A stretch of DNA of 64,000 nucleotides from assembly GCF_002900965.1 (NCBI RefSeq), contig NZ_PJOM01000004.1, positions 62,001-126,000 of the forward strand, written 5' to 3'. The position numbers and the translations under genes are program-made. This stretch comes from Pseudotabrizicola formosa. GTDB taxonomy: Bacteria; Pseudomonadota; Alphaproteobacteria; Rhodobacterales; Rhodobacteraceae. Below the pieces are notes generated by a model. The model made no database searches and was not told the DNA's origin. It saw only the letters and a list, made by a program, of their open reading frames with translations. Shown one piece after another: positions 1 through 64,000 of this stretch. Position 1 is the first letter of the stretch. Each line of letters starts with the position of its first letter.

Positions 1-1
1 G

Positions 2-226
2 CACCTCGACAATGACGGATCTGTGGCTCTGAACGCAGCAATCCGCAGGGTAAAGGCCTCGGGCGGCGCGGTGATCGTCATCGCGCATCGCCCCGCCGCC
101 ATTCAGGAATGTGACATCCTGTTGGTGCTGGAAGAAGGCCAGTGCCGCGCCTTCGGCCCTCGAGATGATGTGCTGCGCGGCATGGTGCGCAACCATACCG
201 AACTGGTGCGTGGGAGCATGGCATGA
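2..226 (+). CDS. Type I secretion ABC transporter, ATPase C-terminus (partial)
   Basis: Only the last 74 codons are present; the gene begins upstream of the window. The visible part is the end of an ABC nucleotide-binding domain: a D-loop-like LDNDG right at the edge, then VIVIAHRP, whose His is the switch (H-loop) residue. The next gene overlaps by 4 bases (ATGA) and encodes an HlyD-type adaptor, so this is most likely the inner-membrane permease/ATPase of a type I secretion system (PrtD/HlyB class) that pairs with the adaptor to export an unfolded substrate. The substrate and the permease domain lie outside the window. Confidence 0.85.
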   Translation, partial: HLDNDGSVALNAAIRRVKASGGAVIVIAHRPAAIQECDILLVLEEGQCRAFGPRDDVLRGMVRNHTELVRGSMA

Positions 227-1530
227 CGGCACAGCACGTGCCACCCGGCCTTGGGGCCAGTGGCCCGCTCTGGCTTGGGAGCCTGACGCTTCTGGCGCTG
301 ATCGGCGGTGTTGGTCTGTGGTCGGTGACCACGACGATTGCCGGGGCCATCGTCGCGCCCGGTCAGGTCGAGGTCGAGCGCAACCGCCAGATTGTGCAGC
401 ACCCCGACGGCGGCGTTGTGGCCGAGATCATGGTGACCGAAGGGGAAACGGTTGTTGCAGGCGAGGTTCTGCTGCGGCTGGAAGGCGGACCCATCAAATC
501 GGATCTGGCCATCATCGAAGGCCAGTTGTCGGAATTGCAGGCCCGGCGCGCGCGGCTGGAGGCAGAGCGAGAGGGTGCGGCGCAAATGTCTGTGCCGCAG
601 GCGCTGTTACAGCGCGCAAAGGGAAACCCTGACACGGCAGACCAGATCCAAGGCCAGCAACGCCTGTTCGCGGCACGTCAGGAAACGCTTGCCGGCACCA
701 CCCTTCAATTGACGGAGCGTATCGCCCAGATATCGTCCTACATCGCGGGTATCGAGGCACAGGCGGAGGCGCTGTCTGACCAGCGCGACCTGATCAGGCA
801 AGAGCTTGCAGATCAGCAGGCGCTTCTGGCCAAGGGTTTGGCCCAGGCCCCGCGCGTGCTTGCATTGCAGCGCGAGGCGGCAAGGCTGGCCGGTCAGGCC
901 GGAGAATTGGCGGCATCACGCGCGCAGGCCCAAGGGCAGATCACGGAAATCAAAATGGAAATCCTTGGCCTGTCGTCGCAGCGCCGCGAAGACGCAAGCC
1001 TGCAGCTGCGCGATATCGGCACGACCGAACTGGAATTGATCCAGCGGCAACGCGCCCTGTCAGACCAGGTTGCGCAACTTAATATCCGCGCGCCAGTGGC
1101 GGGCATTGTGCTTGGCCTGCAGATCACGACCCCGCGCGCCGTGCTGCGCCCGGCAGAAGCGGTGGCCCATATCATCCCGCAGGACAGGCCGCTGGTGATT
1201 GCGGCCCGGATCGCACCGATCCATATTGATGAGGTGTATTCAGGCCAGCCGGTCAAACTGATGTTTCCGGCCTATTCGGCCCGGACCACGCCAGAGGTGA
1301 CCGGCTTTGTCACCACCGTTTCAGCCGATGTGCTGACCGACCCGACAACCCAGTCTCTCTATTACCGCGCCGAAATTGCGATTCCACCGGCAGAGGCGAC
1401 GCGGCTGGGTCAAACCCTGGTGCCGGGCATGCCGGTAGATGCCTTTCTGCAAACCGGGGCGCGGACGCCCCTTGCCTATCTGCTCAAACCCTTTTCCGAC
1501 TACTTCGCGCAGGCGTTCCGCGAAAGCTGA
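223..1530 (+). CDS. HlyD family type I secretion periplasmic adaptor
   Basis: 435 aa membrane-fusion protein that bridges the inner-membrane ABC protein and an outer-membrane TolC-type channel. A short cytosolic tail is followed by one transmembrane segment (about residues 18-38). The first lipoyl-like half (VVAEIMVTEGE, about 65-85) precedes a long Ala/Gln/Glu-rich coiled coil (about 90-285), then the second half (NIRAPVAGIV) and a beta-barrel. The C-terminus (VPGMPVDAFLQTG, then YLLKPF) is typical of the type I secretion branch rather than of RND adaptors. Length is normal. The start overlaps the ABC gene stop (ATGA), indicating translational coupling. No outer-membrane partner is visible downstream, where the strand changes. 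Confidence 0.92.
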   Translation: MTAQHVPPGLGASGPLWLGSLTLLALIGGVGLWSVTTTIAGAIVAPGQVEVERNRQIVQHPDGGVVAEIMVTEGETVVAGEVLLRLEGGPIKSDLAIIEGQLSELQARRARLEAEREGAAQMSVPQALLQRAKGNPDTADQIQGQQRLFAARQETLAGTTLQLTERIAQISSYIAGIEAQAEALSDQRDLIRQELADQQALLAKGLAQAPRVLALQREAARLAGQAGELAASRAQAQGQITEIKMEILGLSSQRREDASLQLRDIGTTELELIQRQRALSDQVAQLNIRAPVAGIVLGLQITTPRAVLRPAEAVAHIIPQDRPLVIAARIAPIHIDEVYSGQPVKLMFPAYSARTTPEVTGFVTTVSADVLTDPTTQSLYYRAEIAIPPAEATRLGQTLVPGMPVDAFLQTGARTPLAYLLKPFSDYFAQAFRES

Positions 1531-1533
1531 CGG

Positions 1534-2418
1534 TCAGCCCATCCGCTCCGACGCGTAAGACCCCGGGGACGCAGGGAAAACCACGGTCTTGCTGCCATTG
1601 ATGAACACCCGGCCATGCACATGGGCATGGATCGCGCGCGACAACACCTGGCTTTCCACATCGCGGCCCAGCGAGACGTAATCCTCATTCGATTGCGCAT
1701 GGGTGACACGAATGATGTCCTGCTCGATGATCGGGCCTTCGTCCAGATCAGCGGTCACATAATGCGACGTGGCCCCGATCAGTTTGACGCCCTTTTCAAA
1801 AGCCTGCTTGTAGGGGTTGGCGCCCTTGAAGCTGGGCAGGAAGGAATGGTGAATGTTGATGATCCGGCCCGACATCTTGCGGCACATCTCATCGGACAAG
1901 ACCTGCATATAGCGCGCCAGCACGATCAGTTCGGCCCCGGTTTCCTCGACGATCCGCATCTGCTCGGCCTCGGCCTGCGCCTTGTTCTGCGGGGTGACCT
2001 TGATGCAGTAATAAGGGATGTCCTGATTGACCACGACCTTTTGGTAATCCATGTGGTTCGAGATCACGGCGGCAATTTCCACCGGCAGAGCGCCAATGCG
2101 GGAGCGGTAGAGCAGATCATTGAGGCAATGTCCAAACCGGCTCACCATGATGATCACCCGGCGTTTGACCGACTCGTCAAAGAATTCGGCCTGCATGCCG
2201 AACCGTTTGGCAATCGGCTCAAAACCGCTGCGCAGATCGTCCAAGCCATTGCCGCCCTCGGAGCGGAAGCTGACCCGCATGAAGAAATTGCCGGTGCCGG
2301 TGTCGTCAAACTGCGAGCTGTCGGTGATGTTGCAGGACTGGTCCGCCAGAAAGGTCGAAATGGCCGCGACGATCCCACGGGTCGAGGGGCATTGGACGCG
2401 AAGCGCAAAGCTGGTCAT
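1534..2418 (-). CDS. purU: Formyltetrahydrofolate deformylase PurU
   Basis: Hydrolyses 10-formyl-tetrahydrofolate to formate and tetrahydrofolate, balancing the cytosolic one-carbon pool. An N-terminal ACT domain (about residues 1-80, starting SFALRVQCPSTRGIV) precedes a formyl-transferase fold with the motif HHSFLPSFKGANPY and the active-site stretch TADLDEGPII. From the ATG at 2418 the protein has 294 aa, close to family length; a GTG at 2433 would add five residues, and neither start has a strong ribosome binding site. An inverted repeat (GGCGG / CCGCC, 2458-2478) lies upstream, in the gap behind the RND gene on the same strand. Separate transcription is likely. Confidence 0.95.
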   Translation of the reverse strand: MTSFALRVQCPSTRGIVAAISTFLADQSCNITDSSQFDDTGTGNFFMRVSFRSEGGNGLDDLRSGFEPIAKRFGMQAEFFDESVKRRVIIMVSRFGHCLNDLLYRSRIGALPVEIAAVISNHMDYQKVVVNQDIPYYCIKVTPQNKAQAEAEQMRIVEETGAELIVLARYMQVLSDEMCRKMSGRIINIHHSFLPSFKGANPYKQAFEKGVKLIGATSHYVTADLDEGPIIEQDIIRVTHAQSNEDYVSLGRDVESQVLSRAIHAHVHGRVFINGSKTVVFPASPGSYASERMG

Positions 2419-2543
2419 GGGGTGGTCTTTCACAGGAGGTGTCGCCGATAGGCATGCGGCGGATGATAATCAGCCGCCCTTACACCCGAATGACCGGCTG
2501 CGAACAAGCATGTTCCATTCGCGTCGTCGCCCGGCGCTGCAAA

Positions 2544-5500
2544 TCACTCTGCCGCTGCCAAAGGTGGGGCCGGGCGGGGCGAGGCAAGTGCGTCCAGCCG
2601 ATCCCGCAGCAGGCGTTGTTCGGCATCCAGCACCGCGATCCGTTCCGCCAGAACCTCGGCCGGCGGGGCCTCGGGGTCGGCTTCCTTGGGCCCGACAAAG
2701 CGGCCGAAGACTTTGGCCAGCAGACGGCTCAGGTCATCCATGATCAGGTAAAACGCCGGAACCACCACCAGTGACAGGACGGTTGACACGATGATGCCGC
2801 CGATCACCGCCGTGGCCATCGGCGCGCGGAAAGACCCGCCTTCGCCCACGCCCAATGCCGACGGCAGCATGCCGGCAGACATGGCGATGGACGTCATGAC
2901 GATGGGTCGTGCCCGTTTGTGCCCAGCCTCCATCACGGCGGCAAACCGCTCCATGCCTTGCGCGCGCATTTCGATGGCGAAGTCGATCAGCAGGATGGCG
3001 TTCTTGGTGACAATGCCCATCAGCATCAGAATGCCAATCAAGACCGGCATCGACACGGCAGAGCTGGTCAGGATCAGCGCGCCGGCCACGCCGCCGATGG
3101 CAAGCGGTAGCGAGAACAGAATGGTGAAGGGCTGGATCACCGATTTGAACAGCAGGATGAGAACGGTCAGCACCAGCATCAGGCCCAGCAACATGGCATT
3201 GCCGAAACTGGCCACCATTTCATTCTGCACTTCGGCGTCACCCGCTTCTTGCACCCGAACACCGGGGGGCAGATCGACGGTTGCGACCAGTTCGTTGAAA
3301 CGCGCGGTCGCTGATCCCAGCGCCACGCCGACAGGAAGATTGGCCCCGATGGTGGCACGACGTTCTCGGTTGAAGCGGTTCACCGTTGACGGACCTTCGG
3401 CGATCTCTACATCGGCCACGGCAGCAAGCGGCACCACGCCGCCTGTGCCGGTGGTCAGTTTCAGTGCCGAAATACGGGCCAGATCTTCGCGTGCCGAATT
3501 GTTCAACCGCACGCGGACCGGCACCAACCGGTTGTCAATCGACAGCTTGGCCAAGGCCGCATCCACATCGCCAATGGTCGCCACCCGCACGACTTCGGCA
3601 ATCTGCGCGGTGGTGATGCCCAGACGGGCGGCTTCATCCATACGCGGTGTGATCTGGATTTCCGGCCGGGGCAATGCGCCTTCGGTGGCGACATTTGCCA
3701 GCAAAGGATCGCCGGACAAGGCGGCTTCCAGACGGCTGACGGCCAGGGTCAGGTCCGCCTCGTTCGAAGACAGGATCGAAAACGATATATCACGCTGGCC
3801 GCGGTCGTTCAGCTTGAAGGCACGCATATCGGGCACCGATGCCAGACGCCGGAACACCTCTTCCTCGATCACGTTCTGCGGGACGGTGCGACCGGTGTTT
3901 TCGACCTCGGGCACCAGACCGCCGATCACCGGAATAGACCTGCCGATCTGCGACAGTTTCAGCAGCAGGGAATGATCCAGCCGGGTCAGCAGAATGGTGA
4001 CAGAGGCGCGCCGGACATCCAGATCACCCGTGGGTGACGATCCGCCAAGAATGAAAACATTGTCGATCCAACCTACATCCGCAATGGCCGTATGGATTGC
4101 CGCGGTCGTGACCTCGGTTTCTGCCAGTGTGGTGCCCGGTGGCAGTTCGACTGAAACGGCGATCCGGCTGACATCTTCGGGCGGCAGGAAAGAGCCGGGG
4201 ATCTGGATCATGTAATAGACCGAGACCGCCAGAACCCCGATGGCCGACATCAATGTGACATAGCGAAACCGCAACGAGGTCCGGATCAGCCGCAGATAGC
4301 CAGTCATGATCCAGCCATCACTGTGGCTTTCCTCATGCCCGTCCTTGTCGCGCATCAGGTAAGCGGCCATCATCGGGGTGATCAGCCGCGCCACGATCAG
4401 CGAGAACAGCACGGCAATCGCCACCGTCATCCCGAACTGCCGGAAATACTGGCCGGGAATGCCGGGCATGAAAGACACCGGCACAAAAACCGCAACGATA
4501 GTGAAGGTGGTGGCGATCACCGCCAGACCGATTTCATCCGCCGCCTCGATTGCGGCGCGAAACGGGGTTTTGCCCATGCGGATGTGGCGCGCGATGTTCT
4601 CGATCTCGACAATGGCATCATCGACAAGGATGCCGGTGGCCAAAGTCAGCGCCAGAAATGACACTAGGTTGAGCGAAAAGCCCAGCAGGTCCATGATGAA
4701 AAAGGTCGGCACAGCAGAGAGCGGCAGGGCCACGGCGGCAATGAGGGTGGCGCGCCAGTTCTTCAGGAAAGCAAGCACCACCAGAACCGCCAGAATCGCC
4801 CCCTCGATCAGGGTATGCAGCGCGGCCTCATAGTTGCCATAGGTGTAGAACACGGTTTCATCGACCAGTTCGATACCAACATCCGGATGCGCGGCGCGGA
4901 TCACGTCCAGCTGCGCATTCACGGTTTCCGCCACTGACACTTCAGACGCGCCGCTGGCGCGGTAAACGGCAAAGCTGACGACACGCTCGCCGTTCAGGCT
5001 GGAAAAGCTGCGCAGCTCTTCATAACTGTCGATCACCTCACCCAGGTCGCTCAACCGCACCTTGCGGCCCGATGGCAGGGCAATGGTGGTTTCCGCCAGA
5101 CGCTCCACCGTTGCGGCATCGCCCAGCGTGCGGATCGCCTGCTCGCCAGACCCGAGTTCGGACCGGCCAGAGCCAAGGTTGGCATTGGTGGCCCGCAGTT
5201 GCTGATTCACCGCCGCCGCGCTGATGCCGAAACTGTCCAGCCGTACCGGATCAAGCTCTACCCTGATTTCACGGTCTGCCCCGCCAAAGCGTGACACCCG
5301 GCCAATGCCCGGGCGACCCTGAAGGCCGCGGGTAATGGTGTCATCGACAAACCAGGATACTTCTTCCAGCGTCATGTCGGGGGCCGTGACGGCAAAGGTC
5401 ATGATTGCCTGACCTTCCACGTCGATCTTGCTGACAATCGGGGCCTCGATCGTTGCCGGCAAGTCACCACGGATCTGGTCGATCGCATCCTTGGTGTCCT

Positions 5501-5816
5501 GCACCGCCTCTTCGGTCGGCACCTCCATCCGGTATTCGACCACGGTGGTCGAAACCCCGTCATTGACGGTGGAGGTGACATTCTTCACCCCGTTGATGCC
5601 GGCAACCGCATCTTCGATTTCCTTGGTGACCTGGCTTTCCATCTCGGCCGGGGCGGCCCCGGGCTGCACCACGGTGATCCCCACCAACGGCACATCGATG
5701 TTGGGAAAGCGGGTGATCGGCAAGGTGTTGAAGCTGTTCCAGCCCAGCACCATCAACATGAAGAAGGCCAGGATCGGCGCAATGGGGTTCTTGATGGACC
5801 AGGAGGAAAAGTTCAT
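2544..5816 (-). CDS. RND multidrug efflux permease (HAE1/AcrB family)
   Basis: 1090 aa inner-membrane proton antiporter. The N-terminus (FSSWSIKNPIAPILAFFML) is the usual first helix, followed by the large periplasmic porter loop, a TM block with GILVDDAIVEIENIAR (the paired Asp of the proton relay in TM4), a second loop, and a second TM block near the C-terminus ending in a charged, coiled tail. Length is slightly above the usual 1,030-1,050 because of that tail. It is the last gene of a tetR-adaptor-permease operon, 12 bases after the adaptor, with a GGGGG ribosome binding site. No outer-membrane factor gene is adjacent, so a shared TolC-like channel is assumed. Substrate cannot be told from sequence. 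Confidence 0.95.
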   Translation of the reverse strand: MNFSSWSIKNPIAPILAFFMLMVLGWNSFNTLPITRFPNIDVPLVGITVVQPGAAPAEMESQVTKEIEDAVAGINGVKNVTSTVNDGVSTTVVEYRMEVPTEEAVQDTKDAIDQIRGDLPATIEAPIVSKIDVEGQAIMTFAVTAPDMTLEEVSWFVDDTITRGLQGRPGIGRVSRFGGADREIRVELDPVRLDSFGISAAAVNQQLRATNANLGSGRSELGSGEQAIRTLGDAATVERLAETTIALPSGRKVRLSDLGEVIDSYEELRSFSSLNGERVVSFAVYRASGASEVSVAETVNAQLDVIRAAHPDVGIELVDETVFYTYGNYEAALHTLIEGAILAVLVVLAFLKNWRATLIAAVALPLSAVPTFFIMDLLGFSLNLVSFLALTLATGILVDDAIVEIENIARHIRMGKTPFRAAIEAADEIGLAVIATTFTIVAVFVPVSFMPGIPGQYFRQFGMTVAIAVLFSLIVARLITPMMAAYLMRDKDGHEESHSDGWIMTGYLRLIRTSLRFRYVTLMSAIGVLAVSVYYMIQIPGSFLPPEDVSRIAVSVELPPGTTLAETEVTTAAIHTAIADVGWIDNVFILGGSSPTGDLDVRRASVTILLTRLDHSLLLKLSQIGRSIPVIGGLVPEVENTGRTVPQNVIEEEVFRRLASVPDMRAFKLNDRGQRDISFSILSSNEADLTLAVSRLEAALSGDPLLANVATEGALPRPEIQITPRMDEAARLGITTAQIAEVVRVATIGDVDAALAKLSIDNRLVPVRVRLNNSAREDLARISALKLTTGTGGVVPLAAVADVEIAEGPSTVNRFNRERRATIGANLPVGVALGSATARFNELVATVDLPPGVRVQEAGDAEVQNEMVASFGNAMLLGLMLVLTVLILLFKSVIQPFTILFSLPLAIGGVAGALILTSSAVSMPVLIGILMLMGIVTKNAILLIDFAIEMRAQGMERFAAVMEAGHKRARPIVMTSIAMSAGMLPSALGVGEGGSFRAPMATAVIGGIIVSTVLSLVVVPAFYLIMDDLSRLLAKVFGRFVGPKEADPEAPPAEVLAERIAVLDAEQRLLRDRLDALASPRPAPPLAAAE

Positions 5817-5828
5817 GGCACGCCCCCG

Positions 5829-7007
5829 TCAGTTCGTAGCCGGAACTGGATTGATCCGGTCGCCATCGCGGACAAAGGCCCCGGCCTTGGTTACCACCAC
5901 ATCGCCATCACTCAGGCCGGACAGGATTTCGACCCAGCCGCCATCACGGATGCCGGTCTGCACCGCCACTTGCTGCACCGTTTCACCGGTAACCTTCATC
6001 ACGGTCGCCCCATCGGGGCCTGATCCGACGGCTGTCACCGGAACCGCGATGCCATCATGCTCGGCCACCAGAATTTCGGCCTCGACATACATGCCGGCCC
6101 GCACACCGGTTTCGTCTTCCACTGCAATGCGCGCACGGCCAAGCCGGGATTGCGCGCCGATGGTCGGCTCTACAAGGCGCAACGTGCCTTTCAGCGGGGC
6201 GGTGGCCCCGACCAACCGCAGATTTGCGCTCTGACCGGGCGCAAGCCGCATCACATCGGCCTCGGCCACATCGGCGAGCACCTCCAGCGCGTTGTCGCGG
6301 ATGATGGTGAACATCGGCTCGCCTGCCGCTGAGGCGATAGAGCCGACGCGGGCATTGCGCGCGGTGATTTCCCCGGAAACGGGGGCCTTTACCTCTGTCC
6401 GGCCAAGCTGCAGGTCGATATTGGCCATTTGCGCTTCGACCAGCGCAATCTGCGCCCGGGCCGCCTCCAGCGATTGCACGGCCACGGTCACCCGCGCGGT
6501 GGCAGAAATGGCGTTGGATTGGGCGGTATCGGCGGCAGCCTGTGACGCAGTGCCCTGCTGGCGCAGCGCCGCGGTACGCTCGTTCACCCGCTGCGCCTCA
6601 TCCGCCGTGCTGCGGGCCTCCAGCATCTGGGCCTCGGCTTGCGCCACGGTGGCGCGGGCCGAGGCAAGCGAAGCATTGAGCTGGCTTTTCTGCAGCTCCA
6701 GCGTGGTTTTCGACAGCACGGCCAGCACCTGCCCGGCCTCTACCACATCACCCACATCAACCAAGAGCGCCTCGATCGGCTGGCCTTCGATCAAGGGTGC
6801 CACCTGCACATTTTCAATCGCCGAAACCAGCCCGGATGCGATCACCCGGTCGCGCAACACCCGGCTGGTGACGGGCGATACTGTGATGGCGGGGGCAACC
6901 TGTGCCGATGCGGCGGATTCCGTGGCGGTGGCGGCTGCTTCGGCCAGCGCAATCGAGCCGGGCAAAAGGGAAAAACAGAACACAAAACCATAAAACAACG
7001 GGCGCAT
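5829..7007 (-). CDS. RND efflux periplasmic adaptor subunit
   Basis: 392 aa membrane-fusion protein of the MexA/AcrA type. A signal peptide (about residues 1-22, LFYGFVFCFSLLPGSIALA) is followed by an Ala-rich linker, the first lipoyl half (VAPLIEGQPIEALLVDVGDVVEAG), an alpha-hairpin rich in Ala/Gln (about 105-200), the second lipoyl half (TEVKAPVSGEITARNARVG), a beta-barrel and a membrane-proximal domain. It lies 4 bases downstream of the tetR stop and 12 bases upstream of the permease, so the three genes form one operon. It should dock the RND trimer to an outer-membrane channel encoded elsewhere. Confidence 0.94.
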   Translation of the reverse strand: MRPLFYGFVFCFSLLPGSIALAEAAATATESAASAQVAPAITVSPVTSRVLRDRVIASGLVSAIENVQVAPLIEGQPIEALLVDVGDVVEAGQVLAVLSKTTLELQKSQLNASLASARATVAQAEAQMLEARSTADEAQRVNERTAALRQQGTASQAAADTAQSNAISATARVTVAVQSLEAARAQIALVEAQMANIDLQLGRTEVKAPVSGEITARNARVGSIASAAGEPMFTIIRDNALEVLADVAEADVMRLAPGQSANLRLVGATAPLKGTLRLVEPTIGAQSRLGRARIAVEDETGVRAGMYVEAEILVAEHDGIAVPVTAVGSGPDGATVMKVTGETVQQVAVQTGIRDGGWVEILSGLSDGDVVVTKAGAFVRDGDRINPVPATN

Positions 7008-7011
7008 CAGG

Positions 7012-7629
7012 TCAGCCTTTCGCGGCAGCTAAGGTGGCAATGTCATCAAGAGTGCGGTTGATGTTACGCAACACCAACCGCGTCAGATCAGCCGTGGTCG
7101 GGTTTTCGGGCGGCTGCATCGCGCAGGCCTTGACCATCATCACCAACAGATGGGCATGGGCAGTCCAGCGGGATTGCGCCTCGGCGACAGGCACCTTGGC
7201 GGTATGGGCGAAAATGCCGATCAGATGCGCGACGATGCCTGTCTCCATCCGATAGGCGATCTCGGCGATGTCCGGTTTGCGCAGGGACGCCGCGGTGATT
7301 TCGGCCCAGATCTGGCCGTCGCCCTGACACTCCGCCTCGGTTATCTTGCGTTCTATTGTGTCACGCAGCGCCTGCAACGGGTCGGCGTTGACCAGAATGG
7401 CGGCAAAATCCTGCGCCATCTCTTCCATGTCAGAGGCGATCAGCGCCTCGACAATCGCCGCCTTGGACGGAAAATAGCGGTAGAAATTTCCCACGCTCAT
7501 CCCGGCCTTGCGCGCAATGTCCTGCATTGATGCGCCGTCAAAGCCCTTTTCCGCAAAGGCGCGGCGGGCGCTTTCAAGAATTTCGGCCGAACGCAGATCG
7601 GCAAGCGGGGTATCGGGGGAAAGGCTCAT
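7012..7629 (-). CDS. TetR/AcrR family transcriptional repressor
   Basis: 205 aa. The N-terminal helix-turn-helix (about residues 28-60: GFDGASMQDIARKAGMSVGNFYRYFPSKAAIVEAL) is the standard TetR DNA-binding domain; the rest is a helical ligand-binding domain that cannot be assigned to a ligand. First gene of the efflux operon. A perfect palindrome 11 bases upstream of the start codon (7641-7656) is the obvious operator, so the gene probably represses its own operon until an efflux substrate binds. The ATG at 7629 is the first codon of the clear TetR alignment. Confidence 0.93.
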   Translation of the reverse strand: MSLSPDTPLADLRSAEILESARRAFAEKGFDGASMQDIARKAGMSVGNFYRYFPSKAAIVEALIASDMEEMAQDFAAILVNADPLQALRDTIERKITEAECQGDGQIWAEITAASLRKPDIAEIAYRMETGIVAHLIGIFAHTAKVPVAEAQSRWTAHAHLLVMMVKACAMQPPENPTTADLTRLVLRNINRTLDDIATLAAAKG

Positions 7630-7640
7630 GTGATGCCAAA

Positions 7641-7656
7641 GAATGAACGTTCATTC
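7641..7656. promoter_or_regulatory. Palindromic operator candidate for the TetR repressor
   Basis: GAATGAACGTTCATTC is a perfect 16-base palindrome immediately upstream of the tetR start, in the only non-coding stretch before the operon (7630-7755). Perfect palindromes of this size next to tetR genes are usually the autoregulatory site. Binding is inferred, not shown. Confidence 0.7.
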
Positions 7657-7755
7657 ATCAGTGGCGAGATTTCCAGAAACGTCAAGTGCCACGACCCCGG
7701 ATCTGGAAAATCGGCCCGCTTTCAGGCCGTGTCTGAGGGCTGGCTGCGCGCTTTG

Positions 7756-9789
7756 TCAGACATCCTTCACCAGACGCAGCGCATCATAGATCGCGGCATG
7801 GGTGTTGCGCGACGCCACCGCATCCCCGATTCGGTACAGGACAAAGCCTGTAGGCCCATCCCCCATGGGCTGGGGGTCACCCGCAATCAATGCGTCGTAA
7901 TCCACTGCGCCAAGGTTCTGCGACTGCGGCTTCAGATCAAAGTACAGATCGGCAAGCGGCTGGGTTCCGTGGTTGACCACGATCTGGTCAAACAGCCGCT
8001 CCTTGGTCACATCCATATAATCCGACCCGATCACGGCGCGCAGCTGGTTACCGTCCCGCTGTACCCCGCGCAGACGGTAGGTGACGGTAAAGGTTACGGG
8101 CTTGTCCTGCAGCGCCCGCATATAGGGCACAAGGTTCATGCCCATCACCTCGGGTGCAAAGCTGCGGTCAGGGGTCATCACCTCGACCGTGGCCCCGGCC
8201 TCGGCCAGGCGTTGCGCGGCCTGCAACGCCGTATGATCGCCCGCATCATCATACAGCAGCACGTTGGTGCCGGGCTTCACATCGCCGGACAGAATATCCC
8301 AGGCGCTGACGGTCAGCTCGTTGCCAAAGCCAAGCACCGCCGGTTCCGGCATGCCGCCCGTGGCGATGATCACGACATCGGGCGACAGCGCCAGCACATC
8401 TGCCGCTTCGGCATAGGTGTTGAACTGGAAGGACACCCCGCGCGCGGCGCATTGCGCCATGCGCCAGTCGATGATGCCGATCATCTCGGCCCGGCGTTTG
8501 GTTTGCGCTGTCAGGCGGATCTGACCGCCCGGCTGATCCGCCGCTTCCAGCACCGTCACGCGGTGACCGCGTTCTGATGCCACCCGCGCCGCCTCCAGCC
8601 CAGCAGGACCTGCGCCGACGATCACCACATGCTTTGCCAACGTCGCAGGCGCAATCTCATGCGGCATCGTCTCTTCGCGCCCGGTTGCCGGGTTGTGGAT
8701 GCACAGCGCCATGCCGCCCTGATAGATCCGGTCAAGGCAATAGGTGGCACCCACGCAAGGCCGGATATCCTGTTCCCGCCCCTCGACAATCTTGCGCACG
8801 ATATGCGGGTCGGCCATGTGGGCCCGCGTCATGCCGACCATATCCAACTGCCCGGATTGCACCGCATAGCGGGCAGTCGCCACATCGGGGATGCGCGCGG
8901 CGTGAAAGGTCGGCAGGCCCACCTCGGCCCGCACCCGGCCGGCGAAATCCAGATGCGGGGCAGATTTCATTCCTTGAATCGGGATCACATCTGTCATCGC
9001 GGGGTCGGTGTGAATGCGCCCCTTGATGATGTTCAGAAAGTCCACGAGGCCAGACTCGCGGAACATCTTTCCGATGGCGATGCCCTCCTCGGCGTCAATC
9101 CCGCCCTTCTCCGCCTCATCCGCCGTAAAGCGCACGCCCAGCAGAAAATTCTCCCCCACCCGCTTGCGACAGGCGGCCAGCACGTCCATCGCGAACCGCG
9201 CCCGGTTTTCAAGGCTTCCCCCATAGGGGGCGGCAAGCGCATTGGTGAAGGGCGACATGAACTGATCCATCAGGTGGCCGTAGCATTCGAATTCCACCCC
9301 ATCGAGACCCGCCGCCTGCATCCGCTCTGCCGCATCGGCGTAATCGGTGATGATGCGCTCGATGTCCCAATCTTCCGCCACCTTGGGGAAGGCCCGATGC
9401 GCCGGTTCACGCGATGGCCCTGCCGCCACCACCGGCAGCCAGTCACCCTTGTCCCAGCGGGTGCGGCGGCCAAGATGCGTCAACTGGATCATCACCGCCG
9501 CCCCGGCCTCGTGGCAATCATCGGTCAGCCGCTTCAGCCACGGCACCACCTCGTCCTTGTAGGCGAGGATATTGTTGAACACCGGCGGGCTGTCCTTTGA
9601 CACTGCGGCCGATCCGGCCGTCATGGTCAACGCCACGCCGGCACGCGCCCGTTCCAGATGATACAGCCGGTAGCGGTCTTTGGGCATGCCATCTTCGGGA
9701 TAGGCGGGCTCATGGCTGGTGGTCATGATCCGGTTGCGCAGGGTCAGATGTTTCAGCTGATAGGGTTGCAGCAGCGGATCATTCGACAT
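7756..9789 (-). CDS. NADH:flavin oxidoreductase, N-demethylase-like (TMADH/DCR family)
   Basis: 677 aa two-part flavoprotein. Residues about 5-335 form an Old-Yellow-Enzyme TIM barrel (LKNRI-like LTLRNRIMTTSH; GVEFECYGHLMDQFMSP; NRARFAMDVL). A Cys-rich linker (C345, C351, C363) and a C-terminal Rossmann region (VVIVGAGPAGLEAA, about 388-401) follow, as in trimethylamine dehydrogenase and 2,4-dienoyl-CoA reductase. The active-site region resembles the proline-betaine / N-methylproline / dimethylglycine demethylases, so removal of an N-methyl group is a fair guess. The canonical fourth cluster Cys is Ala348. It is divergent from the molybdenum hydroxylase operon across 155 bases and may share its regulation. 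The exact substrate is unknown. Confidence 0.8.
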   Translation of the reverse strand: MSNDPLLQPYQLKHLTLRNRIMTTSHEPAYPEDGMPKDRYRLYHLERARAGVALTMTAGSAAVSKDSPPVFNNILAYKDEVVPWLKRLTDDCHEAGAAVMIQLTHLGRRTRWDKGDWLPVVAAGPSREPAHRAFPKVAEDWDIERIITDYADAAERMQAAGLDGVEFECYGHLMDQFMSPFTNALAAPYGGSLENRARFAMDVLAACRKRVGENFLLGVRFTADEAEKGGIDAEEGIAIGKMFRESGLVDFLNIIKGRIHTDPAMTDVIPIQGMKSAPHLDFAGRVRAEVGLPTFHAARIPDVATARYAVQSGQLDMVGMTRAHMADPHIVRKIVEGREQDIRPCVGATYCLDRIYQGGMALCIHNPATGREETMPHEIAPATLAKHVVIVGAGPAGLEAARVASERGHRVTVLEAADQPGGQIRLTAQTKRRAEMIGIIDWRMAQCAARGVSFQFNTYAEAADVLALSPDVVIIATGGMPEPAVLGFGNELTVSAWDILSGDVKPGTNVLLYDDAGDHTALQAAQRLAEAGATVEVMTPDRSFAPEVMGMNLVPYMRALQDKPVTFTVTYRLRGVQRDGNQLRAVIGSDYMDVTKERLFDQIVVNHGTQPLADLYFDLKPQSQNLGAVDYDALIAGDPQPMGDGPTGFVLYRIGDAVASRNTHAAIYDALRLVKDV

Positions 9790-9944
9790 CGGGCACCTTC
9801 GTTGTTTTCCGGCAGCCTAGGTTTGCAGCGGCCTGCGCGCATAACCGAAAGCGACCGCTGAATGTCTGTTCCAGCCGCCTGAGCGGCGTTGACAGCGCGG
9901 GCCGGGCAATCGCACTCTGCCTCATGACCGACACGGGGGAAGAC

Positions 9945-10772
9945 ATGCGCAGCTATGCGCGGCCACAGACACTCGACGAAGCCATCGGCCTGCTGGCGCA
10001 GGGACAGCACCGCATTCTGGCGGGCGGCACCGATCTTTACCCAAGTGCCGGGATGCAGCTTGACGGCGACGTGCTGGACCTGACCGCCATTCCCGCACTT
10101 TCTGGCGTTACGCATGGGGCCGGGTTGCGCATCGGGGCCTGCACCACATGGACCGCGATTGCCGAGGCCGATCTGCCCCCCGCGCTGCGCTGTCTGCAAC
10201 AGGCGGCCCGGCAGGTGGGTGGGCGGCAGGTGCAGAATGCGGGCACCATCGGCGGCAACCTGTGCAATGCCTCCCCCGCCGCAGATGGCGTGCCGCCGCT
10301 GCTGGCGCTGGATGCGGTGGTAGAGCTTTCGGGTCCGGGCGGGACACGACAGGTGCCCCTGACCCATTTCCTGACCGGTCCCCGACAGACCCTGCGCGCC
10401 ACGGATGAGGTGCTGACTGCGGTAATCCTCCCCGATGCGGCGCTGTACGGGCAATCCAGCTTTGAGAAGCTGGGCGCGCGGGCCTATCTGGTGATCTCTA
10501 TCGCCATGGTCGCGGCACGGATTCAGGTCACAAACGGTCAGATCACCAAGGCCGCGATTGCGGTGGGCGCCTGCTCTGGCGTGGCGCAACGCCTGCCCGC
10601 GGCAGAGGCGGCGCTGACAGGCGCACCCGTCGCCGAAGCCGCCGCCAGAGTGCGCGCCGCAGATGTGGCAACCGCTTTGTCACCCATCGATGATGTGCGG
10701 GCCAGCGCAAGCTATCGGATCGTCGCCGCAACCGAACTGGTGCGCCGTGCCGTCACCGGGGCCTTGGCATGA
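9945..10772 (+). CDS. Molybdenum hydroxylase FAD-binding subunit (CoxM/XdhB type)
   Basis: 275 aa medium subunit of a xanthine-dehydrogenase-family enzyme; it carries FAD and passes electrons from the Fe-S clusters to the acceptor. Motifs: ILAGGTDLYP (about residue 29) and TIGGNLCNASPAADGVPPLLALDA (about 100-122), both FAD contacts, then the CO-dehydrogenase-flavoprotein C-terminal domain. The ATG at 9945 has GGGGGA seven bases upstream and gives the usual MRSYARPQTLDEA start; an ATG at 9924 lacks a ribosome binding site. The stop overlaps the next gene (ATGA), which supplies the Fe-S and Mo domains. First gene of the catabolic run. Confidence 0.92.
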   Translation: MRSYARPQTLDEAIGLLAQGQHRILAGGTDLYPSAGMQLDGDVLDLTAIPALSGVTHGAGLRIGACTTWTAIAEADLPPALRCLQQAARQVGGRQVQNAGTIGGNLCNASPAADGVPPLLALDAVVELSGPGGTRQVPLTHFLTGPRQTLRATDEVLTAVILPDAALYGQSSFEKLGARAYLVISIAMVAARIQVTNGQITKAAIAVGACSGVAQRLPAAEAALTGAPVAEAAARVRAADVATALSPIDDVRASASYRIVAATELVRRAVTGALA

Positions 10773-13423
10773 TCGCCTTCACCTTGAACGGCAAGCCGGT
10801 CACGACCAAGGCCGCCCCCACCGCGCGCCTGACCGAGGTGTTGCGCGATCACCTGGGGGCCATGGGCACCAAGGTGGGCTGTGACGCCGGTGATTGCGGG
10901 GCCTGTACGGTCCTTCTGAACGGCGCACAGGTTTGTGCCTGTATGGTGCCTACGGCGCGGGTCGCGGGCGCCATCGTCGAAACGATAGAATCGGACGCCG
11001 AAGATCTGGAAAATCTGCGCAATGCCTTCCTGCGCCACGGGGCGGCGCAATGCGGCATCTGTACGCCGGGGATGCTGATGGCAGCGGTCGATCTGCGCCG
11101 CCGCGTGCCCGCACCGACCGAGGCACAGGTGCAGGATGCTTTGGGCGGCGTGCTCTGCCGCTGCACCGGCTATCGCAAGATCATTACGGCGATCTGCGAT
11201 ACCGCTGTGTCAGACCCTGTTTGTACCGAAGGCGTCGGCGCATCCGTCCCCCGGCTGGACGGGCAAGCCAAGGTGCGCGGCGACAGTTTCGGCGCGGATG
11301 ACTGGCCGCAAGGCGCGCTGACCGTGGTCGCCTTGCGATCCCCGCACCCCCATGCCGCGTTTCGCTTCGGCGATCTGTCGGGCTTTGCCCGCAGCCCCGG
11401 CGTGGCAGCCATTTTCACTGCCGCCGACATTCCCGGACGCAACGCCTTTGGCGTGATCCCCGCCTTCGCCGACCAGCCTGCCATCGCCCCAAGCCCGGCA
11501 CGGTTTCGCGGGGAATGTGTGGCGCTGATGGCCTTTGAGGCCGGAACAGAGCCTGATCTGACGGGCTTTCCGGTGGAGTGGGTGCCTCTGCCGGCGCTGA
11601 CCACCCCTGCCGAAGCCGAGGCACAGGGCGCGCCGCAGGTCCACCCCGACCGCGCGGCAAACCGCCTGATCGAAGGCCGCGTTATCCGGGGCGATGCAAA
11701 GACGGCACTGGCGCAATCGGCGCATATCGTCACCGGCACCATGCAGACCGGCTATGTCGAGCACGCCTATATCGAACCCGAGGCCGGGGCCGCATGGATG
11801 GAGGGCGACACCCTGACCATCCGCGCCTGCACCCAGGCCCCGGTGATGGACCGCGACGAAACGGCCCTGGTCCTGGGCCTGCCGCCAGACCGGGTACGGA
11901 TCATCCCTTCGGCCGTGGGCGGCGGGTTCGGGTCGAAATTGGATGTCAGCCTGCAACCGCTCCTCGGGCTGGTCACGCTGAAAACCGGGCGGCCCTGTCG
12001 CATGGTCTATTCCCGTCGCGACAGCATGACATCAACCACCAAGCGCCATCCGGCAGAGATGCAGGGCAGCATCGGCTGTGATGCCAGCGGTCGGCTGACT
12101 GGGATGGTCTTCGAAGGGCGATTCAACACCGGGGCCTATGCCAGTTGGGGGCCGACCGTGGCCAACCGGGTGCCGGTGCATGTGAGCGGTCCTTATCTGA
12201 CGCCCAACGTCCACGCCCGGGCCCGCGCCATCCACACCCATGGCCCGGTCTCCGGTGCCTTCCGCGGCTTTGGCGTGCCGCAGGCGGCGCTGTGGCAGGA
12301 AACCCTGTTTGACCAACTGGCGGCAAAGGCCGGGCTGGACCGGCTGGAGTTCCGCATCCTGAACGCCCTGCGTGACGGAGATGCCACGGCGACCGGACAG
12401 GTGATGCAGGCCGCAGGAATAGGGCCTTGCCTGACAGCCCTTCGCCCACATTGGAAAAGAGCCATGTCAGAGACTGTTCCGGGCCGGGGGGTCGGTGTCG
12501 CCGCATGCTGGTACGGCTGCGGCAATACCGCGCTCCCCAACCCGTCTACCATCCGCATTGGCCTCTCCGCCCAGGGCCGCGTGATGCTGCATCAGGGGGC
12601 AACCGATATCGGCCAGGGATCAAATACCGTGATCGCCCAGATCGCGGCGCAGGCGCTCGGCCTGCCGCTCGCGCAGTTCACGCTGATCGGCCCCGATACC
12701 GCCCTGAGCCCCGACGCGGGCAAAACCTCAGCCAGCCGGCAGACCTTTGTCTCGGGCCGCGCCGCCAAAGCCGCTGCAGAGGCGCTGCGCCGTCAGATCC
12801 TGCGGCTGGGAAATGCATCAGACGGCGCGACGCTGGCGCTCACTGGCGCGACTTTGACCCTCACCGAAGGCCGCACCCGCCGCCAGATTGATCTCTCCAC
12901 CCTCCCCCGCGACCACCACGGCTATGCCCTCACGGCAGAGGAAAGCTATGACCCACCAACCTCGGCGCTGGATGAAAACGGGCAAGGCGTGCCTTATGCG
13001 CTCTATGGCTACGGCGCGCAGATGGTGGAACTGGAGGTGGACCCTGCCCTCGGCACCCTGCGCCTGCTGAAGATCACCGCTGCCCATGACGTGGGCCGCG
13101 CCATCAACCCCCAGCTTGCCACCGGCCAGATCGAGGGCGGCATTGCGCAGGGAATCGGCCTCGCGCTGATGGAAGAATACCTGCCCGGCCGCACCGAAAA
13201 CCTGCACGATTATCTGATCCCCACCATCGGCGACGTGCCCCCGATCGAAAGCCTGCTGACCGAGGTGCCAGATCCCGAAGGCCCCTATGGTGCCAAAGGG
13301 CTCGGTGAACATGTGCTGATCCCCACCGCCCCCGCCATCCTGAACGCCATCCGCCACGCCACCGGGGCCACCCTGACCCAAGTGCCGGTCCTGCCGCATC
13401 GCCTGCTGGCCGCCCTCAGATGA
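10769..13423 (+). CDS. Molybdenum hydroxylase, fused [2Fe-2S] and molybdopterin-binding subunit
   Basis: 884 aa. The N-terminal 150 residues equal a separate small subunit: plant-ferredoxin cluster (GCDAGDCGACTVLLNG) and a second four-Cys cluster (QCGICTPGMLM and GVLCRCTGYRKI). From about residue 160 the large molybdopterin-cytosine-dinucleotide subunit follows: VGGGFGSKLD, GAFRGFGVPQAALWQE, and near the C-terminus YGAKGLGEHVLIPT, with the Glu used as catalytic base in this family. Such enzymes insert water oxygen into a C-H next to ring nitrogen or into aldehydes. Overlaps the FAD-subunit gene by 4 bases. Neighbours (6-hydroxynicotinate-reductase-like, HyuAB) point to a nicotinate-like N-heterocycle. 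The fusion is less common than three separate genes. Confidence 0.92.
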   Translation: MIAFTLNGKPVTTKAAPTARLTEVLRDHLGAMGTKVGCDAGDCGACTVLLNGAQVCACMVPTARVAGAIVETIESDAEDLENLRNAFLRHGAAQCGICTPGMLMAAVDLRRRVPAPTEAQVQDALGGVLCRCTGYRKIITAICDTAVSDPVCTEGVGASVPRLDGQAKVRGDSFGADDWPQGALTVVALRSPHPHAAFRFGDLSGFARSPGVAAIFTAADIPGRNAFGVIPAFADQPAIAPSPARFRGECVALMAFEAGTEPDLTGFPVEWVPLPALTTPAEAEAQGAPQVHPDRAANRLIEGRVIRGDAKTALAQSAHIVTGTMQTGYVEHAYIEPEAGAAWMEGDTLTIRACTQAPVMDRDETALVLGLPPDRVRIIPSAVGGGFGSKLDVSLQPLLGLVTLKTGRPCRMVYSRRDSMTSTTKRHPAEMQGSIGCDASGRLTGMVFEGRFNTGAYASWGPTVANRVPVHVSGPYLTPNVHARARAIHTHGPVSGAFRGFGVPQAALWQETLFDQLAAKAGLDRLEFRILNALRDGDATATGQVMQAAGIGPCLTALRPHWKRAMSETVPGRGVGVAACWYGCGNTALPNPSTIRIGLSAQGRVMLHQGATDIGQGSNTVIAQIAAQALGLPLAQFTLIGPDTALSPDAGKTSASRQTFVSGRAAKAAAEALRRQILRLGNASDGATLALTGATLTLTEGRTRRQIDLSTLPRDHHGYALTAEESYDPPTSALDENGQGVPYALYGYGAQMVELEVDPALGTLRLLKITAAHDVGRAINPQLATGQIEGGIAQGIGLALMEEYLPGRTENLHDYLIPTIGDVPPIESLLTEVPDPEGPYGAKGLGEHVLIPTAPAILNAIRHATGATLTQVPVLPHRLLAALR

Positions 13424-13466
13424 CTCCTCCTCTTAGTCATTATCTGTTCATAAATATCCCGGGGGT

Positions 13467-13484
13467 CCGGGGGCTGGCCCCCGG
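13467..13484. repeat. GC-rich hairpin between hydroxylase and reductase genes
   Basis: CCGGGGG-CTGG-CCCCCGG forms a 7-bp stem with a 4-base loop in the 88-base gap between the Mo subunit and the next gene, preceded by AAATATCC. No U-tract follows, so it is not a classical terminator. From memory, similar C/G-run hairpins are common in Rhodobacterales intergenic DNA; this was not checked. It may protect the upstream message or partly uncouple the two gene groups. Confidence 0.6.
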
Positions 13485-13511
13485 TCCGACTTCAGCCACA
13501 AGGGCCACCGC

Positions 13512-14954
13512 ATGACTGCTCCAGCCGAAAAGATCCGCTGCGATGCCTGTCCGGTGATGTGCTACATCGCCCCCGGCCAGAGCGGGGCCTGTGACCGCTA
13601 TGCCAATGTTGACGGGCGTATCTTGCGCACCGATCCGGTGGTCCTTTTGTCCCGCACCGTTGCGGCAGGTGGGCATGTCGTGCCCTTTGCCACCCGTGAC
13701 TGGGACGGTGATCCCTTCCCTGCCGATGCCTTTGTCACCGGCATCGGGTCGGGCACCACCTACCCCGACTATAAGCCCGCACCCTTTGTCATTGCGTCCA
13801 CTGTTGACGGGGCCGATATGGTTACGGTGGTCACCGAGGCGATCTTTTCCTATTGCGGCGTCAAGGTGAAAATCGACACCGACCGGCATCTGGGCGCAGA
13901 AGGTGCGATTGTCCGGGCCGGGGGTGAACCGGTTGGTCATGTCACCACCACGGAATACGGCAGCCAGATGCTCGCCTTGGGCGGCGTGCATCACCTGACC
14001 GGCGGCAGCAAGCCCGAAGGCCGGGTCACCTGCGCCACCCTGCTCTCGCTGTGCAATGCGGCACCTGTCGATCTGACCATCGATGGCGGTTCTGCCATCA
14101 CGGTGCAGGCGGGACAGCCACCGATCGTTGATGGCCGGGCCGAGCGGCGGATGCGGGTAGGCTGCGGGTCAGCCACCATCGGCATGTTTGCCAGCCAATG
14201 GGTCGGGCTGGTGGATGAGGTGGTGGTCGTCGATGACCACATCACCGGCGTGGTCAGCGAACATCAGGCCGGCAAGGTGCTGGGCTGGCAGCCCACCGGC
14301 ATCCGGATCAAGGGCCACCGCTCGACGCCGGGCCGCTATTTCCGGGTGTCGGAACCGGGCTTAGGCTGGGGCGGCACGCAATTGACAGATCCGCTGACCA
14401 TTCTGGGCCCCTGGGAGGCGCGCAAGGGCGCAAGGCCCGGGCTGACCCTTCTGATGGTGTCCACAACCGGCGAGGAATTTGCCTATTACGTGCTGGATGA
14501 GGCTCTGACACCGCAAAAACAGCCGCTCCCCGAGGCGCTGCAGGCCACCGTCAGGCTGATTGACGAGAATTGCGAGCCATCGCTGTGCACGGTGCTGTTC
14601 ATGGGCGGCGCGGGCGGCTCTCTTCGTGCCGGGGTGACCCGGAACCCGGTGCGATTGACCCGGTCGGTGCAAGCCGGGCAGACGCGGCTGACCAGTGGCG
14701 GGGCTGACTGCTATGTCTGGCCGGGCGGCGGCATCACCTTCATGGTCGATGTGACTCGCCTGCCTGCGGGTGCCTTTGGCTATGTGCCCACGCCCGCGCT
14801 GGTGGCACCGCTGGAATTTACCCTGCCACGCGCGGAGTATCTGGCAATGGGCGGTCATGAAACGGCGATCCGTACCCTCGAGGCCACCCGGGCGGAGGGT
14901 GGCGAATATCAGACGCACGCCCGGCTGATGCAACCGCCAAGGCCGCTGCCATGA
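13512..14954 (+). CDS. 6-hydroxynicotinate reductase-like iron-sulfur protein
   Basis: 480 aa. The N-terminus has C10-x2-C13-x3-C17-x9-C27 (IRCDACPVMC, GACDRY), a [4Fe-4S] motif. The whole protein resembles the family named after 6-hydroxynicotinate reductase of Eubacterium barkeri, an enzyme that reduces the hydroxylated pyridine ring to a tetrahydro-oxo lactam and carries Fe-S and covalently bound flavin. A strong ribosome binding site (AAGGG) precedes the ATG. The stop overlaps the UPF0280 gene. Standing after a Mo hydroxylase fits hydroxylation followed by ring reduction. I see no canonical ApbE-type flavinylation motif, so cofactor and substrate remain inference; the family name may be over-specific. 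Confidence 0.75.
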   Translation: MTAPAEKIRCDACPVMCYIAPGQSGACDRYANVDGRILRTDPVVLLSRTVAAGGHVVPFATRDWDGDPFPADAFVTGIGSGTTYPDYKPAPFVIASTVDGADMVTVVTEAIFSYCGVKVKIDTDRHLGAEGAIVRAGGEPVGHVTTTEYGSQMLALGGVHHLTGGSKPEGRVTCATLLSLCNAAPVDLTIDGGSAITVQAGQPPIVDGRAERRMRVGCGSATIGMFASQWVGLVDEVVVVDDHITGVVSEHQAGKVLGWQPTGIRIKGHRSTPGRYFRVSEPGLGWGGTQLTDPLTILGPWEARKGARPGLTLLMVSTTGEEFAYYVLDEALTPQKQPLPEALQATVRLIDENCEPSLCTVLFMGGAGGSLRAGVTRNPVRLTRSVQAGQTRLTSGGADCYVWPGGGITFMVDVTRLPAGAFGYVPTPALVAPLEFTLPRAEYLAMGGHETAIRTLEATRAEGGEYQTHARLMQPPRPLP

Positions 14955-15787
14955 CCGGCGCGGTGGTGGCGCGCCTTCCAGACGGGCGCATGCATCTGCA
15001 GCACGGGCCGATCGACATCATCGCACAGGCCTGGGGCGATGCAGCGGCTGTCGCCGAGGGCGAGAGGCTGGCGGCCACAAGATTCGGCTCTGTGCTGGCG
15101 GAACTGGCCGCCGAACTGCCGGTGTTGCGCCGCGAGGCGGGGCAGCCGACTGGCAGCATCGGGCAGAAGATGGCACAGGCCACCGCGGCCTTTGCCCCCC
15201 GCTTCATCACGCCGATGGCAGCGGTGGCGGGCGCTGTGGCAGATGCTGTGCTGTCCGCATTGGCCATTCCTGGCGTGACGCGGGCCTATGTCAACAACGG
15301 CGGAGACATAGCGCTGCATCTGATCCCGGGTGAGAGTCTGACCTGTGCCATTGCCACGCAGCCCGGCTGGCCTGACCGCCTTACCTTGCGCGCCGAAGAT
15401 GCGGTGCGCGGCATTGCCACCTCGGGCTGGCGGGGACGAAGCTGGTCACTGGGGATTGCCGATTCCGTGACCGTGCTGGGACGGACGGCGGCCATGGCCG
15501 ATGCGGCGGCCACCATGATCGCCAATGCGGTGGACCTGCCCGGCCACCCAGGCATCTGCCGTCGCCCGGCGGTGGACTTGCAAGCCGACAGCGATCTGGG
15601 CACGCGGCCTGTCACCGTGGCTGTGGCGCGGCTGTCGGCAGCCGAGGTTGCCGCGGCGCTTGCCGCTGGCAGTGCCGCGGCAGAGTCGTTCCGCAGGCGC
15701 GGCCTTATTGAAGCGGCCGCACTTTTCCTGCAGTCTGAAACGCGGGTCATTGGCCCGGTTGCGTTGAAGGAGCCTGCCCTTGTCTGA
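14951..15787 (+). CDS. UPF0280 family protein (ApbE-like fold)
   Basis: 278 aa member of UPF0280, a family related in fold to the ApbE FMN transferases but with no established function. Visible blocks: GPIDIIAQAWGD near the N-terminus, a central Ala-rich segment (MAAVAGAVADAVLSAL), AYVNNGGDIALHL (about residues 114-126), and TAAMADAAATMIANAV (about 178-193), the last two matching positions where ApbE-like proteins bind flavin nucleotide. Translationally coupled to the reductase gene (ATGA) and overlapping the next gene by 8 bases. The pairing suggests a maturation or accessory role for the reductase; this is inference. Confidence 0.85.
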   Translation: MTGAVVARLPDGRMHLQHGPIDIIAQAWGDAAAVAEGERLAATRFGSVLAELAAELPVLRREAGQPTGSIGQKMAQATAAFAPRFITPMAAVAGAVADAVLSALAIPGVTRAYVNNGGDIALHLIPGESLTCAIATQPGWPDRLTLRAEDAVRGIATSGWRGRSWSLGIADSVTVLGRTAAMADAAATMIANAVDLPGHPGICRRPAVDLQADSDLGTRPVTVAVARLSAAEVAAALAAGSAAAESFRRRGLIEAAALFLQSETRVIGPVALKEPALV

Positions 15788-16361
15788 CTTTGCCATCCGC
15801 AAGATCACCTTGCAGATTGAGGAAATCCTGCATGAATCGGGGCCGATTGCCGACCCGCCGCCGCTGCGTGGCGCGGTCTATGCCATTTGTGCCAACCCTT
15901 TCGCCGGGCGGTTTGAAGAAAACCTGATGCCTGCGATGGAGGCATTGAAACCGCTGGCACTGAACCTGACCGATCGTCTGGTCGCCGCCATGGGCGGGCG
16001 CGATGGCATCGACGCCTATGGCAAAGGGGCCATCGTGGGCGAGGCCGGGGAAAGCGAGCACGGCGCGATCTGGCATGTGGCGGGCGGTTACGGCATGCGC
16101 GAACGGCTGGGCGAGTGCCGGGCGATTGTGCCCTCGGCGATGAAGGTGGGCGGCCTGGGGGCCACGCTGGATATACCGCTGGGCCATCTGAACGCCGCCT
16201 ATGTTCGGTCGCGCTTTGATGTGATCACCGTGGCCTGCGAGGATGGCCCGCGCGCAGGCGAGGTGCTGTTTGCGCTGGCCATGGGGCGCGGCGGTCGGGT
16301 GCACAGCCGGATGGGCGGGCTGGAAATCGATCAGGTCAAGGGCGAGGACGGGTTGAGATGA
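15780..16361 (+). CDS. AA_synth (DUF1185) family protein
   Basis: 193 aa protein of the family called amino acid synthesis family protein, for which no reaction is firmly established. It begins with TTG, but AAGGAG stands eight bases upstream and the reading frame starts inside the end of the UPF0280 gene, so this start is well supported. Conserved-looking stretches include GAVYAICANPFAGRFEENL (about 27-45), DGIDAYGKGAIVGEAGESEHGAIWH (about 73-97) and HLNAAYVRSRFDVITVACEDGPRAGE. Overlaps the next gene by 4 bases. Its place between ring reductase and transporter suggests a catabolic step, perhaps on the reduced or opened product. Confidence 0.82.
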   Translation: MSDFAIRKITLQIEEILHESGPIADPPPLRGAVYAICANPFAGRFEENLMPAMEALKPLALNLTDRLVAAMGGRDGIDAYGKGAIVGEAGESEHGAIWHVAGGYGMRERLGECRAIVPSAMKVGGLGATLDIPLGHLNAAYVRSRFDVITVACEDGPRAGEVLFALAMGRGGRVHSRMGGLEIDQVKGEDGLR

Positions 16362-17704
16362 GGGGGCTTGCAGGGGCCCTCACGCTCCTGCCCGGCGCGG
16401 CCTTTGCCTGCGCCTTGCCACCTTCGGTGATCCTGACCCTGCCGACCGGGCATTACATCGCCGGAGCGGCGGTGACAGTGGCTCTGACCGCGTTGATGGG
16501 CGCGATGGCACAGCGCCTCCCACGCCTGCAGGCAGTGCCGGTGCTGGAACGGCGGGTATGGGTGCCGGTGTCGGTATCCTCCTACCTGTCGTTCCTGTGT
16601 TTTCTGGGACTGGTCCTGGTTGGCCTGTTCGGCGCGCGTGATCCGATGCACAACCTGATGACGCTGGTGTTCTGGACCGGGATCTGGATCGCGGTGCCGT
16701 TGGGGTCGATGCTGCTGGGCAATCTGTGGCGCGCCATCAACCCCTGGACCGCGCCTGTGCGCATTGCCCGCACATTGCTCGGGCGCAGCGGCAACATTGG
16801 CCTGTCGCGGCTCGGGCATTGGCCTGCAGTGATATTCTACATGGGCTTTGTCTGGTTTCAGCTCGTGTCGATGTCCCCCGATGATCCCTATGTGCTGGCC
16901 CTTACCGCGCTGATTTACTGGCTGGTGATCTTTGCCTTCGCGGTGGCCGAGGGAGAAGACTGGCTGCAACAGGGCGAGTTTCTGACCGTGCTGATGGGCT
17001 ATCTGGCCAAGGTGGCGCCCTTCTGGCTGGAGCTTGATGGCACGCGTGTCCGGCTGATGCGCGGCTGGCCCGGAACGCAGGTGCTGCGGATGGCTCCGCT
17101 TTCAGTTTCTGCTATGGCCTTCATCACGCTGGCGCTGTCCGCATTGACCTTTGACGGGTTGATGGAAACCTTCTGGTGGCATGCGGTGATCGGGGAAAAC
17201 CCGCTGGAGCCAAGCGGGCGATCTGCAGTGATGGGGGTCAATACGTTGGGTCTGCTGGCGGTCTGGGCGATCACCATTGCCGCGCTTTGGGCAGTGATCC
17301 GGCTGGGGCGGGTGATTGGCGGCGCGCGCTTTGCCACCGGGCCGGTGATGCTGTCGTTTCTCGCCATCGCGGCGGGCTATCATGCCGCGCATTATCTGGT
17401 GACCCTGCTGACCGCGGGCCAGTACACGCTGGCCGCGCTGAACGACCCGTGGTTTCGCGGTGACGCTTATCTGGGCCTGCCGCCGTTTTATGTGTCATTC
17501 GGCTTTCTGACCGATCAGACCATCATGCCGCTGATCTATGCCGCACAATTTGCCGCCATTCTGGGCGCGCATCTGCTGGCGGTGCTGCTGTCGCTGCGTC
17601 TGGTGGGCGAGATGCGGGCAATGGCGCATCTGCCGATGACCGTGCTGATGGTCGGCTATACCGTGCTGGGGCTGTGGCTGCTGTCCACCGCGCGGACGGG
17701 GTGA
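16358..17704 (+). CDS. Uncharacterised polytopic membrane protein
   Basis: 448 aa, with roughly ten hydrophobic segments and a cleavable-looking or anchor-type N-terminus (LAGALTLLPGAAFACALP). Motifs include NPWTAPVRI, WPAVIFYMGFVWFQLV, DWLQQGEFLTVLMGYLAKVAP and a late HAAHYLVTLLTAGQY. This pattern (WPA, then a GE-x-A-(K/R)-x-AP stretch) recalls a widespread family of integral membrane proteins, some labelled fenitrothion-hydrolase-like in databases; that label is weak and I do not adopt it. It is coupled to the AA_synth gene (ATGA) and precedes the transporter genes by 88 bases. A transport or membrane-enzyme role in the same pathway is possible. Confidence 0.75.
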   Translation: MRGLAGALTLLPGAAFACALPPSVILTLPTGHYIAGAAVTVALTALMGAMAQRLPRLQAVPVLERRVWVPVSVSSYLSFLCFLGLVLVGLFGARDPMHNLMTLVFWTGIWIAVPLGSMLLGNLWRAINPWTAPVRIARTLLGRSGNIGLSRLGHWPAVIFYMGFVWFQLVSMSPDDPYVLALTALIYWLVIFAFAVAEGEDWLQQGEFLTVLMGYLAKVAPFWLELDGTRVRLMRGWPGTQVLRMAPLSVSAMAFITLALSALTFDGLMETFWWHAVIGENPLEPSGRSAVMGVNTLGLLAVWAITIAALWAVIRLGRVIGGARFATGPVMLSFLAIAAGYHAAHYLVTLLTAGQYTLAALNDPWFRGDAYLGLPPFYVSFGFLTDQTIMPLIYAAQFAAILGAHLLAVLLSLRLVGEMRAMAHLPMTVLMVGYTVLGLWLLSTARTG

Positions 17705-17792
17705 AAAAATCGTGGACAAATGCGGCGTCCCGGCAAAAGGTTGAACCCAGAGGCGCCCGCAGAGGTGCCCCGCAACAGTGGAGATGTTTGAG

Positions 17793-19073
17793 ATGACGCA
17801 GAAACTTTTCGGAGTGACCCCGTCGCGGCGTGCCGTGTTGCAGGGCGCGGGGGCCGGGCTGCTGACCGCTGGCTTTGCCGCTCCGGTCTGGGCACAGGCC
17901 GCGCCTGTCAAGCTGGGGTTCCAGCTGCACCGCACCGGCATCGGTGCCGCCTATGGCCGCTGGTACGAACGCACGGCACAGGCCGCGCTGAAGGTGGTGA
18001 ACGACGCGGGCGGCATCAATGGCCGCCCGGTCGAGATTGTGTTCGAGGATGACGGCACCGACCCCAAGCGCGGGGCCGAGGTGGTGGAAAAGCTTGTCAG
18101 CCAGCACAATTGCGACCTGATCTTTGGGCCGCTGTTTTCGCATGTGGTCATCGGCTCCGCCCCGCGCGCGGGCGAGCTGAAAGTGCCCTATCTGGTCTGC
18201 TCCGAAGGCTTTCATGTCGCGGGCGGCATGCTGAACCGCTGGACGATGCAGCCCGGCATCACCGATGTCCGCGCGCAGGTGTCATCCATGGCGCCATGGG
18301 TTCTGGCCAACCTTGGCAAGAAGGTCACCATGGTGTTCCCCGACTATGCCTTTGGCCACGATCACCGCGATTTCTTTACAGCCGCGGTGGAAGCCGGGGG
18401 CGGCGAGGTCGTGGCGCAGATCGCCGTGCCGCCGACCGAGACCAGCTTTACCCGGTATCTGCCGCAGATCCCGCAGGAGACCGAGGTTCTGTATCACGTG
18501 ATGGTGGGCCCCGCGGTACTGACCTTTGTGAAAGAGCTGGGCGAGTTTTATGGCACCGGGGCCAAGCCGCAGATCTTTGGCTTCATCGACTCGCTGGAAG
18601 CGGTGGATATCGCCTCGCCGGGTCTGGAATTTCTGGAAGGCACCCATTTCTGGGAAGGCCATTGCCGGGGGCAGCAGGCCGATGCGTCAGAGCATGAAAT
18701 CGCCTATCGCGCCGCCGTCGGGGTCGATGCAAACGGCGCGTCAGTGTCGGATGCCAAGGACGTGTCGACCTATGCCCATATGTTTTCGGTTTGGGAGACG
18801 CTGCATATCATCAAGGCCGGGATGGAAAGTGCCGGATACCAAGGCACCGCAGACCGGCAGAAATTTGTCGAGGCGGTGGAGGCGATGACCGAAATGCCGG
18901 AAAGCCTTGCCCATGTGCAGGGGGCGAAGGTGTTCAACGGCAAGACCCATCAGGTGTTCGGGCATCAGTTCATCAGCAAGGTCGAAGGCGGCAAGCTGGT
19001 CAAGGTGCATACCACCAGCATCGAAGACAGCATCTACCCCGATGCCGTTGACTACACGACCCAGAGCTTCTGA
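17793..19073 (+). CDS. ABC transporter substrate-binding protein (branched-chain amino acid type)
   Basis: 426 aa periplasmic binding protein of the Leu/Ile/Val type (Peripla_BP_6). It has a Tat signal with twin Arg at residues 12-13 (SRRAVLQG), a hydrophobic core and a likely AQA cleavage site. Mature-part landmarks: VKLGFQLHRTG, VVNDAGGINGRPVEIVFEDD, VTMVFPDYAFGHDH. The ATG at 17793 is favoured because GGAG lies nine bases upstream; GTG 17778 and ATG 17784 lie before or inside that site. Two permeases and two ATPases follow. Ligand unknown; the surrounding catabolic genes suggest an N-heterocycle or related carboxylate. Tat export hints at folding in the cytoplasm. Confidence 0.9.
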   Translation: MTQKLFGVTPSRRAVLQGAGAGLLTAGFAAPVWAQAAPVKLGFQLHRTGIGAAYGRWYERTAQAALKVVNDAGGINGRPVEIVFEDDGTDPKRGAEVVEKLVSQHNCDLIFGPLFSHVVIGSAPRAGELKVPYLVCSEGFHVAGGMLNRWTMQPGITDVRAQVSSMAPWVLANLGKKVTMVFPDYAFGHDHRDFFTAAVEAGGGEVVAQIAVPPTETSFTRYLPQIPQETEVLYHVMVGPAVLTFVKELGEFYGTGAKPQIFGFIDSLEAVDIASPGLEFLEGTHFWEGHCRGQQADASEHEIAYRAAVGVDANGASVSDAKDVSTYAHMFSVWETLHIIKAGMESAGYQGTADRQKFVEAVEAMTEMPESLAHVQGAKVFNGKTHQVFGHQFISKVEGGKLVKVHTTSIEDSIYPDAVDYTTQSF

Positions 19074-19110
19074 GTGCGGTCCTTGCATGCCCTGCCAAGG
19101 TTGAATGCGC

Positions 19111-19137
19111 GCGCGCCCTTCGCCAAAGAGGGCGCGC
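19111..19137 (+). terminator. Intercistronic stem-loop after the binding-protein gene
   Basis: GCGCGCCCT (19111-19119) pairs with AGGGCGCGC (19129-19137), 9-bp stem and 9-base loop, in the 68-base gap between the binding-protein and permease genes. No U-tract follows, so it is probably an attenuating or mRNA-stabilising hairpin that keeps binding protein in excess. The GAGGG that could serve the GTG start of the permease lies in its 3' arm. Confidence 0.5.
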
Positions 19138-19141
19138 CAGA

Positions 19142-20020
19142 GTGAGCTTTGGTCCGTTCCTGCTTCTGGCCCTGCTCGAAGGCACGGTTATGGCGGCGGT
19201 GCTGGCGCTGACGGCGGTCGGCCTGTCGCTGGTGTTCGGCGTAATGCGTGTGGTCAACGTGGCGCATGGCGAGTTTTACATGCTGGGCGCGGTTCTGGCA
19301 TGGTTTGTGACCTATTACCTGCCGTTTCCGCCCGCGATTGCCTGGCTGGCGGCCCTGATCATTGCGCCCTTGATCGTGGCAGTGATTGCGGCGCTGACGG
19401 ATACGCTGATTCTGAAACGCCTGAACTATGATCCCGAGGCCACGATCGTGGCCACCATCGGCCTGCTCTACATGCTGCAACAGGCGGCGCTCACGTTTTA
19501 CGGCCCTGACGCGCGGCCCGTGGTCGCCCCGTTTGAATGGCGCATCCAGCTGCCGTGGTTCGGCTATTCCGGCTACAAGCTGTTTGTCGTGCTGACGGCC
19601 GTGGTCATTCTGGCCGCGGTCTGGCTGTTCATGACCCGCAGCAAGGCCGGGCTGGTGATGCGCGCAACGCAGGTTGACCGTGAGACGGCGCAAGCCTTCG
19701 GCATCAACGTTGACAGGGTCTATGCAGGCACCTTTGCCCTTGGCGGCGCACTGGCGGCGGCGGCGGCGGTGCTGATCGTGCCAATCCAGCAGGCCCATTA
19801 CCTGATGGGGCATGACCCCCTCTTGCTGTCCTTCATCGTTGTCATCATCGGCGGGCTGGGGTCGATCCGGGGGACGCTGGTGGCCGCGCTTGTCATTGGC
19901 CTGTCGGATGGGATCATCAGCATGTTCTTTTCTCCGACGCTGGCCAAGATCATCGCCACGCTGCTGGTGGCGCTGGTGCTGGTGTTCCGCCCGCAGGGCC
20001 TGTTCGGGGCAAAGGCATGA
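19142..20020 (+). CDS. Branched-chain-type ABC transporter permease (LivH-like)
   Basis: 292 aa inner-membrane permease with about eight hydrophobic helices. Family landmarks: ALTAVGLSLVFGVMRVVNVAHGEFYMLGA near the N-terminus and the late cytoplasmic loop VIIGGLGSIRGTLVAALVIGLSDG, where the permease meets the ATPase. Starts with GTG at 19142. Its stop overlaps the LivM-like start (ATGA). Works with the other four transporter genes to import the ligand captured by the upstream binding protein. Confidence 0.93.
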   Translation: MSFGPFLLLALLEGTVMAAVLALTAVGLSLVFGVMRVVNVAHGEFYMLGAVLAWFVTYYLPFPPAIAWLAALIIAPLIVAVIAALTDTLILKRLNYDPEATIVATIGLLYMLQQAALTFYGPDARPVVAPFEWRIQLPWFGYSGYKLFVVLTAVVILAAVWLFMTRSKAGLVMRATQVDRETAQAFGINVDRVYAGTFALGGALAAAAAVLIVPIQQAHYLMGHDPLLLSFIVVIIGGLGSIRGTLVAALVIGLSDGIISMFFSPTLAKIIATLLVALVLVFRPQGLFGAKA

Positions 20021-20961
20021 CAGACGGAGCAAAGATCTGGACGCTTCACCTGCTGGTTCTGGCAGCTGTGTTTGTGGCGCAATTCCTGCTGCCCCCTTAT
20101 CACGCCACCAATCTGGCGCGGATCATGGTGCTGGCGGTGTTTGCGATGGGCTACAACATCGCCTTTGGCTACACCGGGCTGTTGTCGCTCGGCCACGCGC
20201 TGTTTTTTGCGGCAGGCATGTATGGCATGGGCCTGCCTGTCTGGCATCTGGGCTGGCTGTCATTGCCTGCATTGATTGCAGGGCTGGTGGCCGGCGGGGC
20301 ACTGGCGGGGGTGGTCGGCCTTCTGGCGCTGCGCACGGCAGGGGTCAGCTTCATGATCGTAACGCTGATGTTTGCGCAGGCCGGGTATCTGACGCTGCTG
20401 TATCTGAACACATGGACAGGCGGAGATGAGGGGTTTGTCGTCTTGTCAGAGGCGCGCGTGCTGTTCGGCTTTGATCTGGCCACGGATACGGCGCGTTTTA
20501 TCACCGCATTCACCCTGTTTGCAGCGGGCCTGCTGGCCTGCCTTTTGCTGGTGCGGTCGCCCTTTGGCCGGGTGATGGTGGCGATGCGGGAAAATGAGGA
20601 GCGCAGCCGGATGCTGGGGTATGACCCGTTCCGGATCAAGCTGCTGGCGCTGGCGGTGTCGGGTCTCTATGCCGGGTTGGCCGGGGCGGCTTATGGGATG
20701 CTGTTCGGCTATGTGGGCGCATCCTTTGCCACCATCCAGTATTCCATCTTGCCGATGCTCTATGTGCTTCTGGGCGGAGCGGGCACGGTGCTGGGGCCAT
20801 TTCTGGGTGCTCTGTTGATGTTCTACCTGATCGACATCACCAGCAATTACACCGACGCCTATCTGTTCGTGGTCGGGGCGGCCTTGGTCGGGCTGGTGCT
20901 GTTCGCGCCCAAGGGCATTTTGGGCACATTGCGCGAAAGGGTCTGGCGATGGTTGCCGTGA
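20017..20961 (+). CDS. Branched-chain-type ABC transporter permease (LivM-like)
   Basis: 314 aa second permease subunit. Landmarks: MVLAVFAMGYNIAFGYTGLLSLGHALFF (about residues 29-56, the LivM hallmark with the GHA motif) and YVLLGGAGTVLGPFLGALLM near the C-terminus, the ATPase-coupling loop. Coupled to the LivH-like gene by 4 bases and overlapping the LivG-like gene by 13 bases. Heterodimerises with the LivH-like protein. Confidence 0.93.
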   Translation: MTDGAKIWTLHLLVLAAVFVAQFLLPPYHATNLARIMVLAVFAMGYNIAFGYTGLLSLGHALFFAAGMYGMGLPVWHLGWLSLPALIAGLVAGGALAGVVGLLALRTAGVSFMIVTLMFAQAGYLTLLYLNTWTGGDEGFVVLSEARVLFGFDLATDTARFITAFTLFAAGLLACLLLVRSPFGRVMVAMRENEERSRMLGYDPFRIKLLALAVSGLYAGLAGAAYGMLFGYVGASFATIQYSILPMLYVLLGGAGTVLGPFLGALLMFYLIDITSNYTDAYLFVVGAALVGLVLFAPKGILGTLRERVWRWLP

Positions 20962-21668
20962 TCGAGGCACGCGGCCTGACCCGGCACTTCGGCGGGCTGC
21001 GCGCGGTGGATGGGGTGGATTTCAGGCTCGAACAAGGCGAGATTCATGGTTTGATCGGGCCGAACGGCGCTGGCAAGACCACTTTTGTCAGCCTGCTGTC
21101 CGGGCGGATTCCGGTGCAGTCCGGCGTGATCACCCTGAACGGTGAAGACATCACCCACCTGCCCGCGCATCTGCGGGTGCGCAAGGGCGTGGCCTACACG
21201 TTTCAGATCACCTCGGTTTATCCGCGCCTGACGGTGTTCGACAATGTGGCTCTGGCCGCACAAGGCCGCGGCGCCGGGGATGTGGCAGCCGAAGTGGCAC
21301 AGGCCTTGTCCCGCGTCGGGATGACCGGGTTGGATCAGTCCATGGCCGGAACGCTGTCTTATGGGCATCAGCGGTTGCTGGAGGTGGCGATGGGTCTGGC
21401 GCTGCGCCCGCTGGTGCTCATTCTGGATGAACCGACGCAGGGCCTGGCTTCGGGTGAGATTGATGGATTCAAGGCGCTGATCCGGTCTTTGGTGCCGCAG
21501 ACCACCATCCTGCTGATCGAGCATAACATGGATGTGGTGATGGATCTGGCCGACCGGATCACCGTGCTGAACTTCGGGCAAGTGCTGGCCGTCGGCACCC
21601 CGGATCAGATCCGCGCCAACCGCGCGGTGCAGGATGCCTATCTCGGGGGCGATCATGCTGCGGGTTGA
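20949..21668 (+). CDS. ABC transporter ATP-binding protein (LivG-like)
   Basis: 239 aa ATPase. Walker A GPNGAGKTT (about residues 37-45), signature region TLSYGHQRLLEVAMGLA in place of the usual LSGGQ, as is normal for LivG (SYGxQ), Walker B LVLILDEPTQGL and H-loop LLIEHNMDVV. Overlaps both neighbours, confirming one operon. It couples ATP hydrolysis to the LivHM-like permeases together with the LivF-like protein. Confidence 0.94.
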   Translation: MVAVIEARGLTRHFGGLRAVDGVDFRLEQGEIHGLIGPNGAGKTTFVSLLSGRIPVQSGVITLNGEDITHLPAHLRVRKGVAYTFQITSVYPRLTVFDNVALAAQGRGAGDVAAEVAQALSRVGMTGLDQSMAGTLSYGHQRLLEVAMGLALRPLVLILDEPTQGLASGEIDGFKALIRSLVPQTTILLIEHNMDVVMDLADRITVLNFGQVLAVGTPDQIRANRAVQDAYLGGDHAAG

Positions 21669-22350
21669 GGGCATCACCGCTGGGTATGGTCCCGTCACCA
21701 TTCTGCGCGATCTGTCCTTTGCGGCGCAGGCCGGGCAGGTCACTTGCATCATGGGGCGCAATGGCGCGGGAAAATCGACCCTGTTGAAGGCAATCATGGG
21801 GCAGGTTCCGGTTCAGACGGGGCAGATCACACTGAATGGCGCGCCAGTGCACCGCTTGCCCGCTCATAAAGTGCCCGGCGAAGGGATTGCCTATGTGCCA
21901 CAGGGCCGGCGGCTGTTCGGGCCGCTGACCGTGGCCGAAAATATCGAGGTCGGGTTGCTGACCCGGCGCAAGGGGCCGCAGACCCGGGAGTTCGTGCTCG
22001 ACCTGTTCCCGCGCCTGCGCGAACGGCTGGATCAGGTCGCCAGCACCCTTTCGGGAGGGGAGCAGCAGATGCTGGCGATTGCGCGCGCGCTGTGCCTGGA
22101 GCCGTCGGTGTTGCTGCTGGATGAACCCAGCGAAGGTTTGCAGCCGTCGATGATTGCGCTGATCCGCGATACGGTGTTGCGGTTGCGCGATACCGGGCTG
22201 GCCACGGTGCTGGTGGAACAGCGGGTGGATACCGTGCTGCGCATGGCGGACCAGGTGGCCTTCATGGCGCATGGCAGGGTGGAGGCGCAGGTAGTACGGG
22301 CCGATTTGTCAGCCGACTCGACGCTGTTTCAGCAGTTTGTGGGGGTATGA
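21655..22350 (+). CDS. ABC transporter ATP-binding protein (LivF-like)
   Basis: 231 aa ATPase with Walker A GRNGAGKST, LivF-type PQGRRLFGPLTVAENIEVG, signature LSGGEQQMLAIARAL and Walker B VLLLDEPSEGL. The ATG at 21655 has GGGGG just upstream and gives the usual MLRVEGITAGYG start; ATG 21634 would add seven residues inside the LivG-like gene without a good site. The stop overlaps the HyuA start, tying the importer to the hydrolase genes. Confidence 0.94.
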   Translation: MLRVEGITAGYGPVTILRDLSFAAQAGQVTCIMGRNGAGKSTLLKAIMGQVPVQTGQITLNGAPVHRLPAHKVPGEGIAYVPQGRRLFGPLTVAENIEVGLLTRRKGPQTREFVLDLFPRLRERLDQVASTLSGGEQQMLAIARALCLEPSVLLLDEPSEGLQPSMIALIRDTVLRLRDTGLATVLVEQRVDTVLRMADQVAFMAHGRVEAQVVRADLSADSTLFQQFVGV

Positions 22351-24371
22351 TGGCCGGTCTGGTCGCAGGCATCGACGTGGGTGGCACCTTCACCGATCTG
22401 GTGATCGTCGATCCTGGCACAGGTGCGGTCCGGCTGGCCAAGGTGCCCACCACCCTGCCCAATCAGGCCCCCGGCGTTTTGAACGCGCTGGTTGAGGCCG
22501 GGGCGGAGCTGGCCGATATAGATCTGATCGTGCATGGCACCACCACCACCACCAATGCCGTGCTGGAACGCACTCTGGCAAAGACCGGACTGATCACCAC
22601 ATTGGGCTTTCGCGATGTGCTGGAACTGGGGCGGCGCACCCGGCCCCATGCCTACGGGATGCATGGGCAATTTGTGCCGATCATACCGCGCGATCTGCGA
22701 TTTGAGGTGCCGGAGCGGATGGATGCGCGTGGGTCAATCCTGACGCCACTTGATGAGGGCGCTGTACGAAAAGCGGCTCTGCGCTTGCGCGATATGGGTT
22801 GCGAAAGCGTGGTGATCCATTTTCTGCACGCCTATGCCAATCCCTCACATGAGAGGCGCGCGGCGCAGATCGTGGCAGGGATCTGGCCGAACACGTTCAT
22901 CACCATGGGCCATGCCCTGCTGTCGGAAAGCCGCGAATACGAACGCGGGGTGACGGCGGCGGTGAATGCCAGCGTGCAGCCGCTGCTGGAACGCTATGTC
23001 AGTCGGCTGGCCGATCAGCTGGCCGCACAGGGCTATGCGCATGAGCTGCTGGTGATGAACGGCAATGGTGGCATGGTTTCGGCCCGGTCCGTGTCGAAAG
23101 AGGCCGTGAAAACGGTGATGTCCGGCCCCGCTTCGGGCGTCATGGCGGCGCTGGCCACCGGGCGCCGCGCCGGAATGACAAACCTGCTGACCTATGACAT
23201 GGGCGGCACCTCAACCGACGTCGCCATGATCAAGGGCGGACGCGCCCCGGTTTCAAATGAGATCGAGGTGGAATATGCCATGCCGATCCATGTGCCGATG
23301 GTCGATGTGCGCACGGTGGGAGCGGGCGGCGGATCGATCGCGCGGCTGGATGCTGCCGGGATGCTGCGCGTCGGGCCGGAAAGTGCCGGGTCCAGCCCCG
23401 GGCCGGTGTGCTATGGCCGGGGCGGCACACGGGTGACGATTTCCGACGCCAACCTGCTGCTGGGCCGCCTGCCCGCCGCGCGGTTCGGGCAAGCGGCAGA
23501 GGCGGCACGGGCGGCGATGGCGGATCAGATCGCCACGCCTTTGGGTCTGTCGGTTGAGGAAGCTGCCGAGGCGGTGGTGCGGATTGCCAATATCCATATG
23601 GCAGGCGCAATCCGCATGGTGTCGATCTCGATGGGGGCCGATCCGCGCGACTTTGCGCTGTTTGCCTTTGGCGGGGCCGGGCCGCTGCATGCGGTGGCCC
23701 TGGCGCGCGAACTCGCGGTGCCAAAGGTGCTGATCCCGGCACGGCCCGGCATCACCAACGCGCTTGGCTGTGTTGTTGCCGATCTACGGCAGGATTTCGT
23801 GCGCACCCTGAACCGACCGCTCGACACGGTGGATATAGACATGGTGCAGGCGATCTTTGCCGGGCAAGAGGCCGAAGGGCGGCGACTGGTTGGGGTCGAG
23901 AAGATCCGCCTTGCCTCGGTGCGCACCGAGTTTTCGGTTGATATGCAATTTGTCGGGCAGACGCATCTGCTGCGCGTGGCCTTGCCGGATGGCGCGCCGA
24001 CACGGGACGATCTGCAACGCCTGTTCGAAGCCGCCTATCATCAACGGTTTCGCGTCACCCTGCCCACGATAAGGGCCAATCTGGTGAACCTGAACGTATC
24101 GGTCATCGGCGCGCGGCCAGAGATGGACCTGTCGGCCCTGATCGACCGGGCCGGTCGCAAGGCCGAGGCGGTGCCGCAGGCCTCGCGCCCGGTGTGGTTC
24201 GGCGGCTGGGTCGACACCCCGGTGTATTGGCGCGATCACTTGCCATTGGATCTGGACCTTTCGGGTCCGGCGATCATCGAACAGATGGACACAACGATTG
24301 TGATCGACCCCGGCTGTACCGTCACGTCCGACCCTGATGGCAATCTGGTCGTGCAGGTGCCCCATGCTTGA
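22347..24371 (+). CDS. hyuA: Hydantoinase/oxoprolinase subunit A (HyuA)
   Basis: 674 aa. The N-terminal actin-like ATPase motif GIDVGGTFTDLVIVD, the mid-protein YDMGGTSTDVAMI and the FAFGGAGPLHA block mark the HyuA/oxoprolinase-A family. With HyuB, such enzymes use ATP to open lactam, hydantoin or imide rings (5-oxoproline, N-methylhydantoin, caprolactam). It overlaps the LivF-like gene by 4 bases and the HyuB gene by 8 bases. In this operon the most economical role is hydrolysis of a lactam made by hydroxylation and reduction of an N-heterocycle. The precise substrate cannot be told from sequence. Confidence 0.93.
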   Translation: MMAGLVAGIDVGGTFTDLVIVDPGTGAVRLAKVPTTLPNQAPGVLNALVEAGAELADIDLIVHGTTTTTNAVLERTLAKTGLITTLGFRDVLELGRRTRPHAYGMHGQFVPIIPRDLRFEVPERMDARGSILTPLDEGAVRKAALRLRDMGCESVVIHFLHAYANPSHERRAAQIVAGIWPNTFITMGHALLSESREYERGVTAAVNASVQPLLERYVSRLADQLAAQGYAHELLVMNGNGGMVSARSVSKEAVKTVMSGPASGVMAALATGRRAGMTNLLTYDMGGTSTDVAMIKGGRAPVSNEIEVEYAMPIHVPMVDVRTVGAGGGSIARLDAAGMLRVGPESAGSSPGPVCYGRGGTRVTISDANLLLGRLPAARFGQAAEAARAAMADQIATPLGLSVEEAAEAVVRIANIHMAGAIRMVSISMGADPRDFALFAFGGAGPLHAVALARELAVPKVLIPARPGITNALGCVVADLRQDFVRTLNRPLDTVDIDMVQAIFAGQEAEGRRLVGVEKIRLASVRTEFSVDMQFVGQTHLLRVALPDGAPTRDDLQRLFEAAYHQRFRVTLPTIRANLVNLNVSVIGARPEMDLSALIDRAGRKAEAVPQASRPVWFGGWVDTPVYWRDHLPLDLDLSGPAIIEQMDTTIVIDPGCTVTSDPDGNLVVQVPHA

Positions 24372-26046
24372 CCCCGTCACCTTGGCTGTCATTCAGGCCG
24401 GGCTCCAGCAGGTCTGCGACGAGATGGACCTGACCTTCAGCCGCGCCGCCTTTTCGCCGGTGATCGCAGAAGCTGACGACAGGTCGGACGGGATTTACAG
24501 TGCGACAGATGGCAGCCTGATCGCCCAAGGGTCAAAGGGGTTGCCGGTATTTGTCGGCGTGATGCAGTTTTCGACCCGCACAATTCTGGACCGCATCCGC
24601 ACCGGCCTGACCGCGGCGCCCGAACCGGGTGACATCTATATGGTGAACGACCCCTATCTGGGCGGCACCCATCTGATGGATGTGCGCTTTGCCATGCCGG
24701 TCTGGCGTGACGGGCAGATCTATTGCTGGCTGTCCAACACCGGGCATTGGCCCGATACCGGCGGTATGGTCCCCGGCGGATTCAGCGCCAGTGCAATCAG
24801 CGCCGAGCAGGAGGGGCTGCGGATTCCCCCGGTGAAACTGTTTAAAAAGGGCGTGCTAGACACGGAAATCTGGCAGATCATCTGTTCCAACATCCGGGTT
24901 TCCGATCAGCGGATCGGCGATGTGCAGGCGCAGGCAAGTGCCCTGCTGATCGGGGCAGAGCGTCTGGCGGTGCTGCTGGACCGCTATGGCGATGCCACGG
25001 TGTCGGAGGCCATTGCCGAAATGCGCAGCCGTGCCGCCCAGCAGATGCGGGCGATGATCGGGCTGATTGCCGATGGCGCATACAGCGCAACGGCGATCGT
25101 CGATTCTGATGGGGTGGTCAATGAACCTCTGAGCATTGCCGTCACCGTGACAAAGACCGCAGATCAGCTGACCTTCGATTTCTCGCAAAGCGCGCCGCCC
25201 TGCCTGGGGCCGATGAATTCGGTACGCGCCACAACCTTGTCTTCGGTCTATCTGGCGATGCGGCATATCTTCCCCGATGTGCCGATCAGTGCCGGAGCGT
25301 TCGAGCCGCTGGTGGTGACGGGGATCGAAGGCACCTTCCTTGATGCCCAATACCCGCGCCCGGTGTCGGGCTGCGCGGCAGAGGTCAGCCAGCGGATTGC
25401 CGAGGCCGTCTTTGCCGCCTTGGTACAGGCCATACCCGACCGGGTGACGGCGGCTCCTGCCGGAACCAGCGGCAATTTCGGGCTGGGCGGGCATGACCCT
25501 GACTCTGGGCAAGACTATGTGATGTATCAGATTTCTGGCGGCGGATATGGTGGCAACTCCGATCACGACGGGCTGTCCAACGGCTGCTCGACCATTGGCA
25601 TCTCGAAAGCCCCACCGGTGGAGATCATGGAGCAGAAGTTTCCCGTGCTCTACCGCCATTACGCCCTGCACGAAGGCAGCGGCGGGGCGGGCACCCATCG
25701 CGGCGGCTTTGGTCTGGATTACGAGATAGAACTGTTGCGCGGGCAGGCGCGCGCCAGTTTCGTGATGGACCACGGCCGCTCGGGGCCATTGGGCGCGCAG
25801 GGCGGGCAGGACGGTGGCGTCAATCGGGTAGAGGTGACGCGCGGGACCGAGGTGCTGGTGCCGCCACATCTGTCAAAAGCGCAGGATATCGTGCTGACGC
25901 CCGGCGATCGGGTGCGAGTCCGCACCCCCGGCGGTGGCGGCTTTGGCGACCCGTTGCGGCGTGACCCGGCCTTGGTGGCGGAAGATGTCAGGCTGGGGCG
26001 CTACACGGCGGCTCAGGCCCGTGCATTGTGGAATTGGCAAGGTTAG
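24364..26046 (+). CDS. hyuB: Hydantoinase/oxoprolinase subunit B (HyuB)
   Basis: 560 aa partner of HyuA. Landmarks: DPVTLAVIQAGLQQVCDEM at the N-terminus, DIYMVNDPYLGGTHLMDV (about residues 89-106, with Asp/His typical of the site) and the Gly-rich C-terminus RVRTPGGGGFGDPLRR. The ATG at 24364, inside the end of hyuA, gives the family start and has AGGTG upstream; an in-frame ATG at 24337 is too early. Last gene of the plus-strand run, meeting nagA tail-to-tail with a 4-base overlap, and no terminator is visible between them. Confidence 0.93.
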   Translation: MLDPVTLAVIQAGLQQVCDEMDLTFSRAAFSPVIAEADDRSDGIYSATDGSLIAQGSKGLPVFVGVMQFSTRTILDRIRTGLTAAPEPGDIYMVNDPYLGGTHLMDVRFAMPVWRDGQIYCWLSNTGHWPDTGGMVPGGFSASAISAEQEGLRIPPVKLFKKGVLDTEIWQIICSNIRVSDQRIGDVQAQASALLIGAERLAVLLDRYGDATVSEAIAEMRSRAAQQMRAMIGLIADGAYSATAIVDSDGVVNEPLSIAVTVTKTADQLTFDFSQSAPPCLGPMNSVRATTLSSVYLAMRHIFPDVPISAGAFEPLVVTGIEGTFLDAQYPRPVSGCAAEVSQRIAEAVFAALVQAIPDRVTAAPAGTSGNFGLGGHDPDSGQDYVMYQISGGGYGGNSDHDGLSNGCSTIGISKAPPVEIMEQKFPVLYRHYALHEGSGGAGTHRGGFGLDYEIELLRGQARASFVMDHGRSGPLGAQGGQDGGVNRVEVTRGTEVLVPPHLSKAQDIVLTPGDRVRVRTPGGGGFGDPLRRDPALVAEDVRLGRYTAAQARALWNWQG

Positions 26047-27167
26047 AGCCGCCTTTGGCCTCCCTGCCAGACCGCTTGGAGCTGAAACGCCTCTGACAGA
26101 TGAACGATGTCGGCGCGGGTGCCCGGGGTCAGTTGACCAAGATCCTCCCGCCCGATCACCTGTGCAGGACAGCGCGTGGCCATGGACAGCGCCCGCTCGG
26201 GCGACAGGCCAACCCTGTTAACCATGTTTGCAATCGCCTGCGGCAGGGTCAGGTCCGCCCCGGCCAGTGTTCCATCCTGCAAGGTCAGCCGCCCATTCCG
26301 GCGCAAGATGCTGCGGCCGCCAAGCGTGGCCTGTTCCTGGTCGGTGCCGGCAACCGCCATGCAGTCTGACACCAGAAACAGCCCGGTCTGCCGGACAGTC
26401 GCAGCAATGCGCAAGGCCGCCGGGGCCACATGGATGGTATCGGCAATCACACCTGCCGCGATGTCATGGGTCAGCACCGCGCCAACAAGGCCGGGCTCAC
26501 GGTGGCCAAGCCCGCTCATCGCATTGAACAGATGCGTTGCGCAGCACGCGCCTGCGGCAATGGCGGCCTCTGCCTGGTCAAAACTGCACTCTGTGTGCCC
26601 CAGACTGACAATCACCCCCGCAGCGGCCAGTTCGGCGATCTGATCGGGGCGTACCGCAGACGGGGCCAGCGTGACCATCAGCGCGGGCAATCGGCTGGCG
26701 GCGTCAGTCAGCACCGCAAGATCTTCATCCGTCATGGACCGGATCAGCGCCGCGTCATGTGCACCCTTGCGGCGTGGGTCCAGATGCGGCCCCTCCAGAT
26801 GCAGGCCAAGAAAACCGGGGGTAGACAGGCTGGCAACCCCAGCCGCGATGACCCGCGCGGTCGCCTGCGGTGTGGCGGTGATCAGCGTGGGCAACAGCCC
26901 GGTGGTCCCCAGCCTTGCGTGGGTTTCGCAGATGACCCGCAGCGTCTCGACATCGGTCTGGTCATCAACCATCCGCCCACCGCCGCCATTCACTTGCAGA
27001 TCGATCAGGCCGGGTGCCAGAATGCCGCCGGCCAGCGAAACCACCGTGGTGCCTTTGGGCACGCAACTGGACACTCCGGTCACCCATGGCCCGTCGGTCA
27101 GCAGCACCGCATCGCGGTGCAGCACCGTGCCATCGAACACCGCAGCCCCGACGAAAGCGGTCGGCAT
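26043..27167 (-). CDS. nagA: N-acetylglucosamine-6-phosphate deacetylase NagA
   Basis: 374 aa amidohydrolase that removes acetate from GlcNAc-6-phosphate. Motifs: LGLHLEGPHLDPRRKGAH (metal-binding Glu), VSLGHTECSFDQAEAAIAAGACCATHLFNAM (two metal/substrate His) and FLVSDCMAVAG (catalytic Asp). Length is normal. Its start codon shares one base with the stop of the upstream SIS gene, so both are translated from one message. Together they would give GlcN-6-P and then fructose-6-P. No transporter or GntR regulator is adjacent. Confidence 0.94.
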   Translation of the reverse strand: MPTAFVGAAVFDGTVLHRDAVLLTDGPWVTGVSSCVPKGTTVVSLAGGILAPGLIDLQVNGGGGRMVDDQTDVETLRVICETHARLGTTGLLPTLITATPQATARVIAAGVASLSTPGFLGLHLEGPHLDPRRKGAHDAALIRSMTDEDLAVLTDAASRLPALMVTLAPSAVRPDQIAELAAAGVIVSLGHTECSFDQAEAAIAAGACCATHLFNAMSGLGHREPGLVGAVLTHDIAAGVIADTIHVAPAALRIAATVRQTGLFLVSDCMAVAGTDQEQATLGGRSILRRNGRLTLQDGTLAGADLTLPQAIANMVNRVGLSPERALSMATRCPAQVIGREDLGQLTPGTRADIVHLSEAFQLQAVWQGGQRRL

Positions 27168-28192
27168 CAGACGGTTTCCGTCACCTTGCGCAGATGGGGC
27201 GGTGTGTCGGGGTCAAACCCCCGACGCCGTGCCAGGGCCTCGACAAAGCTGTAGAACGCTGCGCCAAGAACCAGGGGCGCGACCAGCGGATGCAGGTCGG
27301 GCACCCAGGGCAGTTCGGTGGCTCCCTGCGCTGCTGCGCCGGTCAGGAACACATCGGCGCCCTGACCGGCCAGACGTTCTGCCGTTGTCACGACATGGGG
27401 CAAAGCCGCATCGCCGACGCCAAGCGCGAGCACCGGAAACTGGGCCTGAACAATCGCGGCAGGACCATGCAGCACCTCGGCTGTCGAATAGGCTTCGGCA
27501 TGCAGACCGCAGGTTTCCTTCAGTTTCAGGGCACATTCATTGGCGATGGCAAAGGCAGGGCCCCGCCCCAGCACATAGACCGATTGCGCCCGTGACAGGC
27601 GGGCTGCCAGGGGCGACCAGTCAAGGTGCAATGCCTGTTCCAAAGACACGGGAAGCCTGTCCAGCGCCGCCAGCAGGGCAGCATCCTGCTGCCACTCGGC
27701 CAGAAGCGCCAGGCCCGCCACAACCGAGGTTACAAAGGTCTTGGTGGCGGCCACGCTGTGTTCGACCCCGGCCTGCAGGGCAAGACAATGGCTGGCCGCC
27801 ACGCCCATCGGGCTGGTCGCGTGATTGGTGATCGCAACCGACAAAGCGCCACCGGTCCGGGCAGCCTGCATCAGTTCGATGATGTCAGGGCTTTGGCCTG
27901 ATTGCGAAATGCCGATGCAGACCGCGCCCTTCAGCCGCAGGGGGCGACCGTAGACCGAGGCAACCGAAGGCCCGACCGAGGCAACCGGAATGCCCGCCAA
28001 CAACTCGACCGCATATTTCAGATAGGTCGCGGCATGATCGGAAGACCCCCGAGCCACCGTGATCAACAGGCCCGGGTCCAGCCGCCGCAACGCCGCGGCA
28101 GCCTCGCGGACGGCCGGCCCGGTCTGATCAAGAAACCGTGCAGCAGCCAAAGGAATTTCAGCCACTTCCTGTGCCATCTTGGTCTGGGTCAT
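27167..28192 (-). CDS. SIS domain sugar isomerase/deaminase (glucosamine-6-phosphate deaminase type)
   Basis: 341 aa with two SIS domains and no glutaminase domain, like the isomerase half of GlmS. Visible: LITVARGSSDHAATYLKYAVELL and CIGISQSGQSPDIIELMQAAR in the first domain; VYVLGRGPAFAIANECALKLKETCGLHAEAYS in the second. Next to nagA this is probably a NagB-II type glucosamine-6-phosphate deaminase, an inference from context. The ATG at 28192 has GGAAAGGACC upstream; the frame stays open further but that part is not conserved-looking. First gene of a two-gene operon. Confidence 0.85.
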   Translation of the reverse strand: MTQTKMAQEVAEIPLAAARFLDQTGPAVREAAAALRRLDPGLLITVARGSSDHAATYLKYAVELLAGIPVASVGPSVASVYGRPLRLKGAVCIGISQSGQSPDIIELMQAARTGGALSVAITNHATSPMGVAASHCLALQAGVEHSVAATKTFVTSVVAGLALLAEWQQDAALLAALDRLPVSLEQALHLDWSPLAARLSRAQSVYVLGRGPAFAIANECALKLKETCGLHAEAYSTAEVLHGPAAIVQAQFPVLALGVGDAALPHVVTTAERLAGQGADVFLTGAAAQGATELPWVPDLHPLVAPLVLGAAFYSFVEALARRRGFDPDTPPHLRKVTETV

Positions 28193-28321
28193 CCTGGGTC
28201 CTTTCCATCGCCGTCTGAGCCCCGCACCATGCGCCAAGCCACAGCGCGCAGCAACCCTGTCAGGCAAGCGCGTTTAGACCTTGCAGGAGCGTCGGCGACC
28301 GTTTAAACGACACGTCGCGTA

Positions 28322-28397
28322 GCCCCAATAGCTCAGCTGGTAGAGCATTTCATTCGTAATGAAGAGGTCGGCGGTTCGAGTCCGTCTTGGGGCACCA
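28322..28397 (+). tRNA. tRNA-Thr (anticodon CGU)
   Basis: A 76-base cloverleaf. Acceptor GCCCCAA pairs with TTGGGGC (28387-28393), discriminator A and an encoded CCA end at 28397. D-stem GCTC/GAGC, anticodon loop TTCGTAA with anticodon CGT at 28355-28357, T-loop TTCGAGT. It reads ACG threonine codons. It stands alone on the plus strand between two minus-strand operons, with no integrase or repeat beside it. Confidence 0.97.
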
Positions 28398-28432
28398 CGC
28401 GCATTCCTTACTGCAACCTCAATCAGCGCCGA

Positions 28433-29902
28433 TCAATCTGGTCGGGGTTGGGTTGCGACGATTTCAGCATCTTCTGCCGCAGGGCCTTCGGAGACCTGGC
28501 TTTCGGGCGCAGGGGCTGCAGGCGCGGGCTGGCCAACGATCAACGGCAGCAATTCGGTGCCCGTGGCGCTGGGGCCGGCGGTTTCCGGCGGCTCTCGCCA
28601 GCTCAGCGTATCAAATCCGCCACAATTGTCACAGATCGGGTGCCAGCTTGCATGGATGGCCTGACATTTGTCGCAGCACCACTGCGGGCCGCGCGGGGCC
28701 GTCAGGGCGCGGGTCAGCCAGCCGCGGACGACAGATTCGTCCTCCCCTTCTCCCCGGGCAATGGCCGCCATGATGGCAAGCGCGCGCTGTGTCGGGTGCG
28801 TGGTGACGATCTCCCCCAGAGCGCGGCGCGCTGCCGGGAAGTCTTCGGCCGATACGTGAAGCTCGGCCAGCAACAACCGGGTCTGTTCATGGTCGCGCTG
28901 CACATCGGTCAGAGCCCTGAATCGCTTGATGCGCTCAACCGGTGTTTCTGTCGGCTCTATCTCGGCAAAAGCGGCGGCCAGATCAGGATGCGGATGCACT
29001 GCCCAAGCCTTCTTGAGCACGCGGGTGGCCCCTTTGCGGTCGCCCTTTGCCACCAGACTGCGCGCGGCCATGGCGGCGGCGGGAATCAGATCAGGTGACA
29101 GACGGTTTGCCTCGATGGCGGCCTCGCGCGCTTCGATGCTGGCAGTGTCGTCGATGACGGTCTTGGCTTCTTGCAAGGCCAGCACGGCGTCACGGCGGCG
29201 ATAGACATCGCGGGGCAATTCCCCCGCCTTCAGCTTTGCGCCCAGCGTTTGCCGCGCCCCTTTCCAATCAGCATGCTCCGCCTGCAACTTGAGCAAGATA
29301 TCCTGGGTTTCGGCATGGCGCGGCTTCATCGCAAACGCCTTTTCGGCCAGCTTCAGCGCCGTATCGGTATCGCCTTCCGCCAGCTTTTGCTTCATCAGCC
29401 CGCGCACCCCGACAAAACGGGTCTTGTCGTCGGCAAGCAGACGTTTGTAGGCATCCGAGGCGCGCTTGGTGTCTCCGGAAGCTTCGGCTGATTGCGCCAT
29501 CAACAAAGTGGTCAGTTCCGGCTTGGCCAGATAGCGCTCAGCCCGCTGGGCCCGCGCCATGGCCACGCGCCCCTCACCCGAGGCGAGGGCAAGGAAGCCC
29601 TCCGTCAGGGCCTGATAGCCCTTACGTTCGCGGTTGCGGTCAAAATAGCGCGAAATCGCAGTCTCATCACCGGTCAGAAAGCGCAGGATTGCCACCACAA
29701 GGCTGACAATCTTGAACACCACCCAAAGGAAAACAATCAGAATCAACGACAGGATCACCGATTGCAGCGGGCCAAGGGTCAACTCCCACCCGGCAACTGC
29801 GACTTGTATTCCGCCCCCCGTCTCCAGAAGAACGCCAGCGCCAAAGGTCAGCGCCGCAATGAAAAACAAGAACAGAACGACTTTCAGCAAGGTCCAAAGC
29901 AT
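28433..29902 (-). CDS. hemY: HemY-type TPR membrane protein with C-terminal zinc ribbon
   Basis: 489 aa. Two N-terminal transmembrane helices (about residues 1-25 and 42-70) match the HemY N-terminal domain, followed by TPR-like helical repeats (about 95-390). C410-x2-C413 and C424-x2-C427 near the C-terminus form a zinc-ribbon-like knuckle (CDKC, CDNC), then a Pro/Ala-rich tail. This HemY is the enterobacterial-type heme-operon protein of unclear function, not the Bacillus protoporphyrinogen oxidase. It is the last gene of a hemD-mic60-hemY operon, 9 bases after mic60. The link to heme synthesis comes from context. Confidence 0.85.
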   Translation of the reverse strand: MLWTLLKVVLFLFFIAALTFGAGVLLETGGGIQVAVAGWELTLGPLQSVILSLILIVFLWVVFKIVSLVVAILRFLTGDETAISRYFDRNRERKGYQALTEGFLALASGEGRVAMARAQRAERYLAKPELTTLLMAQSAEASGDTKRASDAYKRLLADDKTRFVGVRGLMKQKLAEGDTDTALKLAEKAFAMKPRHAETQDILLKLQAEHADWKGARQTLGAKLKAGELPRDVYRRRDAVLALQEAKTVIDDTASIEAREAAIEANRLSPDLIPAAAMAARSLVAKGDRKGATRVLKKAWAVHPHPDLAAAFAEIEPTETPVERIKRFRALTDVQRDHEQTRLLLAELHVSAEDFPAARRALGEIVTTHPTQRALAIMAAIARGEGEDESVVRGWLTRALTAPRGPQWCCDKCQAIHASWHPICDNCGGFDTLSWREPPETAGPSATGTELLPLIVGQPAPAAPAPESQVSEGPAAEDAEIVATQPRPD

Positions 29903-29911
29903 CTGTCTATC

Positions 29912-31174
29912 CTATTCTTCCACGGCAGCTGACAATGCGCTGACAGCCTCCAACGCATCCAGACGCTGCTGGGCCAGTGCAGACCACTCTGCCATTTGCG
30001 CAAGCCCTTCGGGCGGCAGGCCCTGAAGTTCGGCAAGCGCCTGCGCCAGATCGCCGGTGGCAACGGCCGCCTCGGCGCGCGACAGAACGGCATCCGGGTC
30101 GGTGCCTTCCCGCGGGGTCAGCGACCTCACGCCGGTTGTGGCCTGAAACAGGCTGCCAAGCCGTTCGGTCCACCCATCGCCCATATCTGCCCGACGCGCG
30201 GCGTCCAAAGCGGCGCGGGCGGCGGGGGGAAAGCCGTCTTCCAATACCTGGCGCGACGGCACACCGGTTTCGGCAAGCTGGGCAAGGGATGGCGGGATCT
30301 CTGTGCCCGCCAGATCTGCCAGCGCCCCGGAAAACGGCACGCCACTTTCGACAGCAGCCTGCACCCGGCTCAGGGCGGCCGCGGTCACGGCGCGTTGTGC
30401 CGTGGCCTCTGCCTCTGCGCGCAAGCTTGCCGCCTGCGCCTCGGCCTGTGCCAAGCGGTCTTCGGTCTGGGCAGCCAGCGCTTCAAGCTCTGCCGTAGAT
30501 GATGCGCCGTTAGACTGGATTTCGGCAATCTCTGCCTGAAGCTGTTCCACCAGCGCCACCAGATCCGCCGGAGCCCCGGTGCCAGACAAGGCAGCGGGGC
30601 GCGATTCGATGGCAGCGATGCGGTTTTCCAGATCGGTCAGGCTGTCTGTCAGGGCTGACAGATCGGGTTGAGCCACCGCCTCCGGCTCTGGCCTTGCCTC
30701 CAGCGCAGCAAGACGTTCTTCTAGCGTTGTGTCAGGCGCAGGCGCGGCCTCAAGGGCCTCGACCCGTCCTGCCAGAGCCTGCAGATCGCTTTGTGTTGCC
30801 ACCGGGGGCGCGTCCGAGACACCCATTCCCGGAAGCGGCACAAAGACTGCCAGGGCATAGCCGGCGGCGGCAGCCACCACCCCGCCCAAAGCGGTGCCCA
30901 AAAACCCGCCGCCGCCCGATTTTTCAGAGGGCGAAGCTGGTGTCTGGGGGGCCGGCTTGTCCACATCTGGCACGACAGGCCCTGTGGTATCAGACAGCGT
31001 AGAAGTCTCGTCCGCCGCCACCGTTTCCGTACGTGGCGGCTCGTCCATGACCACGGGGTCCCCGATCACCGCGTCTGACACCGGCTCAACACCCGACTCC
31101 GCAGGACCGAAAGGATCTGCCGGCTTCACAATATCCGCTTCTTCCGGTGGGTTTGAAGGAGGGCGTTTGGCCAT
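29912..31174 (-). CDS. Mitofilin/Mic60-like inner membrane protein
   Basis: 420 aa. Architecture: Pro/Asp-rich cytosolic N-terminus (1-88), one transmembrane helix (about 89-112, GFLGTALGGVVAAAAGYALAV), a long coiled coil (about 128-290) and a helical C-terminal part (about 330-415, ending in a TGDLAQALAELQGLPPEG stretch like the mitofilin signature). Mic60 homologues of alphaproteobacteria are typically found beside hemD and hemY, as here. In mitochondria Mic60 shapes crista junctions; the bacterial protein is thought to shape intracytoplasmic membranes and contact outer-membrane proteins. The ATG at 31174 follows AGGA by nine bases; ATGs at 31183 and 31192 are poorer starts. Confidence 0.82.
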   Translation of the reverse strand: MAKRPPSNPPEEADIVKPADPFGPAESGVEPVSDAVIGDPVVMDEPPRTETVAADETSTLSDTTGPVVPDVDKPAPQTPASPSEKSGGGGFLGTALGGVVAAAAGYALAVFVPLPGMGVSDAPPVATQSDLQALAGRVEALEAAPAPDTTLEERLAALEARPEPEAVAQPDLSALTDSLTDLENRIAAIESRPAALSGTGAPADLVALVEQLQAEIAEIQSNGASSTAELEALAAQTEDRLAQAEAQAASLRAEAEATAQRAVTAAALSRVQAAVESGVPFSGALADLAGTEIPPSLAQLAETGVPSRQVLEDGFPPAARAALDAARRADMGDGWTERLGSLFQATTGVRSLTPREGTDPDAVLSRAEAAVATGDLAQALAELQGLPPEGLAQMAEWSALAQQRLDALEAVSALSAAVEE

Positions 31175-31257
31175 AGTAGACATTCCTGACATGAACTTGA
31201 GAGAACGGAACCGATGCGCGCGTGCTGTACAATCCTAATCCTGCATCTCTTGGCGCA

Positions 31258-31992
31258 TCAAGCTGTGAAGATAAAACGATCCAGCGCAAAGAACAGTTCC
31301 GCCAAACTGGGCGCGGCGGCGATTGCAAGATGTTCGGGTGGACAGTCGGTAAACGCTTCGGCCACTGCGGCGCTGAAGGCAACGATGCGCAGCCGAAGCA
31401 ACACAGACTCGTTGGGCAGGTCACGCAACAGCGCGGCCCGAAACAAACTGGCACTGCGCGGTGAGAACAGCGGCACAAGGATGGTCTCGGCAGTGGACAG
31501 GGCGTCGATCGCAGCTTGCGCCAGTGCGACCGGTTCCTGAGCATAGACAATGGCCTCCTGAGCGGCCAGTCCAGCAGTACGCAACCGCGCCACCAGATCG
31601 CCCCGCGTGTCTTGCCCGCGCAAATGCAGAAACGGCGCATGCTCAGGCTGGCGCAGCAACAGCCGGAACAGATCATCGGCATCCCCCGCGGCGGAGCGGG
31701 ACTGAAACCCAAGGTCGGCGGCGACATCGGCCGTCCTGTCCCCGACGCAAAACGCATGGCGTGGCAGGCCATCAAGCCGGGCTGCCGCGCGTGCCCCGGT
31801 TTCCGACGTCAGCACCAGCGACCGCACCTCCATGCCCCGCAGATCAGGGTCAAAGAAGGTCGGTGCCAGCAGCGGCGTCATCACAGGCACAACCCGGTCC
31901 GCATAGCGCTGGCGCAGCGCAGCGGCAAAACGGCTTGCCTGCGGCTCGGGCCGGGTGATCAACACTGGCAGGGCGCGGGATTGCGAGGGCAT
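31258..31992 (-). CDS. hemD: Uroporphyrinogen-III synthase HemD
   Basis: 244 aa. Cyclises hydroxymethylbilane to uroporphyrinogen III, the branch point to heme, chlorophyll and cobalamin. The start LPVLITRPEPQASRFAAAL, the central VLTSETGARAA and the AIVYAQEP and VPLFSPRSA motifs fit HemD, a family of low sequence identity. The frame is open far upstream, but the ATG at 31992 is the last one before the conserved N-terminus and lies inside the 45-base gap to the divergent tsaD, so longer versions would run into tsaD. First gene of the operon; hemC is not adjacent. Confidence 0.88.
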   Translation of the reverse strand: MPSQSRALPVLITRPEPQASRFAAALRQRYADRVVPVMTPLLAPTFFDPDLRGMEVRSLVLTSETGARAAARLDGLPRHAFCVGDRTADVAADLGFQSRSAAGDADDLFRLLLRQPEHAPFLHLRGQDTRGDLVARLRTAGLAAQEAIVYAQEPVALAQAAIDALSTAETILVPLFSPRSASLFRAALLRDLPNESVLLRLRIVAFSAAVAEAFTDCPPEHLAIAAAPSLAELFFALDRFIFTA

Positions 31993-32037
31993 GCTTAGGG
32001 TGTTACCTGCTGATATCCCCTGGCGCAACGGCGGACC

Positions 32038-33129
32038 ATGCACAAAAGTCTGACCTTCCTTGGAATTGAATCCAGCTGCGATGACACGGCTGCCGCAGTG
32101 GTGCGGTCCGGGACGGATACTGAAATCCTGTCTTCGGTGGTGGAAGGGCAGGTTCCTCTTCATGCGGCTTTTGGCGGCGTCGTTCCCGAAATTGCCGCGC
32201 GCGCCCATGCAGAACGCCTGGATCATTGCGTCGAACGCGCGATGGCAGAGGCGGGGGTAGGCTTTGCAGAGCTTGATGGAATCGCCGTCACCGCCGGCCC
32301 CGGCCTGATCGGCGGGGTGCTGTCCGGCGTGATGCTGGCAAAGGGGTTGTCTGCTGGAACCGGATTGCCGCTGGTTGGCGTGAACCATCTGGCGGGCCAT
32401 GCCCTGACCCCACGGCTCACCGATGGCTTGGGCTTTCCCTATCTGATGCTGCTGGTCTCGGGGGGGCATTGCCAATTCCTGATCGTCGACGGGCCAGAGA
32501 TGTTTCGTCGCATCGGCGGCACCATAGATGACGCGCCCGGAGAGGCGTTTGACAAGATCGCCAAGCTGCTGGGCCTGCCCCAGCCTGGTGGACCCGCCGT
32601 GGAAGCAGAGGCGGCAAAGGGCAATCCGGCCCGCTTCGTGATGCCACGGCCCTTGCTTGACAGGCCAGGGTGCGACATGTCTTTTTCGGGCCTAAAGACC
32701 GCCGTGCTGCGGGCACGCGACACAGTGATCGCGGCAAAGGGGGGGCTAACGGTTGCCGACCGGCAGGATCTTTGCGCCGGGTTCCAGACCGCCATGGCCT
32801 CGGTCCTGCAAGAAAAAACCCGTCGGGCGCTGGATGTATATCTGGACGCTCGCCCCCCCGTGCCGGCCTTTGCGATTGCAGGCGGGGTGGCCGCAAATCA
32901 AGCCATTCGCGCCGGGTTAGAGACGCTTTGCCATGCAAACTCCGTGCGTTTTCTGGCCCCGCCGCTGCGTCTTTGTACCGACAATGCAGCCATGATCGCC
33001 TTTGCCGGGATCGAGCGGTTCCGGCTTGGCCACTGTGATGATTTCACCTTGTCGGCCCGTCCGCGCTGGCCGCTTGACCAGACGGCACCGGCGATGATCG
33101 GATCGGGCAAAAAGGGGGCCAAGGCATGA
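32038..33129 (+). CDS. tsaD: tRNA N6-threonylcarbamoyladenosine transferase TsaD
   Basis: 363 aa. Transfers the threonylcarbamoyl group to A37 of ANN-decoding tRNAs. Motifs: [16 protein letters not shown] (ASKHA ATPase fold), the metal-binding [22 protein letters not shown], and [13 protein letters not shown]. Divergent from hemD with only 45 bases between, so the promoters must overlap. The stop overlaps gpsA (ATGA). Its partner TsaE is encoded 10 kb downstream in this window. Confidence 0.97.
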
Positions 33130-34100
33130 CGGCGGCCATCGGGATCGCAGGGGCGGGAGCCTTTGGCGCAGCCTTGGCCATCGCGCTGGCCAGGCAGGGA
33201 CAGACCGTCCGGCTTTGGGGGCGCGACACCGCGGCTGCCGACAGGATGGCAAAGACCCGGCGCGTGCCGCGCCTGCCCGGCGCTGTGTTGCCCGAAACCG
33301 TGTCTGTTACGGCGCGAATGGAGGATCTGTCGGATTGCCCGGTGGTGCTGCTGGCCGTGCCGATGCAGGCACTGTCCGGCTTTTTGGCCATGCATGCCAT
33401 GGCGCTTGATGGAAAACCATTGGTTGCCTGCTGCAAAGGCATAGATCTGACCACGCAAAAGGGGCCGACCGCCCTGATCGCGGATGCCTGCCCGAATGGC
33501 ACCGCCATGATCCTGACCGGACCAAGTTTTGCGACCGATATTGCCAAGGGCCTCGCCACGGCGCTGACCCTTGCCAGCTTGGACGAGCCGGCCAGTCAGC
33601 GCATGCAGGCCGTTCTGTCCGGGCCCATTCTGCGGATCTACCGCAATACCGATGTGCCTGGTGCCGAACTGGGTGGCGCGCTGAAGAATGTGATCGCAAT
33701 TGCTTCAGGCATCGTGATGGGGGCAGGTCTGGGCGAAAGCGCGCGGGCTGCCCTGATGACGCGGGGCTTTGCAGAAATGGTGCGCTTTTCGGTCAGGCTT
33801 GGCGCACGGCCGGAAACGCTTATGGGCCTGTCGGGCCTGGGGGATCTGGTGTTGACCTGCACCTCCGGTCAGTCACGCAATTACGCCCACGGAGTGGCGC
33901 TGGGCCGTGGCGATTGCCCCGATACGGCGGTCACCGTTGAAGGTGTGGCCACATCGCAAGCTGTTTTGCGCCAGACCATGGCGCTTGGCCTGTTGGACGA
34001 GCTGCCGGTTACCAGCATGATCGCCCAGGTGACAGCCGGAACCATCACCGTCCCCATGGCCATTCAGGCCCTTATGTCCCGCCCGTTGAAAGAGGAATGA
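33126..34100 (+). CDS. gpsA: Glycerol-3-phosphate dehydrogenase [NAD(P)+] GpsA
   Basis: 324 aa cytosolic enzyme making sn-glycerol-3-phosphate for phospholipids. N-terminal Rossmann motif [16 protein letters not shown], the [11 protein letters not shown] block, and catalytic [33 protein letters not shown] with the conserved Lys. Overlaps tsaD by 4 bases and precedes the YciI-like gene by 3, so it is mid-operon. Confidence 0.97.
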
Positions 34101-34103
34101 CCC

Positions 34104-34376
34104 ATGCGCGCTGCCCTGATCTGCATCGACAAGCCCGATCATCTTCAAACCCGTCTCGACAATCGCGCGGCCCATCTGGACCACATCACGTCCAGCGGGA
34201 TCGTTGAAATGGCAGGCCCGTTTCTGGACGCAGAGGGTGGCATGATCGGCAGTCTGGTGATCCTGACGGTCAATACCATGGATCAGGCCCGCAGTTGGGC
34301 CGAGGCAGACCCTTATGCCAAGGCCGGATTGTTCCAAAGTGTGACAATCCGCGAATGGAAAAAGGTGGTCGGATGA
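34104..34376 (+). CDS. YciI family protein
   Basis: 90 aa small alpha/beta protein of the YciI family (dimeric alpha-beta barrel). Contains RAAHLDHI with the family His and ADPYAKAGLF with the family Asp near the C-terminus. No defined reaction is known for most members. Coupled to the EVE gene by an ATGA overlap and 3 bases after gpsA. Confidence 0.9.
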   Translation: MRAALICIDKPDHLQTRLDNRAAHLDHITSSGIVEMAGPFLDAEGGMIGSLVILTVNTMDQARSWAEADPYAKAGLFQSVTIREWKKVVG

Positions 34377-34810
34377 ACTTCTGGCTGTTCAAGTCTGAGC
34401 CTGACACCTGGAGCTGGGATCAGCAGGTTGCCCGGGGCGACGCGGGCGAAGAATGGACCGGGGTGCGAAACTATCAGGCCCGCAACAACATGCGGGCCAT
34501 GAAGGTTGGCGACCGCGGGTTTTTCTACCACTCCAATACAGGCAAAGACATTGTCGGCATCGTCGAGGTGATCCGGACCAGTGCGCCGGACAGCACCAGT
34601 GATGACCCGCGCTGGGATTGCGTGGTCATCAAGGCAATCGCAGCCGTGAAACAACCCGTCTCGCTGGAGATGTGCAAAATCACCCCCGGCCTGGAAAACA
34701 TGGCGCTGGTCAAAAGCTCCCGCCTGTCAGTTCAACCGGTGACCGAACAGGAATGGGCAATCGTCTGCAAACTTGCGGAAACAAGCGCTGACAGGCCGGA
34801 CAGCCACTGA
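34373..34810 (+). CDS. EVE domain-containing protein
   Basis: 145 aa single EVE domain (PUA-like), starting MNFWLFKSEPDTWSWDQQ and containing WTGVRNYQARNNMRAMKVGDRGFFYHS, an aromatic-lined pocket. Such proteins may bind modified nucleobases in RNA or DNA; specificity here is unknown. The start at 34373 overlaps the YciI-gene stop; an earlier open stretch from 34295 lies within that gene and is not real. Last gene of the tsaD operon. Confidence 0.92.
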   Translation: MNFWLFKSEPDTWSWDQQVARGDAGEEWTGVRNYQARNNMRAMKVGDRGFFYHSNTGKDIVGIVEVIRTSAPDSTSDDPRWDCVVIKAIAAVKQPVSLEMCKITPGLENMALVKSSRLSVQPVTEQEWAIVCKLAETSADRPDSH

Positions 34811-34867
34811 AATAGCCTGTGGCCGCTGCCTCCAGGTCCGCGTCTGCCGATAATATGAATCCATGGA

Positions 34868-34904
34868 AATGGAGGGCCCAATGCGCAAACAAGGACCCTC
34901 CATT
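34868..34904. repeat. Inverted repeat in the EVE/DUF2853 intergenic region
   Basis: AATGGAGGG (34868-34876) and CCCTCCATT (34896-34904) form a perfect 9-bp inverted repeat with a 19-base loop. The 255-base gap (34811-35065) between convergent genes also holds GACAGTT-AA-AACTGTC at 35009-35024. Neither has a good U-tract. They could act as weak bidirectional terminators or be the remains of a mobile repeat; no ORF is convincing there. Confidence 0.45.
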
Positions 34905-35065
34905 CACCCCACGTGATCCCCGAGCACCACACGTGTCTGAAATTAGGTCCGAGGCATTCTGCCTGATGAGTTGACGTTAGACCTATGCAGGTACCCGTGC
35001 AAGCGCCGGACAGTTAAAACTGTCTGCGCCCGCACTGGGCCTCGGCCTGACGGCGGCCGGAGCGG

Positions 35066-35407
35066 TTATTTGTAAACGGCCTCTTTGCCAAAGTGCTTGA
35101 CCAACATGTAATAGACGACGGCCCGGTATTTGTTGCGGTTCGCCCTGCCATAAGTGTCGATCACGGCGTTGATCGCCTCCATCAGCTTGGGGCCATCTTC
35201 AAGCCCAAGCTTCTTGATCAGGAAGTTTTTCCTGATGGTCTCAAGCTCTGCAGGGTCGCTGCCCGCGACGGTTGAGGCATCATCGCTGTAAATGGCCGGG
35301 CCACAGCCGATCGTTACTTTGGTCAGCAGCGGCATATCGGCTGTCATGTTGCATTTTGAGGAAAGATCTTCGGCGTATTTTGCAATCAATTCGTCGCGCT
35401 TGCTCAT
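35066..35407 (-). CDS. DUF2853 family protein
   Basis: 113 aa soluble protein of unknown function, starting MSKRDELIAKYAEDLSSKCN and containing VTIGCGPAIYSDDASTVAG and the basic C-terminal NRNKYRAVVYYMLVKHFGKE. Length and layout match DUF2853. The ATG at 35407 has AGGGAC upstream; the frame extends to 35539 but that part is unlike the family. It is on the same strand as ahcY and 185 bases downstream of it, behind a strong hairpin, so it is probably a separate unit. Confidence 0.88.
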   Translation of the reverse strand: MSKRDELIAKYAEDLSSKCNMTADMPLLTKVTIGCGPAIYSDDASTVAGSDPAELETIRKNFLIKKLGLEDGPKLMEAINAVIDTYGRANRNKYRAVVYYMLVKHFGKEAVYK

Positions 35408-35549
35408 GCTTTTGTCCCTGTCGGTCCTGGTTCCACCCTGCCACGGCTGGTTTTGCCTTGGCCCGTAAAACTTTAGGCAGAAAAGGGTCAACCGACCAAG
35501 AGAAAACTCAGAAAAGCCGGAACGGGGCACCTGGCACAAGACTGCTGAT

Positions 35550-35574
35550 GCCGCCCCCAGCGGCTGGGGGCGGC
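35550..35574 (-). terminator. GC-rich hairpin downstream of ahcY
   Basis: GCCGCCCCCAG (35550-35560) pairs with CTGGGGGCGGC (35564-35574): an 11-bp perfect stem with a 3-base loop starting 18 bases after the ahcY stop on the minus strand. A clear U-tract is missing, so termination may be partial or Rho-assisted. Confidence 0.6.
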
Positions 35575-35592
35575 TTCTGCCGTCAGATAATC

Positions 35593-36978
35593 TCAGTAGC
35601 GATAGTGGTCAGACTTGAACGGACCTTCGACCGAAACGCCGATGTAATCCGCCTGCTCACGACGCAGCTCTGTCAGTTTCACGCCGATCTTTTTCAGGTG
35701 CAGGCGCGCCACCTTTTCATCCAGCGCCTTGGGCAGGATATAGACTCCGGGCTTATACTCTGCCCCTTTGGTCCAGAGTTCGATCTGGGCCAGCACCTGA
35801 TTGGTGAAGGACGCCGACATCACAAAGGACGGGTGGCCCGTGGCATTGCCAAGGTTCAGCAAGCGCCCTTCGGACAGCAGGATGATCCGATTGCCGTTCG
35901 GCATCTCGATCATGTCAACCTGGTCCTTGATGTTGGTCCATTTGTGATTTTTCAGGGCGGCAACCTGAATCTCATTGTCGAAATGGCCGATATTTCCGAC
36001 GATCGCCATGTCCTTCATCTCGCGGATGTGCTCGATGCGGATCACGTCGCGGTTGCCGGTGGTGGTGATGAAGATATCGGCGGAATCCACCACATCCTCC
36101 AGCAGCACGACTTCAAACCCGTCCATCGCGGCCTGAAGGGCACAGATCGGGTCAACTTCCGTGACCTTGACGCGCGCACCGGCACCTTGCAGCGACGCGG
36201 CAGACCCTTTGCCCACATCGCCATAGCCGCAGACCACGGCAACCTTGCCGGCCATCATCGTGTCGGTCGCGCGGCGGATGCCGTCAACCAGCGATTCCTT
36301 GCAGCCGTATTTGTTGTCAAACTTCGACTTAGTTACCGAGTCATTGACGTTGATCGCCGGGAACGGCAGCTCGCCCTTCTTGTGCAAGTCGTAGAGGCGG
36401 TGAACACCTGTCGTGGTTTCTTCCGACACGCCCTTGATCGCGGCCTTTGTCTTGGTGAACCAGCCGGGGCTTTCCTTCATGCGCTTGTGGATCTGCGCCT
36501 TGATCACCTCTTCCTCTTCCGAGGTGGGAACGGCCAGAATCTCCTCACCGGCTTCGGCGCGGGCCCCCAGCAGCACGTACAAGGTGGCATCGCCGCCATC
36601 ATCCAGGATCATGTTCGCGCCTTCGGGGAACATGAAGGACCGATCCAGGTAATCCCAATGCTCGGTCAGGGTCTGACCCTTGACCGCAAAGACTGGCGTC
36701 CCGCCAGCGGCAATCGCGGCGGCGGCATGATCTTGCGTGGAGAAAATGTTGCAAGACGCCCAACGCACATCGGCCCCCAGCGCTGTCAGTGTTTCGATCA
36801 ACACGGCGGTTTGGATTGTCATGTGCAGCGAGCCGACAATACGGGCGCCTTTGAGCGGCTGGCTGGCTCCGAACTCTTCGCGGCAGGCCATCAGACCCGG
36901 CATTTCGGTTTCCGCGATGGTCAGTTCTTTGCGTCCGAATTCGGCCAGCGAGATGTCTTTTACGATATAGTCAGCCAT
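35593..36978 (-). CDS. ahcY: Adenosylhomocysteinase AhcY
   Basis: 461 aa. Splits S-adenosylhomocysteine to adenosine and homocysteine, keeping methyltransferases active. Motifs: [16 protein letters not shown] (NAD-binding), [13 protein letters not shown] and [17 protein letters not shown], with C-terminal KSDHYRY as in the tetrameric bacterial/eukaryotic enzymes. The ATG at 36978 follows AGGAG by nine bases. In Rhodobacter capsulatus ahcY lies next to the reg/hvr cluster, as here, though two genes intervene. No SAH riboswitch could be recognised in the 105-base leader. Confidence 0.97.
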
Positions 36979-37083
36979 GTTCAAAAACTCCTGTCATTTG
37001 AACGTGGCCTTATCATCGAAGCTGTTCTGAAACAACGCGACAAACCAGACAATGCGGCGGATGCCGTGTCCCGCGGAGATGAC

Positions 37084-37497
37084 TTAGCTGAGCGGGCGGT
37101 CCTGCAGGACATCGGCTGCAGTCATGCCCTCTTCCCAGCCGAAACCGGATGATACGATGCAGGCAAGTCCCTCATGCTCGACATGAACCACGGTCCAGGT
37201 CCCCATCATGTCAGAGGCCCAGACTTCAAGGCTGACACCCGGCTCATGCTCCACTGATGCTTCGAATGTTTCCGCAAAAGCCTGCGACAGGTCGGCCGTG
37301 ATTACATCACGCGCGCCGCAAAGCGGGTCTTGCAGGGTTTCGGGAAGCGCGGCAACGTAATCCTGAACTGACAAGTTGGGCGTTGCGGAAAATGCAGCAA
37401 CAGGCGTCGGCTGCACACGGCTTTCGACACGATCAATGGCACCGGAATACCCCAGGGCAACGGCAGCGAGCGCGAGGAAGGGAAGCGGATTGAACAT
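37084..37497 (-). CDS. Small exported protein of unknown function
   Basis: 137 aa with an N-terminal signal or anchor (FNPLPFLALAAVALGYSGA, about residues 2-20) and an acidic mature part holding two Cys (in DPLCGARD and LACIVSSG) that could form a disulfide. I do not recognise a family. It lies on the ahcY strand 105 bases upstream of ahcY and diverges from the HD hydrolase gene. The last part (HVEHEGLACIVSSGFGWEEG) suggests a compact secreted domain. Confidence 0.65.
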   Translation of the reverse strand: MFNPLPFLALAAVALGYSGAIDRVESRVQPTPVAAFSATPNLSVQDYVAALPETLQDPLCGARDVITADLSQAFAETFEASVEHEPGVSLEVWASDMMGTWTVVHVEHEGLACIVSSGFGWEEGMTAADVLQDRPLS

Positions 37498-37643
37498 TTC
37501 TTTTATCCGTGTTCTTTCAATCAGACAATCACAAGGAAAACGGGTTTATCCCCGAAAAGTTCCATTCAGGCATTCCGGTTTGAATTTGATCCCCAATTGC
37601 CGCTGGGATACGAGCGCATTGGAATGATGCACGGAGGCTGACT

Positions 37644-38240
37644 GTGGCAAAACCAAAGCGGGCGTGGCAACGGATGCTGTCTGGCCGGCGGCTGGATCTG
37701 CTGGACCCGACACCCGTCGATATCGAGATCGCGGATATTGCCCATGGGCTGGCCTTTGTTGCCCGCTGGAACGGCCAGACCAGCGGTGACTGGCCCTATT
37801 CGGTCGCCGAGCATTCCTTGCTGGTTGAAACGATCTTCTGCCGCCAAACTCCAGACAGTTTGCCGAAGTGGAAGCTGGCCGCGCTGCTGCATGATGCGCC
37901 AGAATACGTGATCGGTGATATGATATCGCCCGTCAAAGCCGCGATCGGCCCGGAATATGGTGCCTTGGACGAACGGCTGACAGCCGCCATTCATCTGCGC
38001 TTCGGTCTGCCCGCGCTTCTGCCGGCCGCCATCAAGGCGCAGATCAAATCGGCAGATCGCATCTCGGCCTGGATGGAGGCGGTGCGGATCGCTGGTTTTT
38101 CGGAAGCGGAAGCCAGCAAATTATTCGGAAAGCCCGATGCCGCATTGGTCGCAGGTCTGGACATACAACCGCGCGCCCCAGCAGAGGTACGGTCCGATTT
38201 CATCAGACGCCATTCCGAACTGCTGGCCGAGCTTGGATGA
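37644..38240 (+). CDS. HD domain phosphohydrolase (YfbR-like)
   Basis: 198 aa. HD-superfamily motifs: YSVAEHSLLVE (first His) and LAALLHDAPEYVIGDM (HD pair with following Glu), with a later Asp in KSADRISAW. The family includes YfbR-type 5'-nucleotidases; substrate here is not determined. Begins with GTG, supported by ACGGAGG ten bases upstream. It ends ahead of a hairpin terminator and converges on the H-NS-like gene. Confidence 0.85.
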   Translation: MAKPKRAWQRMLSGRRLDLLDPTPVDIEIADIAHGLAFVARWNGQTSGDWPYSVAEHSLLVETIFCRQTPDSLPKWKLAALLHDAPEYVIGDMISPVKAAIGPEYGALDERLTAAIHLRFGLPALLPAAIKAQIKSADRISAWMEAVRIAGFSEAEASKLFGKPDAALVAGLDIQPRAPAEVRSDFIRRHSELLAELG

Positions 38241-38253
38241 GTATTAAGACGTG

Positions 38254-38279
38254 AATGCCACCCCGAAGGATGGCATTTT
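38254..38279 (+). terminator. Rho-independent terminator after the HD gene
   Basis: AATGCCACCC (38254-38263) pairs with GGATGGCATT (38268-38277) with one mismatch and a 4-base loop, running into TTTTC. It sits in the 43-base gap between convergent genes and serves mainly the plus-strand HD gene. Confidence 0.65.
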
Positions 38280-38283
38280 CAGA

Positions 38284-38598
38284 TCAGATTGACATATCTT
38301 CAGGCCGTTTGCCGGCCTTCAGGGCCGCTTCAAACCATCGAGGCTTGCGCCCACGGCCTGACCAGGTGTCGGACGCATCGGCCGGATTGGCATATTTCGC
38401 GACAGCGGGCGATCTCTTGCGCATCGGGGCAATCCCGGTCAGCTCTGCCAGTGAAAAGCCCATAGCCCGGGCCTTGTCTTCCAACTCGGCCAAAGCTTCT
38501 TTCTTCTTGCGGTCTTCATAACCGTTAATCGCTTTTGCAACCTGAGCCTGAAGATCCTTCAGCTCTTTGAGCGACATTCCATTCAGATCGATGTCCAT
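38284..38598 (-). CDS. H-NS family nucleoid protein (HvrA-like)
   Basis: 104 aa. Helical N-terminal oligomerisation part (LKDLQAQVAKAINGYEDRKKKEALAELEDKA) and a C-terminal DNA-binding block, KYANPADASDTWSGRGRKPRW, where the GRGRKP loop enters the AT-rich minor groove. It lies 79 bases downstream of regA on the same strand, the position of hvrA in Rhodobacter capsulatus and spb in R. sphaeroides, where the products modulate photosynthesis and other genes. The orthology is inferred from position and motif. Confidence 0.9.
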   Translation of the reverse strand: MDIDLNGMSLKELKDLQAQVAKAINGYEDRKKKEALAELEDKARAMGFSLAELTGIAPMRKRSPAVAKYANPADASDTWSGRGRKPRWFEAALKAGKRPEDMSI

Positions 38599-38677
38599 GT
38601 CTTATATCCTTGCAGGCAGTTTTCCATGCCTGATTAATCCCAAAGCCATCTCAATTCAAGCAAGCTTTGTAACAGAT

Positions 38678-39232
38678 TTATTTTGGTCCGCGTTTGGCAA
38701 GAATCCGCTGAAGCGTGCGGCGATGCATCGATAACCGGCGGGCGGTTTCAGAAACGTTACGATCGCACATTTCATAGACGCGCTGAATGTGTTCCCACCG
38801 CACCCGGTCCGCAGACATCGGGTTTTCGGGCGGTGCCGGCATCGAGGCGCCTTTCGACAGCAGGGCATTGGTTACATCATTCGCATCGGCCGGCTTTGAC
38901 AGGTAATCCGTCGCGCCAACTTTCACGGCAGCAACTGCCGTCGCAATAGCCCCATATCCTGTCAGCACGACAATGCGACAGTCAGGCCGGCGCTCGCGCA
39001 GCGCCTCCACCACGTCCAGCCCGTTGCCGTCCTCAAGCCGCAGGTCCACCACCGCATAGGCCGGTGGCCGGGACTGGGCGATGGCCTTTCCTGCCGCAAC
39101 ACTTTCAGCCGTTTCGGGAATGAACCCCCGCCGTTCCATGGCCCGGGCAAGGCGTTTTACAAACGGCTCATCGTCATCGACCAAAAGCAGCGTGCGATCC
39201 GGGCCCAGATCTGCCGTGACATCTTCAGCCAT
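38678..39232 (-). CDS. regA: Redox response regulator RegA/PrrA/ActR
   Basis: 184 aa. Receiver domain with acidic pocket LLLVDDDE, phospho-acceptor D63 (VVDLRLEDG), T in VLTGYGAIATA and K in YLSKPAD; a Pro-rich linker (APPENP); and a short C-terminal Fis-type helix-turn-helix, NVSETARRLSMHRRTLQRILAKRGPK, the hallmark of RegA. It is phosphorylated by RegB under low oxygen or reduced quinone pool and controls respiration, nitrogen and carbon fixation, and photosynthesis genes. It lies between senC and the H-NS-like gene, as in Rhodobacter. Confidence 0.96.
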   Translation of the reverse strand: MAEDVTADLGPDRTLLLVDDDEPFVKRLARAMERRGFIPETAESVAAGKAIAQSRPPAYAVVDLRLEDGNGLDVVEALRERRPDCRIVVLTGYGAIATAVAAVKVGATDYLSKPADANDVTNALLSKGASMPAPPENPMSADRVRWEHIQRVYEMCDRNVSETARRLSMHRRTLQRILAKRGPK

Positions 39233-39296
39233 TTGTTTCTCCAGTCTGCTCTGTCTTTATGCTGGCAAAGGTAGCTTGCCTGCCCCCGGCGTCAAT

Positions 39297-39935
39297 TTAT
39301 CGGCTGGCCTGCGACATTGGCGCGTTTGAAACGAAACATGCCACCCGTTCAGCCATCTGAACTGCTGTATCTTCGCGGCGGAAAAAATCCACAAACCCGA
39401 TGCCTGGCAAGGTAAGATAGGTGAAAGTTGAATGATCAACCAGATAATACTCCGGATCACCGCCATCCTGCTTGCGGTAGAAAGTTTTATAGGCCTGGGA
39501 CGCCGCTCTGACCTGTTCGGGTGAACCGGTCAGACCAATCATGTTGGGGTGCAGATAATCGGTGTATTCCGCCAGAACTTCTGGCGTGTCACGCTCTGGA
39601 TCAACCGAGATAAAAACAGGTGTCACGTCAAACCCCTGTTCTTCCAGAATATCCACGGCTTCGGCATTGCGGGCGGCGTCGATCGGGCAGACATCGGGGC
39701 AAAAGGTGTAGCCAAAATAAATCAGCGCCGGTTTGGCCAAGACCTCTGTCTCGCTGACCGTGGCACCGGTTTCATCGACCAGCGTGAAGGGGCCGCCGAT
39801 ATCCCCGCCCCCGATCTGACCGCCCCGGCATTGCGCAAAGGCATCGTCATCGGCTTGAAGAAAGATATACAGCGCCGTCCCACCCAGCAGCCCCACAACG
39901 GCAGCGGCTGCGACCGCAGCATACATTTTCGTCAT
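39297..39935 (-). CDS. senC: SCO1/SenC/PrrC family protein
   Basis: 212 aa membrane-anchored thioredoxin-like copper chaperone. An N-terminal helix (about residues 5-26) precedes the SCO domain with GYTFCPDVCPIDAARN (CxxxC copper site) and the distal His in YLVDHSTFTYL. Such proteins help assemble the CuA or CuB centre of cytochrome oxidase and feed redox state to RegB. ATG 39935 follows AGG by nine bases; ATG 39944 is an alternative. It is divergent from regB over 92 bases and 64 bases upstream of regA. Confidence 0.92.
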   Translation of the reverse strand: MTKMYAAVAAAAVVGLLGGTALYIFLQADDDAFAQCRGGQIGGGDIGGPFTLVDETGATVSETEVLAKPALIYFGYTFCPDVCPIDAARNAEAVDILEEQGFDVTPVFISVDPERDTPEVLAEYTDYLHPNMIGLTGSPEQVRAASQAYKTFYRKQDGGDPEYYLVDHSTFTYLTLPGIGFVDFFRREDTAVQMAERVACFVSNAPMSQASR

Positions 39936-39965
39936 TTCAAGCATCCTACCTGCGCAATCGCCGCA

Positions 39966-39994
39966 TTGATCCCTGCCCCCGGCGGGCCTAACAC
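39966..39994 (+). promoter_or_regulatory. Possible sigma-70 promoter for regB
   Basis: TTGATC and TAACAC separated by 17 bases, with the regB ATG 33 bases after the -10, in the divergent senC/regB gap. Moderate match to the -35/-10 consensus; a second -10-like TAATAT occurs at 40004-40009. Only a candidate. Confidence 0.3.
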
Positions 39995-40027
39995 TGGCGT
40001 TTCTAATATCTTTGAACAAGAGATGCC

Positions 40028-41416
40028 ATGCTTTCCCCCGATACCGGCCTGCTTTCCCGTGAGACACGCAGTGACTGGGTCCGGCTGCGGACCCTTATTT
40101 TGCTGCGCTGGATGGCCATCATAGGACAACTTGCCGCAATCACTGTCGCGGACCGGTATTACGAGATGCAGCTGCCGCTTGGGCTTTGCTATCTTGCGGT
40201 TGGCGCCTCGATCACGGCCAATCTGGTGTCAGTGTTCGTCTTCCCCGAAAGCAAGCGCCTCTCAGAAACCGAGGCGATGCTGACGCTGTTGTTCGATCTG
40301 TCGCAGCTGACGTTCCTGCTGTATCTGACCGGCGGTCTGGCAAACCCCTTTGCCCTGCTGATCCTTGCCCCTGTCACCATATCGGCCTCGGCGCTGGAGC
40401 TGCGGACAACGCTGTTGCTGGGCAGCCTGTCGATCATCTTCATCACGCTGATCGCCTTTGTCCATGTGCCGCTGGTTTATGCCGACGGATCGACATTGTC
40501 GGTTCCAGTGCTGTTCGGTTTTGGGTTCTGGCTGTCGATCGTGATCGGTATCCTGTTTCTGGGTCTCTATTCGCGACGGGTGGCGACAGAGATCCGGTCA
40601 ATGTCCGATGCCCTGCTTGCAACCCAGATGGCCCTCGCGCGGGAACAAAAGCTGACCGATCTGGGCGGCGTGGTGGCCGCGGCGGCGCATGAGCTGGGAA
40701 CACCCCTCGCCACCATAAAGCTGGTGTCTGCCGAGATGATCGACGCCCTCGAGGATCAGCCAGAGTTGCAGGATGACGCCCGCCTGATCCGCGATCAGGC
40801 CAACCGCTGCCGCGACATCCTGCATTCGATGGGCCGCGCCGGCAAGGATGACCTGCACATGCGCACCGTTCCCCTGTCGATGCTGGTGAGCGAAGCCGCA
40901 GAGCCGCATCAGGGCCGCGGCAAGCGTATGGATCTGGCATTCCTGCCCCGGGATGGCGCGGGCGAGCGGCAGCCCAATGTCAGGCGCCGCCCCGAGGTCA
41001 TTCACGGTTTGCGCAATCTTATACAGAATGCGGTGGATTTTGCGCAAACGACCGTCTGGATTCAGGGGGAATGGAGCCCCACAACTCTGACCATCCGCAT
41101 TGTCGATGATGGCGACGGTTTTCCATCACAGGTCATCGGTCGGATAGGCGACCCCTTCGTGCGCAGCCGCAGAACGTCGCAGGATCTTGTGAAGCGGCCT
41201 GAATATGAAGGCATGGGTCTTGGTCTGTTCATTGCCAAGACCTTGCTGGAGCGTACAGGGGCGGAATTAACCTTTTCAAACGGAACAGACCCATTTCTGA
41301 AAGCCGAAGACCGGCCCCTGCGCAAAGGTGCCATTGTCGAGGTCAACTGGCCGCTAGACCGGCTTGTGCAGACCGGCCAGCATGGGCTCGGCCCGAATGA
41401 GCCGATTCAATCGTAA
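40028..41416 (+). CDS. regB: Redox sensor histidine kinase RegB/PrrB/ActS
   Basis: 462 aa. Six N-terminal transmembrane helices (about residues 20-185) include the quinone-binding GGLANPF loop. The H-box AAAHELGTPLATIKL has phospho-acceptor H221, and C261 in NRCRDILHSMG corresponds to the redox-active Cys of Rhodobacter RegB. N-box NLIQNAV and Gly-rich ATP lid DDGDGFP and GMGLGLFIAKTLL complete the kinase. It autophosphorylates when the quinone pool or the Cys is reduced and phosphorylates RegA. Divergent from senC-regA. Confidence 0.96.
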   Translation: MLSPDTGLLSRETRSDWVRLRTLILLRWMAIIGQLAAITVADRYYEMQLPLGLCYLAVGASITANLVSVFVFPESKRLSETEAMLTLLFDLSQLTFLLYLTGGLANPFALLILAPVTISASALELRTTLLLGSLSIIFITLIAFVHVPLVYADGSTLSVPVLFGFGFWLSIVIGILFLGLYSRRVATEIRSMSDALLATQMALAREQKLTDLGGVVAAAAHELGTPLATIKLVSAEMIDALEDQPELQDDARLIRDQANRCRDILHSMGRAGKDDLHMRTVPLSMLVSEAAEPHQGRGKRMDLAFLPRDGAGERQPNVRRRPEVIHGLRNLIQNAVDFAQTTVWIQGEWSPTTLTIRIVDDGDGFPSQVIGRIGDPFVRSRRTSQDLVKRPEYEGMGLGLFIAKTLLERTGAELTFSNGTDPFLKAEDRPLRKGAIVEVNWPLDRLVQTGQHGLGPNEPIQS

Positions 41417-41527
41417 GTTTTTTTATTTGAACGCCGAACTTTAGATAGTGTTGTTGGACAATCTTGGCTAACTTTTCACTCATGGACTACCGTTTAAGTT
41501 GTGAAGAGTGCTGGCATTGGAAGCTTT

Positions 41528-43099
41528 ATGGATACGCATTTGGTCTTGGGGCTCGGCATGGGCCTTGCCGCGGTTCTGTCAGCTTTGGGGAGCATCCTGC
41601 TGGTGGCCGGGTTTCAAGCAAACAGCCAGCCCGTTCGCAGCAGCATTTTCGACGACCGTCAGAAGGGCACCCTGTTCCTGTTCGATGGCGAGACCCTGAT
41701 CGATTGTACACCGGGCGGGCGCGCCGTGATCGCGGCTTCGGCTGTGCCGGGGTCGGATTGGGCAAAGCTGCTTGTCCATCTGTCCTTGTCATTTCCGCAA
41801 ATCGACCAGCATCTTGCCAAATTGCCCGAACAGGGCGCGGTCAGCCTTGCCGCCGAGGATGAGTCTGGTCAGACCCTGTTGTTGCTGGCGGAATATCGGG
41901 GCGGTCTGACACATATCACCCTGATCGACCCAGAGTCGCGTGGCGCATCATTTGGGTATGATCTGCTGGCCCAACGCTCCATGAGCGATGATCTGGCTTT
42001 CCTGCGGTCCATCGTGTCACACGCCCCATTTCTGGCCTGGCGCGAAAAGGACAATGGAGATGTGATCTGGGCCAATACCGCCTATCTGCTGCGGGCCGGC
42101 GATCTTCTGCCGCAGGGGCAAGAGCTTACATGGCCCTTGCCAAAGCTGTTTGACCGGACCGCCATCCTGCAAGGCGTCAGCGGCCAGCGGCAAATCCTGC
42201 GATTTCCCGATGGCCGTGAGCAGTGGTTTGAACTTGTCAGCATGCCGGATGGCGATGGCCGCAGGATCTATGCCCTGCCGGCAGATTCGGCCGTGCACGC
42301 AGAATCCACCCTGCGCGATTTCATGCAGACCCTGACCAAGACCTTTGCGCATCTTCCGATCGGACTGGCGATTTTCGACAACCGGCGGCAGTTGCAGCTT
42401 TTCAATCCCGCCCTTCTGGATCTGACCGGGTTGCAGCCGGATTTCCTGTCCCTGCGGCCGTCGCTTCTTTCGGTGCTAGACGCCTTGCGCGACCGCAGCA
42501 TGGTTCCCGAACCCAAGGATTACCATGACTGGCGCAATCAGATCACAGACATCGAACGGGCGGCGGCCTCGGGTGTCTATGAAGAGACCTGGAACTTGCC
42601 GGGCGGTCAGACCTACAAGGTGGTGGGACGGCCCCACCCAAACGGGGCGCTTGCGCTGATGATCGAAGACATCTCGACCGAAATCACCCGGACCCGCCGC
42701 TACCGTGCCGATATGGAACTGGGCCAGTCCGTCATCGATTCCATGGACGAAGCGATGGCCGTGTTTTCCGAAACCGGGCTGCTGGTGATGACCAACGCAA
42801 GCTATGCAAAGCTCTGGGATCACGACCCGTCAGACAGTCTGGCCAGTGTCGGGATCACCTCCCTGTCACGCCACTGGCGCAGCAAATCTGCCCCCAGCGC
42901 CCTATGGGCCGAGGCAGAGGAGTTTGTCTGCACCATCGGCGACCGCCAGCCCTGGGTTGCAGATGTGCGCCTGCTTGACGGTCGCCTGGTCACCTGCCGC
43001 CTGTTGCCGCTCACCGGGGGTGCCACCCTTGTGGGCTTCAAGGTCCGTTGCGGTGCTGCCGACATGGTGCCTGAAAGCTCCGAAAGACGCAGCGCCTGA
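41528..43099 (+). CDS. PAS domain-containing membrane protein without kinase domain
   Basis: 523 aa. One N-terminal transmembrane segment (about residues 5-28) is followed by three PAS-like stretches: FLRSIVSHAPFLAWREKDNGDVIWANTAY, TLTKTFAHLPIGLAIFDNRRQLQLFNPAL and VIDSMDEAMAVFSETGLLVMTNASYAKLW. No DHp/ATPase, GGDEF or EAL domain follows, so it is a sensor or a signalling partner of unknown output. The ATG at 41528 has GGAAG upstream; GTG 41501 is less likely. It is on the same strand 111 bases after regB and 45 bases before tsaE. Confidence 0.85.
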   Translation: MDTHLVLGLGMGLAAVLSALGSILLVAGFQANSQPVRSSIFDDRQKGTLFLFDGETLIDCTPGGRAVIAASAVPGSDWAKLLVHLSLSFPQIDQHLAKLPEQGAVSLAAEDESGQTLLLLAEYRGGLTHITLIDPESRGASFGYDLLAQRSMSDDLAFLRSIVSHAPFLAWREKDNGDVIWANTAYLLRAGDLLPQGQELTWPLPKLFDRTAILQGVSGQRQILRFPDGREQWFELVSMPDGDGRRIYALPADSAVHAESTLRDFMQTLTKTFAHLPIGLAIFDNRRQLQLFNPALLDLTGLQPDFLSLRPSLLSVLDALRDRSMVPEPKDYHDWRNQITDIERAAASGVYEETWNLPGGQTYKVVGRPHPNGALALMIEDISTEITRTRRYRADMELGQSVIDSMDEAMAVFSETGLLVMTNASYAKLWDHDPSDSLASVGITSLSRHWRSKSAPSALWAEAEEFVCTIGDRQPWVADVRLLDGRLVTCRLLPLTGGATLVGFKVRCGAADMVPESSERRSA

Positions 43100-43144
43100 A
43101 CACAGAGACTTGCGGCGGCGCGGCGGAGACGTAAAACAGGGCGC

Positions 43145-43618
43145 ATGTGCCAATCAACGCGCCTCCAGGTCTTCCTGCCCTCCGAAGACGCTACCGACAG
43201 CCTTGGCAGGCTTTTGGCCGGGCATCTGGTGCCGGGTGATACGCTTTTGCTGACCGGTCCGATCGGGGCCGGAAAGTCGCATCTGTCGCGCGCCTTCATC
43301 CGGGCGCGGCTGAACCGGATGGAGGATGTCCCATCCCCCACCTTTACACTGGTGCAGACCTATGAAGACGCGGCGGGCGATATCTGGCACGCCGATCTGT
43401 ACCGGCTTTCCCACCCGGATGAGGTGCTGGAGCTTGGGCTGGAAGATGCGATGTCCACCGCAATCTGTCTGATCGAATGGCCAGACCGGCTTGGCCGCCA
43501 CCTTCCCCAGTCCGCCATCCATCTGACACTGACCCCGCAGGCACAGGGCCGGCTGGCCGAATTTGTCTTTCAGGGCCGCCCCGCATTGAAAAAGGCGCTG
43601 CATGACCCGGCGTTTTGA
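43145..43618 (+). CDS. tsaE: tRNA threonylcarbamoyladenosine biosynthesis ATPase TsaE
   Basis: 157 aa ATPase of the TsaBDE complex. Walker A GPIGAGKSHLSRAF (about residues 38-51), the SPTFTLVQTYED stretch, HADLYRL and IEWPDRLG are characteristic. Overlaps the kinase gene amgK by 17 bases. tsaE-amgK-murU is a common alphaproteobacterial gene order. Confidence 0.95.
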   Translation: MCQSTRLQVFLPSEDATDSLGRLLAGHLVPGDTLLLTGPIGAGKSHLSRAFIRARLNRMEDVPSPTFTLVQTYEDAAGDIWHADLYRLSHPDEVLELGLEDAMSTAICLIEWPDRLGRHLPQSAIHLTLTPQAQGRLAEFVFQGRPALKKALHDPAF

Positions 43619-44615
43619 AGCCTCCACCGCCTTTCTGGCGGCAAACGGCTGGGGGCAGGCCGACCGGCGGTTTTTGGCGGGGGATGCCTCTGACCGCAGC
43701 TATGACCGGCTGACAAGGGGGGCCCAGACCGCCGTGCTGATGGACGCCCCCCCCGGAACGGCGGATGACTCTGCGGCTTTCGTCACCATCGCGGGTCATC
43801 TGCGCCGGATCGGACTGTCTGCCCCCGCCATACTGGCGCAGGATCTGGCGCAGGGCTTTCTGCTGATCGAAGACCTTGGTGATGCGTTGTTTGCCCGCGT
43901 GCTGGAAAGCTCTGCCGCGCAGGAAACCATGCTCTATCGCGCGGCGACGGATGTTCTGGTCCGGATACAGGACCAGGCCGCACCGGAGGGCCTGCCAGAC
44001 CTGTCGGCGGCAGACTGGGCGCAGGCCGCGACATTTGCGCTGGACTGGTACGCCTTTGCTGCAACGGGTCAGCGTCCGTCTTTGGTCGCGTTTTCCCAGG
44101 CCCTGACCATAGCCCTGCAAACCCATGCCGATGGACCGAGGGTGTTGATCCTGCGCGATTATCATGCGGAAAATCTGCTGCATCTGCCCGACAGGCAAGG
44201 TGTGGCGGCGGTCGGTCTGCTTGATTTTCAGCTCGCCCAGATGGGCCAGCCTGGCTATGATCTGGTCTCCTTGCTGCAAGATGCGCGCCGCGATGTCTCA
44301 CCCGGGGTGGCGGCACAGATGATGGCCTATTTTGCCGCGAAAACGGGGCGCGATCTGCAGGCCTTTCAGGCGTCATGCGCCGTTCTGGGGGCGCAGCGGG
44401 CCTTGCGCATACTTGGCATATTCGCCCGCCTGTGCCTAGTGGGCGGCAAGCCCGGGTACCTGACCCTGATGCCTCGGGTCTGGCGGCAGCTACAGTCCAA
44501 CCTGGCCCATCCGGCGCTGGCTGAGCTTCGTCCTATATGCAACGACCTTCTGCCCGAACCGACCGACACCATCTTGCAAAAGATCGGGGACCAATGCGCC
44601 ACCCCTTCCCCCTGA
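43602..44615 (+). CDS. amgK: Anomeric MurNAc/GlcNAc kinase AmgK
   Basis: 337 aa aminoglycoside-phosphotransferase fold. The catalytic loop ILRDYHAENLLHLP (Asp and Asn of the Brenner motif) and the metal-binding LLDFQLAQMG are present. Next to a MurU-like gene it is best read as AmgK, which phosphorylates MurNAc and GlcNAc at C1 in peptidoglycan recycling, bypassing the MurQ route. Overlaps tsaE by 17 and murU by 22 bases. Confidence 0.88.
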   Translation: MTRRFEASTAFLAANGWGQADRRFLAGDASDRSYDRLTRGAQTAVLMDAPPGTADDSAAFVTIAGHLRRIGLSAPAILAQDLAQGFLLIEDLGDALFARVLESSAAQETMLYRAATDVLVRIQDQAAPEGLPDLSAADWAQAATFALDWYAFAATGQRPSLVAFSQALTIALQTHADGPRVLILRDYHAENLLHLPDRQGVAAVGLLDFQLAQMGQPGYDLVSLLQDARRDVSPGVAAQMMAYFAAKTGRDLQAFQASCAVLGAQRALRILGIFARLCLVGGKPGYLTLMPRVWRQLQSNLAHPALAELRPICNDLLPEPTDTILQKIGDQCATPSP

Positions 44616-45301
44616 TGCTCTTTGCCGCCGGCTTCGGCACCCGCATGGGCACGCTGACCGCGCATCAGCCCAAACCGCTGGTCAAGGTGGCCGGCCTGCC
44701 GCTCATCGATCACGCAAGGCGGGTCGCCGCGCAGGCCGGGGTAACGCATCTGGTGGCAAACCTGCACTACCGGGGCGACCAGCTGGCCGCGCATCTTGAG
44801 GGCAGCGGCATCGCTGTGTCATGGGAACGCGATGCCATTCTTGACACTGGCGGTGGGCTGAAAGCCGCGCTGCCGCTGCTGGGCACCGGTCCAGTGCTGA
44901 CGCTGAACACCGATGCGGTCTGGACCGGGGCCAATCCCCTGACGCAGTTGATGCAGGCGTGGGACGCAGGCCGGATGGACCAGCTGTTCCTGCTGCTGCC
45001 CGCAGCACAGGCCCGCAGTGCCACCGGACGGTCAGATTTTGTGATGGACGGCGCGGGTCGGGTGGAATGGGCCAATGGCCGCACTGGCTTTCTCTATCTG
45101 GGGGCGCAGATCATTCATCCGCGCCTGCTGACGGACCCCGAGCCTGCGTTTTCCCTGCATGGGCCATGGACCCGGGCGATCGCCGCCGGTCGCGCCTTTG
45201 GCATCCTGCACAGCGGCGACTGGTGCGATGTCGGCCATCCCGAGGGTATTGCCGAGGCCGAGGCGATGTTGCGCGCCGCAAAGGAATGGCCCGATGTTTA
45301 G
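44594..45301 (+). CDS. murU: N-acetylmuramate-1-phosphate uridylyltransferase MurU
   Basis: 235 aa sugar-nucleotidyltransferase. The N-terminal FAAGFGTRMGTLTAHQPKPLVKVAG is the nucleotide-binding loop with Arg and Lys; LTLNTDAVW carries a metal-binding Asp. It makes UDP-MurNAc from AmgK product in the cell-wall recycling shunt that avoids de novo UDP-MurNAc synthesis (and, in other bacteria, gives fosfomycin tolerance). The ATG at 44594 has GGGGA upstream; an in-frame ATG at 44537 lies within amgK. Overlaps addB by 8 bases. Confidence 0.88.
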   Translation: MRHPFPLMLFAAGFGTRMGTLTAHQPKPLVKVAGLPLIDHARRVAAQAGVTHLVANLHYRGDQLAAHLEGSGIAVSWERDAILDTGGGLKAALPLLGTGPVLTLNTDAVWTGANPLTQLMQAWDAGRMDQLFLLLPAAQARSATGRSDFVMDGAGRVEWANGRTGFLYLGAQIIHPRLLTDPEPAFSLHGPWTRAIAAGRAFGILHSGDWCDVGHPEGIAEAEAMLRAAKEWPDV

Positions 45302-48251
45302 CCCCGAAGAGCCGCGCCTGTTCGGCGTCCCGCCCGGCGTGGATTTCCCGGCGGCCGTAGTGGCGGGCCTGCGGGCCAGATTGCGGGGCCAGCCGCCCGA
45401 GGCGATGGCGCGGGTGACGCTTTACCTGAACACAACCCGCATGCGGCGGCGGGTGGTGCAGCTGTTCGGCCAGCAAGGGGCCGGGTTCCTGCCGCGCATC
45501 CGGCTGGTCACCGATCTGGATATGGGCGCGGCGACCCCCGCCCTGCCCCCCGCCATTCCCGCCCTGCGCGGCAAGCTGCAACTGACCGTGCTGATCGGGC
45601 GGTTGCTTGACACTCTGCCCGATCTGGCACCCCGCTCTGCGCTTGCCGACCTCGCCGAAAGCCTGTCTGCGCTGATGTCGGAAATGCAGGGCGAGGGCGT
45701 CACGCCTGACAGGGTGGCCGCGCTGGATGTGTCGGACCATTCCGAACACTGGGCGCGCACACGTGACTTCCTGACCATCATCAGCCCGTTTTTCACCGAT
45801 GATCACCAGATGGATGCCGAAGGTCGGCAAAGGCGCCTCGTGCAGATGCTGGCAGACCTTTGGGCCACCATGCCGCCGAAAGATCCGGTGATCATTGCAG
45901 GCTCGACCGGATCACGCGGAACCACTGCGCTCTTGATGCAGGCGGTGGCCCTGTTGCCCAAGGGTGCGATTATCCTTCCGGGCTATGATGTCGACATGCC
46001 GGAACGGGTCTGGCACGGCCTCGACGATGCGCTGACCAGCGAAGATCATCCGCAATACCGGTTCCGCAAAGTGATGGCGCTGACCGGCACTACCCCGGCT
46101 GACATCCGCCCCTGGCACGACACGCCCCCGCCCAGCGCTGCGCGCAACAAGGTGGTGTCGCTGGCCCTGCGCCCTGCCCCGGTGACCGATCAATGGCTGG
46201 TTGAAGGGCCTGACCTTCCCGACCTGTCCGAGGCGATGGACGGGGTCACGCTGATGGAGGCCGCCTCCCCCCGGCAAGAAGCCTTGTCGATCGCGCTCAT
46301 CCTGCGCGACGCGGCAGAGCGACGGGTGCCTGCCGCGCTGATCTCGCCTGACCGGGTGCTGACGCGTCAGGTTGCGGCAGCGCTGGACCGTTGGGGCATT
46401 CGGCCCGATGACAGCGCCGGTGTGCCGCTGAACCAATCGGCACCCGGACGGTTCCTGCGCCATGTGGTACGGCTGTTTGGACAAAAGCTGACCTCGGACG
46501 CGCTGCTGACCCTGCTGAAGCACCCGCTGACCGCCTCTGCCATGGACCGGGGCCAGCACCTGCTGTTGTCGCGTGATCTGGAGCTGAAGCTGCGGCGCGA
46601 AGGTCCGGCCTTTCCGACCGGGCCCGATCTGATCAGCTGGGCGATGGCGCAGCGCAATGAACACGCCCTTGGCTGGGCCACCGCCTTGGCCGGAGCGCTG
46701 GACGGGCTGGCAGAGGCCGGCCCGGTGCCGCTGGCCGACCACCTTGCCCGCACCCGCACCCTGGCCGAACGCCTGTCCCGTGGGCCTGCTCCCGAGGGCA
46801 CCGGGCGGCTGTGGGAAGAGGCGGCGGGCGAGGCCGCGCAGACGTTTCTGGTGCAGCTGGAGGCCGAAGCCGCCCATGGCGGCACCCTGAGCCCCGGCGA
46901 ATTCCGGGATCTGTTCGAAGGGCTGATGTCCGGCGAAGAGGTGCGCGCGCCGATGATCGCCCATCCGGGCATCATGATCTGGGGCACGCTGGAGGCGCGG
47001 GTTCAAGGGGCCGATCTGGTCATTCTTGCGGGCCTGAACGACGGCACATGGCCCACCCTGCCGCCGCCTGACCCCTGGTTGAACCGCAAGATGCGGATGG
47101 AGGCGGGGCTCTTGTTGCCCGAACGGCGGATCGGCCTGTCGGCGCATGATTTTCAGCAAGCGATTGGTGCTCCACAGGTGGTGCTGTCGCGGGCGCTGCG
47201 CAATGCCGAAGCCGAAACCGTCCCATCGCGCTGGATCAACCGCCTGACCAACCTGATGGCCGGATTGCCCGACAATGGTGGCCCCTTGGCCCTGCGCCAG
47301 ATGCGCGCGCGGGGCCAGATCTGGCTGGACCGTGCTGCCGCGATGGACAGGCCATTGGCCAACCCCGATGCAGGCTTGCGCCCTGCCCGCCGCCCGGCCC
47401 CCTGCCCGCCTTTGACCACGCGGCCCGACAGGCTGTCGCTGACCCGGATCGAGGTGCTGATCCGCGACCCTTATGCGATCTATGCCGACAAGGTGCTGAA
47501 CCTGCGCCCGCTGGACCCGATCCGCCAGGCCCCCGATGCCCGCGACCGGGGCACAGTGGTGCATGAAATTCTGGAATGTTTCGCGCGCGAAAGACCCCCG
47601 AATGAGGCGCGCGACGCAGCCTATACCCGATTGATGCAGATTACCTCCCGGGTGCTGGACGCATCGGTGCCCTGGCCAGCCGCGCGTGCCTTGTGGGCCG
47701 CGCGGATGGAACGGGCGGCCAGCCATTTTCTGACAGTGGATGCCGCCGACGGTGGGCAGACGATCCTGGTCGAAGGCCGGGGCGAGCTGGTGTTGCAGGG
47801 GCTGAATTTCACCCTGTTCGGCACCCCCGACCGCATCGACCTGCTGCCCGGCGGCAAACTGCATCTGATCGATTACAAGACCGGCAGCCCGCCAAGCGAG
47901 GCGGCACAGAAATCCTTTGCCAAGCAGCTGCACCTTGCCGCCCTGCTTGCGCAAGAGGGTGGCTTCAAGGGTCTGGGCCCGCAGGAGGTGGCCAAGATCA
48001 CCTATGTCGGCCTTGGCGCGTCAGGCAAGGTGACAGAGGATGAGATCACCGAAGAGAAGCTCGCCGCTGTGCGCGACGGGCTCTACCATCTGATCGGGTC
48101 TTACGCGCGGGCCGGGCAAGGTTACACCTCACGCCGTGCAGTGTTTACCGAACGCTTCCCCGGAGATTATGACCATCTGGCCCGCTTTGGCGAATGGGAA
48201 ATGACCGATGCGCCAGACCCGCAACCGGTGGGGGATGCCAATGACGCATGA
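45294..48251 (+). CDS. addB: Double-strand break repair protein AddB
   Basis: 985 aa AddB subunit of the AddAB helicase-nuclease, which resects broken ends for RecA loading. The N-terminus is the degenerate helicase-like part typical of alphaproteobacterial AddB, with no intact Walker A; the C-terminus is a PD-(D/E)XK nuclease: GTVVHEILECFAR, FTLFGTPDRIDLLPGGKLHLIDYKTG. The ATG at 45294 (MFSPEEPRLFGVPPG) overlaps murU; the upstream open frame to 45159 is inside murU. A 680-codon antisense frame within it is a shadow. Overlaps addA by 11 bases. Confidence 0.93.
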   Translation: MFSPEEPRLFGVPPGVDFPAAVVAGLRARLRGQPPEAMARVTLYLNTTRMRRRVVQLFGQQGAGFLPRIRLVTDLDMGAATPALPPAIPALRGKLQLTVLIGRLLDTLPDLAPRSALADLAESLSALMSEMQGEGVTPDRVAALDVSDHSEHWARTRDFLTIISPFFTDDHQMDAEGRQRRLVQMLADLWATMPPKDPVIIAGSTGSRGTTALLMQAVALLPKGAIILPGYDVDMPERVWHGLDDALTSEDHPQYRFRKVMALTGTTPADIRPWHDTPPPSAARNKVVSLALRPAPVTDQWLVEGPDLPDLSEAMDGVTLMEAASPRQEALSIALILRDAAERRVPAALISPDRVLTRQVAAALDRWGIRPDDSAGVPLNQSAPGRFLRHVVRLFGQKLTSDALLTLLKHPLTASAMDRGQHLLLSRDLELKLRREGPAFPTGPDLISWAMAQRNEHALGWATALAGALDGLAEAGPVPLADHLARTRTLAERLSRGPAPEGTGRLWEEAAGEAAQTFLVQLEAEAAHGGTLSPGEFRDLFEGLMSGEEVRAPMIAHPGIMIWGTLEARVQGADLVILAGLNDGTWPTLPPPDPWLNRKMRMEAGLLLPERRIGLSAHDFQQAIGAPQVVLSRALRNAEAETVPSRWINRLTNLMAGLPDNGGPLALRQMRARGQIWLDRAAAMDRPLANPDAGLRPARRPAPCPPLTTRPDRLSLTRIEVLIRDPYAIYADKVLNLRPLDPIRQAPDARDRGTVVHEILECFARERPPNEARDAAYTRLMQITSRVLDASVPWPAARALWAARMERAASHFLTVDAADGGQTILVEGRGELVLQGLNFTLFGTPDRIDLLPGGKLHLIDYKTGSPPSEAAQKSFAKQLHLAALLAQEGGFKGLGPQEVAKITYVGLGASGKVTEDEITEEKLAAVRDGLYHLIGSYARAGQGYTSRRAVFTERFPGDYDHLARFGEWEMTDAPDPQPVGDANDA

Positions 48252-51200
48252 TGCCAGCCTTGCACAACGGGCGGCAGCGCAACCGGCGCTGTCCACCTGG
48301 CTGTCGGCAAACGCGGGGTCTGGCAAGACCCGGGTGCTGACCGACCGGGTGGCGCGGCTTTTGCTCAACAAGGTGCAGCCCCAACACATCCTGTGCCTGA
48401 CCTATACCAAAGCCGCCGCAACCGAGATGCAGAACCGCCTGTTCCGCCGTCTGGGCGAATGGGCGATGAAACCGGACGACGCCCTGCGCAGCGACCTGAT
48501 CGAACTGGGCGAGGGGCAGACGCTGGATGCTGACCAACTGGCGCTGGCGCGCCAGCTGTTTGCCCGGGCGATTGAAACGCCGGGCGGCTTGCGCATTCAG
48601 ACCATCCACAGCTTTTGTGCCACGCTCTTGCGCCGCTATCCGCTGGAGGCCGGAGTCACCCCCGGCTTCAAGGAAATGGATGACCGTACCGCCAGAACCC
48701 TGCGCGACGACATCGTGCAGGACATGGCAGACCGGCTTGCGCCCGGTCAGGTGGCGACCTTGGCGCGGCACTATACGGGCGAGGATTTCGCGGCGCTGAT
48801 GACTGAAATCTGCATCCGCGCCGATGATTTCGCACAGCCCCTGTCGCGTGCCGATGCCCTGGCCCGGTTTGGCCAACCGGACACCTTGACGCTGGACCGG
48901 CTGCTGGCATCGGTGTTTCTGGGCGATGAGGGCGATATTCTGGCCGAGCTGACAGCGCGTCTGGCCGGCAGTGGCGTGAATGACCAGAAGGCCGGCAACA
49001 AGCTGGCCGCCCTAGATCCGTTCACGCCGGACCTGCGCGCCCTGCAGGTGCTGGAGGGCGTTTTCCTGTTCGGATCGGGTGCGCGCGCCCATCAAGCCAA
49101 GGTGAACGACTTCCCCGCCAAAGACCTGCGCAATGCGCTGGGCCCCCTCGGCGACCGCCTGCAAAAGCTCATGACCCGGGTTGAGCTCGCACGGGCGGCG
49201 CGCGTGGCCTTGGAGGCGGCGGAAAAGACCCTCGCCCTGCATGATTTTGCCCGTGTCTTCCTGCGGCTTTACACCAGCCGCAAGGCTGACCGCGGCTATC
49301 TGGACTTCGATGACCTGATCCGCAAGGCAGGCCGCCTGCTCAATGACCCTGGCCTCGCCGCCTGGGTGCTGTTCCGGCTGGATGGCGGCATCGACCATAT
49401 TCTGGTGGATGAGGCGCAGGATACCTCGCCCGCGCAATGGCAGGTCATCGAAAAGCTGACCGCTGAATTCACCGCCGGGCGCGGGGCCAGCGACAAGACC
49501 CGCACGCTCTTCGTGGTGGGCGACAAGAAGCAGTCGATCTATTCGTTTCAGGGCGCGGATCTGACCGCATTCGAGGCCCGGCGGCAGGAGTTCGGCTCCA
49601 AGTTCGCAGCCATTGCGCAGCCGATGCAGGACCGTACGCTGGACTATTCCTTCCGGTCCTCGCGCGCGATCCTCGATGTGGTGGACGCCACCTTTGGCAC
49701 CGCATTTCCAGCAGCCCTGGGCGACCCGCCCCGACATCTGGCCTTCTTTGACACCCTTCCCGGCCGGGTCGATCTGTGGCCGTTGATCGCCAAGGCTGAG
49801 ACCACGGCGGATGAAGACGGCTGGAACCCGGTCGACCTGATTTCTGACAGCCATCACACGGTGGAGCTGGCCCGGCTGATCGCGGCGGAAATCCGCGCGA
49901 TGATTGACGCAGGCGTCCATATCCCAACCGCGAAAGGCGAAAGCCGCCCGGTTCAGGCGGGCGATGTGCTGATCCTGGTTCAGACCCGGGGCACCCTCTT
50001 TTCGCAGATCATCCGGGCCTGCAAGCAGGCCGGATTGCCGATTGCCGGGGCCGACCGGCTGAAGCTGGGCGAAGAGCTGGCGGTCAAGGATCTGGTGGCA
50101 CTGCTGTCCTTTGTGGCCACGCCGGAAGACAGCCTGTCGCTTGCCGCCGCCCTGCGCTCGCCGCTGTTTGGCTGGTCGGAAGACCGGCTGTTCCGGCTGG
50201 CGCATGGGCGGGAGGAGCGGCACCTCTGGGCCACCCTGCGCAATGCCGAGGCGCCCGACACGCTGCCCATCCTGAACGACCTGCGCAGTCAGGTCGATTT
50301 CCTGCGGCCCTATGAGCTGCTGGAACGCATCCTCACCCGCCACAACGGCCGTCAGCGCCTGCTGACCCGTCTGGGCCCCGAGGCGGAAGATGGCATAGAC
50401 GAGCTGCTCAATCAGGCGCTGGCCTACGAGTCCAATGACGTGCCAAGCCTGACCGGGTTTCTGACATGGCTTGAAAGCGATGTGGTCGAGGTCAAGCGCC
50501 AGCTGGACAGCGAGGGCGCGAACATCCGGGTGATGACGGTGCATGGCTCAAAGGGGCTGGAGGCGCCGATCGTCATCCTGCCCGATTGCGCCGACCGCAG
50601 CCCGCGCGACCATGCCGAGGTGATCCGGCTGGCGGACGGGCTGCCCGTCTGGAAAACCGCCGAAAAGGACAGCCCGCCCGACAGTGCCGCCGCGCTGGAG
50701 CTTCGCAAGGCCAAAATCGCTGAGGAAAATCTCCGGCTGCTCTATGTCGCGCTGACCCGGGCGCGGTCCTGGCTGATCGTGGCCGGGGCGGGCGAGGCCA
50801 AGATCACCAGCGGCAAAGAGGCCAAGCCGCGTGAGAAATGGGCCTGGCACCGGCAAGTCGAAGCCGGGTTGCAGACATTGGGCGCGCGGCCCGATGCACA
50901 GGGGCGGCTGCGCCATGAGACCGGTCTGTGGCCAGCCAATGCGCCTGCGCCGGTTGCACCGAAAGCAGCGGTCATCCTGCCGGATTGGGTGTCCACTCCG
51001 GCAACCGATGCGCCGCGGGCTCTGCCACCTTTGTCCCCCTCCGACCTTGGCGGTGCCAAGGCCCTGCCGGGCGAAGGCGACCCGGTCGACCTGGCGAAGG
51101 CACGCGGTACCGCCTTGCACCGCCTGCTCGAAACCCTGCCCGCGCTTGATCGCGCCCTTTGGCCCGCAACCGCGCGCGCCCTGACCCCCGAAATCTTTGA

Positions 51201-51603
51201 TCCACAAGCCTTCCTGTCCGAGGCAGCCGCGGTGCTGGCCCTGCCAGAGGCATCCAGCCTGTTTGCATCTGACACATTGGCCGAAGTCTCGGTCACCGCA
51301 ACCCTGCACGGCCAGCAGCTGGCAGGCACGATTGACCGGATGGTGATCACACCTCACAGCGTGCTTGTGGTCGATTTCAAGACCAACCGGGTGGTGCCAG
51401 AGACCGCAGCCCAGGTGCCCGAAAGCATCCTGCGGCAAATGGGGGCCTATGCCCATGCCATGGCGCAGATCTACCCAGACCGGAGGATCGAGACGGCGAT
51501 TTTGTGGACAGCTGCGCCAAAACTCATGTATCTTGATCCCGGAACCGTGGCTGCGGCGCTTGGCCGGGCCCCCTTGCTTGACCTTTCGACCGGCAGTGCC
51601 TAG
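48241..51603 (+). CDS. addA: Double-strand break repair helicase AddA
   Basis: 1120 aa UvrD-like helicase with C-terminal nuclease. Walker [21 protein letters not shown] (about residues 20-39), Walker [16 protein letters not shown], motif IV-VI stretches ([25 protein letters not shown]) and C-terminal nuclease [10 protein letters not shown]. The ATG at 48241 has GGGG upstream; ATG 48235 is equally possible in principle. Works with AddB in recombination repair. trxA follows 37 bases downstream. Confidence 0.95.
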
Positions 51604-51640
51604 CTTTGCCGGTGAAGATATTCCATTCAGGAGATACAAG

Positions 51641-51967
51641 ATGGGCGCTGCGACCGTTGCTGTCACCGACGCCACCTTTGATGCCGAGGTCCGCCAGTCG
51701 GCCCTTCCCGTCGTGGTGGATTTCTGGGCCGAATGGTGCGGCCCGTGCCGCCAGATCGGCCCGGCTTTGGAAGAGCTGGCCACCGAATACGCCGGCAAGG
51801 TCAAGATCGTGAAGATCAATGTGGATGAAAACCCCGAAAGCCCGGCCCAACTGGGCGTGCGCGGCATTCCGGCGCTGTTCCTGTTTAAGGACGGTCAGGT
51901 TGTATCGAACAAGGTTGGTGCCGCCCCGAAAGCTGCGCTTGCCACCTGGATTCAGTCGGCAATCTGA
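51641..51967 (+). CDS. trxA: Thioredoxin TrxA
   Basis: 108 aa cytosolic thioredoxin with active site [12 protein letters not shown] (WCGPC, about residues 30-34), the cis-Pro in [11 protein letters not shown] and the usual length. CAGGAGATACAAG precedes the ATG. Reduces disulfides of ribonucleotide reductase, peroxiredoxins and others. Ends just before a strong terminator. Confidence 0.97.
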
Positions 51968-51985
51968 GTACCGCTGACAGACCTC

Positions 51986-52018
51986 AAGGGCGGTCCTGCG
52001 GGGCCGCCCTTTTGTTTT
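51986..52018 (+). terminator. Rho-independent terminator of trxA
   Basis: AAGGGCGGTCC (51986-51996) pairs with GGGCCGCCCTT (52001-52011), one T-G wobble, loop of 4, followed by TTGTTTT. It closes the tsaE-to-trxA gene group ahead of hslV. Confidence 0.88.
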
Positions 52019-52062
52019 GCGCCCCCGTCGCCATATAAGGGGGCAAGTGACGGAGGCTTGAT

Positions 52063-52623
52063 ATGGCAGACGAAAAATTCCCGGGCTGGCACGGCACCAC
52101 CATCCTTGCGGTGCGGCGGGGCGGTGAGGTTGTGGTGGCGGGCGATGGGCAGGTCAGCCTTGGCCAGACGGTCATCAAGGGATCGGCGCGCAAGGTGCGC
52201 CGCCTGTCGCCCGGCGGGCATGACGTGGTCTGCGGCTTTGCCGGATCGACCGCCGATGCCTTCACCCTGCTGGAACGGTTGGAAAAAAAACTCGAGGCCG
52301 CCCCCGGCCAGCTCGCCCGCGCCTGTGTCGATCTGGCCAAGGACTGGCGCATGGACAAATACCTGCGCAACCTTGAGGCCATGCTGATCGTGACCGACGG
52401 GCGGGAGCTTTATGTGATCACGGGTGCCGGCGATGTGCTGGAACCCGAACACGATGTCGCCGCCATCGGATCGGGCGGCAACTTTGCTCTGGCCGCCGCG
52501 CGCGGGTTGATGGAAACCGACCTAACCGCCGAGGATGTGGCCCGGAAGGCGATGGCGATTGCCGCCAGCATCTGTGTCTATACAAATGGCAATCTGACGG
52601 TGGAAACCATCAAGGCCGTCTGA
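52063..52623 (+). CDS. hslV: ATP-dependent protease subunit HslV (ClpQ)
   Basis: 186 aa proteasome-like Thr protease. [30 protein letters not shown] holds the catalytic Thr; residues 1-11 should be removed so that Thr12 is the N-terminus. [19 protein letters not shown] and [16 protein letters not shown] complete the family pattern. Its partner HslU is 1.76 kb downstream, separated by a toxin-antitoxin pair and a membrane-protein gene. The stop overlaps the antisense brnA end by 14 bases. Confidence 0.97.
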
Positions 52624-52897
52624 CTTTTTGCGCCTGAACATAGGCCCGCAGGACAGCGTTCATGCGGGTCTGATAGCCTTTGCCGTTGGACTTAAAGAAT
52701 TCCAGAATGTCGGCATCCAGTCGGAGCGACACCATCTGCTTGTTTGCAGGCTCGACCAGAACGGCTTTATCCCAATCGACGGGGAATTCTTCGGGGCCAT
52801 CATAGTCCCCCGCCTTCCTGAGGTGATCCCAATCGGTTTCACCCTTCCTCGCCCGAAGTTCGGCGAGCGACATACGCTTCAAATTGCTCACGCTCAT
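52610..52897 (-). CDS. brnA: BrnA family antitoxin
   Basis: 95 aa. The C-terminal ribbon-helix-helix ([39 protein letters not shown]) is the DNA-binding and dimerisation domain of BrnA; the N-terminal half wraps the toxin. The order toxin then antitoxin, with overlapping frames, matches brnTA modules. The start at 52897 has AAGGG upstream and gives a 59-base overlap with brnT; ATG 52873 is an alternative with a weaker site. Represses its own operon with BrnT and neutralises the RNase. Confidence 0.92.
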
Positions 52898-53126
52898 GCT
52901 TTCGTGCCCTTCTTGCCGTGATGATGCGAATTGAATCGCCTCGTCTGGTGTGGATCACAGCCAGAAAGACGCCATGGAACTGACCAACCGCGATCCTGCG
53001 ATCCTCGATCTCGCTGCGGGCCATGAGAAGCAGATGCTCTTGCAGAAAGATTTCTGCGGCGTCGATGAAGTCTATGCTGTGCTTCTCAAGCGTAGCCAGA
53101 CGTTTGGTTTCGTCCCATTCGAACAT
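52839..53126 (-). CDS. brnT: BrnT family ribonuclease toxin
   Basis: 95 aa. The start FEWDETKRLATLEKHSIDFIDAAEIF and the C-terminal [16 protein letters not shown] (basic active-site stretch) are typical of BrnT, a RelE-fold RNase that stops growth when free. First gene of the module. Upstream DNA is AT-richer than the surroundings, which fits acquisition by transfer; full-length and without visible lesions, so likely functional. Confidence 0.93.
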   Translation of the reverse strand: MFEWDETKRLATLEKHSIDFIDAAEIFLQEHLLLMARSEIEDRRIAVGQFHGVFLAVIHTRRGDSIRIITARRARKHEREQFEAYVARRTSGEEG

Positions 53127-53132
53127 CTCAGA

Positions 53133-53162
53133 GGTTCATTATGATCATTAGTAATGGTTCAT
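53133..53162 (-). promoter_or_regulatory. Candidate brnTA operator/promoter region
   Basis: GGTTCAT occurs twice (53133-53139 and 53156-53162) around the palindrome ATGATCAT (53141-53148), just upstream of the brnT start. A -10-like CATAAT reads on the minus strand in the same place. BrnA-type repressors bind repeats at this position; binding is inferred. Confidence 0.4.
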
Positions 53163-53334
53163 AAGTTCACCTCACGATCTGGATTGATCATCACATGAGA
53201 AGAAGCGCTCTGAACCCACTTCTTCACAAAATACGCCTTATCAATGTAATTACAAAATGTCAATACAAAATCCCCGCCCTTGGAACGCCTGACCAGAATG
53301 GCTATCTGTTCGGCATGAATGAACGGAAGCACCC

Positions 53335-54390
53335 ATGATCGACCCACAAGACCTTCGCGCCGCCGTGCAGCGCGGGCTGATCACCGAGGCGCAGGCGGCG
53401 GGGCTTACGGCGATCGCCGAGGCGCGGCGGCAAGCGGTGGCGGGGGTGGCGTCCGGGGAAGAGCCGTTTGTGCTGTTCAAGGGCTTCAACGAGATCTTCA
53501 TCGTCATTGGCCTGACCATCCTGTTTACCGGCTGGGTCGGCATTTCTGCAGCCCTTGGGGCCGAGGTGTTCAATCCCGGCGGGTTCGACACTATTCTGGT
53601 GGCACTGGTAACGCTGGCCGGGCTCGCCGTGGTGCAGCGATATTTCACTCTGACCCGCCGGATGATTGCGCCATCAATAACGCTTGCCGTGATGTCGGCG
53701 CTGACAGCCTGGGTTCTGGGTGCGGCTTTGGCGGATGGGGTCGGGCTGCGCGGGCTGATGGGATCAGCAGCAGCCTCTGCCGTGGTCGCCGGGTTAATGT
53801 TGCTGCATTATCAGCGCTTTCGGGTGCCGTTTGATGCGGCCATCATTGCCACGGCGGTGTTTTCGACCGTCTGGTCGTTGCTGGCCATTGGCGGGATCTT
53901 GCCAGAAGATGGCATGGGCCTGCTGCATCTGTCCGGCACAGGGCCCTTATCCATCCTGTCGCTGATCTTCGGGCTGCTGACATTCGCGCTGGCCATGCGG
54001 TTCGACATGGCCGACCCGCTGCGCGTATCGACCCGAAGCACCACCGGCTTCTGGCTGCATGTTGTGGCGGCCCCAGCGATCGTCAATACCGTGGCGGTAT
54101 TCCTGCTGGCGGGCGGGCAGGGGGGCAAGCTGCTGCTGCTGACCTTCCTGATCGCAATCGCCTTGGTCGCACTGGCCATCGACCGTCGGTCTTTCCTCGT
54201 GTCAGGCGCGGGCTATGCGGTCTGGCTGATCTTCGAGCTGTTTGACGGGTCGGCCATGGTGATCCTGTTCCTTGGCTTCGCCCTCGTCTTCCTTGGCGCG
54301 CAATGGGACCGTCTGCGGTCGGCCCTGATGCGGGCTCTGCCGGCGTTTCCCGGCAAAACCAACCTTCCCCCTTATGGGAGCATCCTATGA
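53335..54390 (+). CDS. Polytopic membrane protein (DUF2157-like)
   Basis: 351 aa. The N-terminal soluble stretch [30 protein letters not shown] (about residues 3-32) and then about nine or ten transmembrane helices recall DUF2157-type proteins; the match is by pattern only. The stop overlaps hslU (ATGA), so the two are translationally coupled. CGGAAG lies upstream of the ATG. No catalytic motif is seen. Confidence 0.8.
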
Positions 54391-55682
54391 CTGACCTGAC
54401 TCCCCGCGAAATCGTGTCCGAGCTGGACCGCTTCATCATCGGCCAGAATGACGCCAAACGCGCCGTGGCCGTGGCCCTGCGCAACCGCTGGCGCCGCAAG
54501 CTGCTGGCCGATGACCTGCGCAATGAGGTCTATCCGAAGAACATCCTGATGATCGGGCCAACGGGTGTGGGCAAGACCGAGATTTCGCGCCGATTGGCGA
54601 AACTGGCGCGCGCGCCCTTCCTCAAGGTCGAGGCGACCAAGTTCACCGAGGTGGGCTATGTCGGCCGCGATGTCGACAGCATCATCCGCGATCTGGTCGA
54701 TGCCGCGATGATCGACACGCGCGAACGGATGCGCGAGGATGTGAAAGCCCGCGCTCAGGCGGCGGCGGAAGAGCGGGTGATCGAGGCCCTGGCCGGAAAA
54801 GACGCCCGCGAGCAGACCCGTGAGATGTTTCGCGGCAAGCTGCGCCGGGGCGAGCTGGACGCCACGGTGATCGAACTGGAGATCGCCGACACCTCGAGCC
54901 CGCTGCCCATGATGGGTGGGCCGGGGATGGAGCAGCAGATGCAGGGGTTGCAGGATCTGTTCAAGGCCTTCGGCACCCGCACCCTGCGCAAAAAGGTTAC
55001 CGTGGCTGACAGCTATGATCTGCTGATCGGGCAAGAGGCTGACAAGCTGCTGGATGATGAAGCGGTGAAGACCGCCGCGCTGACAGCGGTACAGGAAAAT
55101 GGCATCGTCTTTCTGGATGAGATCGACAAGATCTGCGCCCGCAGCGATGCGCGCGGCGGCGATGTGTCGCGCGAAGGCGTGCAGCGCGACCTGTTGCCGC
55201 TGATCGAAGGCACGACGGTGTCCACCAAATACGGGCCGGTGAAGACCGACCATATCCTGTTCATCGCCAGCGGTGCCTTCCATATCGCCAAACCATCGGA
55301 CCTTTTGCCCGAATTGCAGGGCCGACTGCCGATCCGCGTTGAGTTGCGCCCGCTGACCGAAGCCGATTTCGTGCGCATCCTGACCGAGACGGAAAACGCG
55401 TTGACCTTGCAATATTCGGCGCTGATGGCAACCGAACAGGTCACCGTAACCTTCACAAGCGATGGCATTGCAGCCTTGGCCCGCATCGCCGCCGATGTGA
55501 ACCAATCGGTTGAAAACATCGGGGCGCGGCGGCTGTACACCATTCTGGAACGGGTGTTCGAAGAGTTGAGTTTCTCTGCCCCCGACCGGTCGGGAGAGGC
55601 TGTCAGCATTGATGCCGATTTCGTCGAAGCCAATGTCGGGGCGTTGGCACGATCTGCCGACCTGTCGCGCTACGTGCTGTAG
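54387..55682 (+). CDS. hslU: ATP-dependent protease ATPase subunit HslU (ClpY)
   Basis: 431 aa AAA+ unfoldase that feeds Hsl[35 protein letters not shown] at the N-terminus, Walker [16 protein letters not shown], Walker [12 protein letters not shown], sensor-like [27 protein letters not shown] and the C-terminal LSRYVL tail that docks in HslV. The ATG at 54387 has GGGAG upstream. It converges on the smr gene with 2 bases between. Confidence 0.97.
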
Positions 55683-55684
55683 CG

Positions 55685-56284
55685 CTACTTCGCGCGCCGC
55701 AGATAGACGTAATAGGCTCCTGATCCACCGTGTTTTGCGTGGGATTCAGCGACTTGCAGCACCAAGCCCCCGATGGGCGGCAGGCGCAGCCACTGCGGCA
55801 CCTGATGCCGCAGTGCCCCGATTCGTGACGGGATCGGGCCGTGATCGGGCTTTGCCTTGCCCTTGCCGGTGATGACCAGAACCAGCCGAAACCCCTGCGC
55901 ATGTGTGTTCAGGATAAAGCGGATCAGTTCCGGATGCGCCTCGGCCAGCGTCAGCCCGTGCAGGTCGATGCGCGCTTCGGGGGCGAGCTTGCCGCGTGTC
56001 ATCCGGCCATAGGCCTTGGCATCCATCTGCACCGCCGTGTCGGGCACGGCCTTGGCCGGGATCAGCCCTGGCTTGCGCGGCGTTACCCCGGCGACCCTTT
56101 CGCCCAAGCGGAACGGGGCAATTGGCGCGCGTGGCGTTTCCTCTGGCGCAAAGGGCTTTGCCAGCTCGGTCGTGTCTTCCGGATGCAGGATCTGTGCCCC
56201 GTTGGAATGCATGGCCCGGGCGGTGCGGGCGACCGCCTGCCACAGCTCTGATTCATCCGGTCGAAGGGTGCGACGCCGTGCCAT
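55685..56284 (-). CDS. Smr/MutS2-type domain protein
   Basis: 199 aa. A basic N-terminal region and a C-terminal Smr domain with IDLHGLTLAEAHPELIRFI and VLVITGKGK (GKG loop). Smr domains nick or bind nucleic acids; the free-standing family is uncharacterised here. It lies 3 bases after mltA, same strand, so cotranscription is likely. Confidence 0.92.
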   Translation of the reverse strand: MARRRTLRPDESELWQAVARTARAMHSNGAQILHPEDTTELAKPFAPEETPRAPIAPFRLGERVAGVTPRKPGLIPAKAVPDTAVQMDAKAYGRMTRGKLAPEARIDLHGLTLAEAHPELIRFILNTHAQGFRLVLVITGKGKAKPDHGPIPSRIGALRHQVPQWLRLPPIGGLVLQVAESHAKHGGSGAYYVYLRRAK

Positions 56285-56287
56285 CGA

Positions 56288-57316
56288 TCATCCGCCCGAC
56301 AAAAGCGCATAGGCGCGCTCTATGGGCAAAAGCTGGATCATTCGGCCGCCATCCTTGATCTTGCCTGCGGTTTCCCCGGCCGAAAATCCGGTGCCAAAGA
56401 AGATATCCGCCCGCTGCGCACCCTTTATGGCACCGCCGGTGTCCTGCGCGATCATCAGGCGGCGCATCGGCTCACGTCCGTCCGTCTCGATCCAGACCGG
56501 GGCGCCCAGAGGCACAAAGGCCGGATCAACCGCCACCGAGCGCAGATCGGCAATCGGTCGCCCCATGGCCCCGATCGGGCCGCTTTCCGGTGGCAGGTCT
56601 TCCAGCTTGCGGAAAAACACGAAAGACGGGTTAGAATTCAGCAAGGCGCGCCCCGGCGCGGGGTTGGCACGGACCCAGGCCTTGATATCCTGCGCCGATA
56701 CATCCGCCATTGACGCGCCCTGGCGGATCAGCTCCTGCCCGATGGACCGGTAGGGATGCCCGTTCTTGGCCGCATAGCCCAACCGCAGCACGCGCCCGTC
56801 TGGCAGAACAATGCGGCCAGACCCCTGGACCTGCAGGAAATACACCTCGACCGGATCATCCAGCCAGACCAGTTCCAGCCCACGCCCGCGCAGGGCACCC
56901 GCGTCGATGGCCGCGCGCGGATGGAAGGGCTGGCCATCCATCAGCTCTGGTGGTTTGCGATAGAGCGGATAGGCAAAGCGCGGCGTCCGCGTCAGCGACC
57001 CTTTGAGTTCCGGCTCATAATAGCCGGTGAACAGGGCAGGCGGATCCCCCACGATGACCGGGCGGAACAACAGTTCAAAAAACTGCCGGGCGGCCTCGGG
57101 GGTGTCGGCGGCCTTTGCGGCCAGATTGCAGACCGGTGCCCACTCCGGATCGCGCATCAGGCCGCATGTACCGCGAAACACCTCCAGCGCGGCCTGATGG
57201 TCATCCTCGGCCCAGCCGTCCAGTGCGGCAAAGTCCAGAACCTGCGCGGGGGTTGCCGGGGCGGCCATCAGGCTGGCCCCGACCAGAACGGCGCGCATTG
57301 CATTCCGGACACCCAC
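56288..57316 (-). CDS. mltA: Membrane-bound lytic murein transglycosylase A (MltA)
   Basis: 342 aa exported enzyme with signal peptide (about residues 5-24, no lipobox seen). The MltA domain (FTGYYEPELKGSLTRTPRFAYPLYRKP) and C-terminal 3D domain (IAQDTGGAIKGAQRADIFFGTG, with three Asp) are clear. It cleaves peptidoglycan glycan strands to 1,6-anhydro-MurNAc. Starts with GTG at 57316, AAGG upstream; ATG 57298 is possible. It is 9 bases downstream of timA. Confidence 0.94.
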   Translation of the reverse strand: MGVRNAMRAVLVGASLMAAPATPAQVLDFAALDGWAEDDHQAALEVFRGTCGLMRDPEWAPVCNLAAKAADTPEAARQFFELLFRPVIVGDPPALFTGYYEPELKGSLTRTPRFAYPLYRKPPELMDGQPFHPRAAIDAGALRGRGLELVWLDDPVEVYFLQVQGSGRIVLPDGRVLRLGYAAKNGHPYRSIGQELIRQGASMADVSAQDIKAWVRANPAPGRALLNSNPSFVFFRKLEDLPPESGPIGAMGRPIADLRSVAVDPAFVPLGAPVWIETDGREPMRRLMIAQDTGGAIKGAQRADIFFGTGFSAGETAGKIKDGGRMIQLLPIERAYALLSGG

Positions 57317-57325
57317 ATCAGCGCC

Positions 57326-57985
57326 TTAGTCGCCGGTGGCGACAAGCTGCCAGTTCGGATCAGACGACCCCATCACCCGGGCGTAGGTCCAGATATCGCG
57401 CTGCCGCTTGATCGTCTTGGCATCGCCCTCGACAATTTCCCCAGCCTTGTTGCGGATGACGGTCGTCAATTCGCCGACATAGCGCACCGAGACTTCGGCA
57501 CGCCGGGTCTCGCGGTCAAAGGTGGCATTGTGCAGGGCAAGCTCGCGCAGCCCAACGAAATTGGCCTCAACCGTCAGCCCCTCGGCCTCGCGTGCATTGA
57601 TGGCCTGTGCGAAGGCGGCCTCGATCTCATCATCCAGAAAGGGGCGGATCTGGTCCAGCTCGCCACGCTCGAAGGCCATAAGGATCATCTCATAGGCACC
57701 GCGCGCACCTTGCAGAAAGGTGTTCACCGAAAACTCCGGCTCCGCCAGTTTCATGGCAGCCAGGGCCTTGGCCGCATCCGACCCATCGGCCACATGATCG
57801 CTGATGTCGCGGTCCGGCCCGCCCTCGATCACTTCAAAATCACGCTTGACACGCGGGCGCACCTCTTCCAGCGGAACCGGCGGCTTTTCAAACCCATCGC
57901 GGGTGCCCAGAACGGCTCGCAGCTTCAGGATCAGGAAAATTGCAATCCCGGCAAGCACCAGAAGCTGGATCAGGGAAGAGTTCAT
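57326..57985 (-). CDS. Tim44/TimA family inner membrane adaptor
   Basis: 219 aa. N-terminal membrane helix (SSLIQLLVLAGIAIFLILKL, about residues 3-22), a charged linker and a Tim44-like domain (about 90-215). Homologous to the mitochondrial import-motor component Tim44; bacterial TimA probably tethers partners to the inner membrane. First gene of a timA-mltA-smr operon divergent from fxsA. Confidence 0.9.
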   Translation of the reverse strand: MNSSLIQLLVLAGIAIFLILKLRAVLGTRDGFEKPPVPLEEVRPRVKRDFEVIEGGPDRDISDHVADGSDAAKALAAMKLAEPEFSVNTFLQGARGAYEMILMAFERGELDQIRPFLDDEIEAAFAQAINAREAEGLTVEANFVGLRELALHNATFDRETRRAEVSVRYVGELTTVIRNKAGEIVEGDAKTIKRQRDIWTYARVMGSSDPNWQLVATGD

Positions 57986-58120
57986 TCAAAACCTCGATCA
58001 GGCGCCGTGAAAGACCGGCAGCATTGGGGTTGGTAAGTTGGACAGTCGGTCCTTATGTAGGGCTGGTAACGGGCGGTGTCTACGCCACCCGGCCCGCAAA
58101 TGCCGATGAAGGAGGCCAAG

Positions 58121-58591
58121 ATGTGGCTTTTTGCCCTGTTCCTGCTGGTTCCGATGATCGAGATCGCTCTTTTCATCACCGTGGGCGGCTGGCTGACCCT
58201 GTGGCCGACGCTTGGCCTGGTGCTTCTGACCGGGGTGATCGGCACCGTTCTGATGCGCTGGCAGGGGCTCAAGGTTCTGGCAGAGCTGCGGGGCGATCTG
58301 GGCCAGTTGAAGAATCCGCTCTCTCCGCTGGCACATGGGGCGTTGATCGTTCTGGCGGGGCTCCTGCTGCTGACCCCGGGGTTTTTCACCGATAGCATCG
58401 GATTTTTGCTGATGGCCCCACGCGTCCGGGAGTTTGTGATCGCCTTTGTCGGCGCGCGGGTAAAGATACAGAGCTTTGGCACGTCAGCTTCTGCGCCACG
58501 CTCCGATGGTCCGATTGTCCTCGACGGAGAGTTCTTTGAGGTGAATGAAAACCAGCCGCCAAAGCCGCCCTCTGGCTGGACCCGGCATTGA
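58121..58591 (+). CDS. fxsA: FxsA family membrane protein
   Basis: 156 aa. Starts MWLFALFLLVPMIEIALFITVGGWLTLWPT, with the PMIEIALF motif of FxsA, then two more hydrophobic segments and a soluble acidic tail. AAGGAGG lies five bases before ATG 58121; other in-frame ATGs upstream lack such a site. In E. coli FxsA (suppressor of F exclusion) helps the cell tolerate phage T7 with F plasmid; function here is unknown. Confidence 0.92.
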   Translation: MWLFALFLLVPMIEIALFITVGGWLTLWPTLGLVLLTGVIGTVLMRWQGLKVLAELRGDLGQLKNPLSPLAHGALIVLAGLLLLTPGFFTDSIGFLLMAPRVREFVIAFVGARVKIQSFGTSASAPRSDGPIVLDGEFFEVNENQPPKPPSGWTRH

Positions 58592-58651
58592 GAACGGGCC
58601 AATGACCTGATAGGAGCATATCCGAACCGTTTCTCAGGGAGAAAACACACG

Positions 58652-59161
58652 ATGGCCGAGGAAAATGGCGCAGCCGCGCAACCACAGGCACAACCGCAGA
58701 TCAAGATGCAGGTGCTGGCGCAATTCATCCGTGACATGTCATTTGAAAATGCGGTGGCACAGAAGGGCCTGAACGGCGGCGAAGTGCAGCCAGACATTCA
58801 GGTTGCCGTCAGCCTTGATGCCCGCAAGCGCACCCAAGACCACCAGTTCGAGGTGATCCAGAAGTTCCGCGTGACCTCGAAGAACAAGACCAATGCCGAA
58901 ACACTGTTCCTGCTGGAGGTGGATTACGGCGGTGTGTTCCATATCGAAGGCGTGCCGGACGAACAGATCCACCCGTTTCTGATGATCGAATGTCCGCGCC
59001 TTTTGTTCCCGTTCATCCGCCGCATCATCAGCGATGTGACCCGGGATGGCGGTTTCCCCCCGCTGAACATCGACACGGTCGATTATCTCTCGCTGTACCG
59101 GCAAGAGCTGGCACGCCGGGCGCAGGCCACCGCTGCCGCCCCACAGGGCCAGCCGAACTGA
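58652..59161 (+). CDS. secB: Protein-export chaperone SecB
   Basis: 169 aa tetrameric chaperone that keeps preproteins unfolded for SecA. QFIRDMSFENA, VIQKFRVTSKNKTNAETLFLLEVDYGGVF and MIECPRLLFPFIRRIISDVTRDGGFPPL are diagnostic. GGGAG ribosome binding site and a terminator right after the gene indicate a mono- or bicistronic unit with fxsA. Confidence 0.97.
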   Translation: MAEENGAAAQPQAQPQIKMQVLAQFIRDMSFENAVAQKGLNGGEVQPDIQVAVSLDARKRTQDHQFEVIQKFRVTSKNKTNAETLFLLEVDYGGVFHIEGVPDEQIHPFLMIECPRLLFPFIRRIISDVTRDGGFPPLNIDTVDYLSLYRQELARRAQATAAAPQGQPN

Positions 59162-59184
59162 TCCACCCCCGGCACCGCACCAGG

Positions 59185-59210
59185 GCCGGCCCTGAGTGGC
59201 CGGCTTTCTT
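59185..59210 (+). terminator. Rho-independent terminator of secB
   Basis: GCCGGCC (59185-59191) pairs with GGCCGGC (59198-59204), 6-base loop, followed by TTTCTT. It lies in the 52-base gap between convergent secB and dnaQ. Confidence 0.85.
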
Positions 59211-59213
59211 CTG

Positions 59214-59915
59214 TCAGCCGCGTTTCAGCCAGAGCGCGGCCTCGCCCATCTTGGCCACAAAGGCGGCATGCGCCGCCGCTTCCGCCTCGCTCAGGCGGGG
59301 GGGCAGGGCAACGGGGCGGGGACGGGGGCGCCAATCGGCTTGCAGGCCCGACGCATCCGCTTGCCGGGTCTTGTCGACACCGGTGGCCAGTGCAAAATCC
59401 GGTTGCCGGCCACCGACCAGTTCCAGATAGACCTCTGCCAGAATCTCGGAATCGAGCAGGGCCCCATGCTTTTCCCGCGCCGAATTGTCGACGCCAAACC
59501 GGCGACACAGCGCATCAAGCGACGCGGGCGACCCCGGAAACCTGCGCCGCGCAATCAGCAGCGTATCGGTGGCGCGGCTGTTGGGAAGGGTCGGCAAGCC
59601 TGCGCGCTGCAGCTCGAAATTCAGGAATTTCATGTCGAAGGCGGCGTTGTGGATGACAAGCTGCGCCTCACCGACAAAATCCAGAAAGGCCTGCCCGATC
59701 GCCGCGAACAGGGGCTTATCCTTCAGAAAGTCATCGCCAAGGCCATGAACCTCGAACGCCTCTTTCGGCATGGGGCGTTCAGGGTTGATGTATTGGTGAT
59801 AGGTTTTGCCGGTCGGCAGGTGGTTGAACAGCTCTACCGCGCCGATTTCCACGATGCGGTGACCCTCTGACGGTTCAAAGCCGGTGGTTTCGGTGTCGAG
59901 GACGATTTCACGCAT
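59214..59915 (-). CDS. dnaQ: DNA polymerase III epsilon subunit DnaQ
   Basis: 233 aa 3'-5' proofreading exonuclease. ExoI motif VLDTETTGF (Asp7 and Glu9), ExoII HNAAFDMKFL and ExoIII HGALLDSEILAEVY with His and Asp. The C-terminal part binds the alpha subunit. Overlaps coaE by 8 bases; last gene of maf-aroE-coaE-dnaQ, an operon found next to oriC in alphaproteobacteria. Confidence 0.96.
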   Translation of the reverse strand: MREIVLDTETTGFEPSEGHRIVEIGAVELFNHLPTGKTYHQYINPERPMPKEAFEVHGLGDDFLKDKPLFAAIGQAFLDFVGEAQLVIHNAAFDMKFLNFELQRAGLPTLPNSRATDTLLIARRRFPGSPASLDALCRRFGVDNSAREKHGALLDSEILAEVYLELVGGRQPDFALATGVDKTRQADASGLQADWRPRPRPVALPPRLSEAEAAAHAAFVAKMGEAALWLKRG

Positions 59916-60498
59916 GGCTGCCTCGCAAATGGCCGATCAGGGCCTGCACATAGGCCCGGGTCTGGTCGATGGTCAGGGTTTCAACGATATGGGTGGCCCG
60001 GGCCCGCTTTTCCGCATCCGGCATCTGCCGGGACAAAAGCAAGGCAAACTGCGCCTCGGTCATGCCCGGTCGCGCCAGAACACGCTGGCGCTGCAAGGAT
60101 TTCGGCGCGGTGACCAGCAAGGTTGCGTCCATCTGCGCCTCAGTGACTTTTTCAAACAGCAGGGGAATGTCGAAAACGACGATGCCGGTGCTGCGCTGCG
60201 CCGCAAACGCCTCACGATCTGCGGCGACAAGCGGATGCACGATCGCTTCCAGCCGGGGCAAGGCAGCGGGGTCGGACGCGATCCAGGCCTTCAAGGCGGT
60301 GCGGTCAATCTGGCCATCCTGCAACGCGGCAGGGCACAGATCCGCCACAGGCCGGACCGCTGCCCCGCCTGCAGCATAAAGCCGGTGCACGGCGGCATCA
60401 GCGTCCCACACCGGAACACCTTCGGCGGCAAACAGGCCCGCTGTTGTGGATTTGCCCATGCCGATGGAGCCGGTCAACCCGAGCCGGAACACGCTCAT
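59908..60498 (-). CDS. coaE: Dephospho-CoA kinase CoaE
   Basis: 196 aa P-loop kinase completing CoA synthesis. GLTGSIGMGKSTTAGLFAAEGVPVWDADAAVHRLY carries the Walker A and substrate-binding Asp. IVFDIPLLFEK completes the family pattern. Overlaps aroE by 4 and dnaQ by 8 bases. Confidence 0.96.
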   Translation of the reverse strand: MSVFRLGLTGSIGMGKSTTAGLFAAEGVPVWDADAAVHRLYAAGGAAVRPVADLCPAALQDGQIDRTALKAWIASDPAALPRLEAIVHPLVAADREAFAAQRSTGIVVFDIPLLFEKVTEAQMDATLLVTAPKSLQRQRVLARPGMTEAQFALLLSRQMPDAEKRARATHIVETLTIDQTRAYVQALIGHLRGSHA

Positions 60499-61334
60499 GC
60501 CGACAAGACGGCCTGACGGGTCGCGTCATCCACCTCGGGTCGATGCCCGAACCAGCGCTCAAACCCCGGTGCCGCCTGGTGCAGCAACATGCCCAGCCCG
60601 TCCACGACGGTGCATCCTCTTGCCTGCGCATCGAGCAGGAACTGGGTCATCAACGGCGTATAGACCAGATCTGTCACCACGGCGTCCTGACGCAACCCAT
60701 CCAGCGGCACCCGGAAATCGGATTTTCCGGTCATCCCGAGCGCGGTGGTGTTGATCACGGTGGTCGCGCCGTCCAGCATATTGGCGGCCTGAATCCAGTC
60801 ACCGACCACAAGCTTTGCGCCGAAATCGGACCGCAGCGCCTCGGCCCGCACCCGGGTGCGGTTGGTGATGCGGATTTCCGGGACGCCAACCTCTATCAGG
60901 GCCGCCACCACGGCCCGGGCCGCCCCGCCCGCCCCAAAGACCACGGCAGGCCCGTCCGCTGGCCGCCAGTGCGGCGCGTTTTGCCGCAAATTGGCGATAA
61001 ATCCCGAGCCATCGGTATTATCTGCCTGGATCCTGCCATCCTTTCGGAAAATCAGCGTATTCGCCGCCCCGATCAGGGCCGCACGGTCCGTGATCACATC
61101 GGCAATCTGCAGGATCGCCTCTTTGTGCGGGATGGTGATATTGACCCCGACAAAGCCCATCTTCGGCAAGGCCTGCAACATCTGAGCCAGATCAGTGGGG
61201 GCGATATCGAGCGGGATATAGTGGCCGCGGATCCCGTAGCGCTTCAACCAATAGCCATGCAATGCGGGCGAGCGGCTATGCGCGATAGGATATCCGATAA
61301 CGCCGGCAAGCGGGATGCGGGGATGATCTGTCAT
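60495..61334 (-). CDS. aroE: Shikimate dehydrogenase AroE
   Basis: 279 aa NADPH enzyme of aromatic amino acid synthesis. GYPIAHSRSPALHGYW (substrate Ser residues), VNITIPHKEAIL (catalytic Lys), ADNTDGSGF (Asp) and VVFGAGGAARAVVAAL (NADP loop). Overlaps maf and coaE by 4 bases each, so expression is coupled. Confidence 0.97.
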   Translation of the reverse strand: MTDHPRIPLAGVIGYPIAHSRSPALHGYWLKRYGIRGHYIPLDIAPTDLAQMLQALPKMGFVGVNITIPHKEAILQIADVITDRAALIGAANTLIFRKDGRIQADNTDGSGFIANLRQNAPHWRPADGPAVVFGAGGAARAVVAALIEVGVPEIRITNRTRVRAEALRSDFGAKLVVGDWIQAANMLDGATTVINTTALGMTGKSDFRVPLDGLRQDAVVTDLVYTPLMTQFLLDAQARGCTVVDGLGMLLHQAAPGFERWFGHRPEVDDATRQAVLSA

Positions 61335-61924
61335 GTCGGAATAAGACCTCTGTCACCGAGGTAGCCCAGAACGGGCAAAAGGGGAAGGCCCATCACGGTG
61401 AAGGAATCGCCTTCAATGGCGGAAAACAGGCGGCAGCCTTCTTCCTCCAGCTTGTAGGCGCCAACGCTGTGCCGGATGCTGTGCCAGTTCCGGTCAACAT
61501 ACTCTTCAAGATAGGCGTCAGACAGCGGCCGCATCAAAAGCCGCGCCTCGGCGGTGAACCGCCAGACCGGCCGGGCCTCATGGTAGATCACCGCCGCAGA
61601 CCACAGCTTGTGCCACCCGCCACGCAGCCTGCGCAGCTGGTTGCAGGCGTCAGCCGGCGTTTCAGGCTTGGCAAAGACCTCGCCCTCGACCTCCAGAATC
61701 TGGTCACAGCCAAGCACCATGCAATCGGGCCGGCGTTCGGCAATCTTGCGGGCCTTCATCTCGGCCAGGGCATCCGCCATGTCCCTTGGGCGCGCCTGTT
61801 CTGCCTGCAGCGCGCGGCGGATCATGTCTTCATCGACCTGCGCCGACTGAACTGTGAAGGTGACGCCTGCCGCCTGCAACAATCGCTGCCGGATCTCGGA
61901 CCGGGATGCCAGGATAAGGATCAT
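61331..61924 (-). CDS. maf: Maf family nucleoside triphosphate pyrophosphatase
   Basis: 197 aa. LILASRSEIRQRLLQAAGVTF is the N-terminal Maf signature; VLGCDQILEVEGEVFAKP includes the catalytic Asp. Maf proteins hydrolyse modified or canonical NTPs and affect septation in some bacteria. First gene of the operon, starting at the edge of the putative origin and transcribed away from it. Confidence 0.93.
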   Translation of the reverse strand: MILILASRSEIRQRLLQAAGVTFTVQSAQVDEDMIRRALQAEQARPRDMADALAEMKARKIAERRPDCMVLGCDQILEVEGEVFAKPETPADACNQLRRLRGGWHKLWSAAVIYHEARPVWRFTAEARLLMRPLSDAYLEEYVDRNWHSIRHSVGAYKLEEEGCRLFSAIEGDSFTVMGLPLLPVLGYLGDRGLIPT

Positions 61925-62340
61925 TTCAGTCAGGCCAACCCTGTGGATATGCTTGCTTTGTTCACGCGGCGCTTTTTGTGCGCAGCAGGGGAGTTTGGGC
62001 GAAGGGTGCCAAGCAGGGCCGCTTTGTCAAGCGGAGCAGGAAAGATATCCCGCTGTGGACAGACATTTTCAAAGGGTGCGGACAGAGTGCCTTTCCAGAG
62101 CACCGCGCCAGATGCACGAGAGGTCAGGCAAAGATCATAGCATCTTCAACCCTATGACAAAATTTGATTTTTTCATTCTTATCCACAGAGGTACCCTGTT
62201 TTCCACGGAGTTATCCAACCACCCGCCGCGGTGCACAGAACTGGGGAAAAGCGCCTCAATTCTGTTGTCCACAGCCCCTACAACAACATTCCTTTCTTAT
62301 ATTTCTTTTAATAAAGAAGGAGGGAACAGGTGAGGATCGC
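61925..62340. other. Probable chromosomal replication origin (oriC)
   Basis: A 416-base stretch with no convincing gene between maf (leftward) and hemJ (rightward). It holds DnaA-box-like 9-mers: perfect TTATCCACA at 62179-62187; TTTTCCACG at 62199-62207; TTATCCAAC at 62211-62219; TTGTCCACA at 62265-62273; and on the other strand 61942-61950 (one mismatch) and 62054-62062 (two). An AT-rich tract (about 62281-62320) follows the box cluster, a suitable unwinding element. The flanking order maf-aroE-coaE-dnaQ-secB on one side and rho on the other resembles the Caulobacter origin. No TTAA-N7-TTAA CtrA site was found. Function is inferred from sequence. Confidence 0.82.
62179..62187 (+). promoter_or_regulatory. 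Consensus DnaA box
   Basis: TTATCCACA, identical to the strong DnaA 9-mer. It opens a tight cluster of four boxes (62179-62273) in plus orientation, next to the AT-rich tract. Confidence 0.85.
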
Positions 62341-62790
62341 ATGACGGATATTTTGGCCGACTGGTACCTTTGGACAAAGGCCTTGCACATCATCTCTGTC
62401 ATCGCCTGGATGGCAGGGCTGTTCTACCTGCCAAGGTTGTATGTCTATCATGAAGAAATCGTTAGGACCGGTTCGGACACTGATGATCTGTTTCAGACCA
62501 TGGAACGCAGGCTGCTGCGTGCCATCATGAACCCTGCCATGATCGCGACTTGGGTCTTTGGTCTGATGCTGGTCATGACGCCGGGGATCGTGGACTGGTC
62601 AATGCTCTGGCCCTGGACGAAGGCGGCGGCGGTGCTTGGGATGACTTGGTTTCACATGTGGCTTGCAGCCCGGCGCAAGGCCTTTGCCAATGGGACCAAT
62701 GCGCTGAGCGGGCGGCACTACCGGATGATGAATGAGGTTCCGACGGTCTTGCTGGTGCTGATCGTGTTTTCGGTGATCGTGAAGTTCTGA
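62341..62790 (+). CDS. hemJ: Protoporphyrinogen oxidase HemJ
   Basis: 149 aa inner-membrane protein with four helices. KALHIISVIAWMAGLFYLPRLYVYHEE holds the conserved His, and WPWTKAAAVLGMTWFHMW the conserved Lys, both linked to heme binding in HemJ. Oxidises protoporphyrinogen IX to protoporphyrin IX. The ATG at 62341 has GAGG upstream; the open frame continues into the origin region but is not conserved-looking. Transcribed away from oriC, 119 bases before rho. Confidence 0.95.
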   Translation: MTDILADWYLWTKALHIISVIAWMAGLFYLPRLYVYHEEIVRTGSDTDDLFQTMERRLLRAIMNPAMIATWVFGLMLVMTPGIVDWSMLWPWTKAAAVLGMTWFHMWLAARRKAFANGTNALSGRHYRMMNEVPTVLLVLIVFSVIVKF

Positions 62791-62794
62791 TTTA

Positions 62795-62823
62795 TTGACT
62801 TTTCGCAGATCCGGTCGTATCGG
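62795..62823 (+). promoter_or_regulatory. Candidate promoter of the rho leader
   Basis: TTGACT and TATCGG with a 17-base spacer, directly after the hemJ stop and ahead of the leader ORF. A fair sigma-70 match; transcription start not known. Confidence 0.5.
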
Positions 62824-62832
62824 AGGGGTGAG

Positions 62833-62909
62833 ATGGCCGTCCGGTCGTTGTTTTCCCCCTTGATGCTGTTGCGCTGCCTGTTCCCCACAGGTGGCGAGAG
62901 GACCATTCC

Positions 62910-62913
<4 letters not shown>
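62833..62913 (+). CDS. Possible 26-aa leader peptide upstream of rho
   Basis: ATG at 62833 has GGAGGGG (62822-62828) upstream, a very strong ribosome binding site, and the frame ends with TGA at 62911-62913, overlapping the rho ATG at 62910. The product would be a short, Leu/Pro- and Arg-containing peptide (starting [15 protein letters not shown]). It is in a different frame from rho. E. coli rho also has a leader ORF (rhoL), with unrelated sequence. The overlap suggests translation coupling or a role in Rho autoregulation. Expression is not shown. Confidence 0.5.

Positions 62914-64000
<1,087 letters not shown>

Follow-up and report, generated by a model that had tools for sequence, protein, structure and literature searches.

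HyuAB as a candidate replacement for enamidase in a predicted nicotinate operon of Pseudotabrizicola formosa

Which enzyme opens the reduced ring in an operon that encodes a molybdenum hydroxylase, a 6-hydroxynicotinate reductase (Hnr), and a hydantoinase-type protein pair, HyuAB? The operon lies in a stretch of 64,000 nucleotides from Pseudotabrizicola formosa (contig NZ_PJOM01000004.1; hereafter the window), in which ORF and profile analysis recognized 13 genes, all on the + strand, as one operon at 9945-26046. Nine of the 12 junctions overlap by 4-35 bases and three have gaps of 68, 73, and 88 bases, in agreement with the original prediction that the named genes share one strand and overlap at most junctions; the two 35-base overlaps hinge on longest-frame gene calls. 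The complete 13-gene order recurs on a plasmid of Fuscovulum ytuae (66-89% identity), and the operon is thus far beyond chance. Its genes are as follows.

9945..10772, + strand: FAD subunit of molybdenum hydroxylase, NdhF-like (PF00941, PF03450 above cut-off)
10769..13423, + strand: fused [2Fe-2S]/molybdopterin subunit (Fer2, Fer2_2, MoCoBD_1, MoCoBD_2 above cut-off)
13512..14954, + strand: 6-hydroxynicotinate reductase, Hnr (39% to Eubacterium barkeri Hnr, 462 residues)
14951..15787, + strand: UPF0280/COG2122 protein (NCBIfam NF003322, 351 bits vs. cut-off 290)
15780..16361, + strand: AA_synth (DUF1185) protein (PF06684, 210 bits; PDB 3BYQ/2QTP)
16358..17704, + strand: polytopic membrane protein (matches no Pfam or NCBIfam family)
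17778..19073, + strand: ABC importer substrate-binding protein, SBP (PF13458)
19142..20020, + strand: ABC importer permease 1 (PF02653)
20017..20961, + strand: ABC importer permease 2 (PF02653)
20949..21668, + strand: ABC importer ATPase 1 (PF00005, PF12399)
21634..22350, + strand: ABC importer ATPase 2 (PF00005)
22347..24371, + strand: HyuA, ATP-binding subunit of a predicted ATP-dependent lactam hydrolase (PF05378, PF01968, PF19278 above cut-off)
24337..26046, + strand: HyuB, metal-binding hydrolysis subunit (PF02538, 513 bits)

The longest frame of the FAD subunit begins at 9924, and the ATG at 9945 is preceded by GGGGGAAG.

Judged from homology, the operon quite likely serves nicotinate uptake and reductive breakdown by the route known from E. 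barkeri, with a different ring-opening enzyme. Nicotinate, itself assigned as substrate by homology, would enter through the branched-chain-type ABC importer (five genes, 17778-22350, + strand) and be converted to 6-hydroxynicotinate by the FAD and fused Fe-S/Mo proteins, whose role is suggested by homology and position. Hnr, identified by homology, would reduce 6-hydroxynicotinate to 1,4,5,6-tetrahydro-6-oxonicotinate (THON), probably with ferredoxin as the electron donor; THON is an enamide lactam with a six-membered ring. HyuAB would then activate the lactam carbonyl of THON with ATP and hydrolyse the C-N bond to 2-(aminomethylene)glutarate, whose loss of ammonia would give 2-formylglutarate, the same compound that enamidase produces (PMC9304392). 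For this step the mutual exclusion of HyuAB and enamidase is statistically established (see below), and the chemistry is what we infer. Finally, 2-formylglutarate may be converted towards glutarate as in Azorhizobium. Comparative genomics lends support to the proposed succession of import, hydroxylation, reduction, and hydrolysis by HyuAB.

The window and the nicotinate cluster of E. barkeri both contain Mo hydroxylase genes, Hnr with UPF0280 immediately behind it, and AA_synth, and the presence of UPF0280 and AA_synth in the E. barkeri cluster indicates that both belong to the known pathway. In E. barkeri, however, the ring is opened by an enamidase, where the window operon has HyuAB instead, and more genes follow that are taken as fermentation steps. 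In the E. barkeri genome, hnr shares a locus (L110) with the enamidase gene and matches the window Hnr with 39% identity over 462 residues (tblastn); AA_synth is 41% identical to the gene adjoining that for enamidase. The FAD subunit shows 36% identity to the FAD-subunit gene of this locus, and the fused Mo subunit is collinear with a run of three E. barkeri genes (38-41%). The latter subunit is therefore predicted to be a nicotinate hydroxylase with NdhS, NdhL, and NdhM in one chain, so that an enzyme of four chains in E. barkeri would here consist of the FAD subunit and one fused chain. A point against nicotinate as its substrate is that the best PDB matches of the Mo subunit are aldehyde oxidoreductases, not the nicotinate dehydrogenase 3HRD, and that the subunit stays below the cut-off of every NCBIfam equivalog; as a means of settling the substrate, the PDB and NCBIfam rankings were uninformative.

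No Pfam or NCBIfam model supports the label Hnr, which holds because of the match to E. barkeri hnr and of plasmid annotations, 17 of 26 records of plasmid-borne homologues being annotated as 6-hydroxynicotinate reductase. Cysteines 10, 13, 17, 27, 218, and 354 are invariant in an alignment of 56 sequences picked by hand; an additional ferredoxin-type domain (CxxCxxCxxxC twice) is present at the N-terminus of the E. barkeri protein and absent from the window Hnr. According to the Alhapel study, E. barkeri Hnr reportedly carries covalently bound flavin and Fe-S clusters. Two candidate sites were rejected: the Thr of TCATL (173-177), considered for conserved flavin attachment, is not kept in anaerobes, and T222 in the GCGSAT segment, considered as an ApbE-like site, is replaced by Ala in 13 of 82 sequences (82 of 87 alignment rows, the five shorter than 380 aa having been dropped). 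A fold search of the PDB gave no match to Hnr at E<=0.001; the best structural match, T-protein of glycine cleavage, reached Z 5.0 over 65 residues, and none was counted at Z>=5. Such a missing match does not prove that the fold is new.

An Hnr orthologue is present in the window's genome (99.99% complete), and a search for enamidase with the protein P0011 yielded no match at E<=1e-60. With 376 bits to PDB 2VUN, P0011 marks the alternative ring opener as a true enamidase by sequence. An amidohydrolase gene adjoining HyuB (26043-27167, - strand) was considered as a hidden enamidase and rejected, since it encodes NagA (TIGR00221, 262 bits, cut-off 226); a NagB-II-like gene adjoins it.

Hnr was found in 77 of 387 genomes of the class. 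Window-type HyuA is encoded in 44 of these and enamidase in 32, none has both, and one has neither; among 66 further Hnr-positive genomes of the family the corresponding numbers are 34, 28, zero, and four. HyuA and an enamidase orthologue were therefore found together in none of 143 Hnr-positive genomes; five of these have neither under the criteria used, which counts against the proposed route. Scattered homologues had been named in the original prediction as the outcome that would speak against it, and the opposite was found: window-type HyuA is present in 44 of 77 Hnr-positive vs. 4 of 310 Hnr-negative genomes. Each ring opener is associated with Hnr, which is present in 44 of 48 genomes with HyuA and in 32 of 34 with enamidase. 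Fisher tests of the genome surveys (p 7e-21 and 1e-14) ignore relatedness, and the corrected look is a pair test on the Hnr tree (L077/G349, which has neither enzyme, excluded). On this tree the state changes between HyuA and enamidase at least 10 times, and all seven well-supported (starred) independent pairs go opposite ways; a quick tree gave five starred pairs (p 0.06), and the careful tree was computed under one mixture-free model with a bootstrap that was nearly but not fully settled (correlation 0.983). The trees comprise 75 of 76 class loci (L109 was too short), the window, and five of the ten loci L110-L119. Switches also occur inside conserved loci. In family f88, three enamidase genomes (L104-L106) and one HyuAB genome (L107) share the order Hnr-UPF0280-AA_synth-AA_synth, and genus g72 contains enamidase in G165 and G245 and HyuAB in G373. 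Avoidance and switching together support the prediction that HyuAB may take the place of enamidase.

Alternatively, the HyuAB clusters might degrade another N-heterocycle (a pyridine carboxylate or an N-substituted compound) by the same hydroxylase-Hnr chemistry and yield a lactam that enamidase cannot open. The substrate of these clusters is assigned by homology, and the Mo proteins vary among Hnr clusters, being either of the window-type fused form or long (1176-1267 aa), as in L142, L143, and L039. The long protein of L143 is annotated nicB, and we liken those of L142 and L039 to the nicB protein. Moreover, four Hnr-negative genomes of family f97 encode a HyuA (57-59%) that in three cases lies close to another type of Mo-hydroxylase-like gene, so that the window-type HyuAB clade can serve something else. 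We nevertheless regard a different substrate as unlikely, because hydroxylase, Hnr, UPF0280, and AA_synth are shared by HyuAB and enamidase clusters, because the two ring openers are swapped within one genus or family, and because total avoidance fits alternatives for one step, whereas two substrates should leave some genomes with both. A Neorhizobium cluster with Hnr and HyuAB holds genes that its depositors named nicA/nicB nicotinate dehydrogenase.

Opening of THON by HyuAB also accords with the protein family. HyuA and HyuB contain Hydantoinase_A and Hydantoinase_B domains (Pfam, above cut-off). Inspection of the HyuA sequence revealed DVGGTFTD, DMGGT, and GxxPGP, and HyuB residues D48, H112, D115, and H137 align, counted by hand, with the CapB metal ligands D41, H99, D102, and H124; the window HyuAB thus has the ATP motifs (DxGGTxTD, DxGGT, GxxPGP) and Asp-His-Asp-His ligands defined for such lactam hydrolases (PMC8453981). 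Caprolactamase (CapAB) and OplAB are of the same two-subunit ATP-dependent type, with ATP motifs and Asp-His-Asp-His site kept, and OplAB opens delta-valerolactam using ATP (PMC11033972). Unlike CapAB, the window proteins stay below the cut-off of 1000 for the caprolactamase equivalogs NF050156/NF050157 (HyuA 506, HyuB 308 bits) and are linked to Hnr; their predicted substrate is an enamide lactam bearing a carboxylate. HyuAB might instead be an ATP-dependent carboxylase of the kind represented by acetone and acetophenone carboxylase, which belong to the same superfamily; HyuA scores 285 bits to acetophenone carboxylase gamma. Such a function is highly improbable, however, as HyuA scores higher against N-methylhydantoinase (443 bits) and the CapA chain 6YRA_A of caprolactamase (416 bits), and acetophenone carboxylase models score far under their cut-offs. 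Enamidase opens THON without ATP, and the ring-opening reaction therefore does not require it. HyuAB could also act earlier or later in the pathway and THON be opened by another protein such as AA_synth, which is encoded in HyuAB loci, enamidase loci, and E. barkeri and for which we know of no function, a point in favour of this alternative. We consider it very unlikely, because AA_synth (linked copies only) accompanies 22 of 43 HyuAB loci vs. 29 of 32 enamidase loci, whereas a ring opener of the HyuAB route should show the opposite bias, and because tested members of the HyuAB family open lactams (PMC8453981, PMC11033972).

A core nicotinate cluster of Azorhizobium/Bradyrhizobiaceae, found by BLAST with E. 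barkeri genes, was reported in 2012 (PMC3511419). Like the window operon, it is aerobic and alphaproteobacterial and comprises a hydroxylase, Hnr, an ABC transporter, and two conserved unknown proteins. The text of that report ascribes to the cluster the genes for steps one to three, so that an enamidase is implied, and, the figure aside, mentions hydantoinase nowhere. In the open-access literature, no report of HyuAB in nicotinate breakdown was found among the matches listed; PMC5979394, PMC4926349, and PMC8941161 name nicotinate and hydantoinase or hyuA, with no link between them in the accessible passages. The route had been put forward as one not known to be described, and among these matches this is borne out for HyuAB, the core cluster being known. 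If HyuAB opens THON, Proteobacteria have two versions of the aerobic reductive route for nicotinate that are one enzyme apart, the ATP-driven version would be more common than the other in each sample (44 of 77 and 34 of 66 Hnr-positive genomes), and 'hydantoinase' together with '6-hydroxynicotinate reductase' among the annotations of a genome could be taken as the mark of a nicotinate degrader. That a metalloenzyme working without ATP is replaced time and again by one that spends it would call for a physiological reason, such as irreversibility, low substrate, or metal supply.

UPF0280 occurs in exactly the same 77 of 387 class genomes as Hnr. Its structural model (pLDDT 94) matches 2O34 with Z 21.0 and ApbE/Ftp/FmnB, which occupy Foldseek ranks 3-41, with Z 14.0-16.0 (rmsd 3.0-3.5, 200-215 residues); as modelled, the protein has the ApbE flavin-transferase fold, although it scores 19.8 bits on Pfam ApbE, under the gathering cut-off of 25.6. 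The catalytic His of ApbE (His257 in V. cholerae; PMC12052999) is absent, as 50 UPF0280 sequences picked by hand contain no conserved His between the invariant S158 and D184, which were equated with ApbE Ser241/Asp285 through motif reading, not a printed alignment. The only His in >80% of these sequences is residue 15. The ApbE target motif of partner proteins, D-x-x-[ST]-G-A-[ST] (PMC12052999), occurs in none of 87 Hnr sequences (five partial). No canonical ApbE was matched in the window's genome at E<=0.01, in a search that misses UPF0280 itself and so does not reach remote members; this fits UPF0280 as the sole ApbE-fold protein of this genome. Co-occurrence and fold suggest that UPF0280 is probably a maturation factor dedicated to Hnr, with a likely activity in cofactor assembly.

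An open-access search for UPF0280 by name found no paper, and one for COG2122 found several, including PMC5764234. UPF0280 belongs to the same family as COG2122/PDB 2O34 by profile (E 6.5e-15) and by fold (Z 21.0). In methanogens and Desulfovibrio, COG2122 acts in homocysteine synthesis together with DUF39 and a NIL/ferredoxin protein, and Desulfovibrio needs it for this synthesis (PMC5764234). It is thus the partner of a ferredoxin-linked system, as here, whereas the window UPF0280 is tied to Hnr. A joint reading, which we offer tentatively and hold to be rather doubtful, is that UPF0280/COG2122 forms a second ApbE-fold maturation class that, without the ApbE His, installs or activates flavin on Fe-S enzymes without the ApbE motif, namely Hnr in nicotinate breakdown and the DUF39/NIL-ferredoxin partner in homocysteine synthesis, and that HyuAB clades are exchangeable units for ATP-driven ring opening, placed behind N-heterocycle hydroxylase/reductase modules. 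The strict link to Hnr would in any case be a concrete handle on COG2122.

The family-less membrane protein (16358-17704) travels with this transporter type. Apart from a 28% match in L073, which has no window-type SBP, its homologues lie near a window-type SBP in L043, L046, L047, L066, L140, L141, and L143.

All 13 genes of the original prediction were found between 9945 and 26046 on the + strand, their families as named, and the overlaps that it claimed for most junctions exist at 9 of the 12, the other three being gaps of 68-88 bases. The genes for 6-hydroxynicotinate reductase (Hnr) and the membrane protein, 2 of the 13, matched no Pfam or NCBIfam model. Of the 387 genomes of the class, 77 have Hnr, a count that includes the window's genome; in the family it is 67 of 149, and G518, the one other listed genome of the window's genus, is without it.

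The window HyuA and an enamidase of the class (P0011; 376 bits to 2VUN, the E. barkeri structure) were searched in all 77 Hnr-positive genomes and then in all 387. In the Hnr-positive set, clean gaps separated the best HyuA match per genome (≥56% vs ≤50% identity) and the enamidase matches (≥71% vs ≤43%). Only HyuA was found in 44 of these genomes, only enamidase in 32, both in none, and neither in one (G349; 770 contigs, 93% complete). The 310 Hnr-negative genomes contain window-type HyuA in four cases (57-59%, all family f97) and enamidase in two; HyuA at 49-53% in five more (G080, G152, G230, G189, G102) was left out of the count. A fresh test on 66 other Hnr-positive genomes of the family gave HyuA in 34 (64-82%), enamidase in 28 (68-74%), both in none and neither in four. 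Among these four, G400 carries an hnr homologue (G400:C28:4391-5641, 54% identity) with five in-frame stops, its pathway apparently decaying, G530 has a completeness of 73%, an enamidase-like gene at 50% is present in G492, and G415 likewise has neither enzyme by the criteria used. With both sets pooled (143 genomes: HyuA 78, enamidase 60, both 0, neither 5), the distribution supports, at the level of sequence, the predicted replacement of enamidase by HyuAB. The cluster has been on record since 2012 in a form without HyuAB (PMC3511419); no report of HyuAB as ring opener of this pathway was found in the open-access literature, among the matches listed.

On an IQ-TREE phylogeny of Hnr (81 rows), the HyuA/enamidase state changes at least 10 times, with seven changes forced by starred branches. 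All seven starred independent pairs are opposite in direction (sign test, p 0.016); an earlier quick tree offered five, too few for significance. Judged from these genes, the exclusion is not just shared descent. Within one family, three loci have enamidase (L104-L106) and one HyuAB (L107) with an identical Hnr-UPF0280-AAsynth-AAsynth order, and G165, G245 and G373 exemplify a state change within one genus.

HyuA lies inside the fetched hnr stretch in 26 of 43 HyuAB-type loci and thus is not always adjacent to hnr. Fourteen of the other 17 HyuA loci were fetched; each of the 14 contains HyuB, which in 13 shares the strand of HyuA and is no more than 2 kb from it. More distant HyuAB occur in two enamidase-type loci, L106 (38%/32%) and L144 (44%/38%), the latter a Sulfitobacter plasmid, so that enamidase genomes are free only of window-type HyuAB, not of HyuAB generally. 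Among 26 Hnr-bearing plasmid records, five were opened: those of Fuscovulum, Neorhizobium and Sagittula carry window-type HyuAB, those of Comamonadaceae and Sulfitobacter enamidase. The Fuscovulum ytuae plasmid holds a twin of the entire window operon. The Neorhizobium cluster combines hyuAB, at 70/76% to the window genes, with hnr, UPF0280, two AA_synth genes and genes that its depositors annotated as nicA/nicB nicotinate dehydrogenase; this favours nicotinate as the substrate.

Two linked AA_synth copies occur in 19 of 32 enamidase-type but 1 of 43 HyuAB-type loci (L034-L109); counter to this pattern, the HyuAB plasmid loci L143 and L145 hold two. Window-type HyuAB without Hnr (L121-L124, from G097, G324, G185 and G260; HyuA 57-59%) has a different Mo-hydroxylase-like gene nearby in three of the four loci, and perhaps belongs to a sister pathway for another N-heterocycle.

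The window HyuA has the ATP motifs, and HyuB carries the four metal-ligand residues known from caprolactamase. Related enzymes use ATP to open epsilon-caprolactam and delta-valerolactam, and activation of the lactim form has been proposed (PMC8453981, PMC11033972). As 1,4,5,6-tetrahydro-6-oxonicotinate (THON) is a six-membered lactam, carbonyl attack is the natural reading. The operon importer would take up the substrate, presumably nicotinate, and HyuAB would attack the THON carbonyl; the product would be an enamine hydrolysing to 2-formylglutarate, which is the enamidase product (PMC9304392).

When genomes were scanned with the enamidase sequence of E. barkeri, the matches were the E. barkeri nicotinate locus itself (L110) and nine related loci, of which one belongs to a deltaproteobacterial MAG and the other eight to Firmicutes; a further match, a distant amidohydrolase (L120, 25%) was left out of use. 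L110 encodes, in order, hnr, UPF0280, a dehydrogenase-like protein, FAD, Fe-S and two Mo subunits, a membrane protein, enamidase and AA_synth, genes without a tblastn match being named by reading. The window Hnr shares 39% identity over 462 residues with that of L110, UPF0280 32% and AA_synth 41%. The E. barkeri Hnr frame has an N-terminal ferredoxin-type domain, whereas proteobacterial Hnr lacks it and retains a CxxCxxxCx9C set plus two further cysteines (invariant, 56 sequences). Reduced ferredoxin must therefore have an outside source. Genes for 2-oxoacid:ferredoxin oxidoreductase occur in 8 of 76 Hnr loci, in seven alongside a pyridine-nucleotide oxidoreductase gene. Three of the five opened plasmid records have a ferredoxin-NADP reductase gene no more than 8 kb from hnr. 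The window operon contains none of these three kinds of gene. The predicted structure of Hnr (13512-14954, + strand; pLDDT 84) found no convincing relative in the PDB.

UPF0280 (E≤1e-5) occurs in the same 77 of 387 genomes as Hnr, the remaining 310 having neither. Seventy-five of the 76 fetched loci have it 3' of hnr in the same orientation, and in 73 the two genes are no more than 600 bases apart; the distance is 1.6 kb in L071 and was taken from a split Hnr match in L109. The lone exception, L108, is at a contig edge, and UPF0280 begins another contig of that genome. Nine of the ten loci L110-L119 likewise have UPF0280 beside Hnr, and the tenth stops inside hnr. UPF0280 is very likely a dedicated Hnr accessory factor. 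Its predicted structure (pLDDT 94) best matches Desulfovibrio COG2122 (2O34, Z 21.0); the next matches, at Z 14-16, are all ApbE-type flavin transferases, and below them the score falls to 7.9. Flavin transfer is a candidate role suggested by this modelled fold, but UPF0280 scores under the cut-off of the ApbE profile, no conserved His was found in its catalytic segment, the ApbE target motif is absent from 87 of 87 Hnr sequences, and a published study likewise describes COG2122 as no more than a distant relative of ApbE (PMC5764234).

The operon is flanked by the following features:

2544-7629, - strand: operon of RND efflux pump, membrane fusion protein and TetR regulator, to the left
7756-9789, - strand: OYE-type flavoprotein gene (677 aa), left neighbour, divergent from the operon
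26043-28267, - strand: nagA (over cut-off) with a nagB-II-like gene beside it, right of the operon on the opposite strand
28322-28397: tRNA-Thr(cgt), right side

The nagA/nagB-II-like pair is unrelated to the operon. For the flavoprotein, whose nearest NCBIfam model is mycofactocin OYE 2 (score below cut-off), there may be a connection with the pathway, though a tenuous one. A 59% homologue follows HyuB in L074, the sole such match among 76 Hnr loci. Inside the operon, the family-less membrane protein (16358-17704, + strand) is perhaps an accessory uptake protein; it accompanies the window-type ABC importer in L043, L046, L047, L066, L140, L141 and L143.
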